DNA of 64,000 bases from Ulota crispa (taxonomy: Eukaryota; Streptophyta; Bryopsida; Orthotrichales; Orthotrichaceae). The stretch lies in assembly GCA_963920765.1 (NCBI GenBank), contig OY987248.1, positions 20,308,539 to 20,372,538 on the forward strand. The letters run 5' to 3'. This document shows positions 1-64,000 of this stretch, piece by piece (position 1 is the first letter of the stretch; every line of letters begins with the position of its first letter). The translations under genes were made by a program, and so were the position numbers. A model generated the notes under the pieces. The model was not told the DNA's origin and did no database searches. It saw only the letters and a list, made by a program, of their open reading frames with translations.

Positions 1-53
1 AAGGGTATCTATACAAATACGGCAAACTTCAGGGGTATCCATAAAAAATTCCC
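1..53. mobile_element. Terminal fragment of the GGATACCCC-ended MITE family
   Basis: The first 53 bases match the right end of elements at 29015-29330, 47129-48105 and 59619-59931: a stretch about a value 'GGGTATC', then GGCAAACTTCAGGGGTATCC and a run ending in TTCCC. The rest of the element lies outside the window. It sits in what should be an intron of the plastid-protein gene. Confidence 0.6.
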
Positions 54-269
54 AAAGTCTTAAGGGTAAGCACAAAGTCAAGAGAAAGACAGTGGCTCTT
101 AAAAATCTCCAAATGCTTAAAAAAACATGTAAGTTTGCAAGCATGGTATTGAGATACTTTCTCCAGTGTGTTCTGGACAACGCTCTCTTCAGCTTTTCAT
201 TGCTAAATCTCGTAAAACTTGGTTGAAGTGTAGCATACTTAAGGCTTTGTATGGACAAATGCACCACAC

Positions 270-3200
270 CTGAATCAGCTGGCTCTGCGCTCTCCTCCAG
301 CCGAGACGCCTCCACGTCCGGAGTTGCAGGGGTAAGTGAAACCTTCGGAAAATCATTAGATGGTGCAGAAGAGAAGGTGTCTCCTCTTGCAACATCTTGA
401 GCTTCATCAGCCTGAAGCGGCAGCTTGGCAACAAGCACAGGCTTGACACCGAGCTTCGGTGTTTTCTTCGGTTTGCTGGGATTCTCCACGGTCGTTGACG
501 TCGAGGTCTCAGGAGACATATCCTGCAACATTTGAAGCACATATATCATTGAAAACTTGCGCTTGTGTAACTAACCCTTCCTCAAGACAAACCATACAAA
601 ACCATGTAAGTTCGTGAAACAGTCTGAAAAACCTTGTTGAAAGCTTTTCAAGCACAAATCCATGCAATTTTTCAAGGATTGATATAAAGTTTTCACCTGA
701 TTTTCTTCAGTTGAACCTGCAAGCTCCAGAAGTTTGGCGAATCGCTCCTCGGAAACATCTGAAGGAGACCTAGCTAGAACCGGACCTGAACTAGGAGACA
801 ACTTTTTACTACTACGCTTTGGCTGTAATGGTTTGAAAGAAGCCTTTGAATCTTTACCTGGGATGGATTCCACGACTTCTCTAGTATCTAAATCAGCTGA
901 AGATCCAGTTGTGTCTCCAGGCATTGGTCTTCGCAGCGTGCTCTCATCTACAGATTCTACTGCTTTATTTGCTTTTCCTATCAACAAGGGAGGGATGATG
1001 TCACTTTTGGGCCACGAGGGTTTGATAGAATCGGGAGAAGGGATTGCTGGTTTTTGAACAAGTTCCATATAGTCACTTTCTTCCGCTTTCTTTGACTTAC
1101 TTAGCAGCATCGGAGGAACAGTATCAATTTTAGGCCAGGAGGGTTTGTAAGAATCTGGAGAAGGAACTGCTGGTTTCTGGACTAAGTTCATGTAGTCTGC
1201 TCCTTCTGCTCGTGGCTTGTTTGTTTGAGCAGCAAATCCACCAGGTCCAAAGGTCACTAGAGGTACAGTTTTCTTAACTTGAGTTGCCTTGGTGGAGTTC
1301 ACTGAAGGCGGCCTTCGTGGAGCCTGAAACCAAATCCCAAAATGCAGATACAAATGAGTTATTATAAAGGGGAAATTACAAATAGGGGCATGAAAATGTA
1401 AAATATTACAGATAGGGGCGCCATTTCAAAATAATTACAAATAAGGGCACGGTTTCAAAAAAAATTGTGCTTTTTTGTAATTTTTTTTGGTTTGGACATT
1501 GGATGATTTAGATACATCACATTAAATGTTAGCGAACTTCCAAAAATTTTAAAAGTCTCCAAAAATCACCATCCCTTTTACTAAATTTTTCTTTATTTAG
1601 GCTTGATTAGGAGAGACCTTTAAGTTTTTTAGAAATTAGCTAACATTTAATGTGATGTGTGTAAATCAACCAACGTCCAAACCATAAAAATTACAAAAAA
1701 TTACAATTTTTTTTGAAATCGTGCCCCTATTTGTAATTATTTTGAAACTGCGCTCCTGTCTGTAATATTTTACGTTTTCATGCCCCTATTTATAATTCCC
1801 CCTATTATAAAACTAAGTTTTGCACTTTAAAACAACAGAGATGTGCTTTTTGTAATTGCAGCATTTTAGGGTTTCAAATAAGTACCAAATTAGTAAAAGA
1901 TACCTGAGGCAGTGGCTGTCCAGGCCGTAAGGGCGGCTTGACAAGGCCTGGAAGACTCTCATCGTCTGCTGCAGCAGCCTTCTGGGGTTTATAAACACCC
2001 TCCAATGGCCGTGCATTCAGCTTGCCTTCCTTATTCAACAACCTGGCAAACTCAGCTTCAGACTCTTGCCTTGATGACGAACTCTTGAATTCCTTCATAG
2101 GTTTCTTCTCAATGTCAATGTAAGAGGCACTGGGGTTTACTTTCCGTCCCAAGACCTGCAATCAAAAAGCTCCTTCAAAATAGCTCATAATCTCATTCCA
2201 ACATCACAAATTCTTTCTAATCCAAGCAATGGTTCAAATCTGTAGAACGTCATAGTACCTACACGTCTGGTAGAATTGTGACAAGTGGTTATAGAAATCA
2301 CTAAAATCTAAGATTATCAACCTTTTGGTTTTGCAATCAAAGAGATGCAGAAATTATGATAGTTTGTACTTTGGACACGCAAAGTTTTGAAGGGAATGTG
2401 AAAGGAAGAGCGAACCTTGGCCATGGTGGCTTGACGAGGCTCGCCAAGCAGTCTTCCAAACTCAAGCTCCATCAAGTCATTGGCTTCAAACTTAAGCTCA
2501 GGTCTTTCGTTCTCGCCACCACTTTTGCCTGCTGCCTTTTTGCGCCCGCCCATGGCCAGCACTCTCACAGCACCTGTCCTCTGAGATCCGCAGTGACACC
2601 GCCTCCTCCATGTCAGCAACACCAAAGCTCTTCCTCCAAACTTCTCAGCAGCACCAACCTACAACACCGTGTACAACCAAAACGGCAAAATCCACAAATA
2701 AGTAAAACAGTTATACTTTGTTAACTTTTGAACTACCATTGAAAGTGAGTAAAAATTTGAGAGAGAAAGAGTAGTATGTCAATCAACAAATCCTTTAGAA
2801 GCTTCAAGGTTCTTTTTTTTGGAGAAATAGTATTTGAATCTGGAGATACACTACTGCTAATACATGGTGTTGAACTTAGCCTTAAACCTATGAAATCGTG
2901 TGAGAGAAACTTAGGTTATAGAGAGTTTTACCGAAGTGCCAAATTAGGGTTTCATACTGGAGAAAGACAAGAACCAGCATCACAATCTTTTCCTTCGGAT
3001 TTTATGAAAACAATAACCACTGCTAAAAAGCCCTAATATTTTCTGATGAATTTTCTGAATGGAATACAGATTACTACTGTAATTCTCTTGCAACCCTACC
3101 ATTGGATACTGCGGTTTTCAACAGAGCTGAGCTAACCCTAATTTGATTAACAGTGCTCTTCACATATCCAAATTCTTGCAGTTTTCAGTTTGGAAAGAGA

Positions 3201-3636
3201 GGATTAGTTTCGACTTAACTGAATCCCTATTGAATTCCAAACAACTTCAAGAGCAACTTTCTGAGACTGCATTCCTGAATCTCTTACTACCACTACTTTC
3301 ACTAGAGCTGAACAAACCCTAATTCACTTCTAGCTCCCTATTTTCAATAAATCCTTCACAATTAAGCTCAGTTTTCAGCCATTCGCTATACTTGCAGAGA
3401 AAATCGATCTCAAAGACGTATTGGGAAAGAATCAAGAGCTCCGCAACGCAATCAAGCAAGGGCAATTACGAAACCGGCATTGGAAATCCCGCGAGACGAA
3501 GAAATTGGTGACCACGCTGGATTGAAAGACGCACCTGACGAAGCGCGCGCTGCTGACACAACGACAACGGCGACGACGACGATGACGGACACTGCAGGCT
3601 GGACGTGGGCAGCGCCAGAGCTCCAACAGCTTCCAT
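270..3636 (-). CDS. Plastid-targeted S1-domain-type protein, N-terminal exons 1-5 (partial, runs off window start)
   Basis: Proposed exons, 5' to 3' on the minus strand: 3636-3535, 2658-2416, 2155-1904, 1323-697 and 522-270; the first four are phase 0 and all borders are GT-AG. The start MEAVGALALPTSS opens a Ser/Leu/Arg-rich, acid-poor leader typical of a chloroplast transit peptide, possibly ending near VRVLAM (residue 70). Then come a basic stretch, the conserved-looking block EANDLMELEFGRLLGE (about 92-107), GRKVNPSASYIDIEKK (118-133), and a long Pro/Lys/Ser-rich disordered part with a 41-residue tandem duplication (243-283 and 284-325). The blocks recall the N-terminal half of plant plastid S1-domain RNA-binding proteins (the Arabidopsis SDP type); this is from memory and is inference. 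No S1 domain lies in the window; it would be past position 1. The exon 1 donor (CAG/GTGCGT) is preferred over a weaker one at CCG/GTTTCG. The exon 5 donor is uncertain (CAG/GTGTGG at 270, or GTATGC after 239). Confidence 0.72.
1368..1803. mobile_element. MITE in intron 3 of the plastid-protein gene, 7-bp target duplication
   Basis: Inverted-repeat element whose ends read AGGGGAAATTACAAATAGGG and, at the other end, the complement of a closely similar sequence; arms of roughly 100 bases stay complementary. It is flanked on both sides by ATTATAA (1361-1367 and 1804-1810), a 7-bp target-site duplication. A degenerate relative lies at about 35882-36175. No coding capacity. Confidence 0.75.
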
Positions 3637-4150
3637 CGTGCGCGTGCTTCAATCAATCACGCAACCCCAATTCAGAGCATTCCAAGCCTGCTATCGTGGC
3701 ATTCATCGAAACTGCTGGCGAAGGAGCAAAATTTGTCTGGAGAGAGAGCAGCGGCGGAGGAATTGGATTGCGAGGGAGTCAAGCGAGATGCACCAGTGAT
3801 TCGTGGGAGGTCGAGGAATTGGAGGAGTGAGAGGGGAATGCGAGCATCGTTGCTGGAAGTGCGTGCGTGAGAAGAGAGTGAGTCGGTGGTGTGTTTCAAT
3901 TCGGAGGATGTGTGCCCGCAATCTGCTCGTCATGCGACGGAATTGAATGGTCCACTTCTCGCGATGGCATCGCGCTCGCGCCACGGCCGTGCGCGGACGC
4001 GCGCGCTGCGACGTGCCCGAGCTGGATAACCCACCTCCGCTTTTTCCTTTTCTTTTCCGCTTCCTCGCTTTTCTTTTTCTTTTCTCTCTTTATCTTTCCT
4101 TTTAAGTTTCTGTGAGTATTGCGTAACTACAGGTAAGCTTAGGTACAATA
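3637..4150 (-). promoter_or_regulatory. Likely 5' leader and promoter of the plastid-protein gene
   Basis: This stretch upstream of the ATG at 3636 is rich in CpG up to about 4030, then carries a pure pyrimidine-rich tract (about 4036-4110 on the plus strand, purine-rich in the gene's sense). No clear TATA box was seen. Its role as promoter is inferred from position and base composition only. Confidence 0.4.
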
Positions 4151-4154
4151 GGTA

Positions 4155-4519
4155 AGAGCATCTCCTGCCACTTGCCAAATGAAGCACATAGAAATTAGGT
4201 TTGGAGGGGACTGGAGAAGGAAGTAGTGCAACAGGGTGTGAGATTTTCCTCCAATTGAAAAAGTTTTAAGGTTTACACTTGCGTTATAACAAATCACATT
4301 AGTACATTTGGCTACAAAGTGACATCCCAGCGTGGACCGTGATTGGCAAGGACCGTGAAGGGGCCCTGGAGAAAGCTCAAATTTGAAGAGAAGGAGCTCT
4401 TCACCTGAAGGCCTCGCGCATGCACAAGGACGAGTAGAGTGCTACTGGGAACTTAAAACAAGGAAGCTGTTATAGCCGAGGAGCGCGGGGCTTTGATGGT
4501 GGATGAAAAGAGATGCTCT
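4155..4519. mobile_element. MITE with AGAGCATCTC ends
   Basis: Short terminal inverted repeats: left AGAGCATCTCCTGCCACTTG, right ends GAGATGCTCT. It lies directly beside the next element, which starts at the TA at 4523. The interior is moderately GC-rich and has no ORF of note. A related but diverged end pair (AGAGCACCTC / GTACTCT) occurs at 31105-31558. Confidence 0.5.
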
Positions 4520-4522
4520 AAG

Positions 4523-4833
4523 TACACCTAATAGTGCATTTAGGTTGCCCCACACTAATTTCTTAATGTTTTACACTATTTAGATTCCTATTGTTACTAT
4601 AGTGATTTTTAGCAATTATTGTAATAAGCACCTTTTAAAGGCCTAAACAATAGCAACACAGTTATACAAAGACAAAAAGACAAACTAGCTGTGTCCATGA
4701 GGTAAACTATGTGAAATCCTAATATCTAAAATGTTAATTGCACCTCTAAGTGGTCAAGCCATAGATCATGAGGTAGTTTTTCATGATAAGGATACCTAAT
4801 CATTAAAACAATCTAAATGCACTATTTAGTGTA
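4523..4833. mobile_element. TA-flanked MITE, CACC(T/A)AATAGTGC family
   Basis: Left end TACACCTAATAGTGCATTTA, right end AATGCACTATTTAGTGTA, both edges at TA. The interior shares blocks (GGTTGCCCCACACTAATTTC near the left end, and a CATGAGGTA stretch) with copies at 25324-25619, 27106-27792, 39456-39744 and, more weakly, 9700-10420 and 36939-37486. Confidence 0.7.
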
Positions 4834-6741
4834 GATACAACCACCTTATTCTGTGCATTGAAGCTAATTTGTATTTGTGTATAATTTGTCATATCAAACT
4901 TTGTAATGGAATTCCATATATTTGTGAACATGGAAAACCATAGATTTACAAATATATGTTTATATACATACATGTGTAGGAATTTATTAGAAAATTTGAT
5001 TTGCAAGTTATATGCGTATATAGAGTTTAGTAGGTGTACAACTGTATATATCTATATAAGAGTATAAGAATTCTTATTAAAATGTGGTGTTAAGATCATA
5101 TCGAAATTTGAAAAACCAAGTTTTCAAAAGTAGGCCTAAAATTTAGCATAACTAATCACGTCATTGAGACTTGGTCTTTTAGTTCTTTTGAAAAACTGTG
5201 AGAACGGTTGAAATTTGAGACTTTTTTTAGATGTTTGGAATCTGTTTTATTGAGCTCCTCCTCTTGTCATTAAATGTTTAACAAACTAACATGTAACTAT
5301 AAAATGGTGATTGAATTATTATTTTTTGATATTCTTCCTTGATGCGCCAAATGTACAATCCTCTAGCTCAAAGTTTTGAGCAAAGTTCCAATTTTGGTAC
5401 CCACTAATACATTGAAAGGCTATCCTTTGATTTAATCTCTGAGTGCCCCAGCGCCCCATATATTGTCTCCCTTGCTTTAAAGCCTTGTTTTGAGGTATTG
5501 GATTTAATATTTTGGTCTTGCTACAAACTATAATTATGAAGGCATTCAAGTTGTTCATGTCAATGGAGTAATGGTTAGGAAAGCCAAATTGTTGTACTAG
5601 TGCTGTAAGAGATTTGATTTGGTAAAACACCGTATGGGGCAACAGGGGCGTGGTGGTAAGTAGCGTTTTACAGGCTGCAACCGGTCAATATCCCTTACAA
5701 GCTTCCTTGTGTAAGCTTTGTGGTAGCGGGAAAGTTGTTGGCAAGGGTTCAAGCATGTTCTAGATCCTTATTATGGCAACCATCATTGACTGTGCTGATC
5801 ATTGTTTTCCGTGCAATAGCCATTTGAAGCCCTAAAACTTGACATAAAAAGAAGTGCAATTTTCAGTAATTTACAAGTGTGTGCATTCACATCAAATCTT
5901 GCTGCTCACAAAATTTGAGATGAATCCAGGGCTTACTAAAAAAAATTAAACCATCAAATAGCAACTACCTACCAAAAAATAAGATTTTGTCATCACATGT
6001 TGTTTGATAAAATGTTGTAATCTCCCATCTCCCATGATTTGTAGTTCCCAAAATTTACAAACCTTCTTCTAAGTAGGTGTTCCACTATTTTCAATGGTCA
6101 CTTTTTGTGGATCACTGAGATATGATGCACCAAAATTGTTGGTCTCCATAAACCCTGATTTTGGTGAAATCGGCTAGTGCAGTCAGGGGTTAATTCTACA
6201 ATTGCATGATTCATTTAAAACACAAATGCAGTTACGATAGTAATCAATTGTAACAATTTTATTACTAGTCCTTGATATTAAATAATTTGGAGGAACATTG
6301 TAGAAATGGTGATCCTAAGATTTTTTGAAAAGACCAAAAGTATAACCACAATTACAAATCAGTAACACAAATGCAAGGTATACTTTTATTGCTTCTGTAT
6401 ACAAAGTTGGATGAATAAAATTGACCTAGTACAAAGAACAAAATGTTCTTGAGAATGTGTTTGATTATCATCCACATTACAAATGATGCAAAATAACGTA
6501 GAGGTTTAGGATGTAAATAAGCAAGAGATCAAGTGAAAAATAAGGCCACAAACTTACTGCTGCTTTTTCTTATAACTGCACACAGTTTTCCCTTGGAAAG
6601 CGATATTAAAGCAAAGTAATTTCAATTGTACCAAACAAAAAAAACTCTCACATAAACAAACTGTCTCTTTCTTTCTTACACAAATGACATTTCATTAAAG
6701 CGTAAATCACAAGGACATTACAATGAAGCCCAGCTTCACTT
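4834..6741. other. Intergenic, nothing recognised
   Basis: AT-rich sequence without a credible gene. ORFs are at most about 107 codons, and none has recognisable protein features. No clear terminal repeats were found. Confidence 0.5.
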
Positions 6742-7288
6742 TACAGTACCCTCCCATAAATTTTCATCGCTTTCCTTTGTACTTCAAAAATAGATATTTT
6801 TTTGAGAAAATCAAAATTTGCTATTTGATTCTTACATTGTAACAAAGTTTGTATCTTTTTACAAGATGTTATGTTTTCTTGGTGAAAATCAAATTAATTA
6901 ATAAAAATATCTATTTTACAAAATTTGAGCATACCAAAGGTCTCATTGAAATCTTTTTAAACCAACTTTTTGTTACTTAAGGGGGTTATTTTTAGCATAG
7001 AAGATGTGCATATGGATGTTTTTTACATACTTATGCAATCTCATCTCAAAAATTCATCACCAATATTTTTCAATCAATTATCATGTAAAATCATGAATTT
7101 AATACAAAATATTCCACCAAAAATAGGGTTTTAGTTTTGAAGAATTGAAGTTTGGTATACTTGATTGGGATTGCATAAGAATCCAACACCTAAGGTTCAA
7201 ATCAATAAAATACTAATTACAATCCGTGCAATGCAAAGTTCTTTGAACTACAGAGGAAAGTGATGAAAATTTATGGGAAGGTACTGTA
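6742..7288. mobile_element. TA-flanked CAGTACCCTCCC inverted-repeat element
   Basis: Ends TACAGTACCCTCCCATAAAT and the complementary ATTTATGGGAAGGTACTGTA match over more than 40 bases with few changes. TA borders and CAGTA termini point to Tc1/mariner or pogo-type mobilisation. The interior is AT-rich with further weaker self-complementarity. No transposase. Confidence 0.7.
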
Positions 7289-7473
7289 CATGTACATATC
7301 CTACTCACACACGGTAGCCTACTAGATAATGTACAAGAACTTTTTATGTGTCAAGAATGTACACAAATATAATGAAAAACAAGCAAATACATTGGTTAGC
7401 TTTTCAAGTAAGGGGTGGTGCATACAACATCCCACTTTTGATGTTGCACTAAAATTTGAGAATTCAATTGGTG

Positions 7474-7665
7474 TACAGTAGTGCCTGGCTAAGATGAAGG
7501 TGTTCGGACAAGAAAAAAGTTCATCTTAAGAAAACATTCATTGTAGCCAAATACCCCTTGCAGCTCCTCCAATATTGAACATGTTGGGCTACTTCCAGGT
7601 CAAGAACAAAGATCTTATCCAAACAATTTTCTTACATAGGTTCATCTTAGCTAGGCACTACTGTA
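7474..7665. mobile_element. TA-flanked CAGTAGTGCC MITE (pogo/mariner-like)
   Basis: 192-bp element: left TACAGTAGTGCCTGGCTAAG, right CTTAGCTAGGCACTACTGTA. The first 24 bases of each end are nearly complementary. TA target and CAGTA ends are typical of pogo/Tc1-mariner MITEs. Confidence 0.75.
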
Positions 7666-8079
7666 TAAGGTAGGAGGCTCATAAACCGTCCATCTAAGGG
7701 CTCATCCACCTTTTTCATGATTTTCCATGGATGGGAGGATTTTCATTTCATTTTTCAATCAAAGAGAAATAGATGTGGAATGCAACACAAGTCATTTCAT
7801 GTTTTTTGAAGCATTTTAGAATTACTTATGAATTTTCAATGTGCAAGTGTCATAGGTCCCTATTTATGACCCTAGACCTTCCAAGAACCGTTCATTTGCA
7901 AGTTGTGAAGAGATTTAGAAAAGCAAGGAGAATGATTGGCTCTTGCAACTAAAAACACATATTCTTCCATGCATTCACTAACTTGTAAGAGGCCAACTTA
8001 AGAACCATCAGTGCACCATTTCACTACATGCTACTAGATGGTTCAAAATGTGCAAACGTTTTATGAGCACACTACCTTA
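7666..8079. mobile_element. AGGTAG-family element, longer subtype, copy 1
   Basis: Starts TAAGGTAGGAGGCTC and ends GAGCACACTACCTTA, edges at TA. The interior aligns in the same orientation with 51593-51994 over most of its length (shared blocks AGAGAAATAGATGT, TTTTTTGAAGCATT and TGGCTCTTGCAA). It abuts the TTAA element that begins at 8077, so the two share the bases CCTTAA. Confidence 0.65.
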
Positions 8080-8792
8080 ACCCCTAAGCCCCCTTTTGGG
8101 GGACAAATGGGATTTTGGGCATGTACTTATGGCTAAACTACTTTGCGTGATTTTTTGAAAATTTTATGGATGATGGGAAATTTAAAGATTTACATGGGCA
8201 TCTAATTTTTTCTTTGTTTTGACATTTATTGAAGAAGTTAAAAATGAATTTCTAGAAAACAAGCAAGATTGGGCAGCCCAAAAGCTTCTTTAAAAACTGC
8301 ATTTAAAACAAATAAAAATATGAAATAGGTTCTTTAGACTTATATATAGGTGGGGAGCTTTTAATCATTCAACTTTGATTCATGAGATGAAAGTTATGAG
8401 AAGTTTTTGTTTGCAGGTAGGTGTGGTTTCTCTCAAAACCACACCTACCTGCAAACAAAAACTTCTCATAACTTTCATCTCATGAATCAAAGTTGAATGA
8501 TTAAAAGCTCCCCACCTATATATAAGTCTAAAGAACCTATTTCATATTTTTATTTGTTTTAAATGCAGTTTTTAAAGAAGCTTTTGGGCTGCCCAATCTT
8601 GCTTGTTTTCTAGAAATTCATTTTTAACTTCTTCAATAAATGTCAAAACAAAGAAAAAATTAGATGCCACGTTGATATTTGAATTCCACACCTTCAATAA
8701 AAGTTTCAAAAAATCACAAAAGTAGATTAGCTGTAGGTACATGCCTGAAATCCATTTGTTCCCGAGGGGACAATTGGTCCTTTAGGGGTTAA
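8077..8792. mobile_element. TTAA-flanked foldback element, subfamily A (0.72 kb)
   Basis: TTAA at both edges. The outermost bases read CCCCTAAGCCCCC on the left and GGTCCTTTAGGGG on the right. The two arms are complementary almost to the centre near 8433, most nearly perfect from about 8210 to 8655, making a foldback with arms of about 350 bases. Arm sequence is shared with the right half of the asymmetric members at 25619-26561 and 34423-35351. Confidence 0.85.
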
Positions 8793-9699
8793 TCCAAGTT
8801 GTCCCATATTTTTTGGAGCTTTGTGGATATAGTTGTGAAATTTTGAAGTTGAAGTGCATAGGGCTTTAAAACCGTCCACCTCCTTAAATGTACTCCACTT
8901 GTACATTTCTGAAGCTTATAAAAAACAACATGTGCAAAGTGGGTACGTTTGAGAAAGTGGACAGTTTTAATGCCCGGATGATTTTAGAGCCTCCTAGAAA
9001 GGACTTGGCTCTTCACACTACATTCCAAGTCACATGTTCCAATTCATTACGCTTTACTTACATGGTGCCCCGTTTTGGAAGTTTTGACATCAAAGAGGAT
9101 GGGACTTCTCTCAATGTTTCGGCTAAACATTTCTCTAAATCAAACTTTCAACCCAAGTCCCATCAATATTTACGTACAACATATTCATGGCATGGCTTTT
9201 TTTAGTACTTGTTTTTGCCCTTAGTAAATTAATGAAGCTAAAAACTTGCATTGAGGTGGGACATAAAGAGCATATGTAGAAAGTAATAATGTGAACCACC
9301 CCCAATGTTCCTTCTCAAACTTCTTCAAGGTAGCTTTTATCATAGCAAAGCTTGTTGCCCTACAATCCACATCCAACAAAATGCACATGGTACTATATAG
9401 AGTTTTCAATTTTATGCAATATTTTCAAAAAAATAACACAGATTTTCTTTGAAAGAATATTTGGTTATATATTCTTACTTTTTCAGTGCGTGAAATTGCA
9501 TAACCATTCCATGATCATGCGATGATATTGTTCTTTTTGGATGAATGCGGGCTGACTTCGACAAAGAAATCTAAAAATATTCCATACATTGCAGATGAAA
9601 ATAGCTTTCTAACAGTAACAAGGATTGCTTTTAACAATGCCAAAACTATATAAGAATTTTAAAAAATTAATAATAGATGGAAAGATCATGTTCACAAGC
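8793..9699. other. Intergenic, nothing recognised
   Basis: No credible gene or element ends. A 105-codon ORF at 8888-9205 on the plus strand has no recognisable motif, and I do not call it a gene. Confidence 0.45.
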
Positions 9700-10420
9700 A
9701 ATTAGATTGCTTTACCTTGAAAAGTTACCTCGTGGCTCAATGCTTGGCCATGGAAGCACATGTGACTCTACACACTAAAATTTCACATGATTGATGACCT
9801 ACACAATGATAGTTTGTCTTTCGGCAACATCATTGTTGTTGCCAAGTCATTAGGGGGTTTTAAACATGAAATCTGGCCTACGAGTTTCTCACCTCCCAAG
9901 AATTCAGGTCACCAGTGAATTATTCTTGTTCACTCACTTGCCCAAAGTCTTAGACCCATGTGAGTTTGCATGAGTTTGCATTTAGGGTTTAGCTTTTGCA
10001 ACAACGACATTGCAAGAGCAGGACCATTACAAGCACAAGGAGCACAAGTATGAGGACCACGGCAAGAGTTGGAGCAGGATGGGTGGGTGACGACCTCCGT
10101 CCACATTCACAATTGCTCTCCAAACTATTGTTCATTAGAGCCACGAAGGTGGATTTCTAGAGTTCACTCCTAAGGTGAATCACATTAGGAGTGAACTTCA
10201 AAGGTGAGTCACCTCCCTGTTCACTAGTGAATCCACCGAGGTGAACAACAACGTGAGTCACCTTAAAAAGTTGATGTTTGAAACCCCCTATCATTGTTGT
10301 TAGAGTTTGTTTATTGCAAGGATCATTAATGAAAATCATTGTAATATCAATAGATATTATTATATTTAGTAAAAAGTCAAGAAATGAGTGTAGGGCAACA
10401 TAACTGCACTATTTAATGTA
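9700..10420. mobile_element. Degenerate CACCAAATAGTGC-family element carrying a nested insertion
   Basis: The right end (GCACTATTTAATGTA at 10406-10420) and blocks such as AAGTTACCTCGTGGCTCA and AAAAGTCAAGAAATGAGTGT match the copy at 39456-39744. The left end is worn and its edge is approximate. The element is interrupted at 9851-10290. Confidence 0.55.
9851..10290. mobile_element. Nested element with TAGGGGGTTTTAAACAT ends
   Basis: Left TAGGGGGTTTTAAACATG, right GATGTTTGAAACCCCCTA. TCAT flanks both sides (9847-9850, 10291-10294). The interior has complementary GTGAACTTC / GTGAGTCACC blocks around a GC-richer middle. Host sequence on both sides matches an uninterrupted relative at 39.5-39.7 kb, which supports an insertion. 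Confidence 0.6.
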
Positions 10421-10503
10421 CAACTCCAAGAATGATCTCGCAACTAATTTACAAACAAACCATCAAAAATAGAATCAAACTTTGCAAAACACTACAAACT
10501 CAG

Positions 10504-10803
10504 GGTATCTCCACCAGTGGCTTGGGCTCACTCAAAGTGGATGAAAGGTAGCCAAGCTCCTCTCAAAGCGCTCTCAAACTCTTATTTGACAAGTCTAGCA
10601 AGTCACTCTTCAAGCCACTATTCACCCTCAGTTTAGTGAGCTTTATCCTCTACTTCCCTAAATAAGTGATCAACTACTTATTTATGGGGTGTGTTGGAGT
10701 GTAAAGCCACCTTTTCAAAGAGCATGGGTGGAGATTGAGAGCCTTCAGGCCTAGCCAAACCAAATGGAAAACTTTGAGCAAATCTGGACCGGTGGAGATG
10801 TCC
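10504..10803. mobile_element. MITE with GGTATCTCCACC ends, copy 1
   Basis: Left GGTATCTCCACCAGTGGC, right complement ending GGACCGGTGGAGATGTCC. About 300 bases, and aligns along its full length with 23039-23349 (shared CTCAAAGTGGATGAAA, AACTACTTATTTATGGG and CCAAATGGAAAACTTTGAGC). No coding capacity. Confidence 0.7.
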
Positions 10804-10882
10804 TGATATACAGGACTACACTAAAATGAAATGATACCAGGAGGTGAATTCAAGGAATGCAAGATTAGTAAATTCAAGGCTC

Positions 10883-10888
10883 TTTATT
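10883..10888 (-). terminator. Candidate poly(A) signal of the glycosyltransferase gene
   Basis: On the minus strand this reads AATAAA, about 660 bases past the stop codon at 11551. It would give a long but plausible 3' UTR ending just before the MITE at 10504-10803. Transcript evidence is lacking. Confidence 0.35.
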
Positions 10889-11550
10889 AACATGTACAAA
10901 TTACGCAAGGGGAGAGGAACAGATTAGACCCCAAAAAAAAATTAAATGGAAAGAACCATGGTTTACAACAACACCAAAGGCACGTTGAGTCTCTTTCAAG
11001 AATTGAATGAGAGGATCCCACCATTGGCTGCTACAATAAATCTCAACCCTGATCCCTAAATTAGAATGAGATAAGTTTAAAACCTGCCGCCTCACAAGGT
11101 GCTATGACACATTACAGTCGAGACTCACTGGGTACATAGTGCTGCTAGAAAAACAATTAGCTTGTTGGCCAACTTTGTCTTACTTCACAGCAAACTACAA
11201 AAATAATAGAAAACCTTGGCATGTCCTACCAACCCCTCTAATGTTTTTCTTTTTTTCACTCACGGCGAGCACGTTGCTGCCCACCTCTGCGCTATTGTAC
11301 TCGGGCACAAAGAATCACTTTAAAAATAAAGTGCCAGCTGTCATTACTTGATTGACAAGTACCCTCGCTATGCAGACGTGGTAATAATAAACATAACAAC
11401 TCTCCAAGCTCATATTAACCTGATATGAATTGGGTCATTCAACGAGACTAGTATCAATAGGGTTGTTGAGACATATCGGTCTAGGAGTTTGGTGAAACCA
11501 TGCCAAGGCTCTCTCAGAAGGGACACGGGTTACTAGATAATTGGTTACTA

Positions 11551-14500
11551 CTAGGGAGTCAAGAGACGACGGTTAATGGGCTTTTTTATATAATCATCAT
11601 TGTTACTGTTCATTTGATTTGGTTTCTGGTGAGCTTGCTTCTCACAGATGCAGCCTGGCAAAGGGTTGGCATAGAAATTCTCCTCCAGTTTAGGGGCCTC
11701 TCCTGCCTCGCGGTTGTGCGGTGCTCCTATCCTGTCCACGTGGATGTCGCTCACTTGTGCTTGGAATTGATCCCAAGTGATGTTTCTGCTCTCGTACTGG
11801 TCCACCAGTCTCACTAAGCTTTCCCTGCCAGAGTAAAACAGCAGAAGGTATCAATTCAGCAGCTCTACTAAATGAAGACCCGCCTATTCAGAGACTTCAG
11901 TTCCAAAATAAATATAAAACTGTAATAAAAATAGGGAATTGATATGTCTACCACACCCTTTCAGCTATTCTACCACACCCCTGAAGTAAATTTTAGATTT
12001 CTACCATCAAAAAGTTGAATTTGAGCATTTGAAATTCAGATTTGGACTTAGAGACTGTGATTTAGTTTAGAATCATAAAAAGGTTCTAATTGAACAACAC
12101 AAAATGAAAAAGCTTATCTTTTTTTATAAACAAAAGTAAAAGTGATACTTTTCCCCCAAGCTAAGCTCTTTCATTGGGTGTTAAGCTCTTTCATTGGGTG
12201 TTGTTCAATTACAACCTTTTTTTTTATGGTTCTAGACTGTAAGTCCAAATCAGATTTCCAAATTCAACTATTTGATGGTAGAAATCTAAAATTTACCCTG
12301 GGGTGTGGTAGAATAGCTGAAAGGGTATGGTAGACATATCAATTCCCATAAAACTATAAAAAATCAGCAAGAGTGTAATCGAAAAAGATAATGCACAAAA
12401 AAAACCAAAAAAAAACGTTTCAAAGACTTTAAAAACAGAAACGTTCGTCAAGCATGTCATGTGAAGAGGCTTCACCACCACACAATCCTTATGAAGCATT
12501 GATTGCTGAGAAAGCATTAACACCGACGCAAATGCTCTTCGTCCACGAATAGACCATTCATAGAATTATTGAAAAAAAACTTCCCCTGTAACGAAAATCC
12601 AGATGACACTCCCCTTTACGATAATTTACTACAACTTACAATTCCATGCTCCAGTTAAACATACTGTTTGAATTTCTTTCTATAAATAGTGATCTTAACA
12701 AATTACCCATTGTTTAATCAACCCCTTTGCACAAAGAGCTCTCCTTGACACCGTTATACATGATCTCCTTCAGAACTCAGAACCGTAATGACCGCACGTT
12801 ATAGTTATAGAAAGCAAAAGCAATTCGTTCTACATATAAATGACCTTGACAAGCTACCAATGATATATCTTGCTCTCATTGGACACCGATATTTTTTAAA
12901 CTATTGCTAAGTTGAACCCATGAGTACACAGAAAAGGCTGATAAAGCAAGTAAAATGGTAATAAAATGGTATCAACATGGTAAGAAAAACTGAGAAAAGG
13001 ATGGCTGCAGTTATGAACTGACCTGTCGGGGTTGATAGTGCGGCGGTACCCTTCAAACTGGCGGTGCCCTTGCACAGCCTTAGCCATGTTCCCATCGTAC
13101 GTGAAAACGAACACGTCACTCTCCAGAGCCAGGGTGTAGTCCAACGCCGCAAGTCGGTTCTGGAACTTCTTCAGCGGTGCCAGCTCCTCCTCCGTCGCCA
13201 GAGTGCTGTGGTCATACACGTTCGGGAAGATACGCTTGAGCGCATCCATGGCACCGTTGCCGTAAATCTCCCCAGCCACGATATAGATCTTCGTCGACGC
13301 CGGGTAGCCCAGCGCTTTCAATAGCAGACCTGTTTCATAAGGCGTGGAAGGGCAGCCCCCTTGCCGCCTCTTTAACTCACTATCGATCTCCTTCTCCTTC
13401 CAGTGCGGTACTCCCAGCCTCATCTGGCGCAGCTCCTCTCCTTCCTTGACGGACAGCCCGTGAGCACAGCCCGTGAATGCCAACATGTCCTTTTCGTACC
13501 TGCAACAGCAACCCCGATTTCCTCACTCTTTGCCCAGACTCCGTAACATCCTTGAAACATTTGCAAATCTAATGAGATCTCCTTCTTGTGAACCGTCCTT
13601 GCAAATTAGAGTTTCGCGGAGGACGGAATTGGTACCGGAGGTGAAGGGCGATGTAAGGCCCGCCGTCTCGAATTCGCGTGATGAGACTCGTAGCGAGTTT
13701 GCGAATAGGCTCCGCGTACTTGAGAGCTACGTAGTTGGACCGGCACCGCAGGCGCTGCGTTTCCACAGGCAAGTCGTTGTTCGCCAACCGTGAGTCGGCG
13801 TGAGTGAACGATAGCACCGTGTGCTGCTTCAGTAGCCCAACCAACTCGTTCTTGTAGTACGGTGCCTGCAACAAACACAGTCACTTCACTAGGATTCACA
13901 ACATAGCTGCTTTGAAAAACAGTGCCACTGAATAGTAGCTCTGAAAAAAAACTACAGCAAAGTAGGAGAGAGGTTACGGAATTTGACTTCAAGAGCTCTC
14001 ACGTGGTGGAATTGACTCTACCTTTGCAAAAACAGTGTCTAGAATTACTGTTCATGTGAATGCAAACGATGTTTCTACAAAGATTTACATGACTGTCAAG
14101 AAAATAATGCACATGGAAATGACCAGATATCAGACTTGACGGAGACAGTAACCCACCTTAGACCAGGAGACGGGCGCTTTGATCATTGGCTCAATGCCTG
14201 CCACTGATGCTGGCAGAGCCTCCACAATGCGTACGTCTTCTTCCAATGACTCGATAAAATGCCGAACATCAAAGATATCCTTGAATTCACTACAACACCA
14301 TCGTAAATTTAGTAAATTTACGTCTCCAAACATTTTGCTAATCCAACACAGTTGGCTTTTACAAAATATTAAAAATCAACTACAGAAACGCACTCTTTGA
14401 TCCAAAGATTTTAATGCAGTCCAGTACCTGGGATCAGCCCAAAAGGAGCTGTGATCGAGAACAGGCACCACCAGAGTCGCATCCATCAGCCGGGCGACTG

Positions 14501-15723
14501 CTACCATATCACAAATCTGCAGAATTGGCATAAGAGGTAAATAGATGTGACTTCTACAAAAGATAGATAAGTTTCAAAAAGTTACACGAAAGACTAAATC
14601 TCTGAGTCACAATTTAAATTCAATAGGGAACAGCAAATTGGTGCAACGTACCCCTCCTCGCATTTGATTGAGCCCGCCATTAGCATTCACTAAAATGTAT
14701 CCATTGGTGTTATTATCTAGACCTGTAAAACAAAAGCAACTATCAAAAAGAAGTACTCTGAAAATACCGACAACGCCACATAAACATACCCTGATAGAAA
14801 AGGGGACAAAAGTATAACCTACTTCTTTATAATAAGAAGATTCCGTGCACTTACGCTGGTAAATTTTAGGACGATCGATGCATTTTTGGTAATTGGAGCT
14901 GTCCGGCTTAGCCCATAACTTATTATCCACAAAACCTTCATTCTGAAACGCAAAATAAAACCATGTTAGAAAACACACCAACACCAGAGCAAACTGTGAA
15001 GAAAGAGCAACCAAAACATAAGTGTACCTGAGTCAAACTTGTGCTGAAGCCAGTCTGCTTCATCTCCGATGATCCAGTGCCTTTCAATACTTCTGATACA
15101 AGCTCAGATCGAGCCTCGTTAGGCTCAACTTTCACCGCTTGAACTATCAATTTAGTATCATCAGGCAACTGCGAAACCAAAAAAAAAAACCAAAAAGTAA
15201 GCAAGAAGAGTAACAAGGCTGTTTCTGAAAGTATCAAAAAAAGGCTTTTTATAAAGAAGAGATTTTTGCATACCATGGGAGAGGAAGGAGACTGGACTTG
15301 CACGGCGAGCCAGCCGAGGGAGGAGATCTTAACGAGAAGGAACATGAAGACGAGGAAGGAGAAGATGTAGAAACCGATGTACTTGGAGCTGCTGCCTTTC
15401 TTCCCTTGCACACTTAACTGCCTGGAAAGTTGAGTTACATAATCTTTACAGACATCACTGACAGACACAGATGGATCAAAGCTCAATCTCTTGCTACTCG
15501 GAAGAGCATGAAAGTCGCCGTGCGCTTCCTCGCCAGCTAAAGCCTCCTCACCGTCCTCATCGTCACCTCTGCACACGTCGAAGATAGAGCAAGGCTCCAC
15601 CATTTCCAAGGACTTTTTCGAGACCATTTTGCGGTTGAGAGGCGACTTGCAACTTCCCATCCGAGGGCTTAAGAGTACATGCGTGACATCTCGGGAATCC
15701 GTGCTCTGACCCCACAGGGCCAT
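11551..15723 (-). CDS. Plant O-fucosyltransferase-family (GT106-like) glycosyltransferase, nine exons
   Basis: Probable Golgi glycosyltransferase of the plant O-fucosyltransferase superfamily. The exon pattern and sequence are closest, from memory, to the rhamnogalacturonan rhamnosyltransferase (RRT)/GT106-like branch, which acts in cell-wall polysaccharide synthesis; donor and acceptor are not provable here. Exons: 15723-15274, 15168-15028, 14942-14855, 14722-14652, 14516-14428, 14289-14157, 13865-13636, 13499-13023 and 11824-11551. All have GT-AG borders and compatible phases, giving 1953 nt, 650 residues and a TAG stop. Residues 1-114 are a cytosolic tail and 115-141 one membrane segment ([17 protein letters not shown]), so a type II protein. 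Lumenal motifs: [10 protein letters not shown] (239-248), [18 protein letters not shown] (251-268), [14 protein letters not shown] (275-288), LRCRSNY, and [11 protein letters not shown] (399-409), holding the His-x-Arg of the nucleotide-sugar site. Then come AGEIYG and [17 protein letters not shown]. The start is the first in-frame ATG; the frame is open 40 codons further 5' without an ATG. Confidence 0.9.
11934..12347. mobile_element. GGGAATTGATATG-ended MITE in intron 8 of the glycosyltransferase gene
   Basis: Left GGGAATTGATATGTCTACCA, right TGGTAGACATATCAATTCCC. Arms are complementary for about 150 bases, including TTCTACCATCAAAAAGTTGA against its complement. It lies between exon 9 and exon 8 and aligns with 44477-44896. 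A 20-base direct duplication (AAGCTCTTTCATTGGGTGTT) occurs inside at about 12162-12201. Confidence 0.75.
12348..13022 (-). other. Remainder of intron 8 of the glycosyltransferase gene
   Basis: AT-rich intron sequence 3' of exon 8. No further element ends were recognised. Confidence 0.5.
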
Positions 15724-17686
15724 CTCCTCTTCAGTGACGCCAATGTTGGACCTGTTCACGGTGTCCACATTGAGGCGGTACTCCCTGTCTAGCACTTGCG
15801 TGATGACTACTGTGGGCGCCAGTCTTGCTGATTTGCGTTGTTACACATGTAAACCCCTGAGGTTATGAGTGAATCCGCCCTGTGTACTCATGAATTCCCT
15901 CCGACACGCCTGGGAGTACCAAGTACCTAATGCTACAATCACCGTGAGCTCTCTCCCTGCATTTCCGAAGTAAGTCGTGCAATGCAGGCTTCCGGATCGC
16001 CCTGGGTCTCAAATGAAGGAAGAATTTACGAGTGCTGGAACGTGAATCCTTACTGTTGTCGCCGAATTTTTTATCTTCGGGAATTTCGCTCTTTTAACCT
16101 TTTACCCTGTCAGCTAGCACCGCATTGGCAGCGTCCGTGACTCCGAGTTTGACCTAGTAATAAACCGACGAGATTTGAAAGCTTCAAAATCTGCGCCCTG
16201 GAAATAGGCAAGCAACGAGGCGGCGAGTTAATCAAGGTCTGAAAGACGATCCTGTACACAAGGGATTAGCTACAAAGTAAGAGAAAAGAAGTAAGAGGCA
16301 AGCGAGACAGGACTACCGCAATGCAAACCATGTTTACATGAGAAGAGGAGACGAGTAACGGCGATAGAAGAGGGAAACAATAGCGAGAAGCACGCTCAAG
16401 AAAGCACAGTGGATCATAGACCTCGCGACAGCGAAAGACGCGCAGTGGCGTACAGATTGAAACAAAGGCTATGGCAACGCGCGCAACAACAAAGAGGAGG
16501 AGATTAGTGACTGAATGACCAACGACGGAGGAACCAAACACTATGACTCAGCTAAGCAAATCTTCGACCACGCAAGAGCTCAAAATTCACAAAAAACACT
16601 TGGCGGATAGAAAAACAGGCCAGATCGACAGACGTGCGACAGTATGATCCGAAGTTGAAAGTGCGCAGGACGCTCATCATACGATTAGCGCGGCGACGAG
16701 GGCAAACATCTGACGACACCGATACGATCCAAGAATAGAAGCGGAAAGATCGCTTCTCACGACGACCACAAGAAGCGCGGACGGGATGAACCGGCGATAA
16801 GCTCGATTGAAAAGGCCACCTAAACACGAAACACGACGAGCGACGCCAATTCCGCCCGCAACAATCAATTGCGCACACCGATTCACTCCACAATTTCCGC
16901 CACCACAATTCTAGGGCTGGAATAACTCGCACTTCAACAACAACAACAACAACAACAGCATTCACGCAATCTCTTCACAGTAGCTATAAAACCATAAATC
17001 ACACCTCCACTGGCATCTGCCGAACTCAACGACTTCCACCACCTCAACCAGCCGTCTCGTCTCGTCTCGTCTCTACTCACACACAGATCAGCTCAATAAC
17101 ACACCACTCACAACCTCCCCGTCGCCATCGCCATAAACCTTCACCTCACCAACAGCAACAACAACAACAACAACAACACCGCACTTCCTTTTCTCACAAC
17201 TATCGCCATAAACCTCCACTCATAGAAAACCGACCGCAGTGCGTCGTCACCTGATGTTGTGTCCACACGGCCGAACTGCGAATTGGCTCGCCCGTTCAGC
17301 TGGCACGTATCGTCCCCTACGTCGGCGTCGCGATCGAGACGATTGACTCGGACAGTCACCTGGCTGCCTGGCCGTGCTCCAAGCAACAGAGCAACAGAAC
17401 AGCAGCACACTGATGCACGATGCCAGAAACTTGTCAGCTTAGCAGTGGTGGCCTTTTTCTCTCTCTCCTTTGTCTCAAAGCTCCACGAGCGCCTCACTCA
17501 ATCAATCGGCCAGCAAAGCAAAGCAACTACCACTCTTCCTACCAAAAATTACTGCACTCGAATCTTATATTTTACAAGGAAAAGCTCGAGCAAAGCTCGA
17601 ATCTCAAAATTTACGAGCAAAAGCTCGAGAAAGGCAGGGATTCGAGAGAAAGGCTGTGATTCGAGAGAAAAGGCTTGCTGCGCAGG

Positions 17687-17745
17687 AGCAAGCAAGGGTG
17701 GTTCGGGAGCAAGCAAGGGTGGTTCGGGAGCAAGCAAGGGTGGGA
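17687..17745. repeat. Tandem repeat of a 21-base unit
   Basis: Nearly three copies of a unit containing GAGCAAGCAAGGGTGGTTCG, in the presumed transcribed leader, just downstream (in the gene's sense) of the TATA box. Confidence 0.75.
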
Positions 17746-17782
17746 GGGAGGGCGGGGTGCTGAGCTGGCAAGGGTGAAAGGA

Positions 17783-17813
17783 GCGCGGGGGCGGGGGCGG
17801 GGGCGGGGGTTTG
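17783..17813. repeat. GGGGGC hexamer run, potential G-quadruplex
   Basis: Four to five consecutive GGGGGC-like units on the plus strand (C-rich in the gene's sense), meeting the usual G-quadruplex pattern of four G-runs with one-base loops. It lies about 100 bases inside the predicted transcript start. Confidence 0.7.
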
Positions 17814-17907
17814 GTGTCGACGCTGACGTCACGGACGTGAGACTTGGTGGTTCGCTTTCGCGCTCGCCGGTTGAAAAGCATCGGCAAAGTTGCAGTTCAC
17901 CCCGCGT

Positions 17908-17917
17908 CTTTTTATAC
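17908..17917 (-). promoter_or_regulatory. TATA box GTATAAAAAG
   Basis: Reading on the minus strand this is GTATAAAAAG, followed by GC-rich sequence. Just upstream in the gene's sense lies a second G-run block (about 17920-17943). It is the best core-promoter candidate for the glycosyltransferase gene and would place the transcript start near 17.88 kb. Confidence 0.5.
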
Positions 17918-17943
17918 TTTGGGCGGGGTTGGGTTGGGCGGGG

Positions 17944-19184
17944 CCTGTGACGTTCGTGCTGGTGGTTTCAAGTTTCAACTTCAAGGGGGTTTGAATTGTC
18001 TTACGTTTTTGGTGGTTGGCATGTGGAAGTTGGAATCCTACTACTGTTTATCTATTGTTCTGATTCTCTTCGGTATATGATTTTTTTTGTTTTTTTTTGT
18101 TGCATTGGTAATTATGCCTACGTGGAGGACAGGTAGTGGTTGTTGTGGGTATGAGTATTTGCCCAGTGTGTAGTGTGTACCGTGTTTGTAGGGTGGTTGA
18201 ATGATGAAATTGAAATGTTTTTAGACGAATTGTTGTGGAGTTGTTACCTACATGTTTTTTTTGTTTTACCAATCAAGGTTTTTCTGACAATTTGCAGCAA
18301 TTTGGGGCTATGTAGTAACAAGTGAGTCAAATTGTTTGAGGGAGGATCAGTAATTTTTTTTTCACCTACCAGTTGCCACATGCCCTCATAGAATTGGAGA
18401 ATTATGAGAGGGAGAAGAAGAGCATTGGTCCAATTTCTAACAGGGTGGCCTCATGAGGCCCAAAAAAAAAATAGTGGGGAGGATTGTGTTTTTGTTTATA
18501 TTAATCACAAGTCTTCCTCCCCGTACCAGTAGTGTCTTGCTTTCCATGGCTCCCATGTTGTCTCCTCATGCCACCTTTGGTTAAACTTGTACTTTATTTT
18601 TATTTAATTGCAATTAAGCTTGTGCTCTATTCTATTTCTACACAAAAGTTGTCTTTAGCCAATCAAGTGGAGGACTACAGCCCCAGACAAAATCAAACCG
18701 CATTCAATTATCAATATCTTAAATTAGGTTGTTTGTTTGAATTTTTGGATTTTTGGATGTTTGTCGCATTGAGATCTCTCGGACTATGTGTCCCCCTGTT
18801 GTGTGCTTGATACTGTTGGAAAGCTCTTAGCAAGGAGAGGTGCACAGGCTTGGTCTCGTGGCATTTGGGCCTAGGATGGAAAAGTTAATGAATTTCAAAG
18901 CTATTTATGAATTAAAATTTTATAAAATTGTTTTTATAGATTAAATTTTAGAAATTTACTTCTAAGTTTAACTAAGGTAAAATTTGGATGTCCACTTAAA
19001 GATAAAGTAGAGTACAAGTTTAACTGAAGTAAAATATGAGCTTAACCACAAGTGGTATGAGGACATGGCATGGAGGAATAGCATGGGGCCATGCCAGGTC
19101 AAAAATTGGGCCTAGAGTAGAGAGCCACATATAGACAAATAGAAGAAGATATGAAGCAAAAATTGTTTGTCTATCACGTGAGAT
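17944..19184. other. Intergenic, nothing recognised
   Basis: A transition from GC-rich promoter sequence to AT-rich repeats-type DNA. No gene or bounded element was recognised. Confidence 0.45.
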
Positions 19185-19419
19185 TTAACCCTTAAACGAC
19201 CATAGGGCATAGTACATATGCTGACATATAATTGTCATTTGCTACCAATTAGAAAATTTTAATTTGGGATCTCAAGTAGTTCGCTAGAACGGCATTGATC
19301 TATTCTCCAACTTCTATGTTGATCTCAAATGTAATAGAGGTGTGGATCCATTCCAAATACAAGAAAAATATCATGTATTGTATTGGTTGCAATGGGCCTT
19401 TTGGTTGTTTAAGGGTTAA
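19185..19419. mobile_element. TTAA-flanked element, short (235 bp)
   Basis: Left TTAACCCTTAAACGACCA, right TGGTTGTTTAAGGGTTAA: 18 bases almost perfectly complementary, TTAA at both edges. The inner flanking bases GGGCAT / GGGCC echo the other TTAA members. No coding capacity. Confidence 0.75.
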
Positions 19420-21177
19420 CCCAAAGTTCAAAATTCTCTATTATAAAATTTTGGATGTCAAGCTTCGTGTATCTCACCCAATTTTTGAAATTTAAAAAGA
19501 GGAAGAGGGAGAGGAAAAGGTAGGAAAAGAAAAGTGAACAATCACCTTAAATTTCATTGGAAAATTAAGAGAGACTCGTTGCAGAGTGCGTGCAATGCAT
19601 GCTTGTTTTTGAAAAAATGTTGGATCAAACTGCAATGTCGTATTGTATTTAGAAAAAAAAACCACTTTTGAGTAAACCTAAATATTGAAATATGTGGCTT
19701 TATCATATGTATTGTTTTTGCCTTTATAGCACTTCATAAAATACAGAGAAAAAAATCACTTCTGTAAATGGAGTATGTGAAGTGAACAATGTTTTGAAGA
19801 TAAAGCAGATGTAGAGGCATCATTCAGGTAAACATTTGATTGAATTTCTTGCTAATAACTGTCTCAATTATGTTGTTCTCCGTATATAATAGACCATAAG
19901 CTCTCATGTTTAGAAAATGGATCTTTGTAGTTGTAAGTGGGTATATATTTTTTAGCTTGTGGCTTGTTGAGTCAACGATTTGTTAGGGTTAAAAGTTTTA
20001 GAACATATACAACTCTTTGCCCATGTTATTTATTATAGAGGCAGGTTATTTATTATAAAGGGAATGTCTTGAGTAATGCTATCAGAAAAGTAGAGTAACA
20101 AAATGTTATAATTGACTTTGCTTGAAAAAGTAAAGCGCATGTCTTAAACTCAAGTGCATAAGCAAATCACACATCCAAATATTACTACAATCAAGGGTAT
20201 TATGAAATGATTAGTATAGGTACCTATTGTATCAATAGAGGCAATATGAACATCCTTGCAATAAATCAAATATGTGCTAGCAATCTTGTCACAAGCTATG
20301 GTCAATTTAAAAAATGAGATCAATTAACTCACACATGCCATCAACTTGGTTCAAAGTAAAATCTCAATGTAATCCATTTTATGCATGTACCTTTTCTTCA
20401 CTATATGTATCCTAAAACTCTTAAACCCTAAACAACAACCAAGGTTTTAAAAAGCATTCAAAAAATAAGCAAATCTCCTTATTGCCATCAAGTACCATAA
20501 GAAGACTTGATTTTTTCATAGGAGGTAGCAAAACAAATGCTTGGCTTGCATCCCAAATAAACTAATCTTCCTCCTCCTCATTGAATTTCAATGCAAAAAA
20601 CATTCTCAAAATAATAGCACCTTTTACATTCTCCTTTGACCAATCAAAGTGAGCAGTTGTATTTTCTTCTATACATAGAAAAGGTTGTATTTTATAATAT
20701 ATAAAGATTTTGTAGATTCCACATACAACCACCTTCCTGATCACAAACAAAACACCAAAGACATTGCTCCATTGCGCATAATATATCATTAGCAAAAACT
20801 TCTCAGTTTATCAGATAAATTACAATAAGTGAGGTCAATGGTTCATTGACGATTGCTATGGTTAAGGTTGGTACCACCAAAAAGAAAAAGAAATTACAAT
20901 CTACACTTGGCATTGTAGAAGAAATGCTTCACAGTCCCAAATAAAATGCCAAACCCCACCAAATCCTAGTTATAAAATGAATATGTTTCAAGGGCATATA
21001 TGGGCTCCTCAACCTATTTCCTCAATACCGCCTTCGAAACACCGCATTTGTTGGAAACGATAGCAAATCAAAACTGGCTCATAGCAAGGACTCGGTTTAC
21101 AGCATATACTTCGAAGTGAAGTGGGGGCAGGGTGGATAATCGCAGCCTCTTTACAAACAAGGGTAAAAATAATCATT
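19420..21177. other. Intergenic, nothing recognised
   Basis: AT-rich, with no ORF above about 80 codons and no clear element ends. Confidence 0.45.
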
Positions 21178-21494
21178 TAAGGTAGGAATACCCATAAGCG
21201 TAAGTGTCTCCATAACTGTTATCTTTAAAAAATTTAAAATTTTGAAAGAATGAATAAATGTAATTACAAGGATGTACAACATTTGAACATGAAACCTTAA
21301 TGTTGGTTATAGGTGTAATGGCAGTTTGCTCTTTCAAAATTCACAACTTATTTTCACAGTATCCAAATAATACATGCGAAAGTGCAAACTCTTTTTTTTT
21401 TGTTCCTAATAGGATCTTATAATTTATTAGTTGTTTATTAGTAGTCATCATGTTCAAAACCCTTATTTCGACGTTTATGGGTGCTCCTACCTTA
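21178..21494. mobile_element. AGGTAGG-family MITE, CCCATAAGCG subtype, copy 1
   Basis: Starts TAAGGTAGGAATACCCATAA and ends TTTATGGGTGCTCCTACCTTA, with TA at both edges. Same-orientation copy at 61164-61485 shares most of the interior (TTCACAACTTATTTTCACAG-like block, CAAACTCTTTTTTTT, CTAATAGGATCTTATAATTT). Confidence 0.8.
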
Positions 21495-23035
21495 CCCTTT
21501 AATTTGGCATTGTTCAATTGTATTTTTGTCATGGCATTGTCATCCCATACACAAGGTTTGGGATTGGGAACTAGCCGTTCATGCGTCATTATCCCTTTGT
21601 GTAATTTTGCAATCCCTTTCACCGGACGGATACTCCCAACCCTGACATAATTCCCATTGCAAATTTAGGCATAAGAGAAGACACTTGCAAGCACTTGCAA
21701 GATGTTGCCAAGAAGTTGCAAGTAACGTGTCATTCCAATAGCAAACGCACTAGAAGTCTTTAGGCATTGAAAAACAAGCAAATTTGCCTTTAGAGGTCGT
21801 TTTGACATGGCCATCTTCTGGTCATGGGTTGATGTGATTGTGCTAGAACCCTAAAGGTACTTTATTTCTCTAATTGTGTGGGAAAATGAAGTTACAACCC
21901 CATTCCTTATCTTGGGTTGGTGATGTTCTAAGTGGTTGCAAACCAAATCAGGGTCTCTGAATTCATGTGTGAATTCAATATCCCGGTGATAAATATCTAA
22001 ACTCTCACATTTTCTAGAGCTTTTTTCCACCCTGGCCCCAGTAAACCGAGCCCATAGTAAAGGGATTTGAATACTTTTCTTTTACAAAAAAGGCAGTATT
22101 ATTTTGGGGATAAAGGAAGAGAGGACACAAAAGTACCAAGGATCTCAATAATTGGGAAAAAATCGAAGCCCACGGCATTTGTGGCGTGCTCGGTCAATGC
22201 AGGTGTGGTTTTCACCCTTGGGTGGGGGGGTCAATGCAGGTCTACTTTTGCTTTCATGGGCAGGGGAAAAGTTTGGGGTAACCTTTTTATGGCACGTAGG
22301 CTGCAGTTCTACGGTTGAATGGGTGGCTGATTTTTCCAGCGGAGTCCTGAGGGGGGCGTGGATGGAGAACCGAGGTTTGCGTGCGCTTTTTTGGCTGCGG
22401 GCAGCACTCCGGCTGCTGTGGGGCCTTTTTAGATAGTTTTCCTGCATTTGACAGCAGTGCAGCATCCTCCAGGTTATTCAAAACACGTTTGCCTGCCACG
22501 TGGACATGTGTCTATTAATGGACGATGCCCGGTTTTGACCTTCAAGGAGGGGGCCCTTCCACAACCCCGTACCTACCTTTACTACTCTATATTTTAACTT
22601 AATACCAACTTAGGTATTGGTGTGTTGAGGCTTAAAAAAAGAAAAAATACCTGTTGAATGTTTTTCTAGGAAACTATTCTGTTAGGATCTAGTTCTTTTT
22701 CTTGACTGTAGTTTGAAACTAAACCATTAAAAAGATAAAAGTATTTGCTGAGTATTTGTGAATTTGTTTTTTTGTGTTTGGGTTGATGGTACAAAAGGAA
22801 TATTAGTAAGAAAGAAGTCCTTGTTGAATGTTTTATGGACAAAAAGTGTTGAGATTTGGTTCCTTGTATTTGGTTCTTGTTCTTGCAAGAATGGACTCTA
22901 GGATTAAACTTGCTATGTAATTGATGTCAGACAATTTGAAAAGTGATGTTATGTGGAGATTTCTATGGTAAATTGGACTTGGGACATAGTGTAAAGCTAA
23001 AAGAAATCATTTCAACCTTTTGAATGAGTTGAGGA
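21495..23035. other. Intergenic with a GC-rich island at about 22150-22560
   Basis: Mostly AT-rich, but about 400 bases from 22150 are markedly GC-rich and allow overlapping ORFs on both strands (up to about 106 codons). No protein family is recognised. Composition alone cannot tell a decayed element from a gene fragment. Confidence 0.4.
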
Positions 23036-23038
23036 TAG

Positions 23039-23349
23039 GACATCTCCACCGGTGGCTCGGGCATGCTCAAAGTGGATGAAAAGTAGCCAGGCCCCTCTCA
23101 AGACCTTCTCAAACTCTCTTATCTAGCAAATCTAGCAAGCCACTCTTCAAGCCACTATTCATGCACTATTCACATTAACTTTAGTGATCTTTATCCTCGA
23201 CTTTCCTAAATAAGTGGTCAACTACTTATTTATGGGACGTGATGGAGTGTGAGACCATCTTTTCAAAGAGCATGGGTGGAGATTGAGAGCCTTCAAGCCT
23301 TGCCACACCAAATGGAAAACTTTGAGCAAGTCTGCACTGGTGGGAGTTC
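23039..23349. mobile_element. MITE with GACATCTCCACC ends, copy 2
   Basis: Left GACATCTCCACCGGTGGC, right end CACTGGTGGGAGTTC. Aligns through its length with 10504-10803, in the same orientation. Confidence 0.65.
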
Positions 23350-23713
23350 ACACTTGGGATCATGCAAATAACAAGTTCCTCCAAATTGCACCAATGCGGC
23401 AACGATAATCATTGTTAGAAGTGGTGTTCACATATCACTTTGGTTTTTAGCCGAGCTAATCTTCCTATGGGACTGACTTGTCTTGCCAGATTGAACTGTC
23501 TTCTAAGGTATAAATATCATAAATGGTTAAAAGAAGCCACTTTAGACTATAAGATATGGGGAATTTCTTGAGAAATTAAGCTCAATATGTGTAGAAACAA
23601 GGGTAAGGAAGAGTACAAAAATAATAATAATAACAATAACTCAAAAATGAATATTTTATGCAATATAAATGTGGATTCTTGAATTTGACCTATTCTTGTT
23701 TCATAAGTGTACC

Positions 23714-24442
23714 TTGACCTCTAAAGGACCAAGCACCCTTTTGGAGGACAAATGAGATTTCAGGCATGTACCTATGGCTAAATTACTTTGCATGATTTTT
23801 TGAAACTTTTATGGATGATGGGGAATTCAAATATTTATGTGGGCATCTAAATTTTTCTTCATTTTGATGTTTATTGAAGAAGTTAAAAATGAAAATTTGG
23901 AAAATGGGCAAGATCGGGCAATCAAAAAACTTCTTGAAAAGTTGCATTTGAAAAATAAACAAAATATGAAATAGGTTCTTTAGACTTATATATACATTGG
24001 GAGCTTTGAATCATTCAACTTTGATTGATGAGATGAAAGTTATGAGAAGTTTTGTTTGCAAGTAGGTATCATTTCGAGAGAAACCATACCTACTTGCAAA
24101 CAAAAACTTCTCATAACTTTCATCTCATCAATCAAAGTTGAATGATTCAAAGCTCCCAATGTATATATAAGTCTAAAGAACCTATTTCATATTTTGTTTA
24201 TTTTTCAAATGCAACTTTTCAAGAAGTTTTTTGATTGCCCGATCTTGCCCATTTTCCAAATTTTCATTTTTAACTTCTTCAATAAACATCAAAATGAAGA
24301 AAAATTTAGATGCCCACATAAATATTTGAATTCTCCATCATCCATAAAAGTTTCAAAAAATCACGCAAAGTAGTTTAGCCATATGTACATGCCTAAAATC
24401 CCATTTGTCCCCCAAAAGGGTGCTTGGTCCTTTAGGGATTAA
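23714..24442. mobile_element. TTAA-type foldback element, subfamily A (0.73 kb)
   Basis: Left edge TTGACCTCTAAAGGACCAAG, right edge CTTGGTCCTTTAGGGATTAA. The arms are nearly perfectly complementary from the ends to the centre near 24078. This is the cleanest foldback in the window; each arm is about 360 bases and matches the arms at 8077-8792 closely. The left border has drifted from TTAA to TTGA. Confidence 0.88.
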
Positions 24443-25323
24443 ACGGTTACCTCTAGAACCTTGTTTTAAAACATGTATGAACCAATCAAATGCAAGAAAA
24501 TAAAATCTTTTTAGAATCTTTCATAATCTTTTTTAGAGCCAGCTATTGTTGGTTTCAAAACAGCCTACTTCTCCAAGTAGAGCGGGGTAACCGTTTATGG
24601 TATTCCTACCTTATTCCTTTTGCAAGCCTACCTTCAGAGGCGGTCTGCCATTCCTTGCACTTTCAATTTCCAAATCTCTCCGCTGCAATCTCCTTTTAAT
24701 TGCCGCACTCTCTTGCACAGTCATAGGCAACCAGGTCATAAGGTGGAAGCACCCATTGCCATCACAATCCCATTCTCAACTAGTAGGGTGTGCTAATTCC
24801 ACCATGAGCAAGGATAAGTGCTTTGGAATCCGTTTTTTGTCTTTTTTAAGGTTGAGGCTACTTAAGTCAAGCCGCATGTCCCAAAGTGAGGTAGGAAGTA
24901 ATGAGTTGAAAATAGTTTGGCTAGTATTAGAATTGCATACATCTAAACATTGGCAATGGGTGTGGAACACTTTTTGACTCCCAAAATTCACAGTAATTTT
25001 AGTTTTACAAATAAAATTATGAAAATTTGCAATTCATATATTTCTTATCTTCCTACATGGAAAAAATATTTGTTGCCTCAAACACTTTGTAATTTGTTGC
25101 AGAATCGATTAAGTTTTTGGATATGGGTGCTTCCACCTTAGAGCAGCGAGCCACACTAGGAAATTTGGTGATTTATACTAAAGCGCTCTTTTGTAATGGA
25201 GCCCTTCATGTGACAATACTAAAATACGCTCTTACCGTCCCGCGATTGTTTGGAATCTTCAATATCAGAAAATTTGTTACTACATAAAAATCGCATGTAA
25301 TCCCACCATTTGCGGAGTCTTAT
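24443..25323. other. Intergenic, nothing recognised
   Basis: ORFs up to 126 codons (24597-24977, plus) lack any recognisable motif and are not called. Confidence 0.4.
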
Positions 25324-25619
25324 CTACACTGAATATTGCGTTTAGGTTGCCCCACACTAATTTCTCGACATTTCACACTATAAAAATATTTATTACTACT
25401 ACAGTGTTTTCATCAAAATTAGTGTGATAAACCATTTTTAGACAACATTGATGTTGCAAAAAGATAAACTTGTGGCTTTCAAATCATAAACTATATGAAA
25501 TCTAAATATTTTGTGTACTGCATTTGCCCCCAAGTGGCCAAGTGATGAGTCATGAGGTAACTTACCAAGGTAAGGCAACCTAATTGTCAAGGCATCCTAG
25601 ATGCAATATTCAGCGTACT
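25324..25619. mobile_element. CAC(C/T)..AATA-family MITE, TA-flanked
   Basis: Left TACACTGAATATTGCGTTTA, right TAGATGCAATATTCAGCGTA. The interior has GGTTGCCCCACACTAATTTC and CATGAGGTAACTT, as in 4523-4833 and 27106-27792. It directly abuts the TTAA element at 25619. Confidence 0.7.
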
Positions 25620-26561
25620 TAACCCCTAAAGGACCAAGCCATTTTTTCAATGAAAATCACTCAAAACTGCCACTTTTTGGGGGGTCAGTAAGAAGGTAAT
25701 TTTTTAAAAAATTTGGGAAATCCAACCGTAAGATCTTGCCCTAGATTAGATTAGGTACTTGTGGAAAAAAAATCAGGTCATTTAAGATGGACATGAGTGA
25801 GATATTTACATCTAAAGTGAAAAGGAAAGTTTTTTTCATGCTGCCCTAAAATTTCAGAAGCCTTTGACCACTCCTATAACAAAAAGTTGCTCTACGCAAC
25901 TTTGCGCTTTATTTTTCTCATGTAGGAGATCAAGTTAGCTATGTGTCGGAGAATTTTTAAATCAATTGGAACTATATAACACATGGGAAAAAATAGTAAG
26001 AAAAAAGAAGTAGAGAATGAGTCAAAACACTAAATTGTTAAGAATTTAATTATGGAAATGAAAAATGCTAATCCCAACGGTGATAATGTTGTGATAAACA
26101 ATCTACTTCCTTAGGTTTAATTATTTTTCCAAAATATTGAAAATTGAGTAAAATAAAGGACTTCAAAGTTTATTTTAGAGTAGAGAATCCATAATTGCCC
26201 GCAAACAAAAATTCCTCATAACTTTCATCTCATTGATTAAAATTCAACGATTCAAAGCTTCTCACCTATTAAAAAAAATCTAAAGAACCAATTTCAAATT
26301 TCAAATTTCAAAATTTTTTAATAAAAAATTTAAAGAAGTTTTTGGGCTGCCCAAGCGGGCAATCCTCCTCAAATTTTCAGAAATTCTTGATTAAATTCTT
26401 CAATAATTGTTGAAATAAGGAAAAAATTAGATGCCCACTTAGATTTTTGAATTCCCCGTCTTCAATAAAAGTTTCAGAAAATTACACAAAGTAGCTTATT
26501 CAAAGGTACATGCCCAAACTCCCACCTATCCCCGAAGGGACAACGGTCCTTTAGGGATTAA
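25619..26561. mobile_element. TTAA-flanked asymmetric element, subfamily A (0.94 kb)
   Basis: Left TTAACCCCTAAAGGACCAAG, right GGTCCTTTAGGGATTAA. Unlike the foldbacks, the two halves differ. The left half (GCCATTTTTTC..., CTTGCCCTAGA) and the central block (AAAACACTAAATTGTTAAGA, GGACTTCAAAGTTTATTTTA) recur at 34423-35351 and, inverted, at 53274-54190. The right half matches the foldback arms. Confidence 0.82.
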
Positions 26562-27105
26562 TACACAAAGAACTGCTATTTACAATCCTCCACCAAGACT
26601 GCCACATAGGCTTGGGTTGTAACCCGAGCCCAGTGGGAACATGCTCATCTCCTACCACCTGAAGGACCGGTCTTTGGAAACCACTAACAGCAAGTGCGAA
26701 TGGGGCTTTTTAGCTTATAAAGTATATAAGATGTGGATTTTAAGAAAAAAAAGCTATGGTGGTCACTTGTACAAGAGGATGCTTTTAAAAGAGTGCGGAG
26801 AGTGAAATAATCAATGGCCCTATCATACAATGTCATTAGCCTGTGATGGAAGTTTTAAAAGCAATTTAAGTACACAGGATTTGTAAGAGAATTTGGGAAT
26901 TGGGGTTTGGTATTTTGGTCAATATTGCCAGCAAAATAGCCATCCATGTTTCACTGCATTGGAAGAAGTGGTTTTGATGATTTGCTTGTAACACGTGATG
27001 TGCAAAAACAATCCATTACTAATTAAAACGTAAATGAAATGAACTACAAAGCTGAATTCAAACATTCAAAATCTTGCACTAATAGGCTTATGGGCATAAC
27101 ATGTG

Positions 27106-27792
27106 TACACTATTGCATTTCAGTTACCCCGAACTAATTTTTGCGAGAGACTAGAGACAGCCCCCAATTGCTATGGGACACCTCATAGCTCAATCTATTG
27201 AATTTGAGATCATTATTACGTTGAAATATGAAATAAATAGTAACAATATTTTAGTGTATATTCCTGTTTACAAGTGCTGCAAACATACAATAAATATGCC
27301 TCATTTGTGACACAATCAAGAGTTAAACTACTTGCTCCCTTATTAGTTTAACTCCTAACCGTGTCACAAACAAGACATATTTGTTGTATGTTTGCAGCAC
27401 TTGTAAACAAGAATGTATACCAAAGTATTGCTTTGATTTTATTTCATATTTCAATGTAATAACAATCTCAAATTTAATAAATTGGGCTATGGGGTGTCCC
27501 TGTAGCAACTAGGGGGTGTCTCCCTTGTAGCTCCCTAATTTTTTCACATTTTACACTACATATGTAATTATAGTTACTACAAAAAAATTTATCAATTATT
27601 ACTACAATAAACCAATTTTTGAGGGCATGGCAACAATAACATAGCTATGGAAAAACAAACCAACTACGTCTAGGTTGTAAACCACGTGACATCCAAGTAT
27701 CTAGAGTGATAAATATGCCTCCTAAGTAACCAAGGGATGAGTCATGAGGTAACTTTGTAGGGTAAGACAACCTAAATACAATATTTAATGTA
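27106..27792. mobile_element. AATAGTGC-family element with a nested foldback
   Basis: Left TACACTATTGCATTTCAGTT, right CTAAATACAATATTTAATGTA. Right-hand blocks (CATGAGGTAACTTTGTAGGG, GTAAACCACGTGACATCCAA) match the relatives. It is split at about 27150-27530 by another inverted repeat. Confidence 0.6.
27150..27530. mobile_element. Nested foldback, GAGACA(G/C)CCCC ends
   Basis: Left GAGACAGCCCCCAATTGCTA, right TAGCAACTAGGGGGTGTCTC. The arms run inward with strong complementarity (TTTACAAGTGCTGCAAACAT against its complement) to a centre near 27340. Confidence 0.7.
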
Positions 27793-27984
27793 GTTCTCAT
27801 CTAAAGCAACTCCCATCTAAATCAATAAAGTGTTGCAATGCCACTATCAATGCCTCCTTTTCAATATACATGTTTGAAAATGAGCTACTTATTGACAGTC
27901 ACTAAAAAAAACTTAATCCAAATAAGATGCTTGTTGTGTTGCTTGCAATGAACTTACATCATATTTGTTTCTTTAGAGGTATTG

Positions 27985-28063
27985 TTAACCCCTAAATGCC
28001 CATGGTGTCAAATTCCAAAATCAAAAACACCACATTTTGGTGTAGTGGGCATTTAGGGGTTAA
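27985..28063. mobile_element. Minimal TTAA-flanked element (79 bp)
   Basis: TTAACCCCTAAATGCCCA on the left and TGGGCATTTAGGGGTTAA-like bases on the right (GGGCATTTAGGGGTTAA) enclose only about 43 bases. The terminal repeats belong to subfamily B. This is the smallest bounded member in the window. Confidence 0.8.
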
Positions 28064-28701
28064 ATTAAGAACCTAGAAGTTGATGTTTAAAAATGACTGA
28101 ATGTTGGACCATGTCATGAAATTCATGACCCAAATGAGGGTAAAATGGTGAAGAATGATGTGTATTGTTCTTGGTTTAATTGTCTTTCTTTTGGGAAAAG
28201 AACTTGGAGCCAAAGAAAGGGCTCAATAATTGAGCATCTGTTTTTGGAATTTTTGGAACTACATGAAACCTACAGTACGCCTTCCAAGCATCTAAACTAT
28301 GTCAAGTCTCCCCTTCTCCCCGGAATATTGGGACCCGGGTAAAGCGTACAAGTACAGTCCCCCTTGAAAGGTTTTGAGGAGCTGACTGTAGACTTTGCTA
28401 TCCAACTGGAAAACCCCCCTCATTTATGGGCTTAGCTGCCTGGTTGGCATTTTTATACATGCACATGGTGCACTTTATTTGTTTATTTTTGGGCATTTCT
28501 TTACAGTAGAGTTTTTACTTGGCTGTGATGTTTTCAAAGTTTGGGTAAAAACAGAGTAACTTAGTAAGTTACATCTGGTGTCTGCGGAGAACCAGAGTTT
28601 AATGTGATTGGGTTGGGTTGACTTTTGTTAGATAAAAACACATAAGAAAAGTTTCCATATGTAGAAATTTTCAAATTGAATCTTGCTCAAGCAAATAAGT
28701 C
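28064..28701. other. Intergenic, nothing recognised
   Basis: No bounded element and no credible gene. Confidence 0.4.
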
Positions 28702-28935
28702 TATGGTAGGAGGCTCTAATTTGGACCATGCTTTAATTCGGATTAGTTCTAGGAAGGGTTGACATTAGATCAAATATTTATTACTGTCATTGATGAGTTA
28801 GATGAGGTTAGCAAACTAGGTTGCTAAACTCACCTACCTCAACAATGATAATAATAGATATTTGATCTAAAATGTCAGCCCTTCTTAGAGCTAATCCAAA
28901 TTAGAGCATGGTTCAAATTAGAGCCTCCTACCTTA
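28702..28935. mobile_element. AGGTAGG-family foldback, GGCTCTAATTTGG subtype
   Basis: Left TATGGTAGGAGGCTCTAATT, right AATTAGAGCCTCCTACCTTA. The arms are complementary over about 100 bases around a centre near 28818. Edges at TA. Confidence 0.8.
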
Positions 28936-29014
28936 ACCAGAATTTGGGACACATTTTAACTTCACCGGCTAAAATCATGCATTTGTAATTTTGAGTCAAT
29001 TTTATTTTGGGGAG

Positions 29015-29330
29015 AATTTTATGGGAACCCCTGAAGTTTGTCATATTTGTTTAGATATCCGTGGTTTTTCAGAAATTGCACAAATACCGTTGGACCATGA
29101 TTTCAAATGTTTGTCTTGTTATGGAGGCAACTTCCTTCTTGACCAATATTAAAACACGGATTGCAATGGAACAATAAAGAAGTGTTGTGCGCACAAGGGA
29201 GAAAGAAGTAGCATGCACAAAAAAACAAACGCTTGAAAATTGTAGTCCAAGGGTATTTATGCAGTTTTTGAAAAACTAGGATTATCTATACAAAGATGGC
29301 AAACTTTGGGGGTATCCATCAAATTTTCCT
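29015..29330. mobile_element. GGATACCCC-family MITE, intact copy
   Basis: Left end GAGAATTTTATGGGAACCCC, right end GGGGGTATCCATCAAATTTTC. The interior (GCACACAAGGG..., GTAGCATGCACA) matches 59619-59931 and the two halves of 47129-48105. Length about 315 bases. Confidence 0.7.
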
Positions 29331-29486
29331 TTTTTTTTCATAGGGTGTACCAAAAGTTTCCCTATATTCATACTATAATATATTATGGTAAGACATTAAA
29401 AAAAAAAAAAACTAGACTGGTTTTTGTTAGGCAATTTAAAGTTTCAACCATTTTTTTTGCAATTTCAAATGGTTGGCCATACACTA

Positions 29487-29852
29487 AGGGTGGCTTCACA
29501 CTATGGCCAAAGGTCAAGAGGCTGTCGGTTTGCACCAATCAGATTGCACGAAATTGAGACTCCGGCCGCTCAACCCTTCACACTAGAGGCCAAACTCCAA
29601 AGGCCGTCATCCCCCATTTGCTTACATGGGAGCACTTTGTCATTCAAGGTTGACGGCCTCTCAAAGTGAAGTTTGGTTTAACAAAAATGAAGACCCAAAC
29701 TATGAGCGAGAGGCCATCTGTTTCAGCATTTATTGCTATCAATTTCAACATTTATTGTCTATTTTCAACAAAATTTCTAAACCTCTTAGCAAAGTTTGGC
29801 CACTCAATTTCACCGCCTCTCGACTTGGCCGATCATAGTGTGGAGCGGCCCT
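29487..29852. mobile_element. MITE with AGGG(C/T)(C/G)GCT(C/T)CACACTATG ends
   Basis: Left AGGGTGGCTTCACACTATGG, right CATAGTGTGGAGCGGCCCT: 16 of 19 terminal bases complementary. It is GC-richer than its surroundings. The ends are of the kind often seen on hAT-type plant MITEs, but no clear target duplication could be assigned. Confidence 0.6.
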
Positions 29853-30976
29853 AAATGCCGGATTGTCTTGGACCTGCATCTAACTCTTCCCAAGGGCATG
29901 GAGGACTTTTGCATGGTGATCAAACGTGAAACTAATATATCTCTCTCCACAACGAGAGCATGAGCTCGGGTCTTGAATGGAAATTTATGAATATCGACTG
30001 CTCCATAAGATATGCTAAGCTTTGTTGCCATGGATCAATTGTGTGGTGGAACATGCTAACCTTTGTAACGTCTTATCCTTTTTGGTATAATTTTGTGAAA
30101 CATTAATCTCCTAATTTCAAAAGTTCACCATGTTAGTTTGGAACGGTTGGATTTATAGCTAATTACAATTGAAATGAAGAGAATTTTGAAAAACCCAAGT
30201 GTAGTAGAAAGCATCATACTGTTTTTTGAGGGAGTAAAAATTAAGGCACCATGGCATGTGCAGGCAAATTTAAGTCATTGGACAGCTGAGGTCCTTGAGG
30301 AACCCCAAGTTGGTTGGGCCTCAATTCTCTAGGAACCTTGAGTACCGAGCTTTAGGGTACAACCGGGAATGACATTATAATATTCTTGGAGGGTGATTTT
30401 ATTTGGACCGAGGCACAGGAATTCATTGCTCCCCCTTCGTTTGGGCCCCAGCCTGCGGCATCATGGACCCCCTGTAGCTGTAAAGAATCACTCATTATTA
30501 GAAATAAGGCATGGATCCTCTTTGTTTTTCTTTTGTTCGCTTCTCTACAATAAACTCTCTTCATTTGAACCAGAAAGAGAATAACGAAAAAAATAGTATA
30601 TTTGGGGGTTTGGCCACCACATACAATCATGCCATTATGAGCAAGTTCATTCTTGCCATGTACCAAACTTGTACTCTTTCCAGTACATTTATGTGCTTCC
30701 CATATTCCCCTCCCGGCCCCTCTTGGCAACAAATATTGGCCCATAGGCCCCATACTCCCATACATTTTGTACAAGGGGTATAACTATAAGCTTAGTTTTA
30801 TCAGAACAGCATATTGAATCTGGGTTGTCCTCGTGTCCACAACAGACTCCTATGACTGCGTGGCAGCCTTTTTTTATTTTGTTACTAACAGCTATTTTCG
30901 CGCTGTATCAATTTTGAGCCAGGGGCTGGGAATATTTTGTGAGGTATTTTATTCGACGTGGCACTTTTATTTTTGT
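29853..30976. other. Intergenic, nothing recognised
   Basis: ORFs up to 140 codons (30352-30774, minus) have no recognisable domains and are not called. Confidence 0.4.
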
Positions 30977-31102
30977 TTAACCCCTATAGGCCCAAGCCCT
31001 TTTTACTGTAAAAGTCACCAAAAACTGTCATTTTTAAGGGAATGAGTAGAAAGGTAGGATTATTATTTTTTGAAAATTCAATTGTAGAATCTTGCCCTAG
31101 AC

Positions 31103-31979
31103 TAAGAGCACCTCTATCGGTTGACTTCGGCCGCTCAATTAGCGAGTCGTTTTGGTAATGTTGACATTTTTTTACCCCCACCAGTCACACGCCCAAAAAA
31201 TCTTCCCATGCATGCTTGCCAAATTGGGGTCCGGGGATGGCGAGCTGCCGGGGTTGCAAATCTCAGGCTAATTTTAGATCGTGTGAAGACTGCGTTCAAG
31301 CAGAGGCCTACGTGGATGGGACAAGCTGTCTTGGGCCCACGACCATTGTGACCTGGCCAAGGTCACACGACCTACGTGGCACGAATAAAATCTCCTTTCC
31401 GTCCGGCCATACCGGATATTGCGGTCTAGATCCTCTATCGAGTCTGTCCCACTCCAAACCAGTGGGAATTGATACCACTACCCACCCAAAATTGTAGCTC
31501 CAAACCCTTGCACAAGTGCTTGGCGAGTCAGAGTTATTCTGGACTGGTGGAAGTACTCTAAGATAGGAGAACCCAAATGTAACACTAGCCGTTTATTGAC
31601 ATCTACAAACAAACTTAAATTTACAGGCTCCTGCTTGCAAACAAGACACATTGTTTAACAAAACTTGTCATAGTAATGGAGTATAGGGAACACAAATTGT
31701 GTAGGTGGTTGAGAAGCTACACATGTGACACAATCTTTTTGTTGTTGCTTTTTCATTTCAATACAAGCATTTCAATTGGGGTCTAGCGTCTACAATAGGT
31801 AGGTCTAGGGAGTTGCCTTCAACAATTCCTAATTTATTCATACAATCTTAGAAAATTCCAAAAACAACGTTTCTTGCATTTGTGCCTACTTCCTAACAAG
31901 CACATGCCATTATATCCTAAAAAGATATTCAAGATCACCACATATGAAGTAAGTGTTGATTCCAAGTTCTCCTACCTTA
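31103..31979. mobile_element. AGGTAGG-family element inside the TTAA element
   Basis: Right end GTTCTCCTACCTTA at 31966-31979. The complementary left end is AGATAGGAGAACC at 31561-31573. Upstream of it sits another element (31105-31558), so the outer edge is the TA at 31103. Edges at TA fit the family. Confidence 0.55.
31105..31558. mobile_element. GC-rich element with AGAGCACCTC / GTACTCT ends
   Basis: Left AGAGCACCTCTATCGG, right complement of AGAGTACTTCCACCAG. About 450 bases, richer in GC than its host, with a few overlapping ORFs under 95 codons. It is the innermost (youngest) piece of the 31-32 kb stack. Confidence 0.5.
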
Positions 31980-32771
31980 TGAGAGGTACTTTTAGAAAAA
32001 CAATCAGCTCATTCCAAATGAATGGGAGTGAGATATTGACATCAAAAGTGGAAAATAATGTTTCTTTCCTACCTGCTCAAAAATTTAAGAAGCCTTTGAC
32101 CACTCCTAAAGTAAAAAATTGTTCTCCACAAAGTTGAGGCTTATTTTCTCCATGTAGAAGACCAAGTTGAGTGTGTGTGGGAGGATTTTCAAATGAATTG
32201 GAGGTGTACAACATATTTCAAAAAAAAATTGAATGCTAGAGGTCATGAAATTTCCAAATACACAAGGTAGAATTGGAGGATTTATGTAAAATTTAGAAAT
32301 TTGAATTACACAAATCCAAACAGTGAAGATTAAGGAATCCATGCCCACTTCAACTTGGGAAAGAAAAAAAAAACTAAAAAACAAATACACAAACCACTCA
32401 AAAGTTCAAGTACCAAATTTTACAAGGGTATAAAGGAATGGAGGGTTGGGACTTGGGAGTCCTCCAAGACGGGCTCCTTCCACTCCACTCCCTTTTGCAC
32501 AAGTGTCCACACCTTGTGGCTGTAAGAGCTGACTCTTTTAGTCAACACCCACTTACAAAGAAGAGGCTCTACCCAAACTACCCCTCCTCCCCTTGTTTTG
32601 ATAAATTCTTGCATAACTTCTTCATCATATGTCAAAATGAAGAAAATTTGAATAGCTGCATAGGTCTTTGAATTCCCCAACTTTAATAAACAATTCAAAA
32701 AATCATGCAAACTATAGGTACATGCCCAAAACCCCCCTTGGCCCCAATGGGCCACTTGGGCCTTTAGGGGT

Positions 32772-32884
32772 TAAGGTAGGTATACCCATTTCTAATCATT
32801 GAACTTTATACCATTCATATGTACATACATTGTACACATGAACGGTATTAGGTTCAGTGATCAAGAATGGGTATACCTACCTTA
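32772..32884. mobile_element. AGGTAGG-family mini foldback (113 bp)
   Basis: Left TAAGGTAGGTATACCCATT, right AATGGGTATACCTACCTTA, with almost the whole length complementary around a centre near 32828. It starts within the TTAA that ends the preceding element. Confidence 0.85.
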
Positions 32885-33264
32885 TATGTTTTGTATACTA
32901 AAGCTCGGTTCAAATTAGCAACCGGACAAAACACAAAAAATGGCACTCCATTTGGTCTTTATCCTCCAAATCACTTCTACATCAATCATCCATGAGTGTT
33001 GGAGAAGAACTTTGCCACAAAGCAAGAGTATCAATCTACTGGAGAAGTTTGGGCCATCCTAATTGCAAGCCCCAAAATTTCATTATCTTGTCCACTAACG
33101 TGGCTATATTGATTGGTGACCTTGCAAGTTGAAGACCCAAACAAACTCTAAATGTGAACACTTCACTAAACAAAAATGATATTTCAACCAACTACGTTTG
33201 AAATAATTTTGTCTAGTCACTAGTTTGAACCGAGCCTAAGGATCATGACTTGTGTGTTAACCAC

Positions 33265-34297
33265 TTAACCCCTGAAAGCCCACTTGTCCCTTCTAGGGAC
33301 AAAATGAATTTTGGGCAGCTCACTACAAGTGGATGTTTTGTCTTTTTTCTTTAAAAGTTTCACGCATGATGTGCCCAAGAAGTAGCTTCAAGGTCCAACA
33401 ACTTTCATAACTTTTGACTACATGGTTCAAAAGTTATTGCATGATATTTTGTTGTTTTTGAACTCTAGGCAGCTTGGGCAGCTCAAAAAATTTCTTTAAA
33501 GTTTACATTTTTTTGAATTTTGTTTGGAATAGATTCTTTAGACTTATATATATGTGGGAAACTTTGACTCACTTGATTTCAATTAATGAGATGAAAGTTA
33601 CTAGAAGTTTTAGTTTGCCAATAGGTATGGTTTAGAGAGACTCTATACCTACCCATAAACTAAAACTTCTCATAACTTTCATTTCAATAATCAAATTTGA
33701 ATGATTCAAAGCTCCTCACATACATACAAGTCTAAAGATCCTATTCCAAAAAAACATCATTAGGAAAAATTTTAGTCTTCAAGAAGGCCTTAAAAATTCT
33801 GTTAATTTTGTTCCCAATGTGGGGAACCAAAAAAAAAAAAAAAAAAAAATCTTATAAAAAATTTAGAAATTTTTGTGATTTTACTTTGGTTTTTTAATTT
33901 TTTGATTTTTTTTTAAATTAAAAAAATGACATGGCCCCAATGCTGCCATGTCAGCCTGCAAAATTTCCAAGGTTAAGGGGTATGGGCCTAAGGTTCCCAT
34001 GCTTGGGAACTCAGGGCCTTATTGAGGGCCCATATTTTTCCTAACGCCAAAAAATGTAAATTTTAAAGACTTTTTTTGAGTTGCCCAAGTTGCTTGGAGT
34101 TTAAAAAAATAACATGTCACAATAGGTTTTGAACCATGTAGTCAAAAGCTATGAAAATTGTTGGACCTTAAAGCTACTCCTTGGGCACATCATGTGCGAA
34201 ATTTTCAAAGAAAAAAGATGAAACATCCACTTGTAGTGAGCTGCCCAAAATTGCCATGTTGCCAGAAAGAAACATTGCTTGGGCCTTTAGGGGTTGA
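33265..34297. mobile_element. TTAA-flanked foldback, subfamily A variant, interrupted (1.03 kb)
   Basis: Left TTAACCCCTGAAAGCCCA, right GGGCCTTTAGGGGTTGA. Arms meet near 33638 (TAGGTATGGTTTAGAGAG / complement). The left arm is about 374 bases and the right about 659, the excess being an insertion at about 33760-34043. Both arms carry GTGGATGTTT / complement and the GCAGCTTGGGCAGC-like block. Confidence 0.75.
33760..34043. mobile_element. Insertion in the right arm of the foldback, TTAGGAAAAAT ends
   Basis: Left TTAGGAAAAATTTTAG, right ATATTTTTCCTAA. It contains an 18-base A run and the GCCATGTCAGCCTG block. It is absent from the left arm, so its limits follow from comparing the two arms; exact edges are approximate. 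Confidence 0.45.
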
Positions 34298-34422
34298 TCC
34301 ATTTTATGAGACTTTTTGGAAATTTGAAAATAACACAAAACTTCAACAAATTTTTTGCATGAAAGAGTATTATAAAATGTTTACTGTTAAATGTTCTTTC
34401 ATACAAAACAGGTGAAGGATAT

Positions 34423-35351
34423 TAACCCCTAAGGGACCAAGCCATTTTTTCTGCAAAAAACACATAAAACTACCACTTTTGGGGAAGCTAGTACAATGGG
34501 GAAAAATAAAAAATTTACAAGAATTCAACCATAAGATCTTATAGTAGACTACAAGAGGTACATGTGATAAAAAAATCAGCTCAATCTACACAAAAATGAG
34601 TGAGATATTTACATTTGAATTGCAAAAAAAAAGTTGTTTTTGCTGCTACCCAGATATTTCAAAAGGCGTTCACCACTCTTATATCAAAAAAATTACTCTA
34701 CACAAAGTTGAGGTTTATTTTTCCCATGTAGGAGACCAAGTTAGGTATGTGTGGGAGAATTTTCAAATCAATTGGAACTATACAACACCAGGGAAAAAAT
34801 AGTAAGTAAAAAGAAGTAGAAAATGAGTCAAAACACTAAATTGTTGAGAATTTAATTATAAAAATGAAAAATGCAAATCCCAACGGTTGTAGTGTTGTGA
34901 TAAACAATCTAAATCCTTTGGTTTTGTTTTTATTTCCAAAATAATGAAAATTGAGTAAAATAAAGGACTTCAAAGTATATTTTAGAGTAGAGAATCTAGA
35001 ACTGCCCGTAAACAAAAACTCCTCATAACTTTCATCTCATCTATCAAAATTGAATGATTCAAAGCTCCCCACATCTACATAAGTCTAAAGAACCTATTTC
35101 AGGTTTTTATTTGAAATAAATGAAATTTTTTTAAAAGTTTTTGGCTGCCCGGGGAGCAGCATTTTCTAGGTTTTCATGCATAACAACTTCAATAATTTTG
35201 GGAATGAAGAAAAAACTACATTCCCATGTACATTTATGAATTCCTCACCTTCAATAAAAGTTTCAGAAAATCACACAAAGTAATTTAACCATAGGTACAT
35301 GCCCGAAATCACAAATGTCAGCTGAACTGACAATGATCCTTTAGGGGTTAA
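34423..35351. mobile_element. TTAA-flanked asymmetric element, subfamily A (0.93 kb)
   Basis: Left TTAACCCCTAAGGGACCAAG, right GATCCTTTAGGGGTTAA. It aligns end to end with 25619-26561, including the central block AGTCAAAACACTAAATTGTT and AAATGCAAATCCCAACGG. No ORF beyond about 70 codons. Confidence 0.85.
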
Positions 35352-35881
35352 CAGTAAAATGGATTTCTTGTCAAACCTTGTGGCGATAATACACTCTATG
35401 TCTAGTGTTTGACGGGACTTTGGAATGCAACGAGAAACAAATAAGAAGTACTTATTATGGATCACTGGATAAGGAAACATTGCATATTGGAGTAGCTTCT
35501 ATTCCGTTTTTCTATTTATTTTTATTTTTCGGGGGGTGTCATAGACTAGCTATTCCATTTTCAAGTCTTTATGAAGTAATTGGCTTAACCGATTTTACAA
35601 AGAAGATCTCATAATCTTCACCCACATTGATATTTTCATTGTAAATTATACCCTTAATTATAAACTTGAAACTTATGAGCGATTTTTGTGATTCTTGTAA
35701 ATTTCCTTCACCATCAGTTCAAGGAAAAATGTAATGGTTTCAGATTTTCATTCGAGTTTATGTAATATTCTGTTACTCGTAGGTTGACACGTGTTATTGA
35801 CCTTCGGGACAGTTTTGCATACTCGTCTTTTACTACAAAATCAAATTTAAATATTTTTCTGTAAGTAGGGACAATTATATT
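35352..35881. other. Intergenic, nothing recognised
   Basis: No bounded element and no credible gene. Confidence 0.4.
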
Positions 35882-36175
35882 ACGGAAATTTACAAATAGG
35901 GTCACAAAAACAAACAAACAAAATTCCAGATAGGGGTACAGTTTCAAAACAACTACAAATAGGGGCATAGTTCCAGAAAATTAATTTGTAACTTCCTGTA
36001 AAATTTTGGTTTGGACACTGGTTGACTTAGATATAACATATTAGATGTTAGTTAGTTTCCAAAAATCTTAGAGATCTCTCCAAAACAAGCCTAAATAAGA
36101 CAATTTTAATAAAGGGGGTCTGAAAATATGCCCCTTTTTGTGATACTTTTTGTTTTTCGTGCCTTATTTGTAAAC
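35882..36175. mobile_element. Degenerate relative of the intron-3 MITE
   Basis: Left block GGAAATTTACAAATAGGGTC, AACTACAAATAGGGGCAT and TTTTGGTTTGGACACTGGTT match 1368-1803. The right end (GTGCCTTATTTGTAAACTC) is worn. Edges are approximate. Confidence 0.5.
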
Positions 36176-36938
36176 TCTTGATCATGTTAATTATAAGTCA
36201 CCATCAATTCCAGAATAAAGGGAGTTGAATCTATAGCCCTTTGCAAATACATTTTTCTTAAATTTTCGGATGAAATTGGGTGAAAATAAGGAAAAGAGAA
36301 AGTCTTGCCCCGTCATTTGAAATTAAAAAACATGAAGAAAGTATGTGATGAAATGAATGAAAGTCATCAACTGTGCAACCTGAAGCACTAGAAATTTACC
36401 AATCACGGCATAATATTTTACCTCCCTGTCTATCAAAGGTTTGTGATTTTATAAAACAACTTCACCCTCTGTGCAATCACTCACAGAAATTAGAAAGTTT
36501 TTTTTTTTTTTTTTTTCTTGAAAATAAGAAACTATTATTACACAACTTACGAACGGAGATAAGTAATTTATGTTAAATTTTTGTTTTTCTACTTGGATTT
36601 CACGTTTCAAAAAGGGCCACACCAATGTTGATACGTAATGTTACATAAACTTTGATTTACAATTTGAAACTCTTTTATAACGAAAATGTCACTTTCAAGA
36701 AGAAGCAACGAAGGAAACACTCTCTTTTAGGTTGTACCAACCTAATCAATAAAAGTGACATTTTAGTATCAAATTGTTATTACTGTTATCATCATTAACA
36801 ACATGCAATGAAGGACATTCAATTCGTTGAAGACCGCGATTTAAACTTGCCCGAAAAATACATGGGGATGTCTTTTACTGGATTTAAGATTTTAGTAGGA
36901 GGAAGTGACAAAAGACAATTGAAGGCATTCTATTTTTT

Positions 36939-37486
36939 TACATTAAATAATGCATTTAGGGTCCCTTAACTATTAGGTTGCCTGACCAAAAAAAAATTTC
37001 TCACGACTCATTATTTGGTCACTTGGAGACACATGCAACTTTTTAAATAGTAGGATTTCACATGATCCACGATTTGAACATTGCTAATTTGTTTTGTGCA
37101 ACCTTGTTGATATGGTTAGGTTCTATAAATTTTGTTTATTGCAATACTTATTGATCAAAAACACTATTTTATGAGCATAAAATGATGAGCCATGAGCCAT
37201 GATTCAAGATTTAGTGAGTGGGAATAGAATCTCAATTCAAACTTAATGTAATAATTTAAAAAACAACAAATTTTTCAAAAGATGATAGTATATAAATGCA
37301 CAATTATAAGGCCACATGTACACGGATAAAAGTGGAATTTATTATTTTGACAAAAAAATCCCAGCCCAACGCTCAGGGCTCATGGGTCCTTGCTCACAAA
37401 ATAGCATTCCTTTGTCAGTAAGTTTTGGACAGTGTAATTTGTAGACAAATTAGTGCAGGGCAACCCTAAAGGCAATATTTAGTATA
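36939..37486. mobile_element. Degenerate AATAGTGC-family element
   Basis: Left TACATTAAATAATGCATTTA, right GGCAATATTTAGTATA. The interior has 'CTCATTATTTGGTCACTTGG' and a CATGATCCACGATTTG-like stretch shared with 39456-39744. The mid part is diverged. Confidence 0.5.
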
Positions 37487-38228
37487 GTAAACTGTAGTTG
37501 CTTTTGGTATAAATATGGAGTGGCCTTTTTTAGGGTATAAATTGGTATAAATAGATTCTCATCAATCTCGATGGCTGGCAGCATCTCTGTAGAACAACCT
37601 GATGAAACGAAGGAAGCTTAAATTAACATGAGGTATGAACGTTTAATAACTATCAACTATTTTTAGTTAGACATTGTTAGAGTATCCTAAATCCCCTTCG
37701 ATTCTTTCTATTGTTACCTTTTTATTTTCAGCCTGGTGTCAGTAGAAAATCCATTGACCCACTATTTTTGGCTATGGAGTTAGTATGTGCCAGGGAATCT
37801 ATTTATTATCCCTCCGGTGGGTAAGCGATACGTACCCCCTGAGAATACCTGCTGCTGTGGGAAAACAGTGGATAGAACCATCCACAAATGCACGTTCAGC
37901 AGTAAACCATTTAATATCATTAGGCTTCATCCATAAACTGGTGAACCTAGCATTTTCGTTAATAGAAACTTGGTGAACCCACTCCCTAATATTTCTACAC
38001 AGGAAAAAACAAAAACAAAATCTGACGAGAATTGTACTAATAATAAAAGTTAGCTAGACTTGCACTTGCAATAATTTATAGACAAAGTTAACCAATTTAA
38101 TTTTTTGGATCTGTCCTATAGCCGCATAGACTCGGAGATTGTTCTTATTTTTCATTGGTTGATAGATACGCACCTTGGATGGCTTGGAATGCATGTCACA
38201 CGTGTTATTTGAACTACTTCACCCCACA
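37487..38228. other. Intergenic, nothing recognised
   Basis: No bounded element and no credible gene. Confidence 0.4.
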
Positions 38229-38777
38229 TTAACCCCTAAAGGACCGAGGGTGTATTTTGAGAAAAAATCTCAGGACCTGGTGCATTGCCCAAAATTGAAA
38301 ATAAAACTTTTTTTTCTCAAATTCAACCATGCAAAAGTGTGTAAAACAAATAAATTAATGTGTGCAAAAAAATTCAGCCCATTCGACCGCGCTGACTGTA
38401 AGATTATAACATTTGAAGTGAGAAAAGCAGTTTTCTTTCATTCCTGCAAAACAAGGTTAGCACACTTTGAGTCTTCCTAGAGTAAAGTTTTTGCTCTACA
38501 CAAAAATGAGCTTTTTGACCATTCACAAGTATATGATGTTAGGTTCACTCATGAAAACTTTTAGATGTAGATAGAGAATCTAGCTTATTCTAAATCATCT
38601 TGCAATGCAAGGAGGTTTAGTGAATTGGCAATACACTAGTCATTCTTTCTGCAATGAGGAAGTCTTTTATTAGAAATCTAAAAACTAAAAATTTAAAAAC
38701 AAACTTTTGGAATATGTGAAAAAAAGTTTCAAGAGTTTTGGATTTATAGATTGAAAGATAATAGGGCCTAAAGTTAG

Positions 38778-38840
<63 letters not shown>

Positions 38841-39215
38841 TTTTCTTGAAACTGCCTAAACATGGTTAACAAAGTTTGACTCCCTTCTAAATGTGATGTG
38901 AGAGCTTAGATTATTTTTTTACAATTGTACACCATGTTTTTTTAGTTACATACTTGCCAAATTTCAAAAGTTGATAAGAGCTTTAGCATAAGGTTCTCCA
39001 AAAATGCCAAATTGCCCAAGTTGCCCAATTTCTTTTGGGCAACATAACATTTGAACCAAACATCCGATTGGGAAAAAATTACATTTCCACTTAGGGGATA
39101 CATATTTGCACCTTGTGTAATAATTTTGAGAATATCCAATAAAATTTGACTCCATATGACCCTACCCGAGTTCTCAAGCGGTTGTTGAACAACCACTTGG
39201 TCTTTTAGGGGTTGA
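38229..39215. mobile_element. TTAA-flanked element (0.99 kb) sharing its right border with the next
   Basis: Left TTAACCCCTAAAGGACCGAG, right CTTGGTCTTTTAGGGGTTGA. Left-hand blocks (AAATCTCAGG..., ACATTTGAAGTGAGAAAAGC) are loosely like the asymmetric subfamily. It contains the (TTA)n microsatellite. Its right border TTGA is also the left border of the next element. Confidence 0.7.
38779..38840. repeat. (TTA)n microsatellite
   Basis: About 20 uninterrupted TTA/ATT units inside the TTAA element at 38229-39215. Likely length-variable. Confidence 0.95.
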
Positions 39216-40137
39216 CCCATTAATGCCCAAGGCACCAAAGTTTGGTGTGGCAATATTTTGAAGTTCAATAAACCTAACTAATTTTCTATTTTTAGTAGTT
39301 TAAACTTTTGATTTATTATTTGTGTATTCCAATTTTAGCATCATAAATTGATTTTGAAAATGTTTGATTATAATTCTTCTATTGAAAATTTTGCGCAAAG
39401 GTCTTGACTTTCTCTAGCGTTGAGAGCTCTTGGAAATGAGCCTCAAATACACTACACCAAATAGTGTATTTAGGTTGCCTAACCATGGAAAATTACCTCG
39501 TAACTCATGGCTCGGCCACTTGGAGGCGCATGAAACTATTTAGATACAAGGATTTCTCATGATTTACCACATGGACTTTGCTATTTATTGTCTTGGAGTT
39601 GTGTTGTTGTTGCCAAGGCCTTTTAAATTTGCTTAATACAATAATTATTGATGAAAATTATTGTAGCAGCAGTAAGTATTTAAATAGTGTAAAATGTCAA
39701 GAAATTAGTGTGGAGCAACCTAAATGCACTATTTGGTGTAGATCTTGGAGAAAAAATTACACTAGAAATTCATTTGAAAATATTATAGAAGAGATTTTAA
39801 AAATGTATAAAGTGATTGCAGTTATGTATGTTATTTTCTTTAACTTTGTATTTTATTGGTGATCATTTTGTTAAATCCAACATGTGAAAAGAGAATTCAA
39901 AAACATCAAGTCATTTTTGTGGTTTTAATACCCTCATGATCAAACATTATAATCTTTCAATCCATAAGTGATATTGTTGTATTTTCTTTTCCTATGTGAT
40001 CTCTAACATATCTAATTTGAATATGTACAATTGCAATTAAAATAATTTGGTACAAGTTATTAAAATGTTGGCTTTTTGTTTAGTTTAGAGCAAGATCCTA
40101 TAAGCTCAAAAAAGACCTCAAGCATTTAGGGGGTTAA
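39212..40137. mobile_element. TTAA-flanked element, subfamily B, with nested MITE (0.93 kb)
   Basis: Left TTGACCCATTAATGCCCAAG, right AGCATTTAGGGGGTTAA. It aligns with 47242-47897 and, inverted, with 48261-48917 (shared GAGAGCTCTTGGAAATGAGC, CTCAAATACACTA, ATGTGATCTCTAACATATCT-like). The extra length relative to the 656-bp copies is the MITE at 39456-39744. Confidence 0.8.
39456..39744. mobile_element. CACCAAATAGTG-family MITE nested in a TTAA element
   Basis: Left TACACCAAATAGTGTATTTA, right TGCACTATTTGGTGTA. The empty site in the relative at 47.5 kb reads ACACTAGAGCTTGG, showing a clean insertion with TA duplicated. Confidence 0.85.
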
Positions 40138-40559
40138 TAATGTTAACTTGAACTAATTCATGAGATAAGTGAATTTGTTTGGTGCACTAGTAGAGAAGTT
40201 TGCACTATGAAATTTGGTCAATTCAAATGGTTGATTTTGGTTGGAAAAACTAGCTTGAATGAATGAAGGGTTTGTTAGGAATAGTTCAAACCTCATGAAC
40301 CTAGACGGAAAATTCAACTCCCATGTGATAATGAGGTTGTTAGACCTTACCATAGGTGGGCACAAGTGTTTGAGGAGAAATAACAATTAGTGTATTGTTA
40401 GACGGTTGAAATTGCAAAAAAATAGGTTGAAACTTGAAATTGCTGGATAAAACTTGAAACTACTGAATAACTTGAAATTGCTAGATAAAACTTGAAGCTA
40501 CTAGATAGATAACCAGCTATTTTTCTTCAGAACCCCTAAAAATAGTATATTACAATATA

Positions 40560-40772
40560 ATTATATGAATTTTACAAGAAATAGCTAGTGCACGCCAGTG
40601 AAAATCTGGTTGAAATTGGGAAATGCTAGATTTTGGCTAGTGAAGCTAAAATTTCTCCCTAAACCCTAGTGGGCACACTATGGTGGAAAGCACTTGGCCA
40701 TTGCTTGGGTTTGAACTAACTACCACCTCACTGGTGTGCCAAGGTCAAAGCCATTGAGCTCTGACCACATCT
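40560..40772 (-). mobile_element. Probable tRNA-derived SINE
   Basis: On the minus strand: GTCAGAGCTCAATGGC (A-box-like), then TTAGTTCAAACCC (B-box-like) about 40 bases on, the spacing of a Pol III internal promoter. The tRNA-unlike tail follows. Limits are approximate; the 3' end runs into imperfect ACTTGAAATTGC repeats at 40430-40510. Confidence 0.45.
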
Positions 40773-40976
40773 ACCTCAGTTATTGCAATACATTGTGTGC
40801 TCCAATGTATAACTACTATCTCAAATAATGTAATTCAAGTGCCCAAATTATTAAGGAGATTTTGCAAGCACATATTTCAATTAGAGAGTGTGTGATAGAT
40901 ATTGCCATGCAAGTTCTTTACTTCTAAGTGATTACCTAAAGTGTAGCAAAAGATTGTGACCAAAACCCTACTCAGC

Positions 40977-41113
40977 TCTCTACAAGAAGAAATGTCCAAA
41001 TTGACTAAATGTGTCCAAAATGACAAAAATGCCAGCATTGACAAAAAAAAAGTCCAGAATCAACTCATCCAAATCTACAAAAAATGTCCAAATTGACATT
41101 GTTCCCTTGTAGT
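40977..41113. mobile_element. CACTA-like MITE (about 135 bp)
   Basis: Left CTCTACAAGAAGAAATGTCC, right ends TTCCCTTGTAGTA, with AATGTCCAAATTGAC near both ends. Ends of the CACTACAAGAA type are typical of CACTA-derived MITEs. Confidence 0.5.
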
Positions 41114-43444
41114 ATGGCAAGGAGAAATGACATACTGTGAATTCACACTCATTATACCAAATCCACCTTGCTTGATATGAAAAGGTCTTGTACTATCTCA
41201 AATCTTATATTGATTGAAATAACTTGTGTAGTAAGAAAAAAACTGATAAGGAAAAAAACATTAAAATCATCCATACATATGTTTATCCATAAATTTTCTA
41301 TCATTAATAATTTTTATCCAACTAGGGAAGATTTTGAAAAGAAGTAGCCTAAAGGAAATTAGTTGGCAAAAATTGTCTGGCAATATCAAATTCAAGCATC
41401 TTAATTTTACGAGAGTTCACTTCATACGAACCTCACATTTTCATTGCAAAAGAGTAAACAACAATTATTTTCCTCCCGATTTTTTTATTTCTAAATCAAT
41501 ATTGACAGCATGTGTCAAGAACTAAATGTCTACTTCACAATGATTGTAAATGTTAGCAGTGATCGTAATTGAGTCATTTAGTAGTCATTGTATAGTCATT
41601 GTGAACATTTGCAATAATTACAAAGTAGTTGTTTAGGACACGGGTTTTTTCTAGTGACTCTTTATATCAATAAAAGAGTACATGTTTTTTGTATTGCGCC
41701 CTTGAACCTCTTTTCACTCACCTTGTTTTACTATTCCAAAATCTTGTCATTTTATAAAATACAACTAGCATTTTAGTATCTTGTATCATTAGTTTTTAAC
41801 TTACTCAATCCCAATCAAGCATACCAAAATTTGAGTTTCAAAAAACAAAAATCTTATTTTTGGTGAATCACTTTAAATAAAACTAATGGTTTTACTGGAT
41901 AATTGATTGAAAAACATATGTGATGAATTTTTTAAGATTTGATTGCATGGATACGTAGAAAACATCCATATGCACATTGTTCTTTCTAACTTGAATCTCC
42001 AAAAAGCTTCAAAATTCCTTCTATAGTGATTTTATTGTTAGAGTGATCATTACCAAATATAGTAGAATAGATATCTCTATATGGTAATTAGCTTTTGGCA
42101 ATATAAACATGTTATCATGATCAAAGGTATACTTAATCATAACGTATGAACAAGTCATTGAAAATTTGAGGAAGAAGGAAAGAGAAAAGGCAAGGAAAAG
42201 GAGGGTGAAAAATCACCTCAAAAGTCATACAAATTTATGAGAAACATAACGCAAGGCATGTGCAAAGCATACTCGTTTGTATTATACTCACATTTTTTGA
42301 AAAAAAGGTCAGTTTTTATTCAGCACGTTCAAATTTCAATTAAATATTTTGCCTTATCATTTGCCTGACTTCTATTGTGTTTTTTTCTATTGTTTTTTTT
42401 GGATCTTCCTGGTCATTGACTTGTACTGTAAATTGGATTGGTCTTGAAGTGTTTGAATCTTATCCTCCAATCATAAAAAATGCTGCGGGGTCTGCCATAC
42501 TGGCATGCACAGAACATGCCTGGAGAAAGAAAAATGAAAGCATATGATCAATAATTTCTTCCAAGACAAAATTTAAAAGCATATGATTGGCATGATGAAC
42601 TACCCCGTACATAAAAACATCCTCTTTTCCTTTGCAAAACAAATGAGAACAAAGAAAAGAAAAAGAAAAAGAAAAAGAAAAGAAAAGACATTGAAAAATA
42701 TAAAACATATGTATGTACTTTTGTTTGTACGTATTTTGGCGTATGCAAAGTTGGTGAAAACAAAGAGTTTTGTTTGTTGGGTTGGCTTTGGACCAAAGTG
42801 GAGAAGGGCCTTGTATTGACAAAAGTTGCACGTGAAGAAGTTTTGAGTAGTAGGGAAGTTTGTAGTGTTTCGTGGCTTATCTTTGTTTTATCAGTTTGCC
42901 ACTATGTTTACTTATGTTGGTTCCTACATTTATTTGACATGAGTATGAAAGGGAGGGAGATCTCATGTTTCTTCCTTAAAAATCTATAAATGAACTTTAT
43001 GAAAGTTTTGAGCCCTCAAAGAGCTCCCTCCAAAGTCTCCAAAAGGATCCCTAGATATGTACTTATTACAACAAACAGATCACTAATCCCCTATATTTGC
43101 CCACCCTTTGAGTTCAATGCTATCATGAAAGTTATGTTGTTGTGTCATCTCAATTAGACAAAAATGTAGGTACAAAAAAATCATAAATTCTATTTTACCC
43201 TATTTGTATAGATGAGTGAAGTACTTGGATAGTGACTAGTGAATTTATTTTCATATTTTATTAGTGCAACACCTTCTATATTGTTTGAGATTATGCATGT
43301 AGCTAAGGTCCTTCATACAAGATAACAATAGATATGATTCATTTTCCTTGTACTCAAGCTAGCATGCCTAGCTGCCCCCAAATAACAGCTTCATTTGTCA
43401 AATATTGGGGTTCTATTTTGAGAACCCAAAATTTTCTTAATTGA
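41114..43444. other. Intergenic, nothing recognised
   Basis: AT-rich. A purine run lies at about 42650-42690. ORFs up to 123 codons at 42460-42831 (minus) include the complement of that simple repeat and are not called. Confidence 0.45.
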
Positions 43445-43571
43445 GTGTTGACTAAAAGAAAAATGAAAATAAACAACTGATCCACAACAACTATAAATGG
43501 CCTAAACAACTAAATGAGTCATTTTACAATCATTGAATACTTGTCTGAGACACATTTTTCTTTTAGTGTGT
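43445..43571. mobile_element. Short CACTAAAAGAAAAATG inverted repeat
   Basis: Left TGACTAAAAGAAAAATG, right CATTTTTCTTTTAGTGTG: 15 bases complementary, about 125 bases long. The GACACAT/ACAATCATTG interior resembles a related degenerate stretch at 41510-41665. Confidence 0.45.
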
Positions 43572-44476
43572 GTTTGTCCAATACCTCAAGCCAAAGTATT
43601 TATGAGATAAGTAATATCAATTGGTTTTTGAGCTTGCATCCAAAAGCGTTTTATGATATATAGTGACTCCTTGTGGAATGCTTGAAGAGCAAATTGAAAT
43701 TAAAGCACTAATGTGAAAAATCTTTAAAGTGACCCTTGAAATCGCAATTTGTTTTGCAAGTAACGTTCAATTGCCATGCTTGGACTTCACCTAAATTCAA
43801 CTCCGATTCGTATAAACGTGAGGTACTCCTTATTCATACACAATTATGGCTATCAATGAAATTGGTTTGGTAGTGCTAGTTTGTATTACGTAAATAAGAA
43901 GTTGAAGATGTAAGCTTGACATACATGCATGTGTGTATATACATATATTTTTATAGAAAGTTGACAATATGCAACTTAAATTTTAAATGTAATGACAAAC
44001 ATATCAAATATAGAATATGGAAAGTACATGTGGCTTTTTGAAAATGGATTTTCAATCTAATCTTCATTCAAATCGTAATAGCAAAGATGCATAAAACACG
44101 TTAGTTTCTACATATAAAATTCAATTGGAAAATTTAAGGAAGTGGGTGATTTTGTTTTATTTCACAATGTCCAAATTATCATTAATTTAACTTCTAATGG
44201 ACCAAAGTTCATTTGCTACACTAAATCATCATATGTTGTGGGTGAATAATTAGGTTCACAGTAATTTTGAATAATGGTACAAATCACTATTACAAGTAAA
44301 GGCCCTTGGGGAGGTAACTTATGGCAATTAGAAAACAATGTGTGGCAGAATATAAATAGTCTTTTATCCTTTTTGGGTAAAATTTATAAAAAGCTTAAGA
44401 ATAAGGTAGAGATCATTAAATGTCAAAATCATTTATATGTAATTTAGATAGCCCTCAAATGTGGGTCATTAGTATT
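43572..44476. other. Intergenic, nothing recognised
   Basis: No bounded element. A single TTAA-type end (TTTAACTTCTAATGGACCAA) occurs at about 44188 without a partner. Confidence 0.4.
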
Positions 44477-44896
44477 GGGAATTGATATGTGCACACCGAG
44501 GGGTTGATATTTGCACACCCCCTAGGAGGTAAATTATAGCTTTCTACCATCAAAAAGCTGATTTAGAGAATTTTGAATTTAGATTTGGATTTAGGGACCA
44601 TGGTTTACTCTAGAACCATAAAAAAGGTTGCAATTGAACAACACCTAGTGAAAAAGCTTAGTTAGGGGAAAAAATGTTACTTTTACTTTTGTTTGTAAAA
44701 AAAGGTAAGCTTTTTCATTGGATGTTGCTAAACCGCAACTTTTTTTTATTTTATGGTTCTAGACTAAATAATGGCCTCTAAGTCCAAATCTGAATTCAAA
44801 ATTCTCAAATTTAGATTTTTGAAGGTAGAAATCTACAATTCACTTCCCATGAGAGAGTGCAAATATCAACCCCCCGGTGTGCACATATTAATTCCC
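44477..44896. mobile_element. GGGAATTGATATG-ended MITE with 8-bp target duplication
   Basis: Left GGGAATTGATATGTGCACAC, right GTGTGCACATATTAATTCCC. It is flanked on both sides by TTAGTATT, an 8-bp duplication as made by hAT transposases. The interior aligns with the copy in the glycosyltransferase intron at 11934-12347. Confidence 0.85.
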
Positions 44897-46502
44897 TTAG
44901 TATTTTGTACATATAATTTAGCCTGTCATATATTGGATCCTCTAGAATAAATTTACTATAGCATGTGTACAATCAGGTGCACAGCTGGGTTAGAAGTTTT
45001 GTTTTGTTTTTTTGGCAATCAAATGCTCAATTTCTTCAAATTAAAATGGGTAACTTTAGTGCTTTAGGAAGAAATAAAAATTTGTGTACTTCTTTGACTA
45101 ATTTTTCTCCTTTCAACTTGCTTTTCAATTCTTGGGTTTTCTTTACAAAGAATATAGCCTAGAATAAATTGTATTGAAATAGAAAATATAAGTAATGATA
45201 GAGTTCCATCAAATAAGCCATTTTACCAATTATAAGTAATTATAGGAATTTTTTAAATATTAACTACAAGATAAATAGCCCCAAAAAAAAACCCCCTCAC
45301 CGCAAGGGATATTCAAAATATACATAGAGTGACCTCCCCGAGTAAAGGCCTTGACCTCAAAACTTGCAGCATTAAGGACAATGTACTTTGAAAATATTTA
45401 GAAATAACACAATCTTGGAGAATATCGATTCACAGTAATTTACAATAATCAATAATATTTGTCGAAAATACTGTGGTCCTTAGTATATGATGATTTTGGT
45501 GTAGTAGTAAGCTACTAATCTTCAAAGATGAAACCGTAAGCAATCCTTCCAATTCTAATGTCATTTATAGCACTTACAAACATAAATCACAAACACTGCA
45601 GTTGCTAGGGTTTTCTAGAGCTCTTGGTGAGAAACTCATTTTTTATGGTAAATTTGGATCACACCCATAAAAATTTCATATTTTGTAACTAATTCCAAAT
45701 TCTTGTTTAATATTTTGCTGGTGCTGTAGATAGTTTGATACTTTCAATACTTACAAACTTTCCAATATTTTGTCTCAAATTACATACATATTTTCTCCAA
45801 TTTACATATTTTAAATAGTATTTTTAAAAATGGATCCAATAACCTAAAGATGCTACATTATATTGTTGTAAATAAAACAATCACTTATAAAAACAATTGT
45901 GGATTAAGTTTATTTAGGTTAATTAAAGCATGAATATTGCAAAACATGTGTGGGTACATCATATATAACAATAGTAAATTTAACTGTATCCAAAACTAGT
46001 GATTAATCATTTTTCTTTTTAACTAATTGATATGTACAAATAAATTCATAAACAAATGAAAGTACTACAAGGGACCATCTATTTTGGCATTATTTTGTCA
46101 ATATTTTGGCAAGTTTGATTGTACATACCCCCCAAAAGGTTCCATAGAAACTTTACAAGTTAGAAGGTTTCACCAAATCTTCACAAGTGAGTTGTGCCAA
46201 AAAGGTCATCCCAAAACTTTACAAACAATCACGTATTTCAATAACAAGACATGGATTCATCATGGATTCATCAAGAGTAGAAGGCCTATTTGTTACCTTG
46301 TGGCCATTGTCAAATTTCATTAAAAATGAAATAGTTTTAGTACGTACATTTTTGATAATCAACACTATAAGATGGACCTAAATCTCAATGGATCTATTTG
46401 GTTTTCTTTTACATTCCCTCTTTTCTAGTATATTTTCAGGTTTTGTAAATCTGGAGTATTTTTTACTATGAAACCATTATACATGAGAAAAAAAACCATT
46501 AC
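44897..46502. other. Intergenic, nothing recognised
   Basis: AT-rich, no bounded element and no credible gene. Confidence 0.45.
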
Positions 46503-46724
46503 TAAGGTAGGAGCATCCAATATCAATAGTGTACTTAATAGTGTCACTTTTTATACAAGGTGGTCATTCTAAAACTAAATCTAGGTAGATCATAAATACT
46601 TTATTGTTGTTGACCAAAATGATAAGCTATCTACAATGTACTTAGATTTAAGTTCTAAAATGACCACCTTGTGTAAAGAGTAATGCCATTAGATACAATG
46701 TTGGTGTTGGGTACTCCTCCTTTA
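46503..46724. mobile_element. AGGTAGG-family MITE, GAGCATCCAA subtype
   Basis: Left TAAGGTAGGAGCATCCAATA, right GGGTACTCCTCCTTTA. The arms pair over about 90 bases (ACAAGGTGGTCATTCTAAAA against its complement). Edges near TA; the right end has one extra base difference. Confidence 0.7.
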
Positions 46725-47128
46725 CCCTTGTATGCTTATTATAACGAGTGCTTGAGATTGTTCTTGAGACCATATGAGCTGAAATTTTGGCCAAACTGCC
46801 CCTGGTTTTAGCGGCCCTAGAGCAAATTTTTGAAGAAGAACTTGGGAGGCCAATCCACTCAGAATGACATTTCAATGGATATGATGAGATGAGAGAGGCT
46901 TTTTAGGATGAGGGATTATTATTATTACTGTGGCAGGACTTGGGGACCAAGATACACTGGGGACCCTGCCAAACTACTGCCAACATGATCTTGTCTGCCC
47001 AGGAAAACAAGCTTCTAAAAGAAGCAATACGGGGTTTCAAACCTCAGAGGGAAATAAATAAATACCATATTTTTCTCTGGAGTTGCAAGTAAAAACTGAA
47101 GAGTTTTCCCGTATAATTGTAAAATTTT

Positions 47129-48105
47129 GGGGAATTTTTATGGATACCCCTGAAGTTTTTCATATTTATGTAGATATCTTTGGTTTTTCAAAAATTTCAC
47201 AAACATCTTTGGATCATAGTTTTCAGGGGCTTGCAGTTAAGTTAACTCCTAAATGCCCAAGCGACTAGATTTGGGTCGCAAGGAAACTTTGAAGATGAAT
47301 AAAACTTTATCAAATCATTATTTTTAGTATTTTTTTTTTGCATTATGAGTTTGTTTTAAAGTCTACATTCAAAATCAAAAATATGATTTTGAAAATAAAA
47401 GTTGATGATTTTTCTACTTGAGATTTTGTACAAGGGTGTCCACTCCAATCTTGAGTTTTTTTAGTGTTGGAAGATCTTGAAAATGAGCCTCAAATACACT
47501 AGAGCTTGGAGAAAAATCCACATTAGAAATCCATTTAAAAATAATGTAGGAGTAGATTTTCAAAACCGTAAATTGATTTGAGTTAGACGTGTAATGACCT
47601 TAAACCTCATATTTTTATGGTGACCAACTTTTTGGATTTGACATGTGAAACAATGATTGGAAGACTTTAAGTCACTTTTGCAGTTTTAACACCCTCAAGT
47701 TCAAACATTATAATCTTTCAAACTACAAGTGATATTGTTGTGTTTTCTTTTTCCATGTAATCTCTAACATGTTTAGCTTAAATTTGTATGGTTACAATTG
47801 AAAAAAACTTGATGGAATTTGTGAAGAGGTTGATTGATTGTACAATTTCATGGAAAGTCCAAGAAGCTCAGATAGGGCTTGAGCATTTAGGGGTTAAGCA
47901 GGCTACTTCCTTCATGACTAGTGTTAAAGCAATGTGTGCAATAAACCTGAAAAGAAACAGCTTGCCCACAAGGGAGAAAAAATTGGCATGCACAATAGAA
48001 TAAATGCTTGAAATTTATGATCCAAGGGAATTTGTGCAATTTCTGAAAAACCAAGGGTATCTGTACAAATAAGGCAAACTTTAGGGGTATCCATAAAATC
48101 TTCCC
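47129..48105. mobile_element. GGATACCCC-family MITE split by a TTAA element
   Basis: Left end GGAATTTTTATGGATACCCC, right end GGGGTATCCATAAAATCTTC. With 47242-47897 removed, the two halves join to about 320 bases that align with 29015-29330. Confidence 0.8.
47242..47897. mobile_element. TTAA-flanked element, subfamily B, nested (656 bp)
   Basis: Left TTAACTCCTAAATGCCCAAG, right GAGCATTTAGGGGTTAA. Inserted into the GGATACCCC-family MITE; the flanks rejoin over a single TTAA. The interior aligns with 39212-40137 and, inverted, with 48261-48917. Confidence 0.85.
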
Positions 48106-48260
48106 TTAAATTAAAGATCCAAGTTACATTTTACAACTCATCATGATACTTTGAGAATTTTCAAAACCCCTCATCTTTGAAGTATTAATCCAATATGCAC
48201 TAGTTCTCAACCTATATTACTGATGATATGCTCATCAAACAAAACAAAATCGAAGTTGCA

Positions 48261-48917
48261 TTAACCCTTCACCGCCCATGGACGGTCCCCAGTATCTCAG
48301 AATCTGCTGTTAGGTGAACAGAATGGGAACACTTTTGATAAGTTGCATTATTATAACAAAAATTGTAACCGTACAAATTCAAACTAGATATGTTAGAAAT
48401 CACATAGGAAAAGTAAACACAACAATATCATTTATGAATTGAAAGATTATAAGATTTGATCATGTGGGTATTAAAACTGTGAAAGTGATTTGAAGTCTTT
48501 CAATCCTCTTTTCACATCTCAAATTTAAAAACAAGGATATCAAAAAAAAATATGAGTATGTAAAGTACAACATGTGTAACCCTAATCAATTTACGGCTTC
48601 TTAAAATCTACTCTACAATTTTTTAAATTAAGTTTCTAATGTGATTGTTTCTCCAATTTCTAGTGCACTTGAGGCTCATTCCAAGAGCTCTCAACACTAG
48701 AAAGTGAAGATTTGCAATGGACACCCTTGCACAATATCTTGAATAGACAAATCATAATCATTCATTTTCAAAATTGGATTTTTGATACCATAACAAAACT
48801 TCAATAAAAATCATATAAAAAAATAACCACTAAAATTAATCTTCAAGAAAAGTTAAAAAATTCCAAATCAAAATGTAGGATGGATAGTATTGGTCCCCTT
48901 GGGCGGTGAGGGGTTAA
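48261..48917. mobile_element. TTAA-flanked element, subfamily B, inverted copy (657 bp)
   Basis: Left TTAACCCTTCACCGCCCA, right GGGCGGTGAGGGGTTAA. The interior is the reverse complement of 47242-47897 (GAGGCTCATTCCAAGAGCTC, GACACCCTTGCACAA). The terminal bases CACCGCCC differ from the ATGCCC of its relatives although the interior is close, so the ends changed in both arms together. Confidence 0.83.
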
Positions 48918-49922
48918 GACCAAGAATCCAAAATGTAAAATTTGGAAGTGTTTCATTTATCATGGTTGTAAAAAGTGTATTTATTTGTGTATAACATATT
49001 CAATACACAACATGGTTCTCTTCTTCATGAAACACTAAATGAGTTTGTATAACTTGTGAAATCACAATAAAAACTTGCAAATTGTTGATTATTCCATAAA
49101 AGAGGAATGCTAAATTGTGAGTGGGGATCCATGAGTTGCAAGCCAAATCTTCTCTATTAAAATATGAAATTTCACTTATAAACATGTACATAGGGCCTTA
49201 TAATTGTACATTATAAAATTTCATCTCTTGAGTACTTGTTATATTTTAAATTTTTCCATTGATTTTGAGCTCACAATATGTTCAAGCTCACAAAATCTTC
49301 GTTCACTGCTCATGGACTCACCCTTTTACGCTCACAAAATAACGTGGTCCTTCCAGAAAAGAAAGGAGACTAGAGATTTGCTTGTAAAAAAATTGGAGTT
49401 CCTCCTTATGCAAAGTTTGCATTTTCATTGTTTTTGAGACTATTGTCCTTGAAGAAGGTGAAATTGCAATATTTACACAACATGGAGTTTCTTTTTCTTA
49501 TAAACAGAAAGGAGCTATAAACAGTCTATATTTCATAGAATAGTCCCAATTATTATAAATTACGAGTTCAATTGCTATGTCACCAAAGAACCCATGAATA
49601 GGTGAATTGGTTGGCCAAACCAACACATGTATGATTCAAATGAGAGCAATGCACGGACTTTGCTTTTGCTAAGAAACCCGAGTTGCACTAGATATCATTG
49701 CCATTTCTTTTTATAGAGAGTAGCTAAAGCATTGTTTGCAGCAACCAATTTCTAAAATAGAAAAAGAGTCAAAAACACTTCTTAAGAAAAAATTGCCCTA
49801 CAACCTGCAACCCAAATTACATCTAATTGCAACGTTTTTGCAGTACTTTCATCGATTATGCTAAAAAAAACATAATTCAAGTGAGTCCAAATTCTATACT
49901 ACAAGAATTGATGAGTTTGTCA
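48918..49922. other. Intergenic, nothing recognised
   Basis: No bounded element and no credible gene. Confidence 0.4.
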
Positions 49923-50095
49923 ATCTTGTTTTTGAGCTGGATACAAAAAAGATTCCATACAACCTCTTCAAAACTAATGAAAAAAAAGTTGGGAATTGAA
50001 TGTGAACAATCGTTTTGGAACTTTGTTTTTGAGTTGGATACAAAAAAGATTCCACACAACATACTCAAAACTAATGAAAAAAAAAGCTGGGAACG
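49923..50095. repeat. Tandem duplication, 97-base period
   Basis: TTGTTTTTGAG(C/T)TGGATAC, AAAAAAGATTCCA(T/C)A and CAAAACTAATGAAAAAAAA occur twice, 97 bases apart. Confidence 0.8.
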
Positions 50096-50104
50096 CGATA
50101 TTCA

Positions 50105-50871
50105 TTAACCCCTAAATTCTTGAGTGTCCACTCAAGGGACAAATGAGATTTTGGGCAAGTACCTATGACTAAACTACTTTGTGTGATTTTTTGAAACTTT
50201 TATGGAAGATGGGGAATTTGAAGATCTGTGTGCACACCTTTTTTTTTTTTTTTTCATTTTGATAATTTTTGAAGAAGTAAAAAGTGAATTTCTAATTTTT
50301 TTGGAGATGGGGCAGTCCGGGCAGCGCAGTTTTTTTAATTTTTTAATTTTTATTTTTTTTATTTTTTTTAATTTACATTTTTTTGACACAACAATCTGAA
50401 ATTGGTTCTTTGAGTTTACATATACATGGGAAGCTTTGAATCACTCGTTTCCAGTAAATGAACTGAAAGTTATGAGGACTTTTAGTTAATTGGTAGATAT
50501 GGAGCCATGTCTACCATTTAACTAAAAGTCCTCATAACTTTCAGTTCATTTACTAGAAACAAGTGATTCAAAGCTTCCCATGTATATGTAAACTCAAAGA
50601 ACCAATTTCAGATTTTTGTTCCAAAAAAATGTAAATTAAAAAAAATAAATTGCGTTGCCCAGATTGCCCCATCTCCAAAAAAATTCAGAAATTCATTTTT
50701 TACTTCTTCAAAAAACGTCAGAATGAAAAAAAAATTAGATGTGCACATGGATCTTTGAATTCCCCATCTTCCATAAAAGTTTCAAAAAATCACACAAAGT
50801 AGTTTAGTCATAGGTACCTGCCCGAAATCTCATTTGTCCCTTGAGGGGACACTCAGGAATTTAGGGGTTAA
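50105..50871. mobile_element. TTAA-flanked foldback, subfamily A variant (0.77 kb)
   Basis: Left TTAACCCCTAAATTCTTGAG, right CTCAGGAATTTAGGGGTTAA. Arms stay complementary to the centre near 50507 (TAGATATGGAGCCATGTCTA). The outer parts of the arms match the foldbacks at 8077 and 23714. The inner parts are diverged, with long T/A runs. Confidence 0.87.
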
Positions 50872-51592
50872 TTTGGGGAAAATGGTACATTTTGGGACTT
50901 TTAGGAAGTGAGTGAGGAAGTTTGAGGTGATCACCTCAAACCGACACGTGCCTTCACCTACAAGAAGGGATGTGCGAGGGAAAATTACTTAGTGGCTCAG
51001 ATTGAATTTGATGCCTTTGAATATGGTTTTAAAGTAACTTTTTGAGTTTGAGGGGAAAACGAAGTGGGACCCCTATTTTTCCCAAATTAATGAATATTTC
51101 GTTTGAGGCTTACATGTGAACAATCATTTTGGGACGGAAGGAGCAAATAAAAACCAAAAAGCAAACCAAAAAACCAAAAAAACGAAAACAAATAAACTTT
51201 GATTTGTTTTTGTGTTAAATTATTTTTTGGGATTTTGGGATTTGGGATTTTGGGATTTATGAGTTGGCTAGGGACTTGGCGATTATAGATAAGAACCAAT
51301 GGTTGGTTGCTAGTTTGGGCTATTTGGAGCTGCTCTCCATTGCTTGGCCTACAGTGGAGGTAACATGGGTAAAAGGGTCCGGCTTCCCAATCTTTAGTAC
51401 AACAAAATAGTACCTCAGTATTTTATAACAACCCTGTGGGCTCAATAGTAATTCATAGGAACCATGATTCTAACAAACTATGACAACACCCCCACTTGGA
51501 TATTGAAGTTAATTTTACGAAACAAAAAAAAAAAAAAAAACATGAAAGTAAGGTTAAAAAAACATGAAAGTGAGGTAAAAAATACACAAAAG
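50872..51592. other. Intergenic, nothing recognised
   Basis: Contains direct repeats of GGGATTTTGGGATTT near 51230 and a poly(A) run at about 51523-51540. No bounded element or credible gene. Confidence 0.4.
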
Positions 51593-51994
51593 TAAGGTAG
51601 TATGCTCTAAAATTGTCATTTCAAGGGTTGGTATGCCTTTTCATGGGGTTTTTTATATAGAATAAAATTTTGTCTAATTTTCATACTAAGAGAAATAGAT
51701 GTCAAATGTAACACAATTTTTTTCATATTTTTTGAAGCATTATTGATGAGTTTTCAAAAGTTTATGTAGTAAACATCTATTTGTGACTTATAAGTCTTCA
51801 AAATATGTCCCCTTGCAACTTGTAAAGAGATGAGGGGAAACCAAGGAATGTGACTGGCTCTTGCAAGAGAATACACTCTTTTTTGTCCACTCAATAACTA
51901 AAAGGGTTCATTTAAGGACCACTTCATACCCATTCTTGAGCTAAATATATGGATGCGTTAGCTGAGAGGGTCACAATTCAAGCATACTACCTTA
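51593..51994. mobile_element. AGGTAG-family element, longer subtype, copy 2
   Basis: Left TAAGGTAGTATGCTCT, right AAGCATACTACCTTA: ends more complementary than in the copy at 7666-8079, with which the interior aligns. Edges at TA. Confidence 0.75.
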
Positions 51995-53273
51995 GAACTT
52001 GTCAAAACAAGGGAAATTTTGAAAAATGTAATTTTATTTTGTCATGTTCTGAAAAATGCCCTTTTATTTTGCAGTGTTTTGAAAAATACCCTTTTGATTT
52101 TTGAATTTGCAAAAGTGTTCTTGTAGACATTTTACCAAGCACCTACATAGCAATGATGCATTAAGTTGCATGCACGCTCAAGGTAATGCTTCCATTTTGA
52201 TTTCTGCAAACATTTTGTTATTTGAATGCAAATCTTTCAATTGTGACAATGATTATACAAGTATGCAAATATGTTAAGATGTTAGTTTTTACTATTTAGT
52301 GCTGAGCTGTTTGTTTGGTGATGAATTGAGTGGAGATATTTGTGTATTTTTGTATGATGTTTGTGTGACTACAAAGGTGGTCATATACTTTTGCCAACCA
52401 CATTAGAATTGCACCACAATAGTGTGGAATCATTTTGGAGGTTGTTTTGCTATTTCGAAGTTTACAAGGGTTTTCTTTGGAATACCTAAAAAATGTACGG
52501 ATATTTTTAAAAATTTCCCTTAAAAAACATCCTAGTTGGACGTTGCATTATTTAGTTCTATATTTTATTTCAAAGTAGAAAGTTTTGAACCCCGAACATC
52601 CCCTTTAGTCATTTTGGTAGAGAACAAATAGATTGTGCATTCTCTTTTAGTCTCCAAACAATGCATTTTACATTCATCAAAATTTTATGTGATTCTTGTG
52701 CTAGTTGAGTCATGGTTGTCATATTGGATTGCCTGTATGTTTGTCCAAAGTACCGGACTGAGCTCATGTCCATCCAATGTAGTCAATTGATAGTTGATTT
52801 TGAAAATTGATAAAAAATTTACTTTGTACATGGTGGTGACACTCATTGTTGTCAACATAAACTCAAAATGTGGATTTTAAGCCATATCACCTAATAAAAA
52901 TAAAAATAAAATTTTTATTCTTCCTTTTAAAGTGAAAAACACTTAAAAAAACCCTAAAACAAAAGAGTGGATGGACATATTTGTCAGTGCCATCAGTTTT
53001 GTATGTTTGCCTATCCTATCTGACACCCATATCTAGCCCAATTTGACAACCATGAATTGAGTAATATTGAAAAGCTACACATTTTTTGAAACTAATTTTT
53101 GTAAGTGTTTAAAAAAAAAATGAAGACTGGAAGCACGTCAAATTCAAAAGTATGATATTTCTAGTGTAAAATAGTGGATGCTTCAACAAATGGGCTTCAT
53201 AAATGGGCACTTGAAGCAATAACTTTTATTTAATATGTGACTATTGGGAAATATTATTACAACTAATTTTCCT
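51995..53273. other. Intergenic, nothing recognised
   Basis: Short direct repeats of a GAAAAATGCCCTTTTATTTT type near 52020-52100; otherwise nothing recognised. Confidence 0.4.
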
Positions 53274-54190
53274 TTAACCCCTAAAGGACCAGGCCCCCTT
53301 TTTTAGAAACATAGCAATTTTGGACAGGTACCTATGATTGGAGCTTTTCATATTATAGTCTGAAATTTTAACAGAATGTGGGGACAAGGTTTATCTTTCA
53401 TATGCACTAAATTTTATGAATTTGGAATTATGAGTAAAAAGTTATGGCCTAATATGTTGCTTTTTATGTTTGAGGGGCAGCTTGGGCAGATTTTTTAAAA
53501 TCACTTTTTTCAAAAACTAAAATTATAAATTGGTTTAAGAGATTCATGTGAATGTAGCTTTCAATCATTTTGTTTTGATCAACAAGATGAAAGTTATGAG
53601 GATTTTTTGTTTGCGGGTAGTTATGGATTCTCTACTCTAAAATAAACTTTGAAGTCCTTTACTTTACTCAATTTTCAACATTTTGGAAAAAAATCAAAAC
53701 CAAAGGATGTCTATTGTTTATTGCAACATTATGACCATTGGGATTAGGATTTTTCATTTTCATAATTAAATTCTTAACAATTTAGTGTTTTGAATCATTC
53801 TCTACTTCTTTTTACTTACTATTTATTTTCCATATGTTATACAACTTTGAATGATTTGAAACTTTTTTGACATGTACTTTATTTAGGTGGAACAAGGAAT
53901 TTAGAGAAGCACCACCCACATGGCCATTTTTCCTTAGGAATTTCACCTTTTGAAGAGTAGTTGCTCGATTTTTCAGAAGACGTTTTTGAATATTCAAACC
54001 ATTCTAACTTCCAATCCATGTGGTGAAAAACTCTGATTTTTTTTCCACACCTTCTAAAACTATTCTTCTACAGGATCCTACGGTCACATATGCATAAAAA
54101 TGTTTTTGTTTTCAAATTTGGTTGATGCTCTAAAAATGGCAGTTTTGAAGAGTTTTTGGTGAAAACTTTGCTTGGTCCTTTAGGGGTTAA
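53274..54190. mobile_element. TTAA-flanked asymmetric element, subfamily A, inverted (0.92 kb)
   Basis: Left TTAACCCCTAAAGGACCAGG, right TTGGTCCTTTAGGGGTTAA. The middle is the reverse complement of the central block of 25619-26561 and 34423-35351 (AAACTTTGAAGTCCTTTACT, AACAATTTAGTGTTTTGA, TCTCTACTTCTTTTTACTTA). Confidence 0.84.
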
Positions 54191-54984
54191 TATTTTGAGA
54201 TATTAAGGTGTAAATTAATTTCAAAGGGGTTCTGTAATTCAAGCTTCCAATTGTACTTTTATTTGTGATAATAATAATGGATCAAAATTTTGTTGTTGGT
54301 ATAATGCAAAACACAAATATTACAAATCTCATTCAAAGGTAAATAACCAGTAAGTTCTTCAAATTTCGTTTTTGTAATGCATGTCGAGATAAACCAATAT
54401 GTTTAGGGATTCAAAGTAAAGGAGGCGTAATCTTTTGTTAAAAAATGAAAAGAAAAAAATTAGAATAAATATAATTTTAGTGATTCTAAGACCTAAATTA
54501 CACGAGATATCGATTACATAGTTTTGCGTAATGGGTAAACAAAAGGTGAGCCATTGGCAACATCCTAAGGTCCTTAATCTAATCCTTGATACGGACTTAA
54601 TGGAGTATTCTATTCAATAATGTTTTCAATTCCATCTAAATTAATCTTAAGTATATCCAATGATATTAGTAATGACATATTTTATCCAAAACAATATATA
54701 TTCACATAATACGTTGCTAATTGTTTGATTTTAGCATCCAAATGGGAAATCTAAAGCATTACTTACAAGCTCAATATTAGTACTTTTGACATTTTAATCA
54801 AAAGTTAGAAGTCAGTTTATATTATCAATAAGTAAGGTTGCAAGCAAAAAGATATTGATGCATTTTTTAATATAATAATTGAAGTATATTCTAATAAACA
54901 CAATGAAGGTTTAGTAAAAAGGTCTTGAAAAAAGCAAGCATTGGTCTCTAAGTGGGCTCCTATTTTTATTTTTTCATCCCAAAA
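54191..54984. other. Intergenic, nothing recognised
   Basis: No bounded element and no credible gene. Confidence 0.4.
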
Positions 54985-55213
54985 CACTACAAGAAGAAGG
55001 GCCTTTTTTGAGTAAGGCAAATGATTACCAAAATGACTAGGACTTTTTGACTAGTCAAGTTTTAATTATGACTACACGTAGTCATAAATTAAATTATTTA
55101 TGACTACATGTGGTCATGAATTAAATACTTGACTGACACTTAATTAGTCAAAACCTCCTAATTATTTTGGTAATCTCTTGCCTTAGTCAAAAAATGCCCT
55201 TTATCTTGTAGGG
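54985..55213. mobile_element. CACTA-like MITE (229 bp)
   Basis: Left CACTACAAGAAGAAGGGCCT, right GCCCTTTATCTTGTAGGG. The arms pair across most of the length (GGCAAATGATTACCAAAAT against its complement; ATGACTACACGTAGTCATAA at the centre). The CACTACAAGA start is diagnostic of CACTA-derived plant MITEs. Confidence 0.75.
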
Positions 55214-55974
55214 AAAAAAAGTCATAGGCAATATAGATGTACTCATGAAATGCCAAAGTTTCCGTATGCAACTTACACACATAGAGATGATACATCAACA
55301 TGATATAAACAAGGTCCATGTACAACAATCAAATTGGCAGGAATATCAACAAATAAATTGGCAAGAATATCATATTTACTTGTATAATATAGCATTTGCC
55401 CCTCAGTAATATCACATTCAATATTTGTGACATCATACTTGAGCCGTGGACACAAAGTCATAGTCCTTTCTAAAACCCTTCCCACTCATTCAATTCTTTA
55501 TCAAATTAAAAAGTGACTTGAAAAGCTTGCTGAGGGGATAAAATATATTAGAACTTGAAAAGTAGATTATTCTTATTTCATACTTTTAATCCATGCCAAT
55601 CACAGTTATGCACAAATATGTATGCCATATTTATCACCTTTTACCAACATCATCAACATCTTTGTGGCTTTTAACCACCTTTTAGAACATAGAATTGTTT
55701 GAACTCAAGCAAGCCTTTTGTACATTGAGAATAGATTAAGAACATATTGGTGGTAAATTTTTGACAAACTTGTAATGACTCAAAAAACATTTAAACCATA
55801 ACTGGCTTTTTTTTTCAAATATTGCTTTTCTAACACTTCTCTTAATTAAATTCACGTTTAACTTTAACAAAATTTGCTCCTTTTTCTAAGCTTTTCAAAT
55901 ATGTAATTAGTTTTTAATTTGGTAAAGTGATGAGTGCATGAGATTTTTTTAAAGGACTACAACTAATTGTCCAG

Positions 55975-56365
55975 GACTCTATCATACTACTAAAGTCACA
56001 GTGACCTCTATAATACCACATCCCAACTTATGTGATATTGCATCTACAATCACTGGTATATTATCACATAAATACAATTGGAAAACTTAGTAATTTTTTT
56101 ACTTAATTTGTATCCTATTTAACATGTGAAAATCCTAATAAAATTCTAATGGTGAATGTGTAGGGCAACGAGTGCCAACTGCTAATCATGTTACTAAAAT
56201 CACCTTGACCTCTACAATATTACAACTGCACCTCTATAATATCACACATTCACTTTATTTGAAATTTTATTGAAAATTTTACTTTGTATTTTATCTAACA
56301 TATGAAAATCATAACAAAATTTTGATGATGAATGCATAGCGTACCAAGCCCCAATTGCTAGTCAA
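55975..56365. repeat. Diverged tandem duplication of about 200 bases
   Basis: Ordered blocks CATACTACTAAAGTCAC / CATGTTACTAAAATCACC, GTGACCTCTATAATA / TTGACCTCTACAATA, TATCCTATTTAACATGTGAA / TATTTTATCTAACATATGAA and ATGGTGAATGTGTAGGGCAA / ATGATGAATGCATAGCGTAC recur about 200 bases apart. Confidence 0.6.
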
Positions 56366-56726
56366 CAACCAAATTGACAAGAATATTAACAAATAAATTT
56401 GTCAGGTTCTTGTTTTTATTATTTTGTTTCTTAGCTAGGTTTCTTTTGTTCTTTTTTGTTTTTTTGTCTTAAATTTCCAGATGTTACTATCCTGAAGTAA
56501 TGGTCTCTTTTACACCAGCAGTAAAAAGTTTGAAGTGGGTGTTGTGTGCCATGAGAAAGTGCAAGAAACACAAGCACGGGCATTGCTTTTGTCGCCGATG
56601 TGGGGTCCCCCCAACTCATCCCCTTTTAAAAATGTGTAAATGATTTTATACTCAAAGTTGGATTCACCAGCTATAGTTGGACATGCCACATCCATGGCAA
56701 ATAAGTGTGGACAAAGCCAATTGCAT

Positions 56727-56885
56727 CATAAAAAAAAGGAAGAAGAAAGGAAAAAGAAAGAATAGTAAAGACAAAATAGAAAAAAGAAGGAACGAGAAGT
56801 AAAGGAAAACGTAAAGAAAAAAAAAAGCAAAGAAAGGAAAGAAGAAAATAATATAAGAAAGAAAGAAAAGTAAATAAAAAATAGT
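56727..56885. repeat. Polypurine tract
   Basis: About 160 bases almost wholly A and G on the plus strand (GGAAGAAGAAAGGAAAAAGA and similar), the source of Phe/Leu-rich spurious ORFs on the minus strand. Confidence 0.85.
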
Positions 56886-57448
56886 ACATTTCATAATTCC
56901 TTTCATTGTACTCTACTTTGTCTTGTTTTTTTCTAATACCTACTAGAAAATTAGTGTTTTTTTCTTCTAATACCTAACATATTGTAGGGGGTTAAGGAAC
57001 AAGGGTTACTTTGGATTTCCAAAAATGTGAAGATGTATTTGCGTTGACAAAATAAAATAAAATAAAGACATTATTGTTCTTTGAAAAAAAGTTTAGGGGA
57101 TGCCCCTTCCATTATATTTATTTGGTTAAACCTCCTATTGTACCCACCAAAATTTATCAAGAGAGTTTTAAAAACCAAGTGCTGAAGATCAATTTTCAAG
57201 TTGATTATGGATCAAATCTTAGTAACTTTTACAAGAATTTTATTTTTTAAAACTCATGATATTAGTTTCTAATTTAAGGGAATCTTGAAAGGTTTATATA
57301 TAATTTTTGATCTTCCATCTTTGAAATCATTTTTGAATGGCCATTTTTTGAACCTTTTTCTGTTCTGTTTTTGAGGTGAATTTACTTGCACTTTAAACTA
57401 TAGAACAGGTGTAGGGATTTTGTTGGACAATAAGTATTGCGCAAATGT

Positions 57449-57830
57449 TTAACCCATAAACGCTAAGGCAGACGTTTTTTTGTCCAACAGAGAACAAAAA
57501 AACACTTTGCAGAATGGAAGAAGGTTGTTTTTCATCAATTTAAAAAAATAAAAATAATCATAAACACATGGTCCATAATGGAAGGCAAAAAATCACCTCA
57601 CTAAATACGTTCATATTTTTAGGTAACCCAATTTGCTAGAAGATTAAAAAATGCAATGTTAGGTCCCATGTTGTTCTTTGTGTAATTTTCATGAGGTCAA
57701 CATGCATTGATGAGTATTGCAATTTTTAGAAACAATGTTATAATGGGTGGGCACTTGCCATATCACTATAGAGCACTATAATCACTATAAAGGGCTTGGT
57801 CACAATGACTTGTCAAATGTTTGGGGTTAA
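57449..57830. mobile_element. Possible worn TTAA-flanked element
   Basis: Left TTAACCCATAAACGC, right GTTTGGGGTTAA. TTAA stands at both edges and the first bases fit the family, but complementarity stops after about 9 bases. Confidence 0.35.
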
Positions 57831-58618
57831 AACCAAACACACAAATCCAATAACGCACATGCCGGTGACCAAATTTCATTTTTGTATGCACAAAACATGT
57901 TTATCTTTGTACATTATAGTTAATTAAAATGTTTGGTTCTTAAAGGATGAATTCCTTTAGAATGTGTTACAAATCTTGAAGAATAAGCCCAATCTCAAAA
58001 GTAAAATGACAAAATAGGTGGGTCTTGAAGCTTAATCTGTGCAAATCATGTTTCTATTAGCAACAAGCTTCTTGATCTTCAAATTATTTCCTTCTTGAAT
58101 GAGGTGAAAACATCTAAGTTTTTGTGATTCATTATGGACATTTTTCTAATTTTCAAATGCAAGATTTCACATGTGTGAGCTTTTCATTTAGAGAACCTTG
58201 CTAGGATCATAATAATTTGTTTTGCTTGGTATACTTAGACTATGATTAGTAGGAGCAAGGGGGGTTTTTTTTTTTACAAAGGCCTCAATACTAAACAAGC
58301 TATTTCAATTAGTGCAAGATTTCAAGTAGTGCAAGACCCCTTCACATTAATTTGGATAAATTTTGTTCTAATCAATATTTTGGTGTGGGTGTGTGGCATG
58401 CATTTTGCTTTTATCTTACAAGTAGGGTTTTGATCACAACTTTTTGCTGCCCATTAAGTAGCAACTTAGTGGTGGAGTGTATGCAATGTAACACCCTTCT
58501 TATGCTCTCTAGTTGAGCTACATGCTTGCAACATCTCCTAGAAGTTCCCTTGAATCACAAAGTTTGAGATCGCATTTAAACATTGTAGTCCAATATATGC
58601 TGAGAACCTAAATTAATA

Positions 58619-59037
58619 CTCCCTCTATCCCTCTAAAAATGTCCAAAAAGCTTCCTTACAAAGGATTAATTGTGTTAATCTTTGTGCTAGTGACACATGC
58701 TTTCTAGAATCAATATACCATCTACCATTTGTATGCAAAATCTCCAATTTGTATGTTGCCTTTTAGGCACCCAAATTCCAAGTAAAACATACCATATTTG
58801 TGCATGTTGCAAGCTTCTCATTATTGATGATTTAAAGATTAGTAGCAGCAATAGTACCTCATATGGGAAAGGCCAAGCTTGCTAGGAGAGGAATGCTCCC
58901 TAGTTGCTTAACTTGCCCCCATGAGATTATTGAATATGACAAATGCTTTCTCAGTATTTGAAACTAACAAAAATAAGCTTTTTAATGGTACAAGAAATGT
59001 GTTTGATTTGGACGTTTTTAGAGGGACAAACGGAGCA
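58619..59037. mobile_element. Stowaway-like MITE
   Basis: Left CTCCCTCTATCCCTCTAAAA, right end TTTTTAGAGGGACAAACGGAG; the first 26 bases of each end agree at most positions. CTCCCT termini after TA are the Stowaway (Tc1/mariner) signature. The right flank has CA instead of TA. Confidence 0.75.
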
Positions 59038-59618
59038 TGAACTACTTTATTGGTATGCCTCATAAATTCACCTTTTTCTTAAATTATGTCAAGTTTGCAT
59101 TATAGGTGCAGGGCACAACGATTGAGATAATTAATGTAGTTAAGAAAAATAATATTAATTAATTAATTAAAATAAACTTAGACATGTTTTTATATATATT
59201 GGATTTATTAAAAGTGTTACTTGATCAAAACTTTCATATTGAAATCTTTTGTGTAAAATTTACTTTTATAAACACTTGTTCATGATGATTATCTATAATC
59301 ACATGTTTAAGCAAAAAAAATGGTGTCATTTTTAGTACTACCATTTTTCACACTTGTGTCAAACAAAGAATACCATAGGTTACTAAGAGCTTTGGCAGTT
59401 TATTTGCTCAATTCCTAAAGGACCAAGAAGCCCACTTTGGGCTGTTTGCAAATTTGAGCAAGCACTTTTTGTGTAAATACTTGAGATACAATTGTGAAAA
59501 AGGGCATATGTGCTCATATTGAGTTGCATTCTTCTAAAAAAATGTGAAATTTAGTAATTTTTGAGTGAGATGTGGTACCATATGTGATTAGATGTCAATT
59601 TGGGCATCTTTAAAAAAA

Positions 59619-59931
59619 GGGAAAATTTCATGGATACCCCTAAAGTTTGCAATGATTTCATGGATACCCTTGCTTTTTCAGAAATTTCACAAATACCCTT
59701 GGACCAAAATTTTCAAGCATTTTTTTTTGTTGTGCATGCCATTTCCCTTCTCCCTTTGTGCGGACATCACTTCTTACTTGTTATGAGTGTGCACAAAGGA
59801 AGAAGGGAAGTGGCATGCACAACAAAAAAACACTTGAAGATTTTGGTCCAAGGGTATTTGTGAAATTTCTGAAAAAGCAAGGGTATCCATGAAATCATTG
59901 CAAACTTTAGGGGTATCCATGAAATTTTCCC
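59619..59931. mobile_element. GGATACCCC-family MITE, foldback with 9-bp target duplication
   Basis: Left GGGAAAATTTCATGGATACC, right GGTATCCATGAAATTTTCCC. The arms are near-perfect to a centre around 59775. Flanked by TTAAAAAAA on both sides (59610-59618, 59932-59940), consistent with a 9-bp duplication as made by Mutator-type transposases, although the low-complexity flank weakens this. Confidence 0.85.
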
Positions 59932-60808
59932 TTAAAAAAAAGTAGAAACAAAGTGACCAAGGAAAGAAATTGTCTACAAGTTGTTCAATGCATTGCCAAC
60001 AATGGCTCAATCAATAAGCAAAATTTGAAATCAACTCTCTTGACTATGTACTGGTTTCCATTCTACTTTTTATTTTTAAGAAAAAATAATTTGGCAAGTA
60101 CTCCACATGATATTCTAGGTTTTGTTTGCACATATTTTGTAACTAAGATTTATTGCTATAAGAATCTCTTCCATGAAATTTCCTTAGTGGAATGATAATT
60201 TCATTGAAACAATTCTTGCTTCCAACTATGTTTTAAGCATTAGGTGATCACAAATTTGTGAAGCATTTCATGCTCTAAAAGAAACTCAAATTGCACAAGA
60301 AATTCATAAGATAGAAGATATCATTTTGGATGACTAAAAAGTTTTGACACCTTGGACAAGCTTCAAAATTTTTTTGACCCTACTTTGAATGTCATGATCT
60401 AATGTATGACTTTAGAAAGTATAGAATTGTAAAAAGGTGTACATAAGTAAGTGACAAAATAGATTTTATGATCAAATAATTAAAATAGTTTCAAGAATTT
60501 GATCTGATCCTGTAGTTATTTATTGAGAGGTCAATTTCAAGCCATTTGAGCATGTCAAGGAATTTTAAGGGTCAGTATTTATTTACTTTGATGCTACATT
60601 GGCTAATAAAAAGGTTTCATTCAATTATAATTTGACATATAGCACCAATACAAAATAAACTAGCTATTTTTATTACGATAACACAAATCTAGATTCAATT
60701 AGCCTTGCCTTGCACCTATTTTTATCCCCTCGAGCTTGCATTATCTTTCCATTTTGGAAGACTTATAAAACACTATTATAAAATAGAACACTCTAGAGCA
60801 TTTTGGAG
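59932..60808. other. Intergenic, nothing recognised
   Basis: No bounded element and no credible gene. Confidence 0.4.
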
Positions 60809-61039
60809 TTAACCCGTGAAGGGCCCTTGGGCTTTAGAGCTATGGTATCAAATATGGTCGCAACCAATATTCAGAAGTTTGAATTAGCTGTAAATTAAGT
60901 GTTATAATCATACATATTAAAAGGTTGTATGATGGTGGGTGCATAAAAAATTTGAAAAGCCCTCATAGGAGCTCAAATACATTTGTATATACAGTCATAC
61001 ATATGGCCGCAAAGTGCGTTTGGGCCCTTCAGGGGTTAA
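60809..61039. mobile_element. TTAA-flanked element, subfamily C (231 bp)
   Basis: Left TTAACCCGTGAAGGGCCC, right GGGCCCTTCAGGGGTTAA: 18-base terminal repeats with one mismatch. Same-orientation sister at 62261-62479. Confidence 0.9.
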
Positions 61040-61046
61040 TGTGTGC

Positions 61047-61158
61047 AAATAAGTGTTATAGATTCCAAAGTTTAGATTACATACGTATTCTTGTGTCCAT
61101 TACAAATAAGTGTTATAAATTCCAAAGTTTGGATTACATACGTATTGTTGTGTCTACC
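61047..61158. repeat. Tandem duplication, 56-base period
   Basis: AAATAAGTGTTATA(G/A)ATTCC, AAAGTTT(A/G)GATTACATACG and TATT(C/G)TTGTGTC occur twice, 56 bases apart, just outside the TTAA element. Confidence 0.85.
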
Positions 61159-61163
61159 AATAC

Positions 61164-61485
61164 TAAGGTAGGAGCACCCATAAGCGTCAGTGTCCTCATA
61201 ACCGTCACTTCAGAAATCTTGGAAAATCTGTGGAAGTGAATAGGTTTAATGACAAGAATGTACAAAATGTGAACATGAATTCTTAAAAGTGGTTATGGGT
61301 GCAATGGCAGTTTGCTCTTTCAAAATTCATAACTTATTCTCACAGTATCCAAATAATACATTCAAAACTGCAAACTCTTTTTTTTTTTTTCTGTTCCTAA
61401 TAGGATCTTATAATTTGCTAGTTGTTTATTAATAGTCATCATGTTCAAAACCCTTAGTTTGACGTTTATGGGTGCTCCTACCTTA
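61164..61485. mobile_element. AGGTAGG-family MITE, CCCATAAGCG subtype, copy 2
   Basis: Left TAAGGTAGGAGCACCCATAA, right TTATGGGTGCTCCTACCTTA: the terminal 20 bases are exact complements. TA at both edges. Same subtype as 21178-21494. Confidence 0.88.
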
Positions 61486-62260
61486 TCACAATTCTTTTAA
61501 TATGAAATTTGAAACTCAAAATTCAAATTTTTTACTTCAAACTTTAATTGCAATCAAAATATTAATAGTTATGAAGTGAAGTTTGTCCAAAAGGACTTTA
61601 CAGGAGATGATCTCATTGTATCAATACTTTTGAATGTTTTTGTTCTAGTAATCTACAAGCTTGTTTCCCTAAGGACACTTTTAAACAAAAAAGTAAACTA
61701 AATGATTTCTTCACATACCTCCATTTTAATAATTTATGAAAGTGCAAATTATAGCAAGTTACTCTCGGTACTCCCGTAAATCTTTAATTTGACAAAAAGT
61801 ACCGGTTCGTGCCCTGCAAAATACCACGTCATCACAAAAAGCCAGACTTATTTCATGAGCATTTGTCCTTTCAACCCCTTCTAATCCAAAATAAATGTAA
61901 ATTGTAAATTTTTTCATGACCACAATACAAAAATGATTGTAGACTCAGAAACTTGACCCTCACGCATAATAATAACAAATTTGTACCACTTGCTTTGGAT
62001 TGTCAGCGAGGGTACAAAGTTAGTGTCAAAGGACTTTTCTAAAATTTAAAATGACTGTACTAACTTCAAAGTAGAAACAGTCTAGTAATATTTCAACTTC
62101 GCTTGAATGAGAAGTTACAAGCATTTAGGAGGTTTCAAACGTAGGAGAAAATTAAGTTTTTATAAGGGGTTTTTGCAAGAGGAAATGGTGGTCTTCTGAT
62201 GCGGAATAAAAAAGTTTTGCACACCCAGTTGCAAACACTGCAAGCATGGACTCTCAAGCT
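61486..62260. other. Intergenic, nothing recognised
   Basis: No bounded element and no credible gene. Confidence 0.4.
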
Positions 62261-62479
62261 TAACCCCTGAAGGGCCCTTGGGCTCTGGAGCTATGGTACC
62301 AAATACCGTCACAACCAATATTCAAAAGTTTGAATCAGCTAGAAATTAAGTGCTATAACCATACATATTGAAGGATTATACAATGGTGGGTGCATAAAAA
62401 ATTTTGGAAAACCCTCAAAGTAGCTCAAATACATCTGTACATACGGCCGCAAAGGGATTTCGTGACGTTCGGGGGTTAA
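62261..62479. mobile_element. TTAA-flanked element, subfamily C (219 bp)
   Basis: Left TTAACCCCTGAAGGGCCC, right GACGTTCGGGGGTTAA. The interior matches 60809-61039 (AGCTATGGTA, TTCA(A/G)AAGTTTGAAT, GGTGGGTGCATAAAAAATTT). The right terminal repeat has decayed while the left is intact. Confidence 0.83.
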
Positions 62480-64000
62480 GAAAACCATGAAAGCCAACAT
62501 GAAAAATCATGTTTTTTTCTCTCTTGAAAAAGGCCCAAAAGGGGAAAACAAATTGTACCAAGTTTTGAAACCTCCTATTGTGGATTTGGTATATTAGTGG
62601 CACGTGCACTAATAAGATATATGAATGAACCTTAAAAAAAAGAATTGAGGACATGCATTATGATAACCTCTTGCGTTGAAAAAAAAAGAATCAACTAAAT
62701 AGAGGATATCAAAGCTTTTAGAAATTTGATCGTACGTCTTGGTCCTCCTTTCCAACAAACATCTCAATGAAGGTAAGGCAGGATATCCCAAAATCAAGCG
62801 AGTCTCCAAAGTCCGCCTTTGTAAGTTTGAATGAAAAATAAATACTAATTGGAGAATGTTCAACATGTGGCCTTGAAACTAGGGCACTGGTAAAAAAAAA
62901 TCCACCAAGTAACTTTGACCTCCTACAACTTTTATATACAACAATTCAAATGCTACCTTTAAACTTCATTTAGATTTAAAATGAATTCATCTACATGTAG
63001 TTGCAAATTAGACTTTAGTCACTTACAATTTTGGTTGTTAAGTCTACTTTCATTTTTTCTTAGTAGTACAGCTAATTGAAAACAAATATGATTTGGTTGA
63101 ATATTGATTGCCACTAAGCTTTAAATAGAAATAGAGTCCTCTGCTATCGTTTTCAGCCTCCCACTCTATAATAACATAAGAGATTCCTGTATTGAGGTGT
63201 GGCAATTTTGGTGAAGCCCTCAAAAAAAGTAACAACGGATTGATTTCAATGCATGAAAGTGTTGACTAATTGGCAAAAAAGAGTTACCAAATGAAACAGG
63301 CATGATTTGAAGACCTACTACAAATAATACCACAATTGTAGCTTAATTCCAAACTAGGTACATGTAATACACCATTAAAACGGTGTTGTCAAGATCTCTC
63401 CAACCATAGATCATCCGTCCAAATTTGGATACAAAACACTCCACTCATGGGGCTCAATCAAAGAATCGACAGCAACGCATTGTGAACACCGCCGCTTTTG
63501 AAATTTCTTTGACAGCAAAGCAATTCTAAGGTAGCAACACCCATAAGCGTGAAACTAAGGATTTTGGAGGAAGGAAAATCAATTCATAAATTTTGAAAAA
63601 AATATTGTTAAGTAAGCAAGAGGAAACCAAAATTATTGACATCAATTTAAAACTTCCAATTGTAAGCATTTGTTCACAAAGATTTTTCAAAGTCCAAAAT
63701 CACTAAAAGCGTATAGTTGTGTGTAGGAGATGCTAAAAAAGACACTTACTAAAGCCTTCAATATGCTTATAGGCTTGAAAAACTAGCTTGAACAATTTCT
63801 TAAATAGTAAGATACAACACCCATAACCGTCATGAAAGATTACAAAATACCATGCTTGGGGTACTTGAATGGTGTGTTCATGTTTATTTACGCATGTTAT
63901 TGCAAAACTATTTAACACCATCCATTAAACCTATTTCCAAACCCATTGGCATTCAAATGCGTTGCACTTGTCACTCAAAACCATTACTTTGTCACCCATA
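62480..64000. other. Intergenic; one AGGTAG-type end at 63527
   Basis: TAAGGTAGCAACACCCATAAGCG-like sequence starts at 63527 and resembles the left end of 61164-61485, but no matching right end is seen before the window closes. A direct partial repeat (ACAACACCCATAACCG) occurs at 63815. No gene recognised. Confidence 0.45.

Follow-up and report, generated by a model that had tools for sequence, protein, structure and literature searches.

The repeated elements scattered over the window, i.e., the whole 64-kb stretch of DNA analysed here, are almost certainly non-autonomous MITEs belonging to several cut-and-paste lineages of the piggyBac superfamily, with a transposase presumably supplied by relatives of 5-6 kb. 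A piggyBac-type origin had been proposed from the letters of the stretch alone (the sequence-only reading) and is supported by a TTAA target duplication, by transposases present in the genome, by matching element ends and by two MITEs that are internal-deletion relatives of a transposase-encoding element. The finding concerns a known superfamily at an unusual scale and in an unusual host; the group has mostly been described in animals and fungi.

Sixteen bounded elements were recognized in the window (Table 1) by combining an end scan tolerating up to three mismatches, the inspection of flanks, a strict caller of paired ends and a comparison against genomic elements outside the window. This comes close to the number of about 18 given by the sequence-only reading (some 17 plus one at 8.1 kb); a 17th element is too decayed to be bounded. 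The same reading had placed TTAA or a variant at nearly all borders, and indeed 28 of the 32 borders consist of an exact TTAA and the remaining four of TTGA (plus strand); both borders are exact in 12 of the 16 elements, TTGA occurring at one border of the other four, two of which (38229-39215 and 39212-40137) have a single TTGA border in common. According to their motifs in the window, the three groups previously distinguished, group A with GGACCAAG, group B with TGCCCAAG and group C with GGGCCC, are real, and elements of about 240 bp starting with TTAACCCTTAAACG, such as 19185-19419, have to be added as a fourth group. For the insertion L012:2822-3756, the element 19185-19419 represents an empty site that holds one TTAA. 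In the end comparison, neither 27985-28063 nor the ends of 38229-39215 found a match among the elements from elsewhere in the genome.

Table 1. Elements of the window and transposase-encoding elements elsewhere in the genome (window positions unless a locus is named).
Position	Feature	Basis or remark
8077..8792	group A piggyBac-type MITE, TTAA both borders	ends read; matched by 4 and 12 genome elements elsewhere
19185..19419	fourth-group MITE, 235 bp, TTAA both borders	flank inspection, genome-element comparison
23714..24442	group A MITE, left TTGA, right TTAA	flank inspection, genome-element comparison
25619..26561	group A MITE, TTAA both borders	initial 58 bp resemble right end of transposase-encoding L033 element at 85%
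27985..28063	minimal element, 79 bp, group B ends, TTAA both borders	flank inspection, strict caller
30977..32774	group A-type element, 1,798 bp, TTAA both borders	flank inspection, genome-element comparison
33265..34297	group A-type element, left TTAA, right TTGA	only left end matched elsewhere in genome
34422..35351	group A MITE, TTAA both borders	initial 58 bp resemble right end of L033 element at 85%
38229..39215	element, left TTAA, right TTGA	76-78% like L033 element positions 142-841 (not last 141 bases)
39212..40137	element adjoining the preceding one, left TTGA (4 bp) in common, right TTAA	genome-element comparison, abutment scan
47242..47897	group B MITE inside another repeat, TTAA both borders	flank inspection, genome-element comparison
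48261..48917	MITE, ends TTAACCC(T/C)TCACCGCC, TTAA both borders	final 28 bp resemble end of transposase-encoding L032 element at 89%
50105..50871	group A-type MITE, TTAA both borders	flank inspection, genome-element comparison
53274..54190	group A MITE, TTAA both borders	flank inspection, comparison with transposase-encoding and genome elements
59408..60575	probably a decayed element; uncertain right end (~60575)	flank inspection, genome-element comparison
60809..61039	group C (GGGCCC) MITE, TTAA both borders	flank inspection, genome-element comparison
62260..62479	group C MITE, TTAA both borders	flank inspection, genome-element comparison
L032 1763-6789	transposase-encoding TTAA-bordered element	two clear ends
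L034 1867-7612	transposase-encoding TTAA-bordered element	two clear ends
L035 1796-6897	transposase-encoding TTAA-bordered element	two clear ends
L036 982-6991	transposase-encoding TTAA-bordered element	two clear ends
L033 1517-7537	transposase-encoding element, left end weak	left end 4 mismatches, equalled in 1/50 shuffles

The pairing of ends is not due to chance, because the strict caller, applied to 259 kb, delivered 38 paired elements against one in 20 shuffled replicates and none in the reversed sequence, and because the end TTAACCCCTAAA(G/T)G occurs in 21,778 exact copies genome-wide against two for the reversed control motif. TTAA directly precedes 7,801 of the 9,280 genome copies of a terminal 16-mer and, in the same 259 kb and with TTAA not assumed, 53 of the 58 copies of CCCCTAAA(G/T)G, upstream of which positions -5 and beyond look random. 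In a blind sample of 130 kb out of the 275 Mb, made up of 13 loci placed at round coordinates, the elements account for 8-11% of the sequence; eight short loci, L001-L008, were excluded from the strict calling, the flank count and the coverage estimate. The sequence-only reading had seen here a major and apparently undescribed source of repeats; in the open-access literature, in which the second point was checked, one review already mentions PiggyBac for angiosperm MITEs.

Abutting elements have one TTAA in common, both in the genome-wide and in the locus scans. Genome-wide, 102 exact abutting junctions were counted, i.e., 204 of the 21,778 exact ends (0.9%), and seven loose abutments occur among the 231 loosely called ends of 328 kb: four in L011-L014, loci picked for their element density, one in the blind locus L028 and two in the window, of which that at 60809 is doubtful. 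A preference for insertion beside existing elements is unsupported, no enrichment of abutting ends being visible because the exact ends already occupy 1.2% of the roughly 1.8 million TTAA sites calculated from the density of 6.7 per kb in the blind sample.

The sequence-only reading had proposed to look, as partner of the MITEs, for a full-length element with the same termini and a DDD piggyBac transposase, and transposases of this kind were encountered between similar ends. With 116 of 528 candidates scored, the genome yielded at least 120 matches to PF13843 (DDE_Tnp_1_7, piggyBac), all above the curated cut-off, with a best E-value of 1.3e-73; stops interrupt 110 of these 120 matches, and the domain was confirmed on single reading frames. 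The absence of matches from 14 control genomes says nothing on plants, since all of these genomes are prokaryotic, and in viral contigs the alignment of the transposases produced 12 pattern matches, no relative being among them. Among solved structures, the transposase resembles T. ni piggyBac (6x67, E 3.6e-20) and piggyBat (9c0f, E 1.4e-16). Judged by eye, and with the roles of the catalytic residues taken from passages of PMC7351741, the triad is complete in L030 and L035 (motifs (T/C)DE, DNFF and GVD); L032 and L034 retain all three aspartates, spread over two pieces, and L029 shows N at the third position. The frames are 32-44% identical to that of L030, their N-terminal parts have no Pfam match, and one piece of the L034 transposase ends in a cysteine-rich stretch (by eye, at this one locus).

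Five of the six best-scoring transposase loci, taken with wide flanks, lie inside TTAA-bordered elements of 5.0-6.0 kb with similar ends, one left end being weak. Over all eight loci examined, two clear ends occur in four, a weak left end in one, one end in one and none in two; the three loci selected because their domain is free of stops fit poorly, L029 having one end, and L030 and L031 none within 6-7 kb of sequence. Several element ends are present in L032-L036, and the pairs retained are those of similar sequence on either side of the domain. In the comparison with the MITEs, for which the transposase-encoding elements of L032-L035 were used and not that of L036, the MITE L028:6196-7130 matches the L034 element over 593 bp (84%) inward from one terminus and over 131 bp (73%) from the opposite one, and L011:5486-6393 does so over 553 bp (75%) and 88 bp (73%). 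To judge from these alignments, both B-type MITEs are internal-deletion relatives of the L034 element. Group A MITEs are tied to the L033 element by terminal stretches only, mostly of about 57-64 bp at 76-85% and otherwise of 29-36 bp, and no transposase-encoding relative was found among L032-L035 for group C and the 240-bp group.

The target duplication is exactly TTAA in the best-preserved case, and mixed in more diverged ones. The filled site L022:5389-5823 carries two TTAA, whereas 15 empty paralogous sites hold one tetranucleotide each, TTAA in 14 and TTGA in one; these are 15 of 73 junction-crossing rows, the search having given 78 rows (two representing the filled site and three not crossing) with 40 of 3,002 candidates scored. 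Of seven spanning alignments of the same site in another comparison, two show TTAA, and the other five, which contain gaps or are misaligned, read TGTA (two), AAAA (two) and CAAA. Among four empty sites of L012:2822-3756, two read TTAA and the others ATAA and TTCA, and the diverged empty copies are not TTAA for three elements, L011:3442-4370, L015:912-1839 and window 47242-47897, the last with TTAT or TTGT. Filled sites alone cannot separate a constant palindromic TTAA from a part of the inverted repeat inserted without any duplication, a reading which the three diverged cases favor; however, the empty L022 paralogs hold TTAA exactly at the junction, as do half of the L012 sites, and abutting elements share one copy, which renders it extremely improbable. 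Hardly more credible are PIF/Harbinger (TAA) or Tc1/mariner (TA) MITEs with ends merely resembling TTAA, even if both TA and TAA are contained in TTAA and these are the usual kinds of plant MITEs (compare excerpts of PMC10004981). Not only does the filled site show TTAA on both sides against one junctional TTAA in 14 of 15 empty sites, a 4-bp duplication instead of the 3-bp TAA/TTA of PIF/Harbinger, but position -5 is random.

Another superfamily with TTAA duplications, namely Kolobok or Sola3, which both generate them, could also have produced the MITEs, the piggyBac genes being unrelated bystanders, and the MITEs of groups A and C indeed cannot be traced over their full length to an element carrying a piggyBac gene. 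Such a coincidence is very unlikely in view of the position of all five wide-flank piggyBac loci between TTAA-bordered MITE-like ends (one left end weak) and of the two B-type MITEs related to a piggyBac element. Neither of the contrary outcomes listed by the sequence-only reading, duplications other than TTAA throughout the genome or an autonomous partner of another superfamily, turned up in this analysis, whose genome-wide transposase search was directed at piggyBac.

Under the preferred piggyBac reading, a transposase from the 5-6 kb relatives elsewhere in the genome would bind the CCC(C/T)-type ends, cut the element out, leaving a TTAA overhang, and insert it at another TTAA, which would thereby be duplicated. 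The transposase would have to act in trans on the ends of the MITEs, and excision would presumably be seamless, a seamlessly excised site looking identical to a never-filled one. The same machinery may also have served group C and the 240-bp group, whose link to it consists of their ends and TTAA. Any recent activity of a copy would be conjectural, the most similar copies in two of the MITE groups (40 scored each, of 2,239 and 9,400 candidates) being 88-93% alike.

With respect to the host, the order of the plastid genes, together with an rpoA located outside the plastid, suggests a bryophyte, probably a moss. T. ni piggyBac (6x67/6x68), whose ends begin with CCC, possesses a homologous transposase, the alignment spanning the first two catalytic aspartates. 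It also shares the TTAA target and duplication, according to passages of PMC7351741, but measures about 2.5 kb (2,472 bp in the part of PMC10813416 concerned) against 5.0-6.0 kb in the plant, where the transposases have N-terminal parts devoid of Pfam matches and the elements occur in great excess as MITEs. The piggyBac elements of small animal genomes, as covered in the same part of PMC10813416, mostly use TTAA with occasional variants and have CCCTT/CCCTC-type end motifs, similar to those of the plant elements, but their hosts are animals. For plants, a section of a review (PMC10794571) mentions PiggyBac as a superfamily, and a section of PMC10004981 gives it as one of seven angiosperm MITE superfamilies. 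The repeat tables of Stipa (PMC8319324; one copy of 75 bp) and Ceratopteris (PMC6890710; 1,230 copies but 0.00%) list almost none, in contrast to the share in the blind sample here. No description of a bryophyte piggyBac was found in searches of the open-access literature, no plant piggyBac appeared among the titles listed (25 of 148) on Physcomitrella and the superfamily, and in the portion of the moss genome paper PMC10619864 covered, 'piggybac' occurs only within 'piggybacking'.

Tentatively, and with somewhat more doubt than confidence, piggyBac could be regarded as a leading cut-and-paste superfamily of this moss-like plant, with several old coexisting lineages and MITEs making up about one tenth of the genome; the transposases may have an N-terminal domain of their own, and a few stop-free copies may have been adopted by the host. 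A land plant with piggyBac in about one tenth of its sequence would suggest that a role as a main component is possible there. The many insertions would allow TTAA targeting, the birth of MITEs by internal deletion and host control to be compared with animal systems, and would make it testable whether bryophyte piggyBac was kept from an early ancestor or gained later.

The elements of the window are piggyBac-superfamily MITEs, and transposase-encoding relatives are present in the same genome. The sequence-only reading had proposed some 18 elements with CCCCTAAA(G/T)G ends and TTAA at both edges as piggyBac-type MITEs in a plant, and this proposal was right as to their nature and borders, which are exactly TTAA in 28 of 32 cases and TTGA in the other four; as to their number, 16 bounded elements stand between 8077 and 62479, and a seventeenth, near 59408, is decayed. 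These were defined by scans, inspection of the flanks, a strict end-pairing caller and comparison with elements elsewhere in the genome, the caller finding 38 paired elements in 259 kb versus 1 in 20 shuffled replicates and none in reversed sequence. The window, located on contig 7 of a 274.8-Mb genome of 157 contigs, also contains an O-fucosyltransferase domain. One stretch of 79 bp (27985-28063) consists of little beyond its two ends, with TTAA still present at each border.

With respect to the target, TTAA lies directly before CCCCTAAA(G/T)G in 53 of 58 copies from sampled DNA, where TTAA was not presupposed and where position -5 is random. Genome-wide, it precedes CCCCTAAA(G/T)GNCCAAG in 7,801 of 9,280 copies, and the TTAACCCCTAAA(G/T)G end occurs 21,778 times versus twice for the reversed pattern. 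The element L022:5389-5823, from another locus, resides in a high-copy repeat and has TTAA on either side; when its joined flanks were compared with that repeat, 73 of the 78 rows matched through the junction, and the 15 empty sites examined among the junction-crossing rows read TTAA (14) or TTGA (1). Four diverged empty sites of L012:2822-3756 read TTAA, TTAA, ATAA and TTCA. No TTAA occurs in the empty copies of three further elements whose host copies are 69-86% alike, i.e., L011:3442-4370 (CAGG, TTGG), L015:912-1839 (TTTT) and window 47242-47897 (eight alignments, reading TTAT or TTGT), which could result from later mutation or from a change of the site to TTAA before insertion. Adjoining elements have a single TTAA in common in 102 exact cases genome-wide; at C5:16268744-16268747, the overlap between two B-type matches of nearly full length is exactly 4 bp. 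Two element ends at L015:4250 and L015:5997, 1,747 bp apart, have identical flanks and first interior bases, which suggests a tandem duplication taking in an element end.

In a blind sample of 13 loci (130 kb), 8.0% of the sequence falls in called elements and 11.3% resembles the element library. A first look gave 9,400 candidates for a group A element, 40 of which were scored and are full-length or nearly so at 89-91% identity, the query itself excepted, and 2,239 for a B element, the best scored comprising 39 copies besides the query at 88-93% and three weaker matches. These copy numbers and identities point to a large amplification in the past, and no sign of very recent bursts appears among the scored A and B copies.

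The piggyBac transposase domain model PF13843 gave at least 120 matches, all over its cut-off, from 116 scored of 528 candidates; the best spans positions 2-349 of 349 (E 1.3e-73). Stops occur in 110 of these 120. Among solved structures, one transposase frame hits only the T. ni piggyBac (6x67, E 3.6e-20) and piggyBat (9c0f, E 1.4e-16). Frames taken from five further loci share 32-44% identity with the L030 frame, and all three catalytic aspartates, the roles of which are described in passages of PMC7351741, are kept in L030 and L035. By eye, one piece of L034 shows a terminal cysteine-rich stretch resembling the piggyBac C-terminal domain, and a motif like RYLxxRQIAKLLGW occurs upstream of the domain in four loci, where a Pfam scan of the regions gave no match.

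Five of the six best-scoring transposase loci (L032-L036) were fetched with wide flanks and, where several ends were present, the pair chosen was that flanking the domain and agreeing in the next bases. The weaker left end of L033 reads TTAACCCCTAAA, with 4 differences in the 17-base motif, a level reached by 1 of 50 shuffles. The three loci chosen for stop-free domains gave a less clear picture: L029 shows a right end alone, and L030 and L031 show no element end inside the 6-7 kb fetched; the stop-free copies in L029 and L030 are candidates for adoption by the host, or simple relics.

Transposase-related features, in coordinates local to each locus
Feature	Location	Remarks
L032 element	1763-6789	domain flanked by two MITE-type ends, each bordered by TTAA
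L033 element	1517-7537	right end perfect, left end weaker
L034 element	1867-7612	domain flanked by two MITE-type ends, each bordered by TTAA
L035 element	1796-6897	domain flanked by two MITE-type ends, each bordered by TTAA
L036 element	982-6991	domain flanked by two MITE-type ends, each bordered by TTAA
L029 stop-free piggyBac domain	2348-3658 (G000 C4)	third catalytic D replaced by N; right end the only one recognisable
L030 stop-free piggyBac domain	2311-3408 (G000 C2)	three D; no ends inside 6 kb fetched
L032 region with RYLxxRQIAKLLGW-like motif	2490-2864	by eye
L035 region with RYLxxRQIAKLLGW-like motif	2059-3243	by eye
L030 region with RYLxxRQIAKLLGW-like motif	4812-5546	by eye
L029 region with RYLxxRQIAKLLGW-like motif	425-775	by eye

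The 935-bp MITE L028:6196-7130 matches L034 at 84% over 593 bp from one end and 73% over 131 bp from the other, and L011:5486-6393 does so at 75% over 553 and 73% over 88, from both ends, as would be expected of internal-deletion relatives of L034. Group A termini resemble the right end of L033; for the majority of rows the match is 76-85% across about 57-64 bp, for the others it covers 29-36 bp, and L014:8135-9037 (903 bp) matches that end at 72% over 597 bp. Window 38229-39215 resembles L033 positions 142-841 (76-78%), the terminal 141 bases of L033 being unmatched. For group C and the 240-bp group, the putative link to piggyBac consists of their ends and TTAA alone.

Other contigs yielded organelle-related observations. 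Contig 157, the 112.5-kb and possibly incomplete plastid contig, carries rbcL (PF00016), then tRNA-Arg(CCG), then frames resembling accD and ycf4, which we take to be these genes, at 25-33% GC, an order that is bryophyte-like. It gave no match to the rpoA C-terminal domain, found solely on contig 2 (37 Mb), and rpoA outside the plastid is a moss trait. Together, these features suggest that the host is a bryophyte, probably a moss. The plastid contig did not match the NifH/ChlL family either, for which one strong match lies at C7:4302007-4302537, given as within a 3,579-aa open frame. On the 122-kb contig C97 (117800-119100), an in-frame fusion joins the 3' half of rbcL to an unrelated frame of 393 aa within the stretch fetched, perhaps through organelle DNA transfer or misassembly.

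PiggyBac is named as a superfamily in part of a plant review (PMC10794571) and counted among angiosperm MITE superfamilies in a section of another (PMC10004981), so piggyBac-like plant MITEs as such were already known. The repeat tables within the reports on Stipa (PMC8319324) and Ceratopteris (PMC6890710) list almost no PiggyBac. In the portions of the open-access literature covered, nothing was found that describes piggyBac elements as abundant in a bryophyte, and the claim to novelty is limited to that scope. The kind of element is an already known one, and it is the host and the scale that are unusual.
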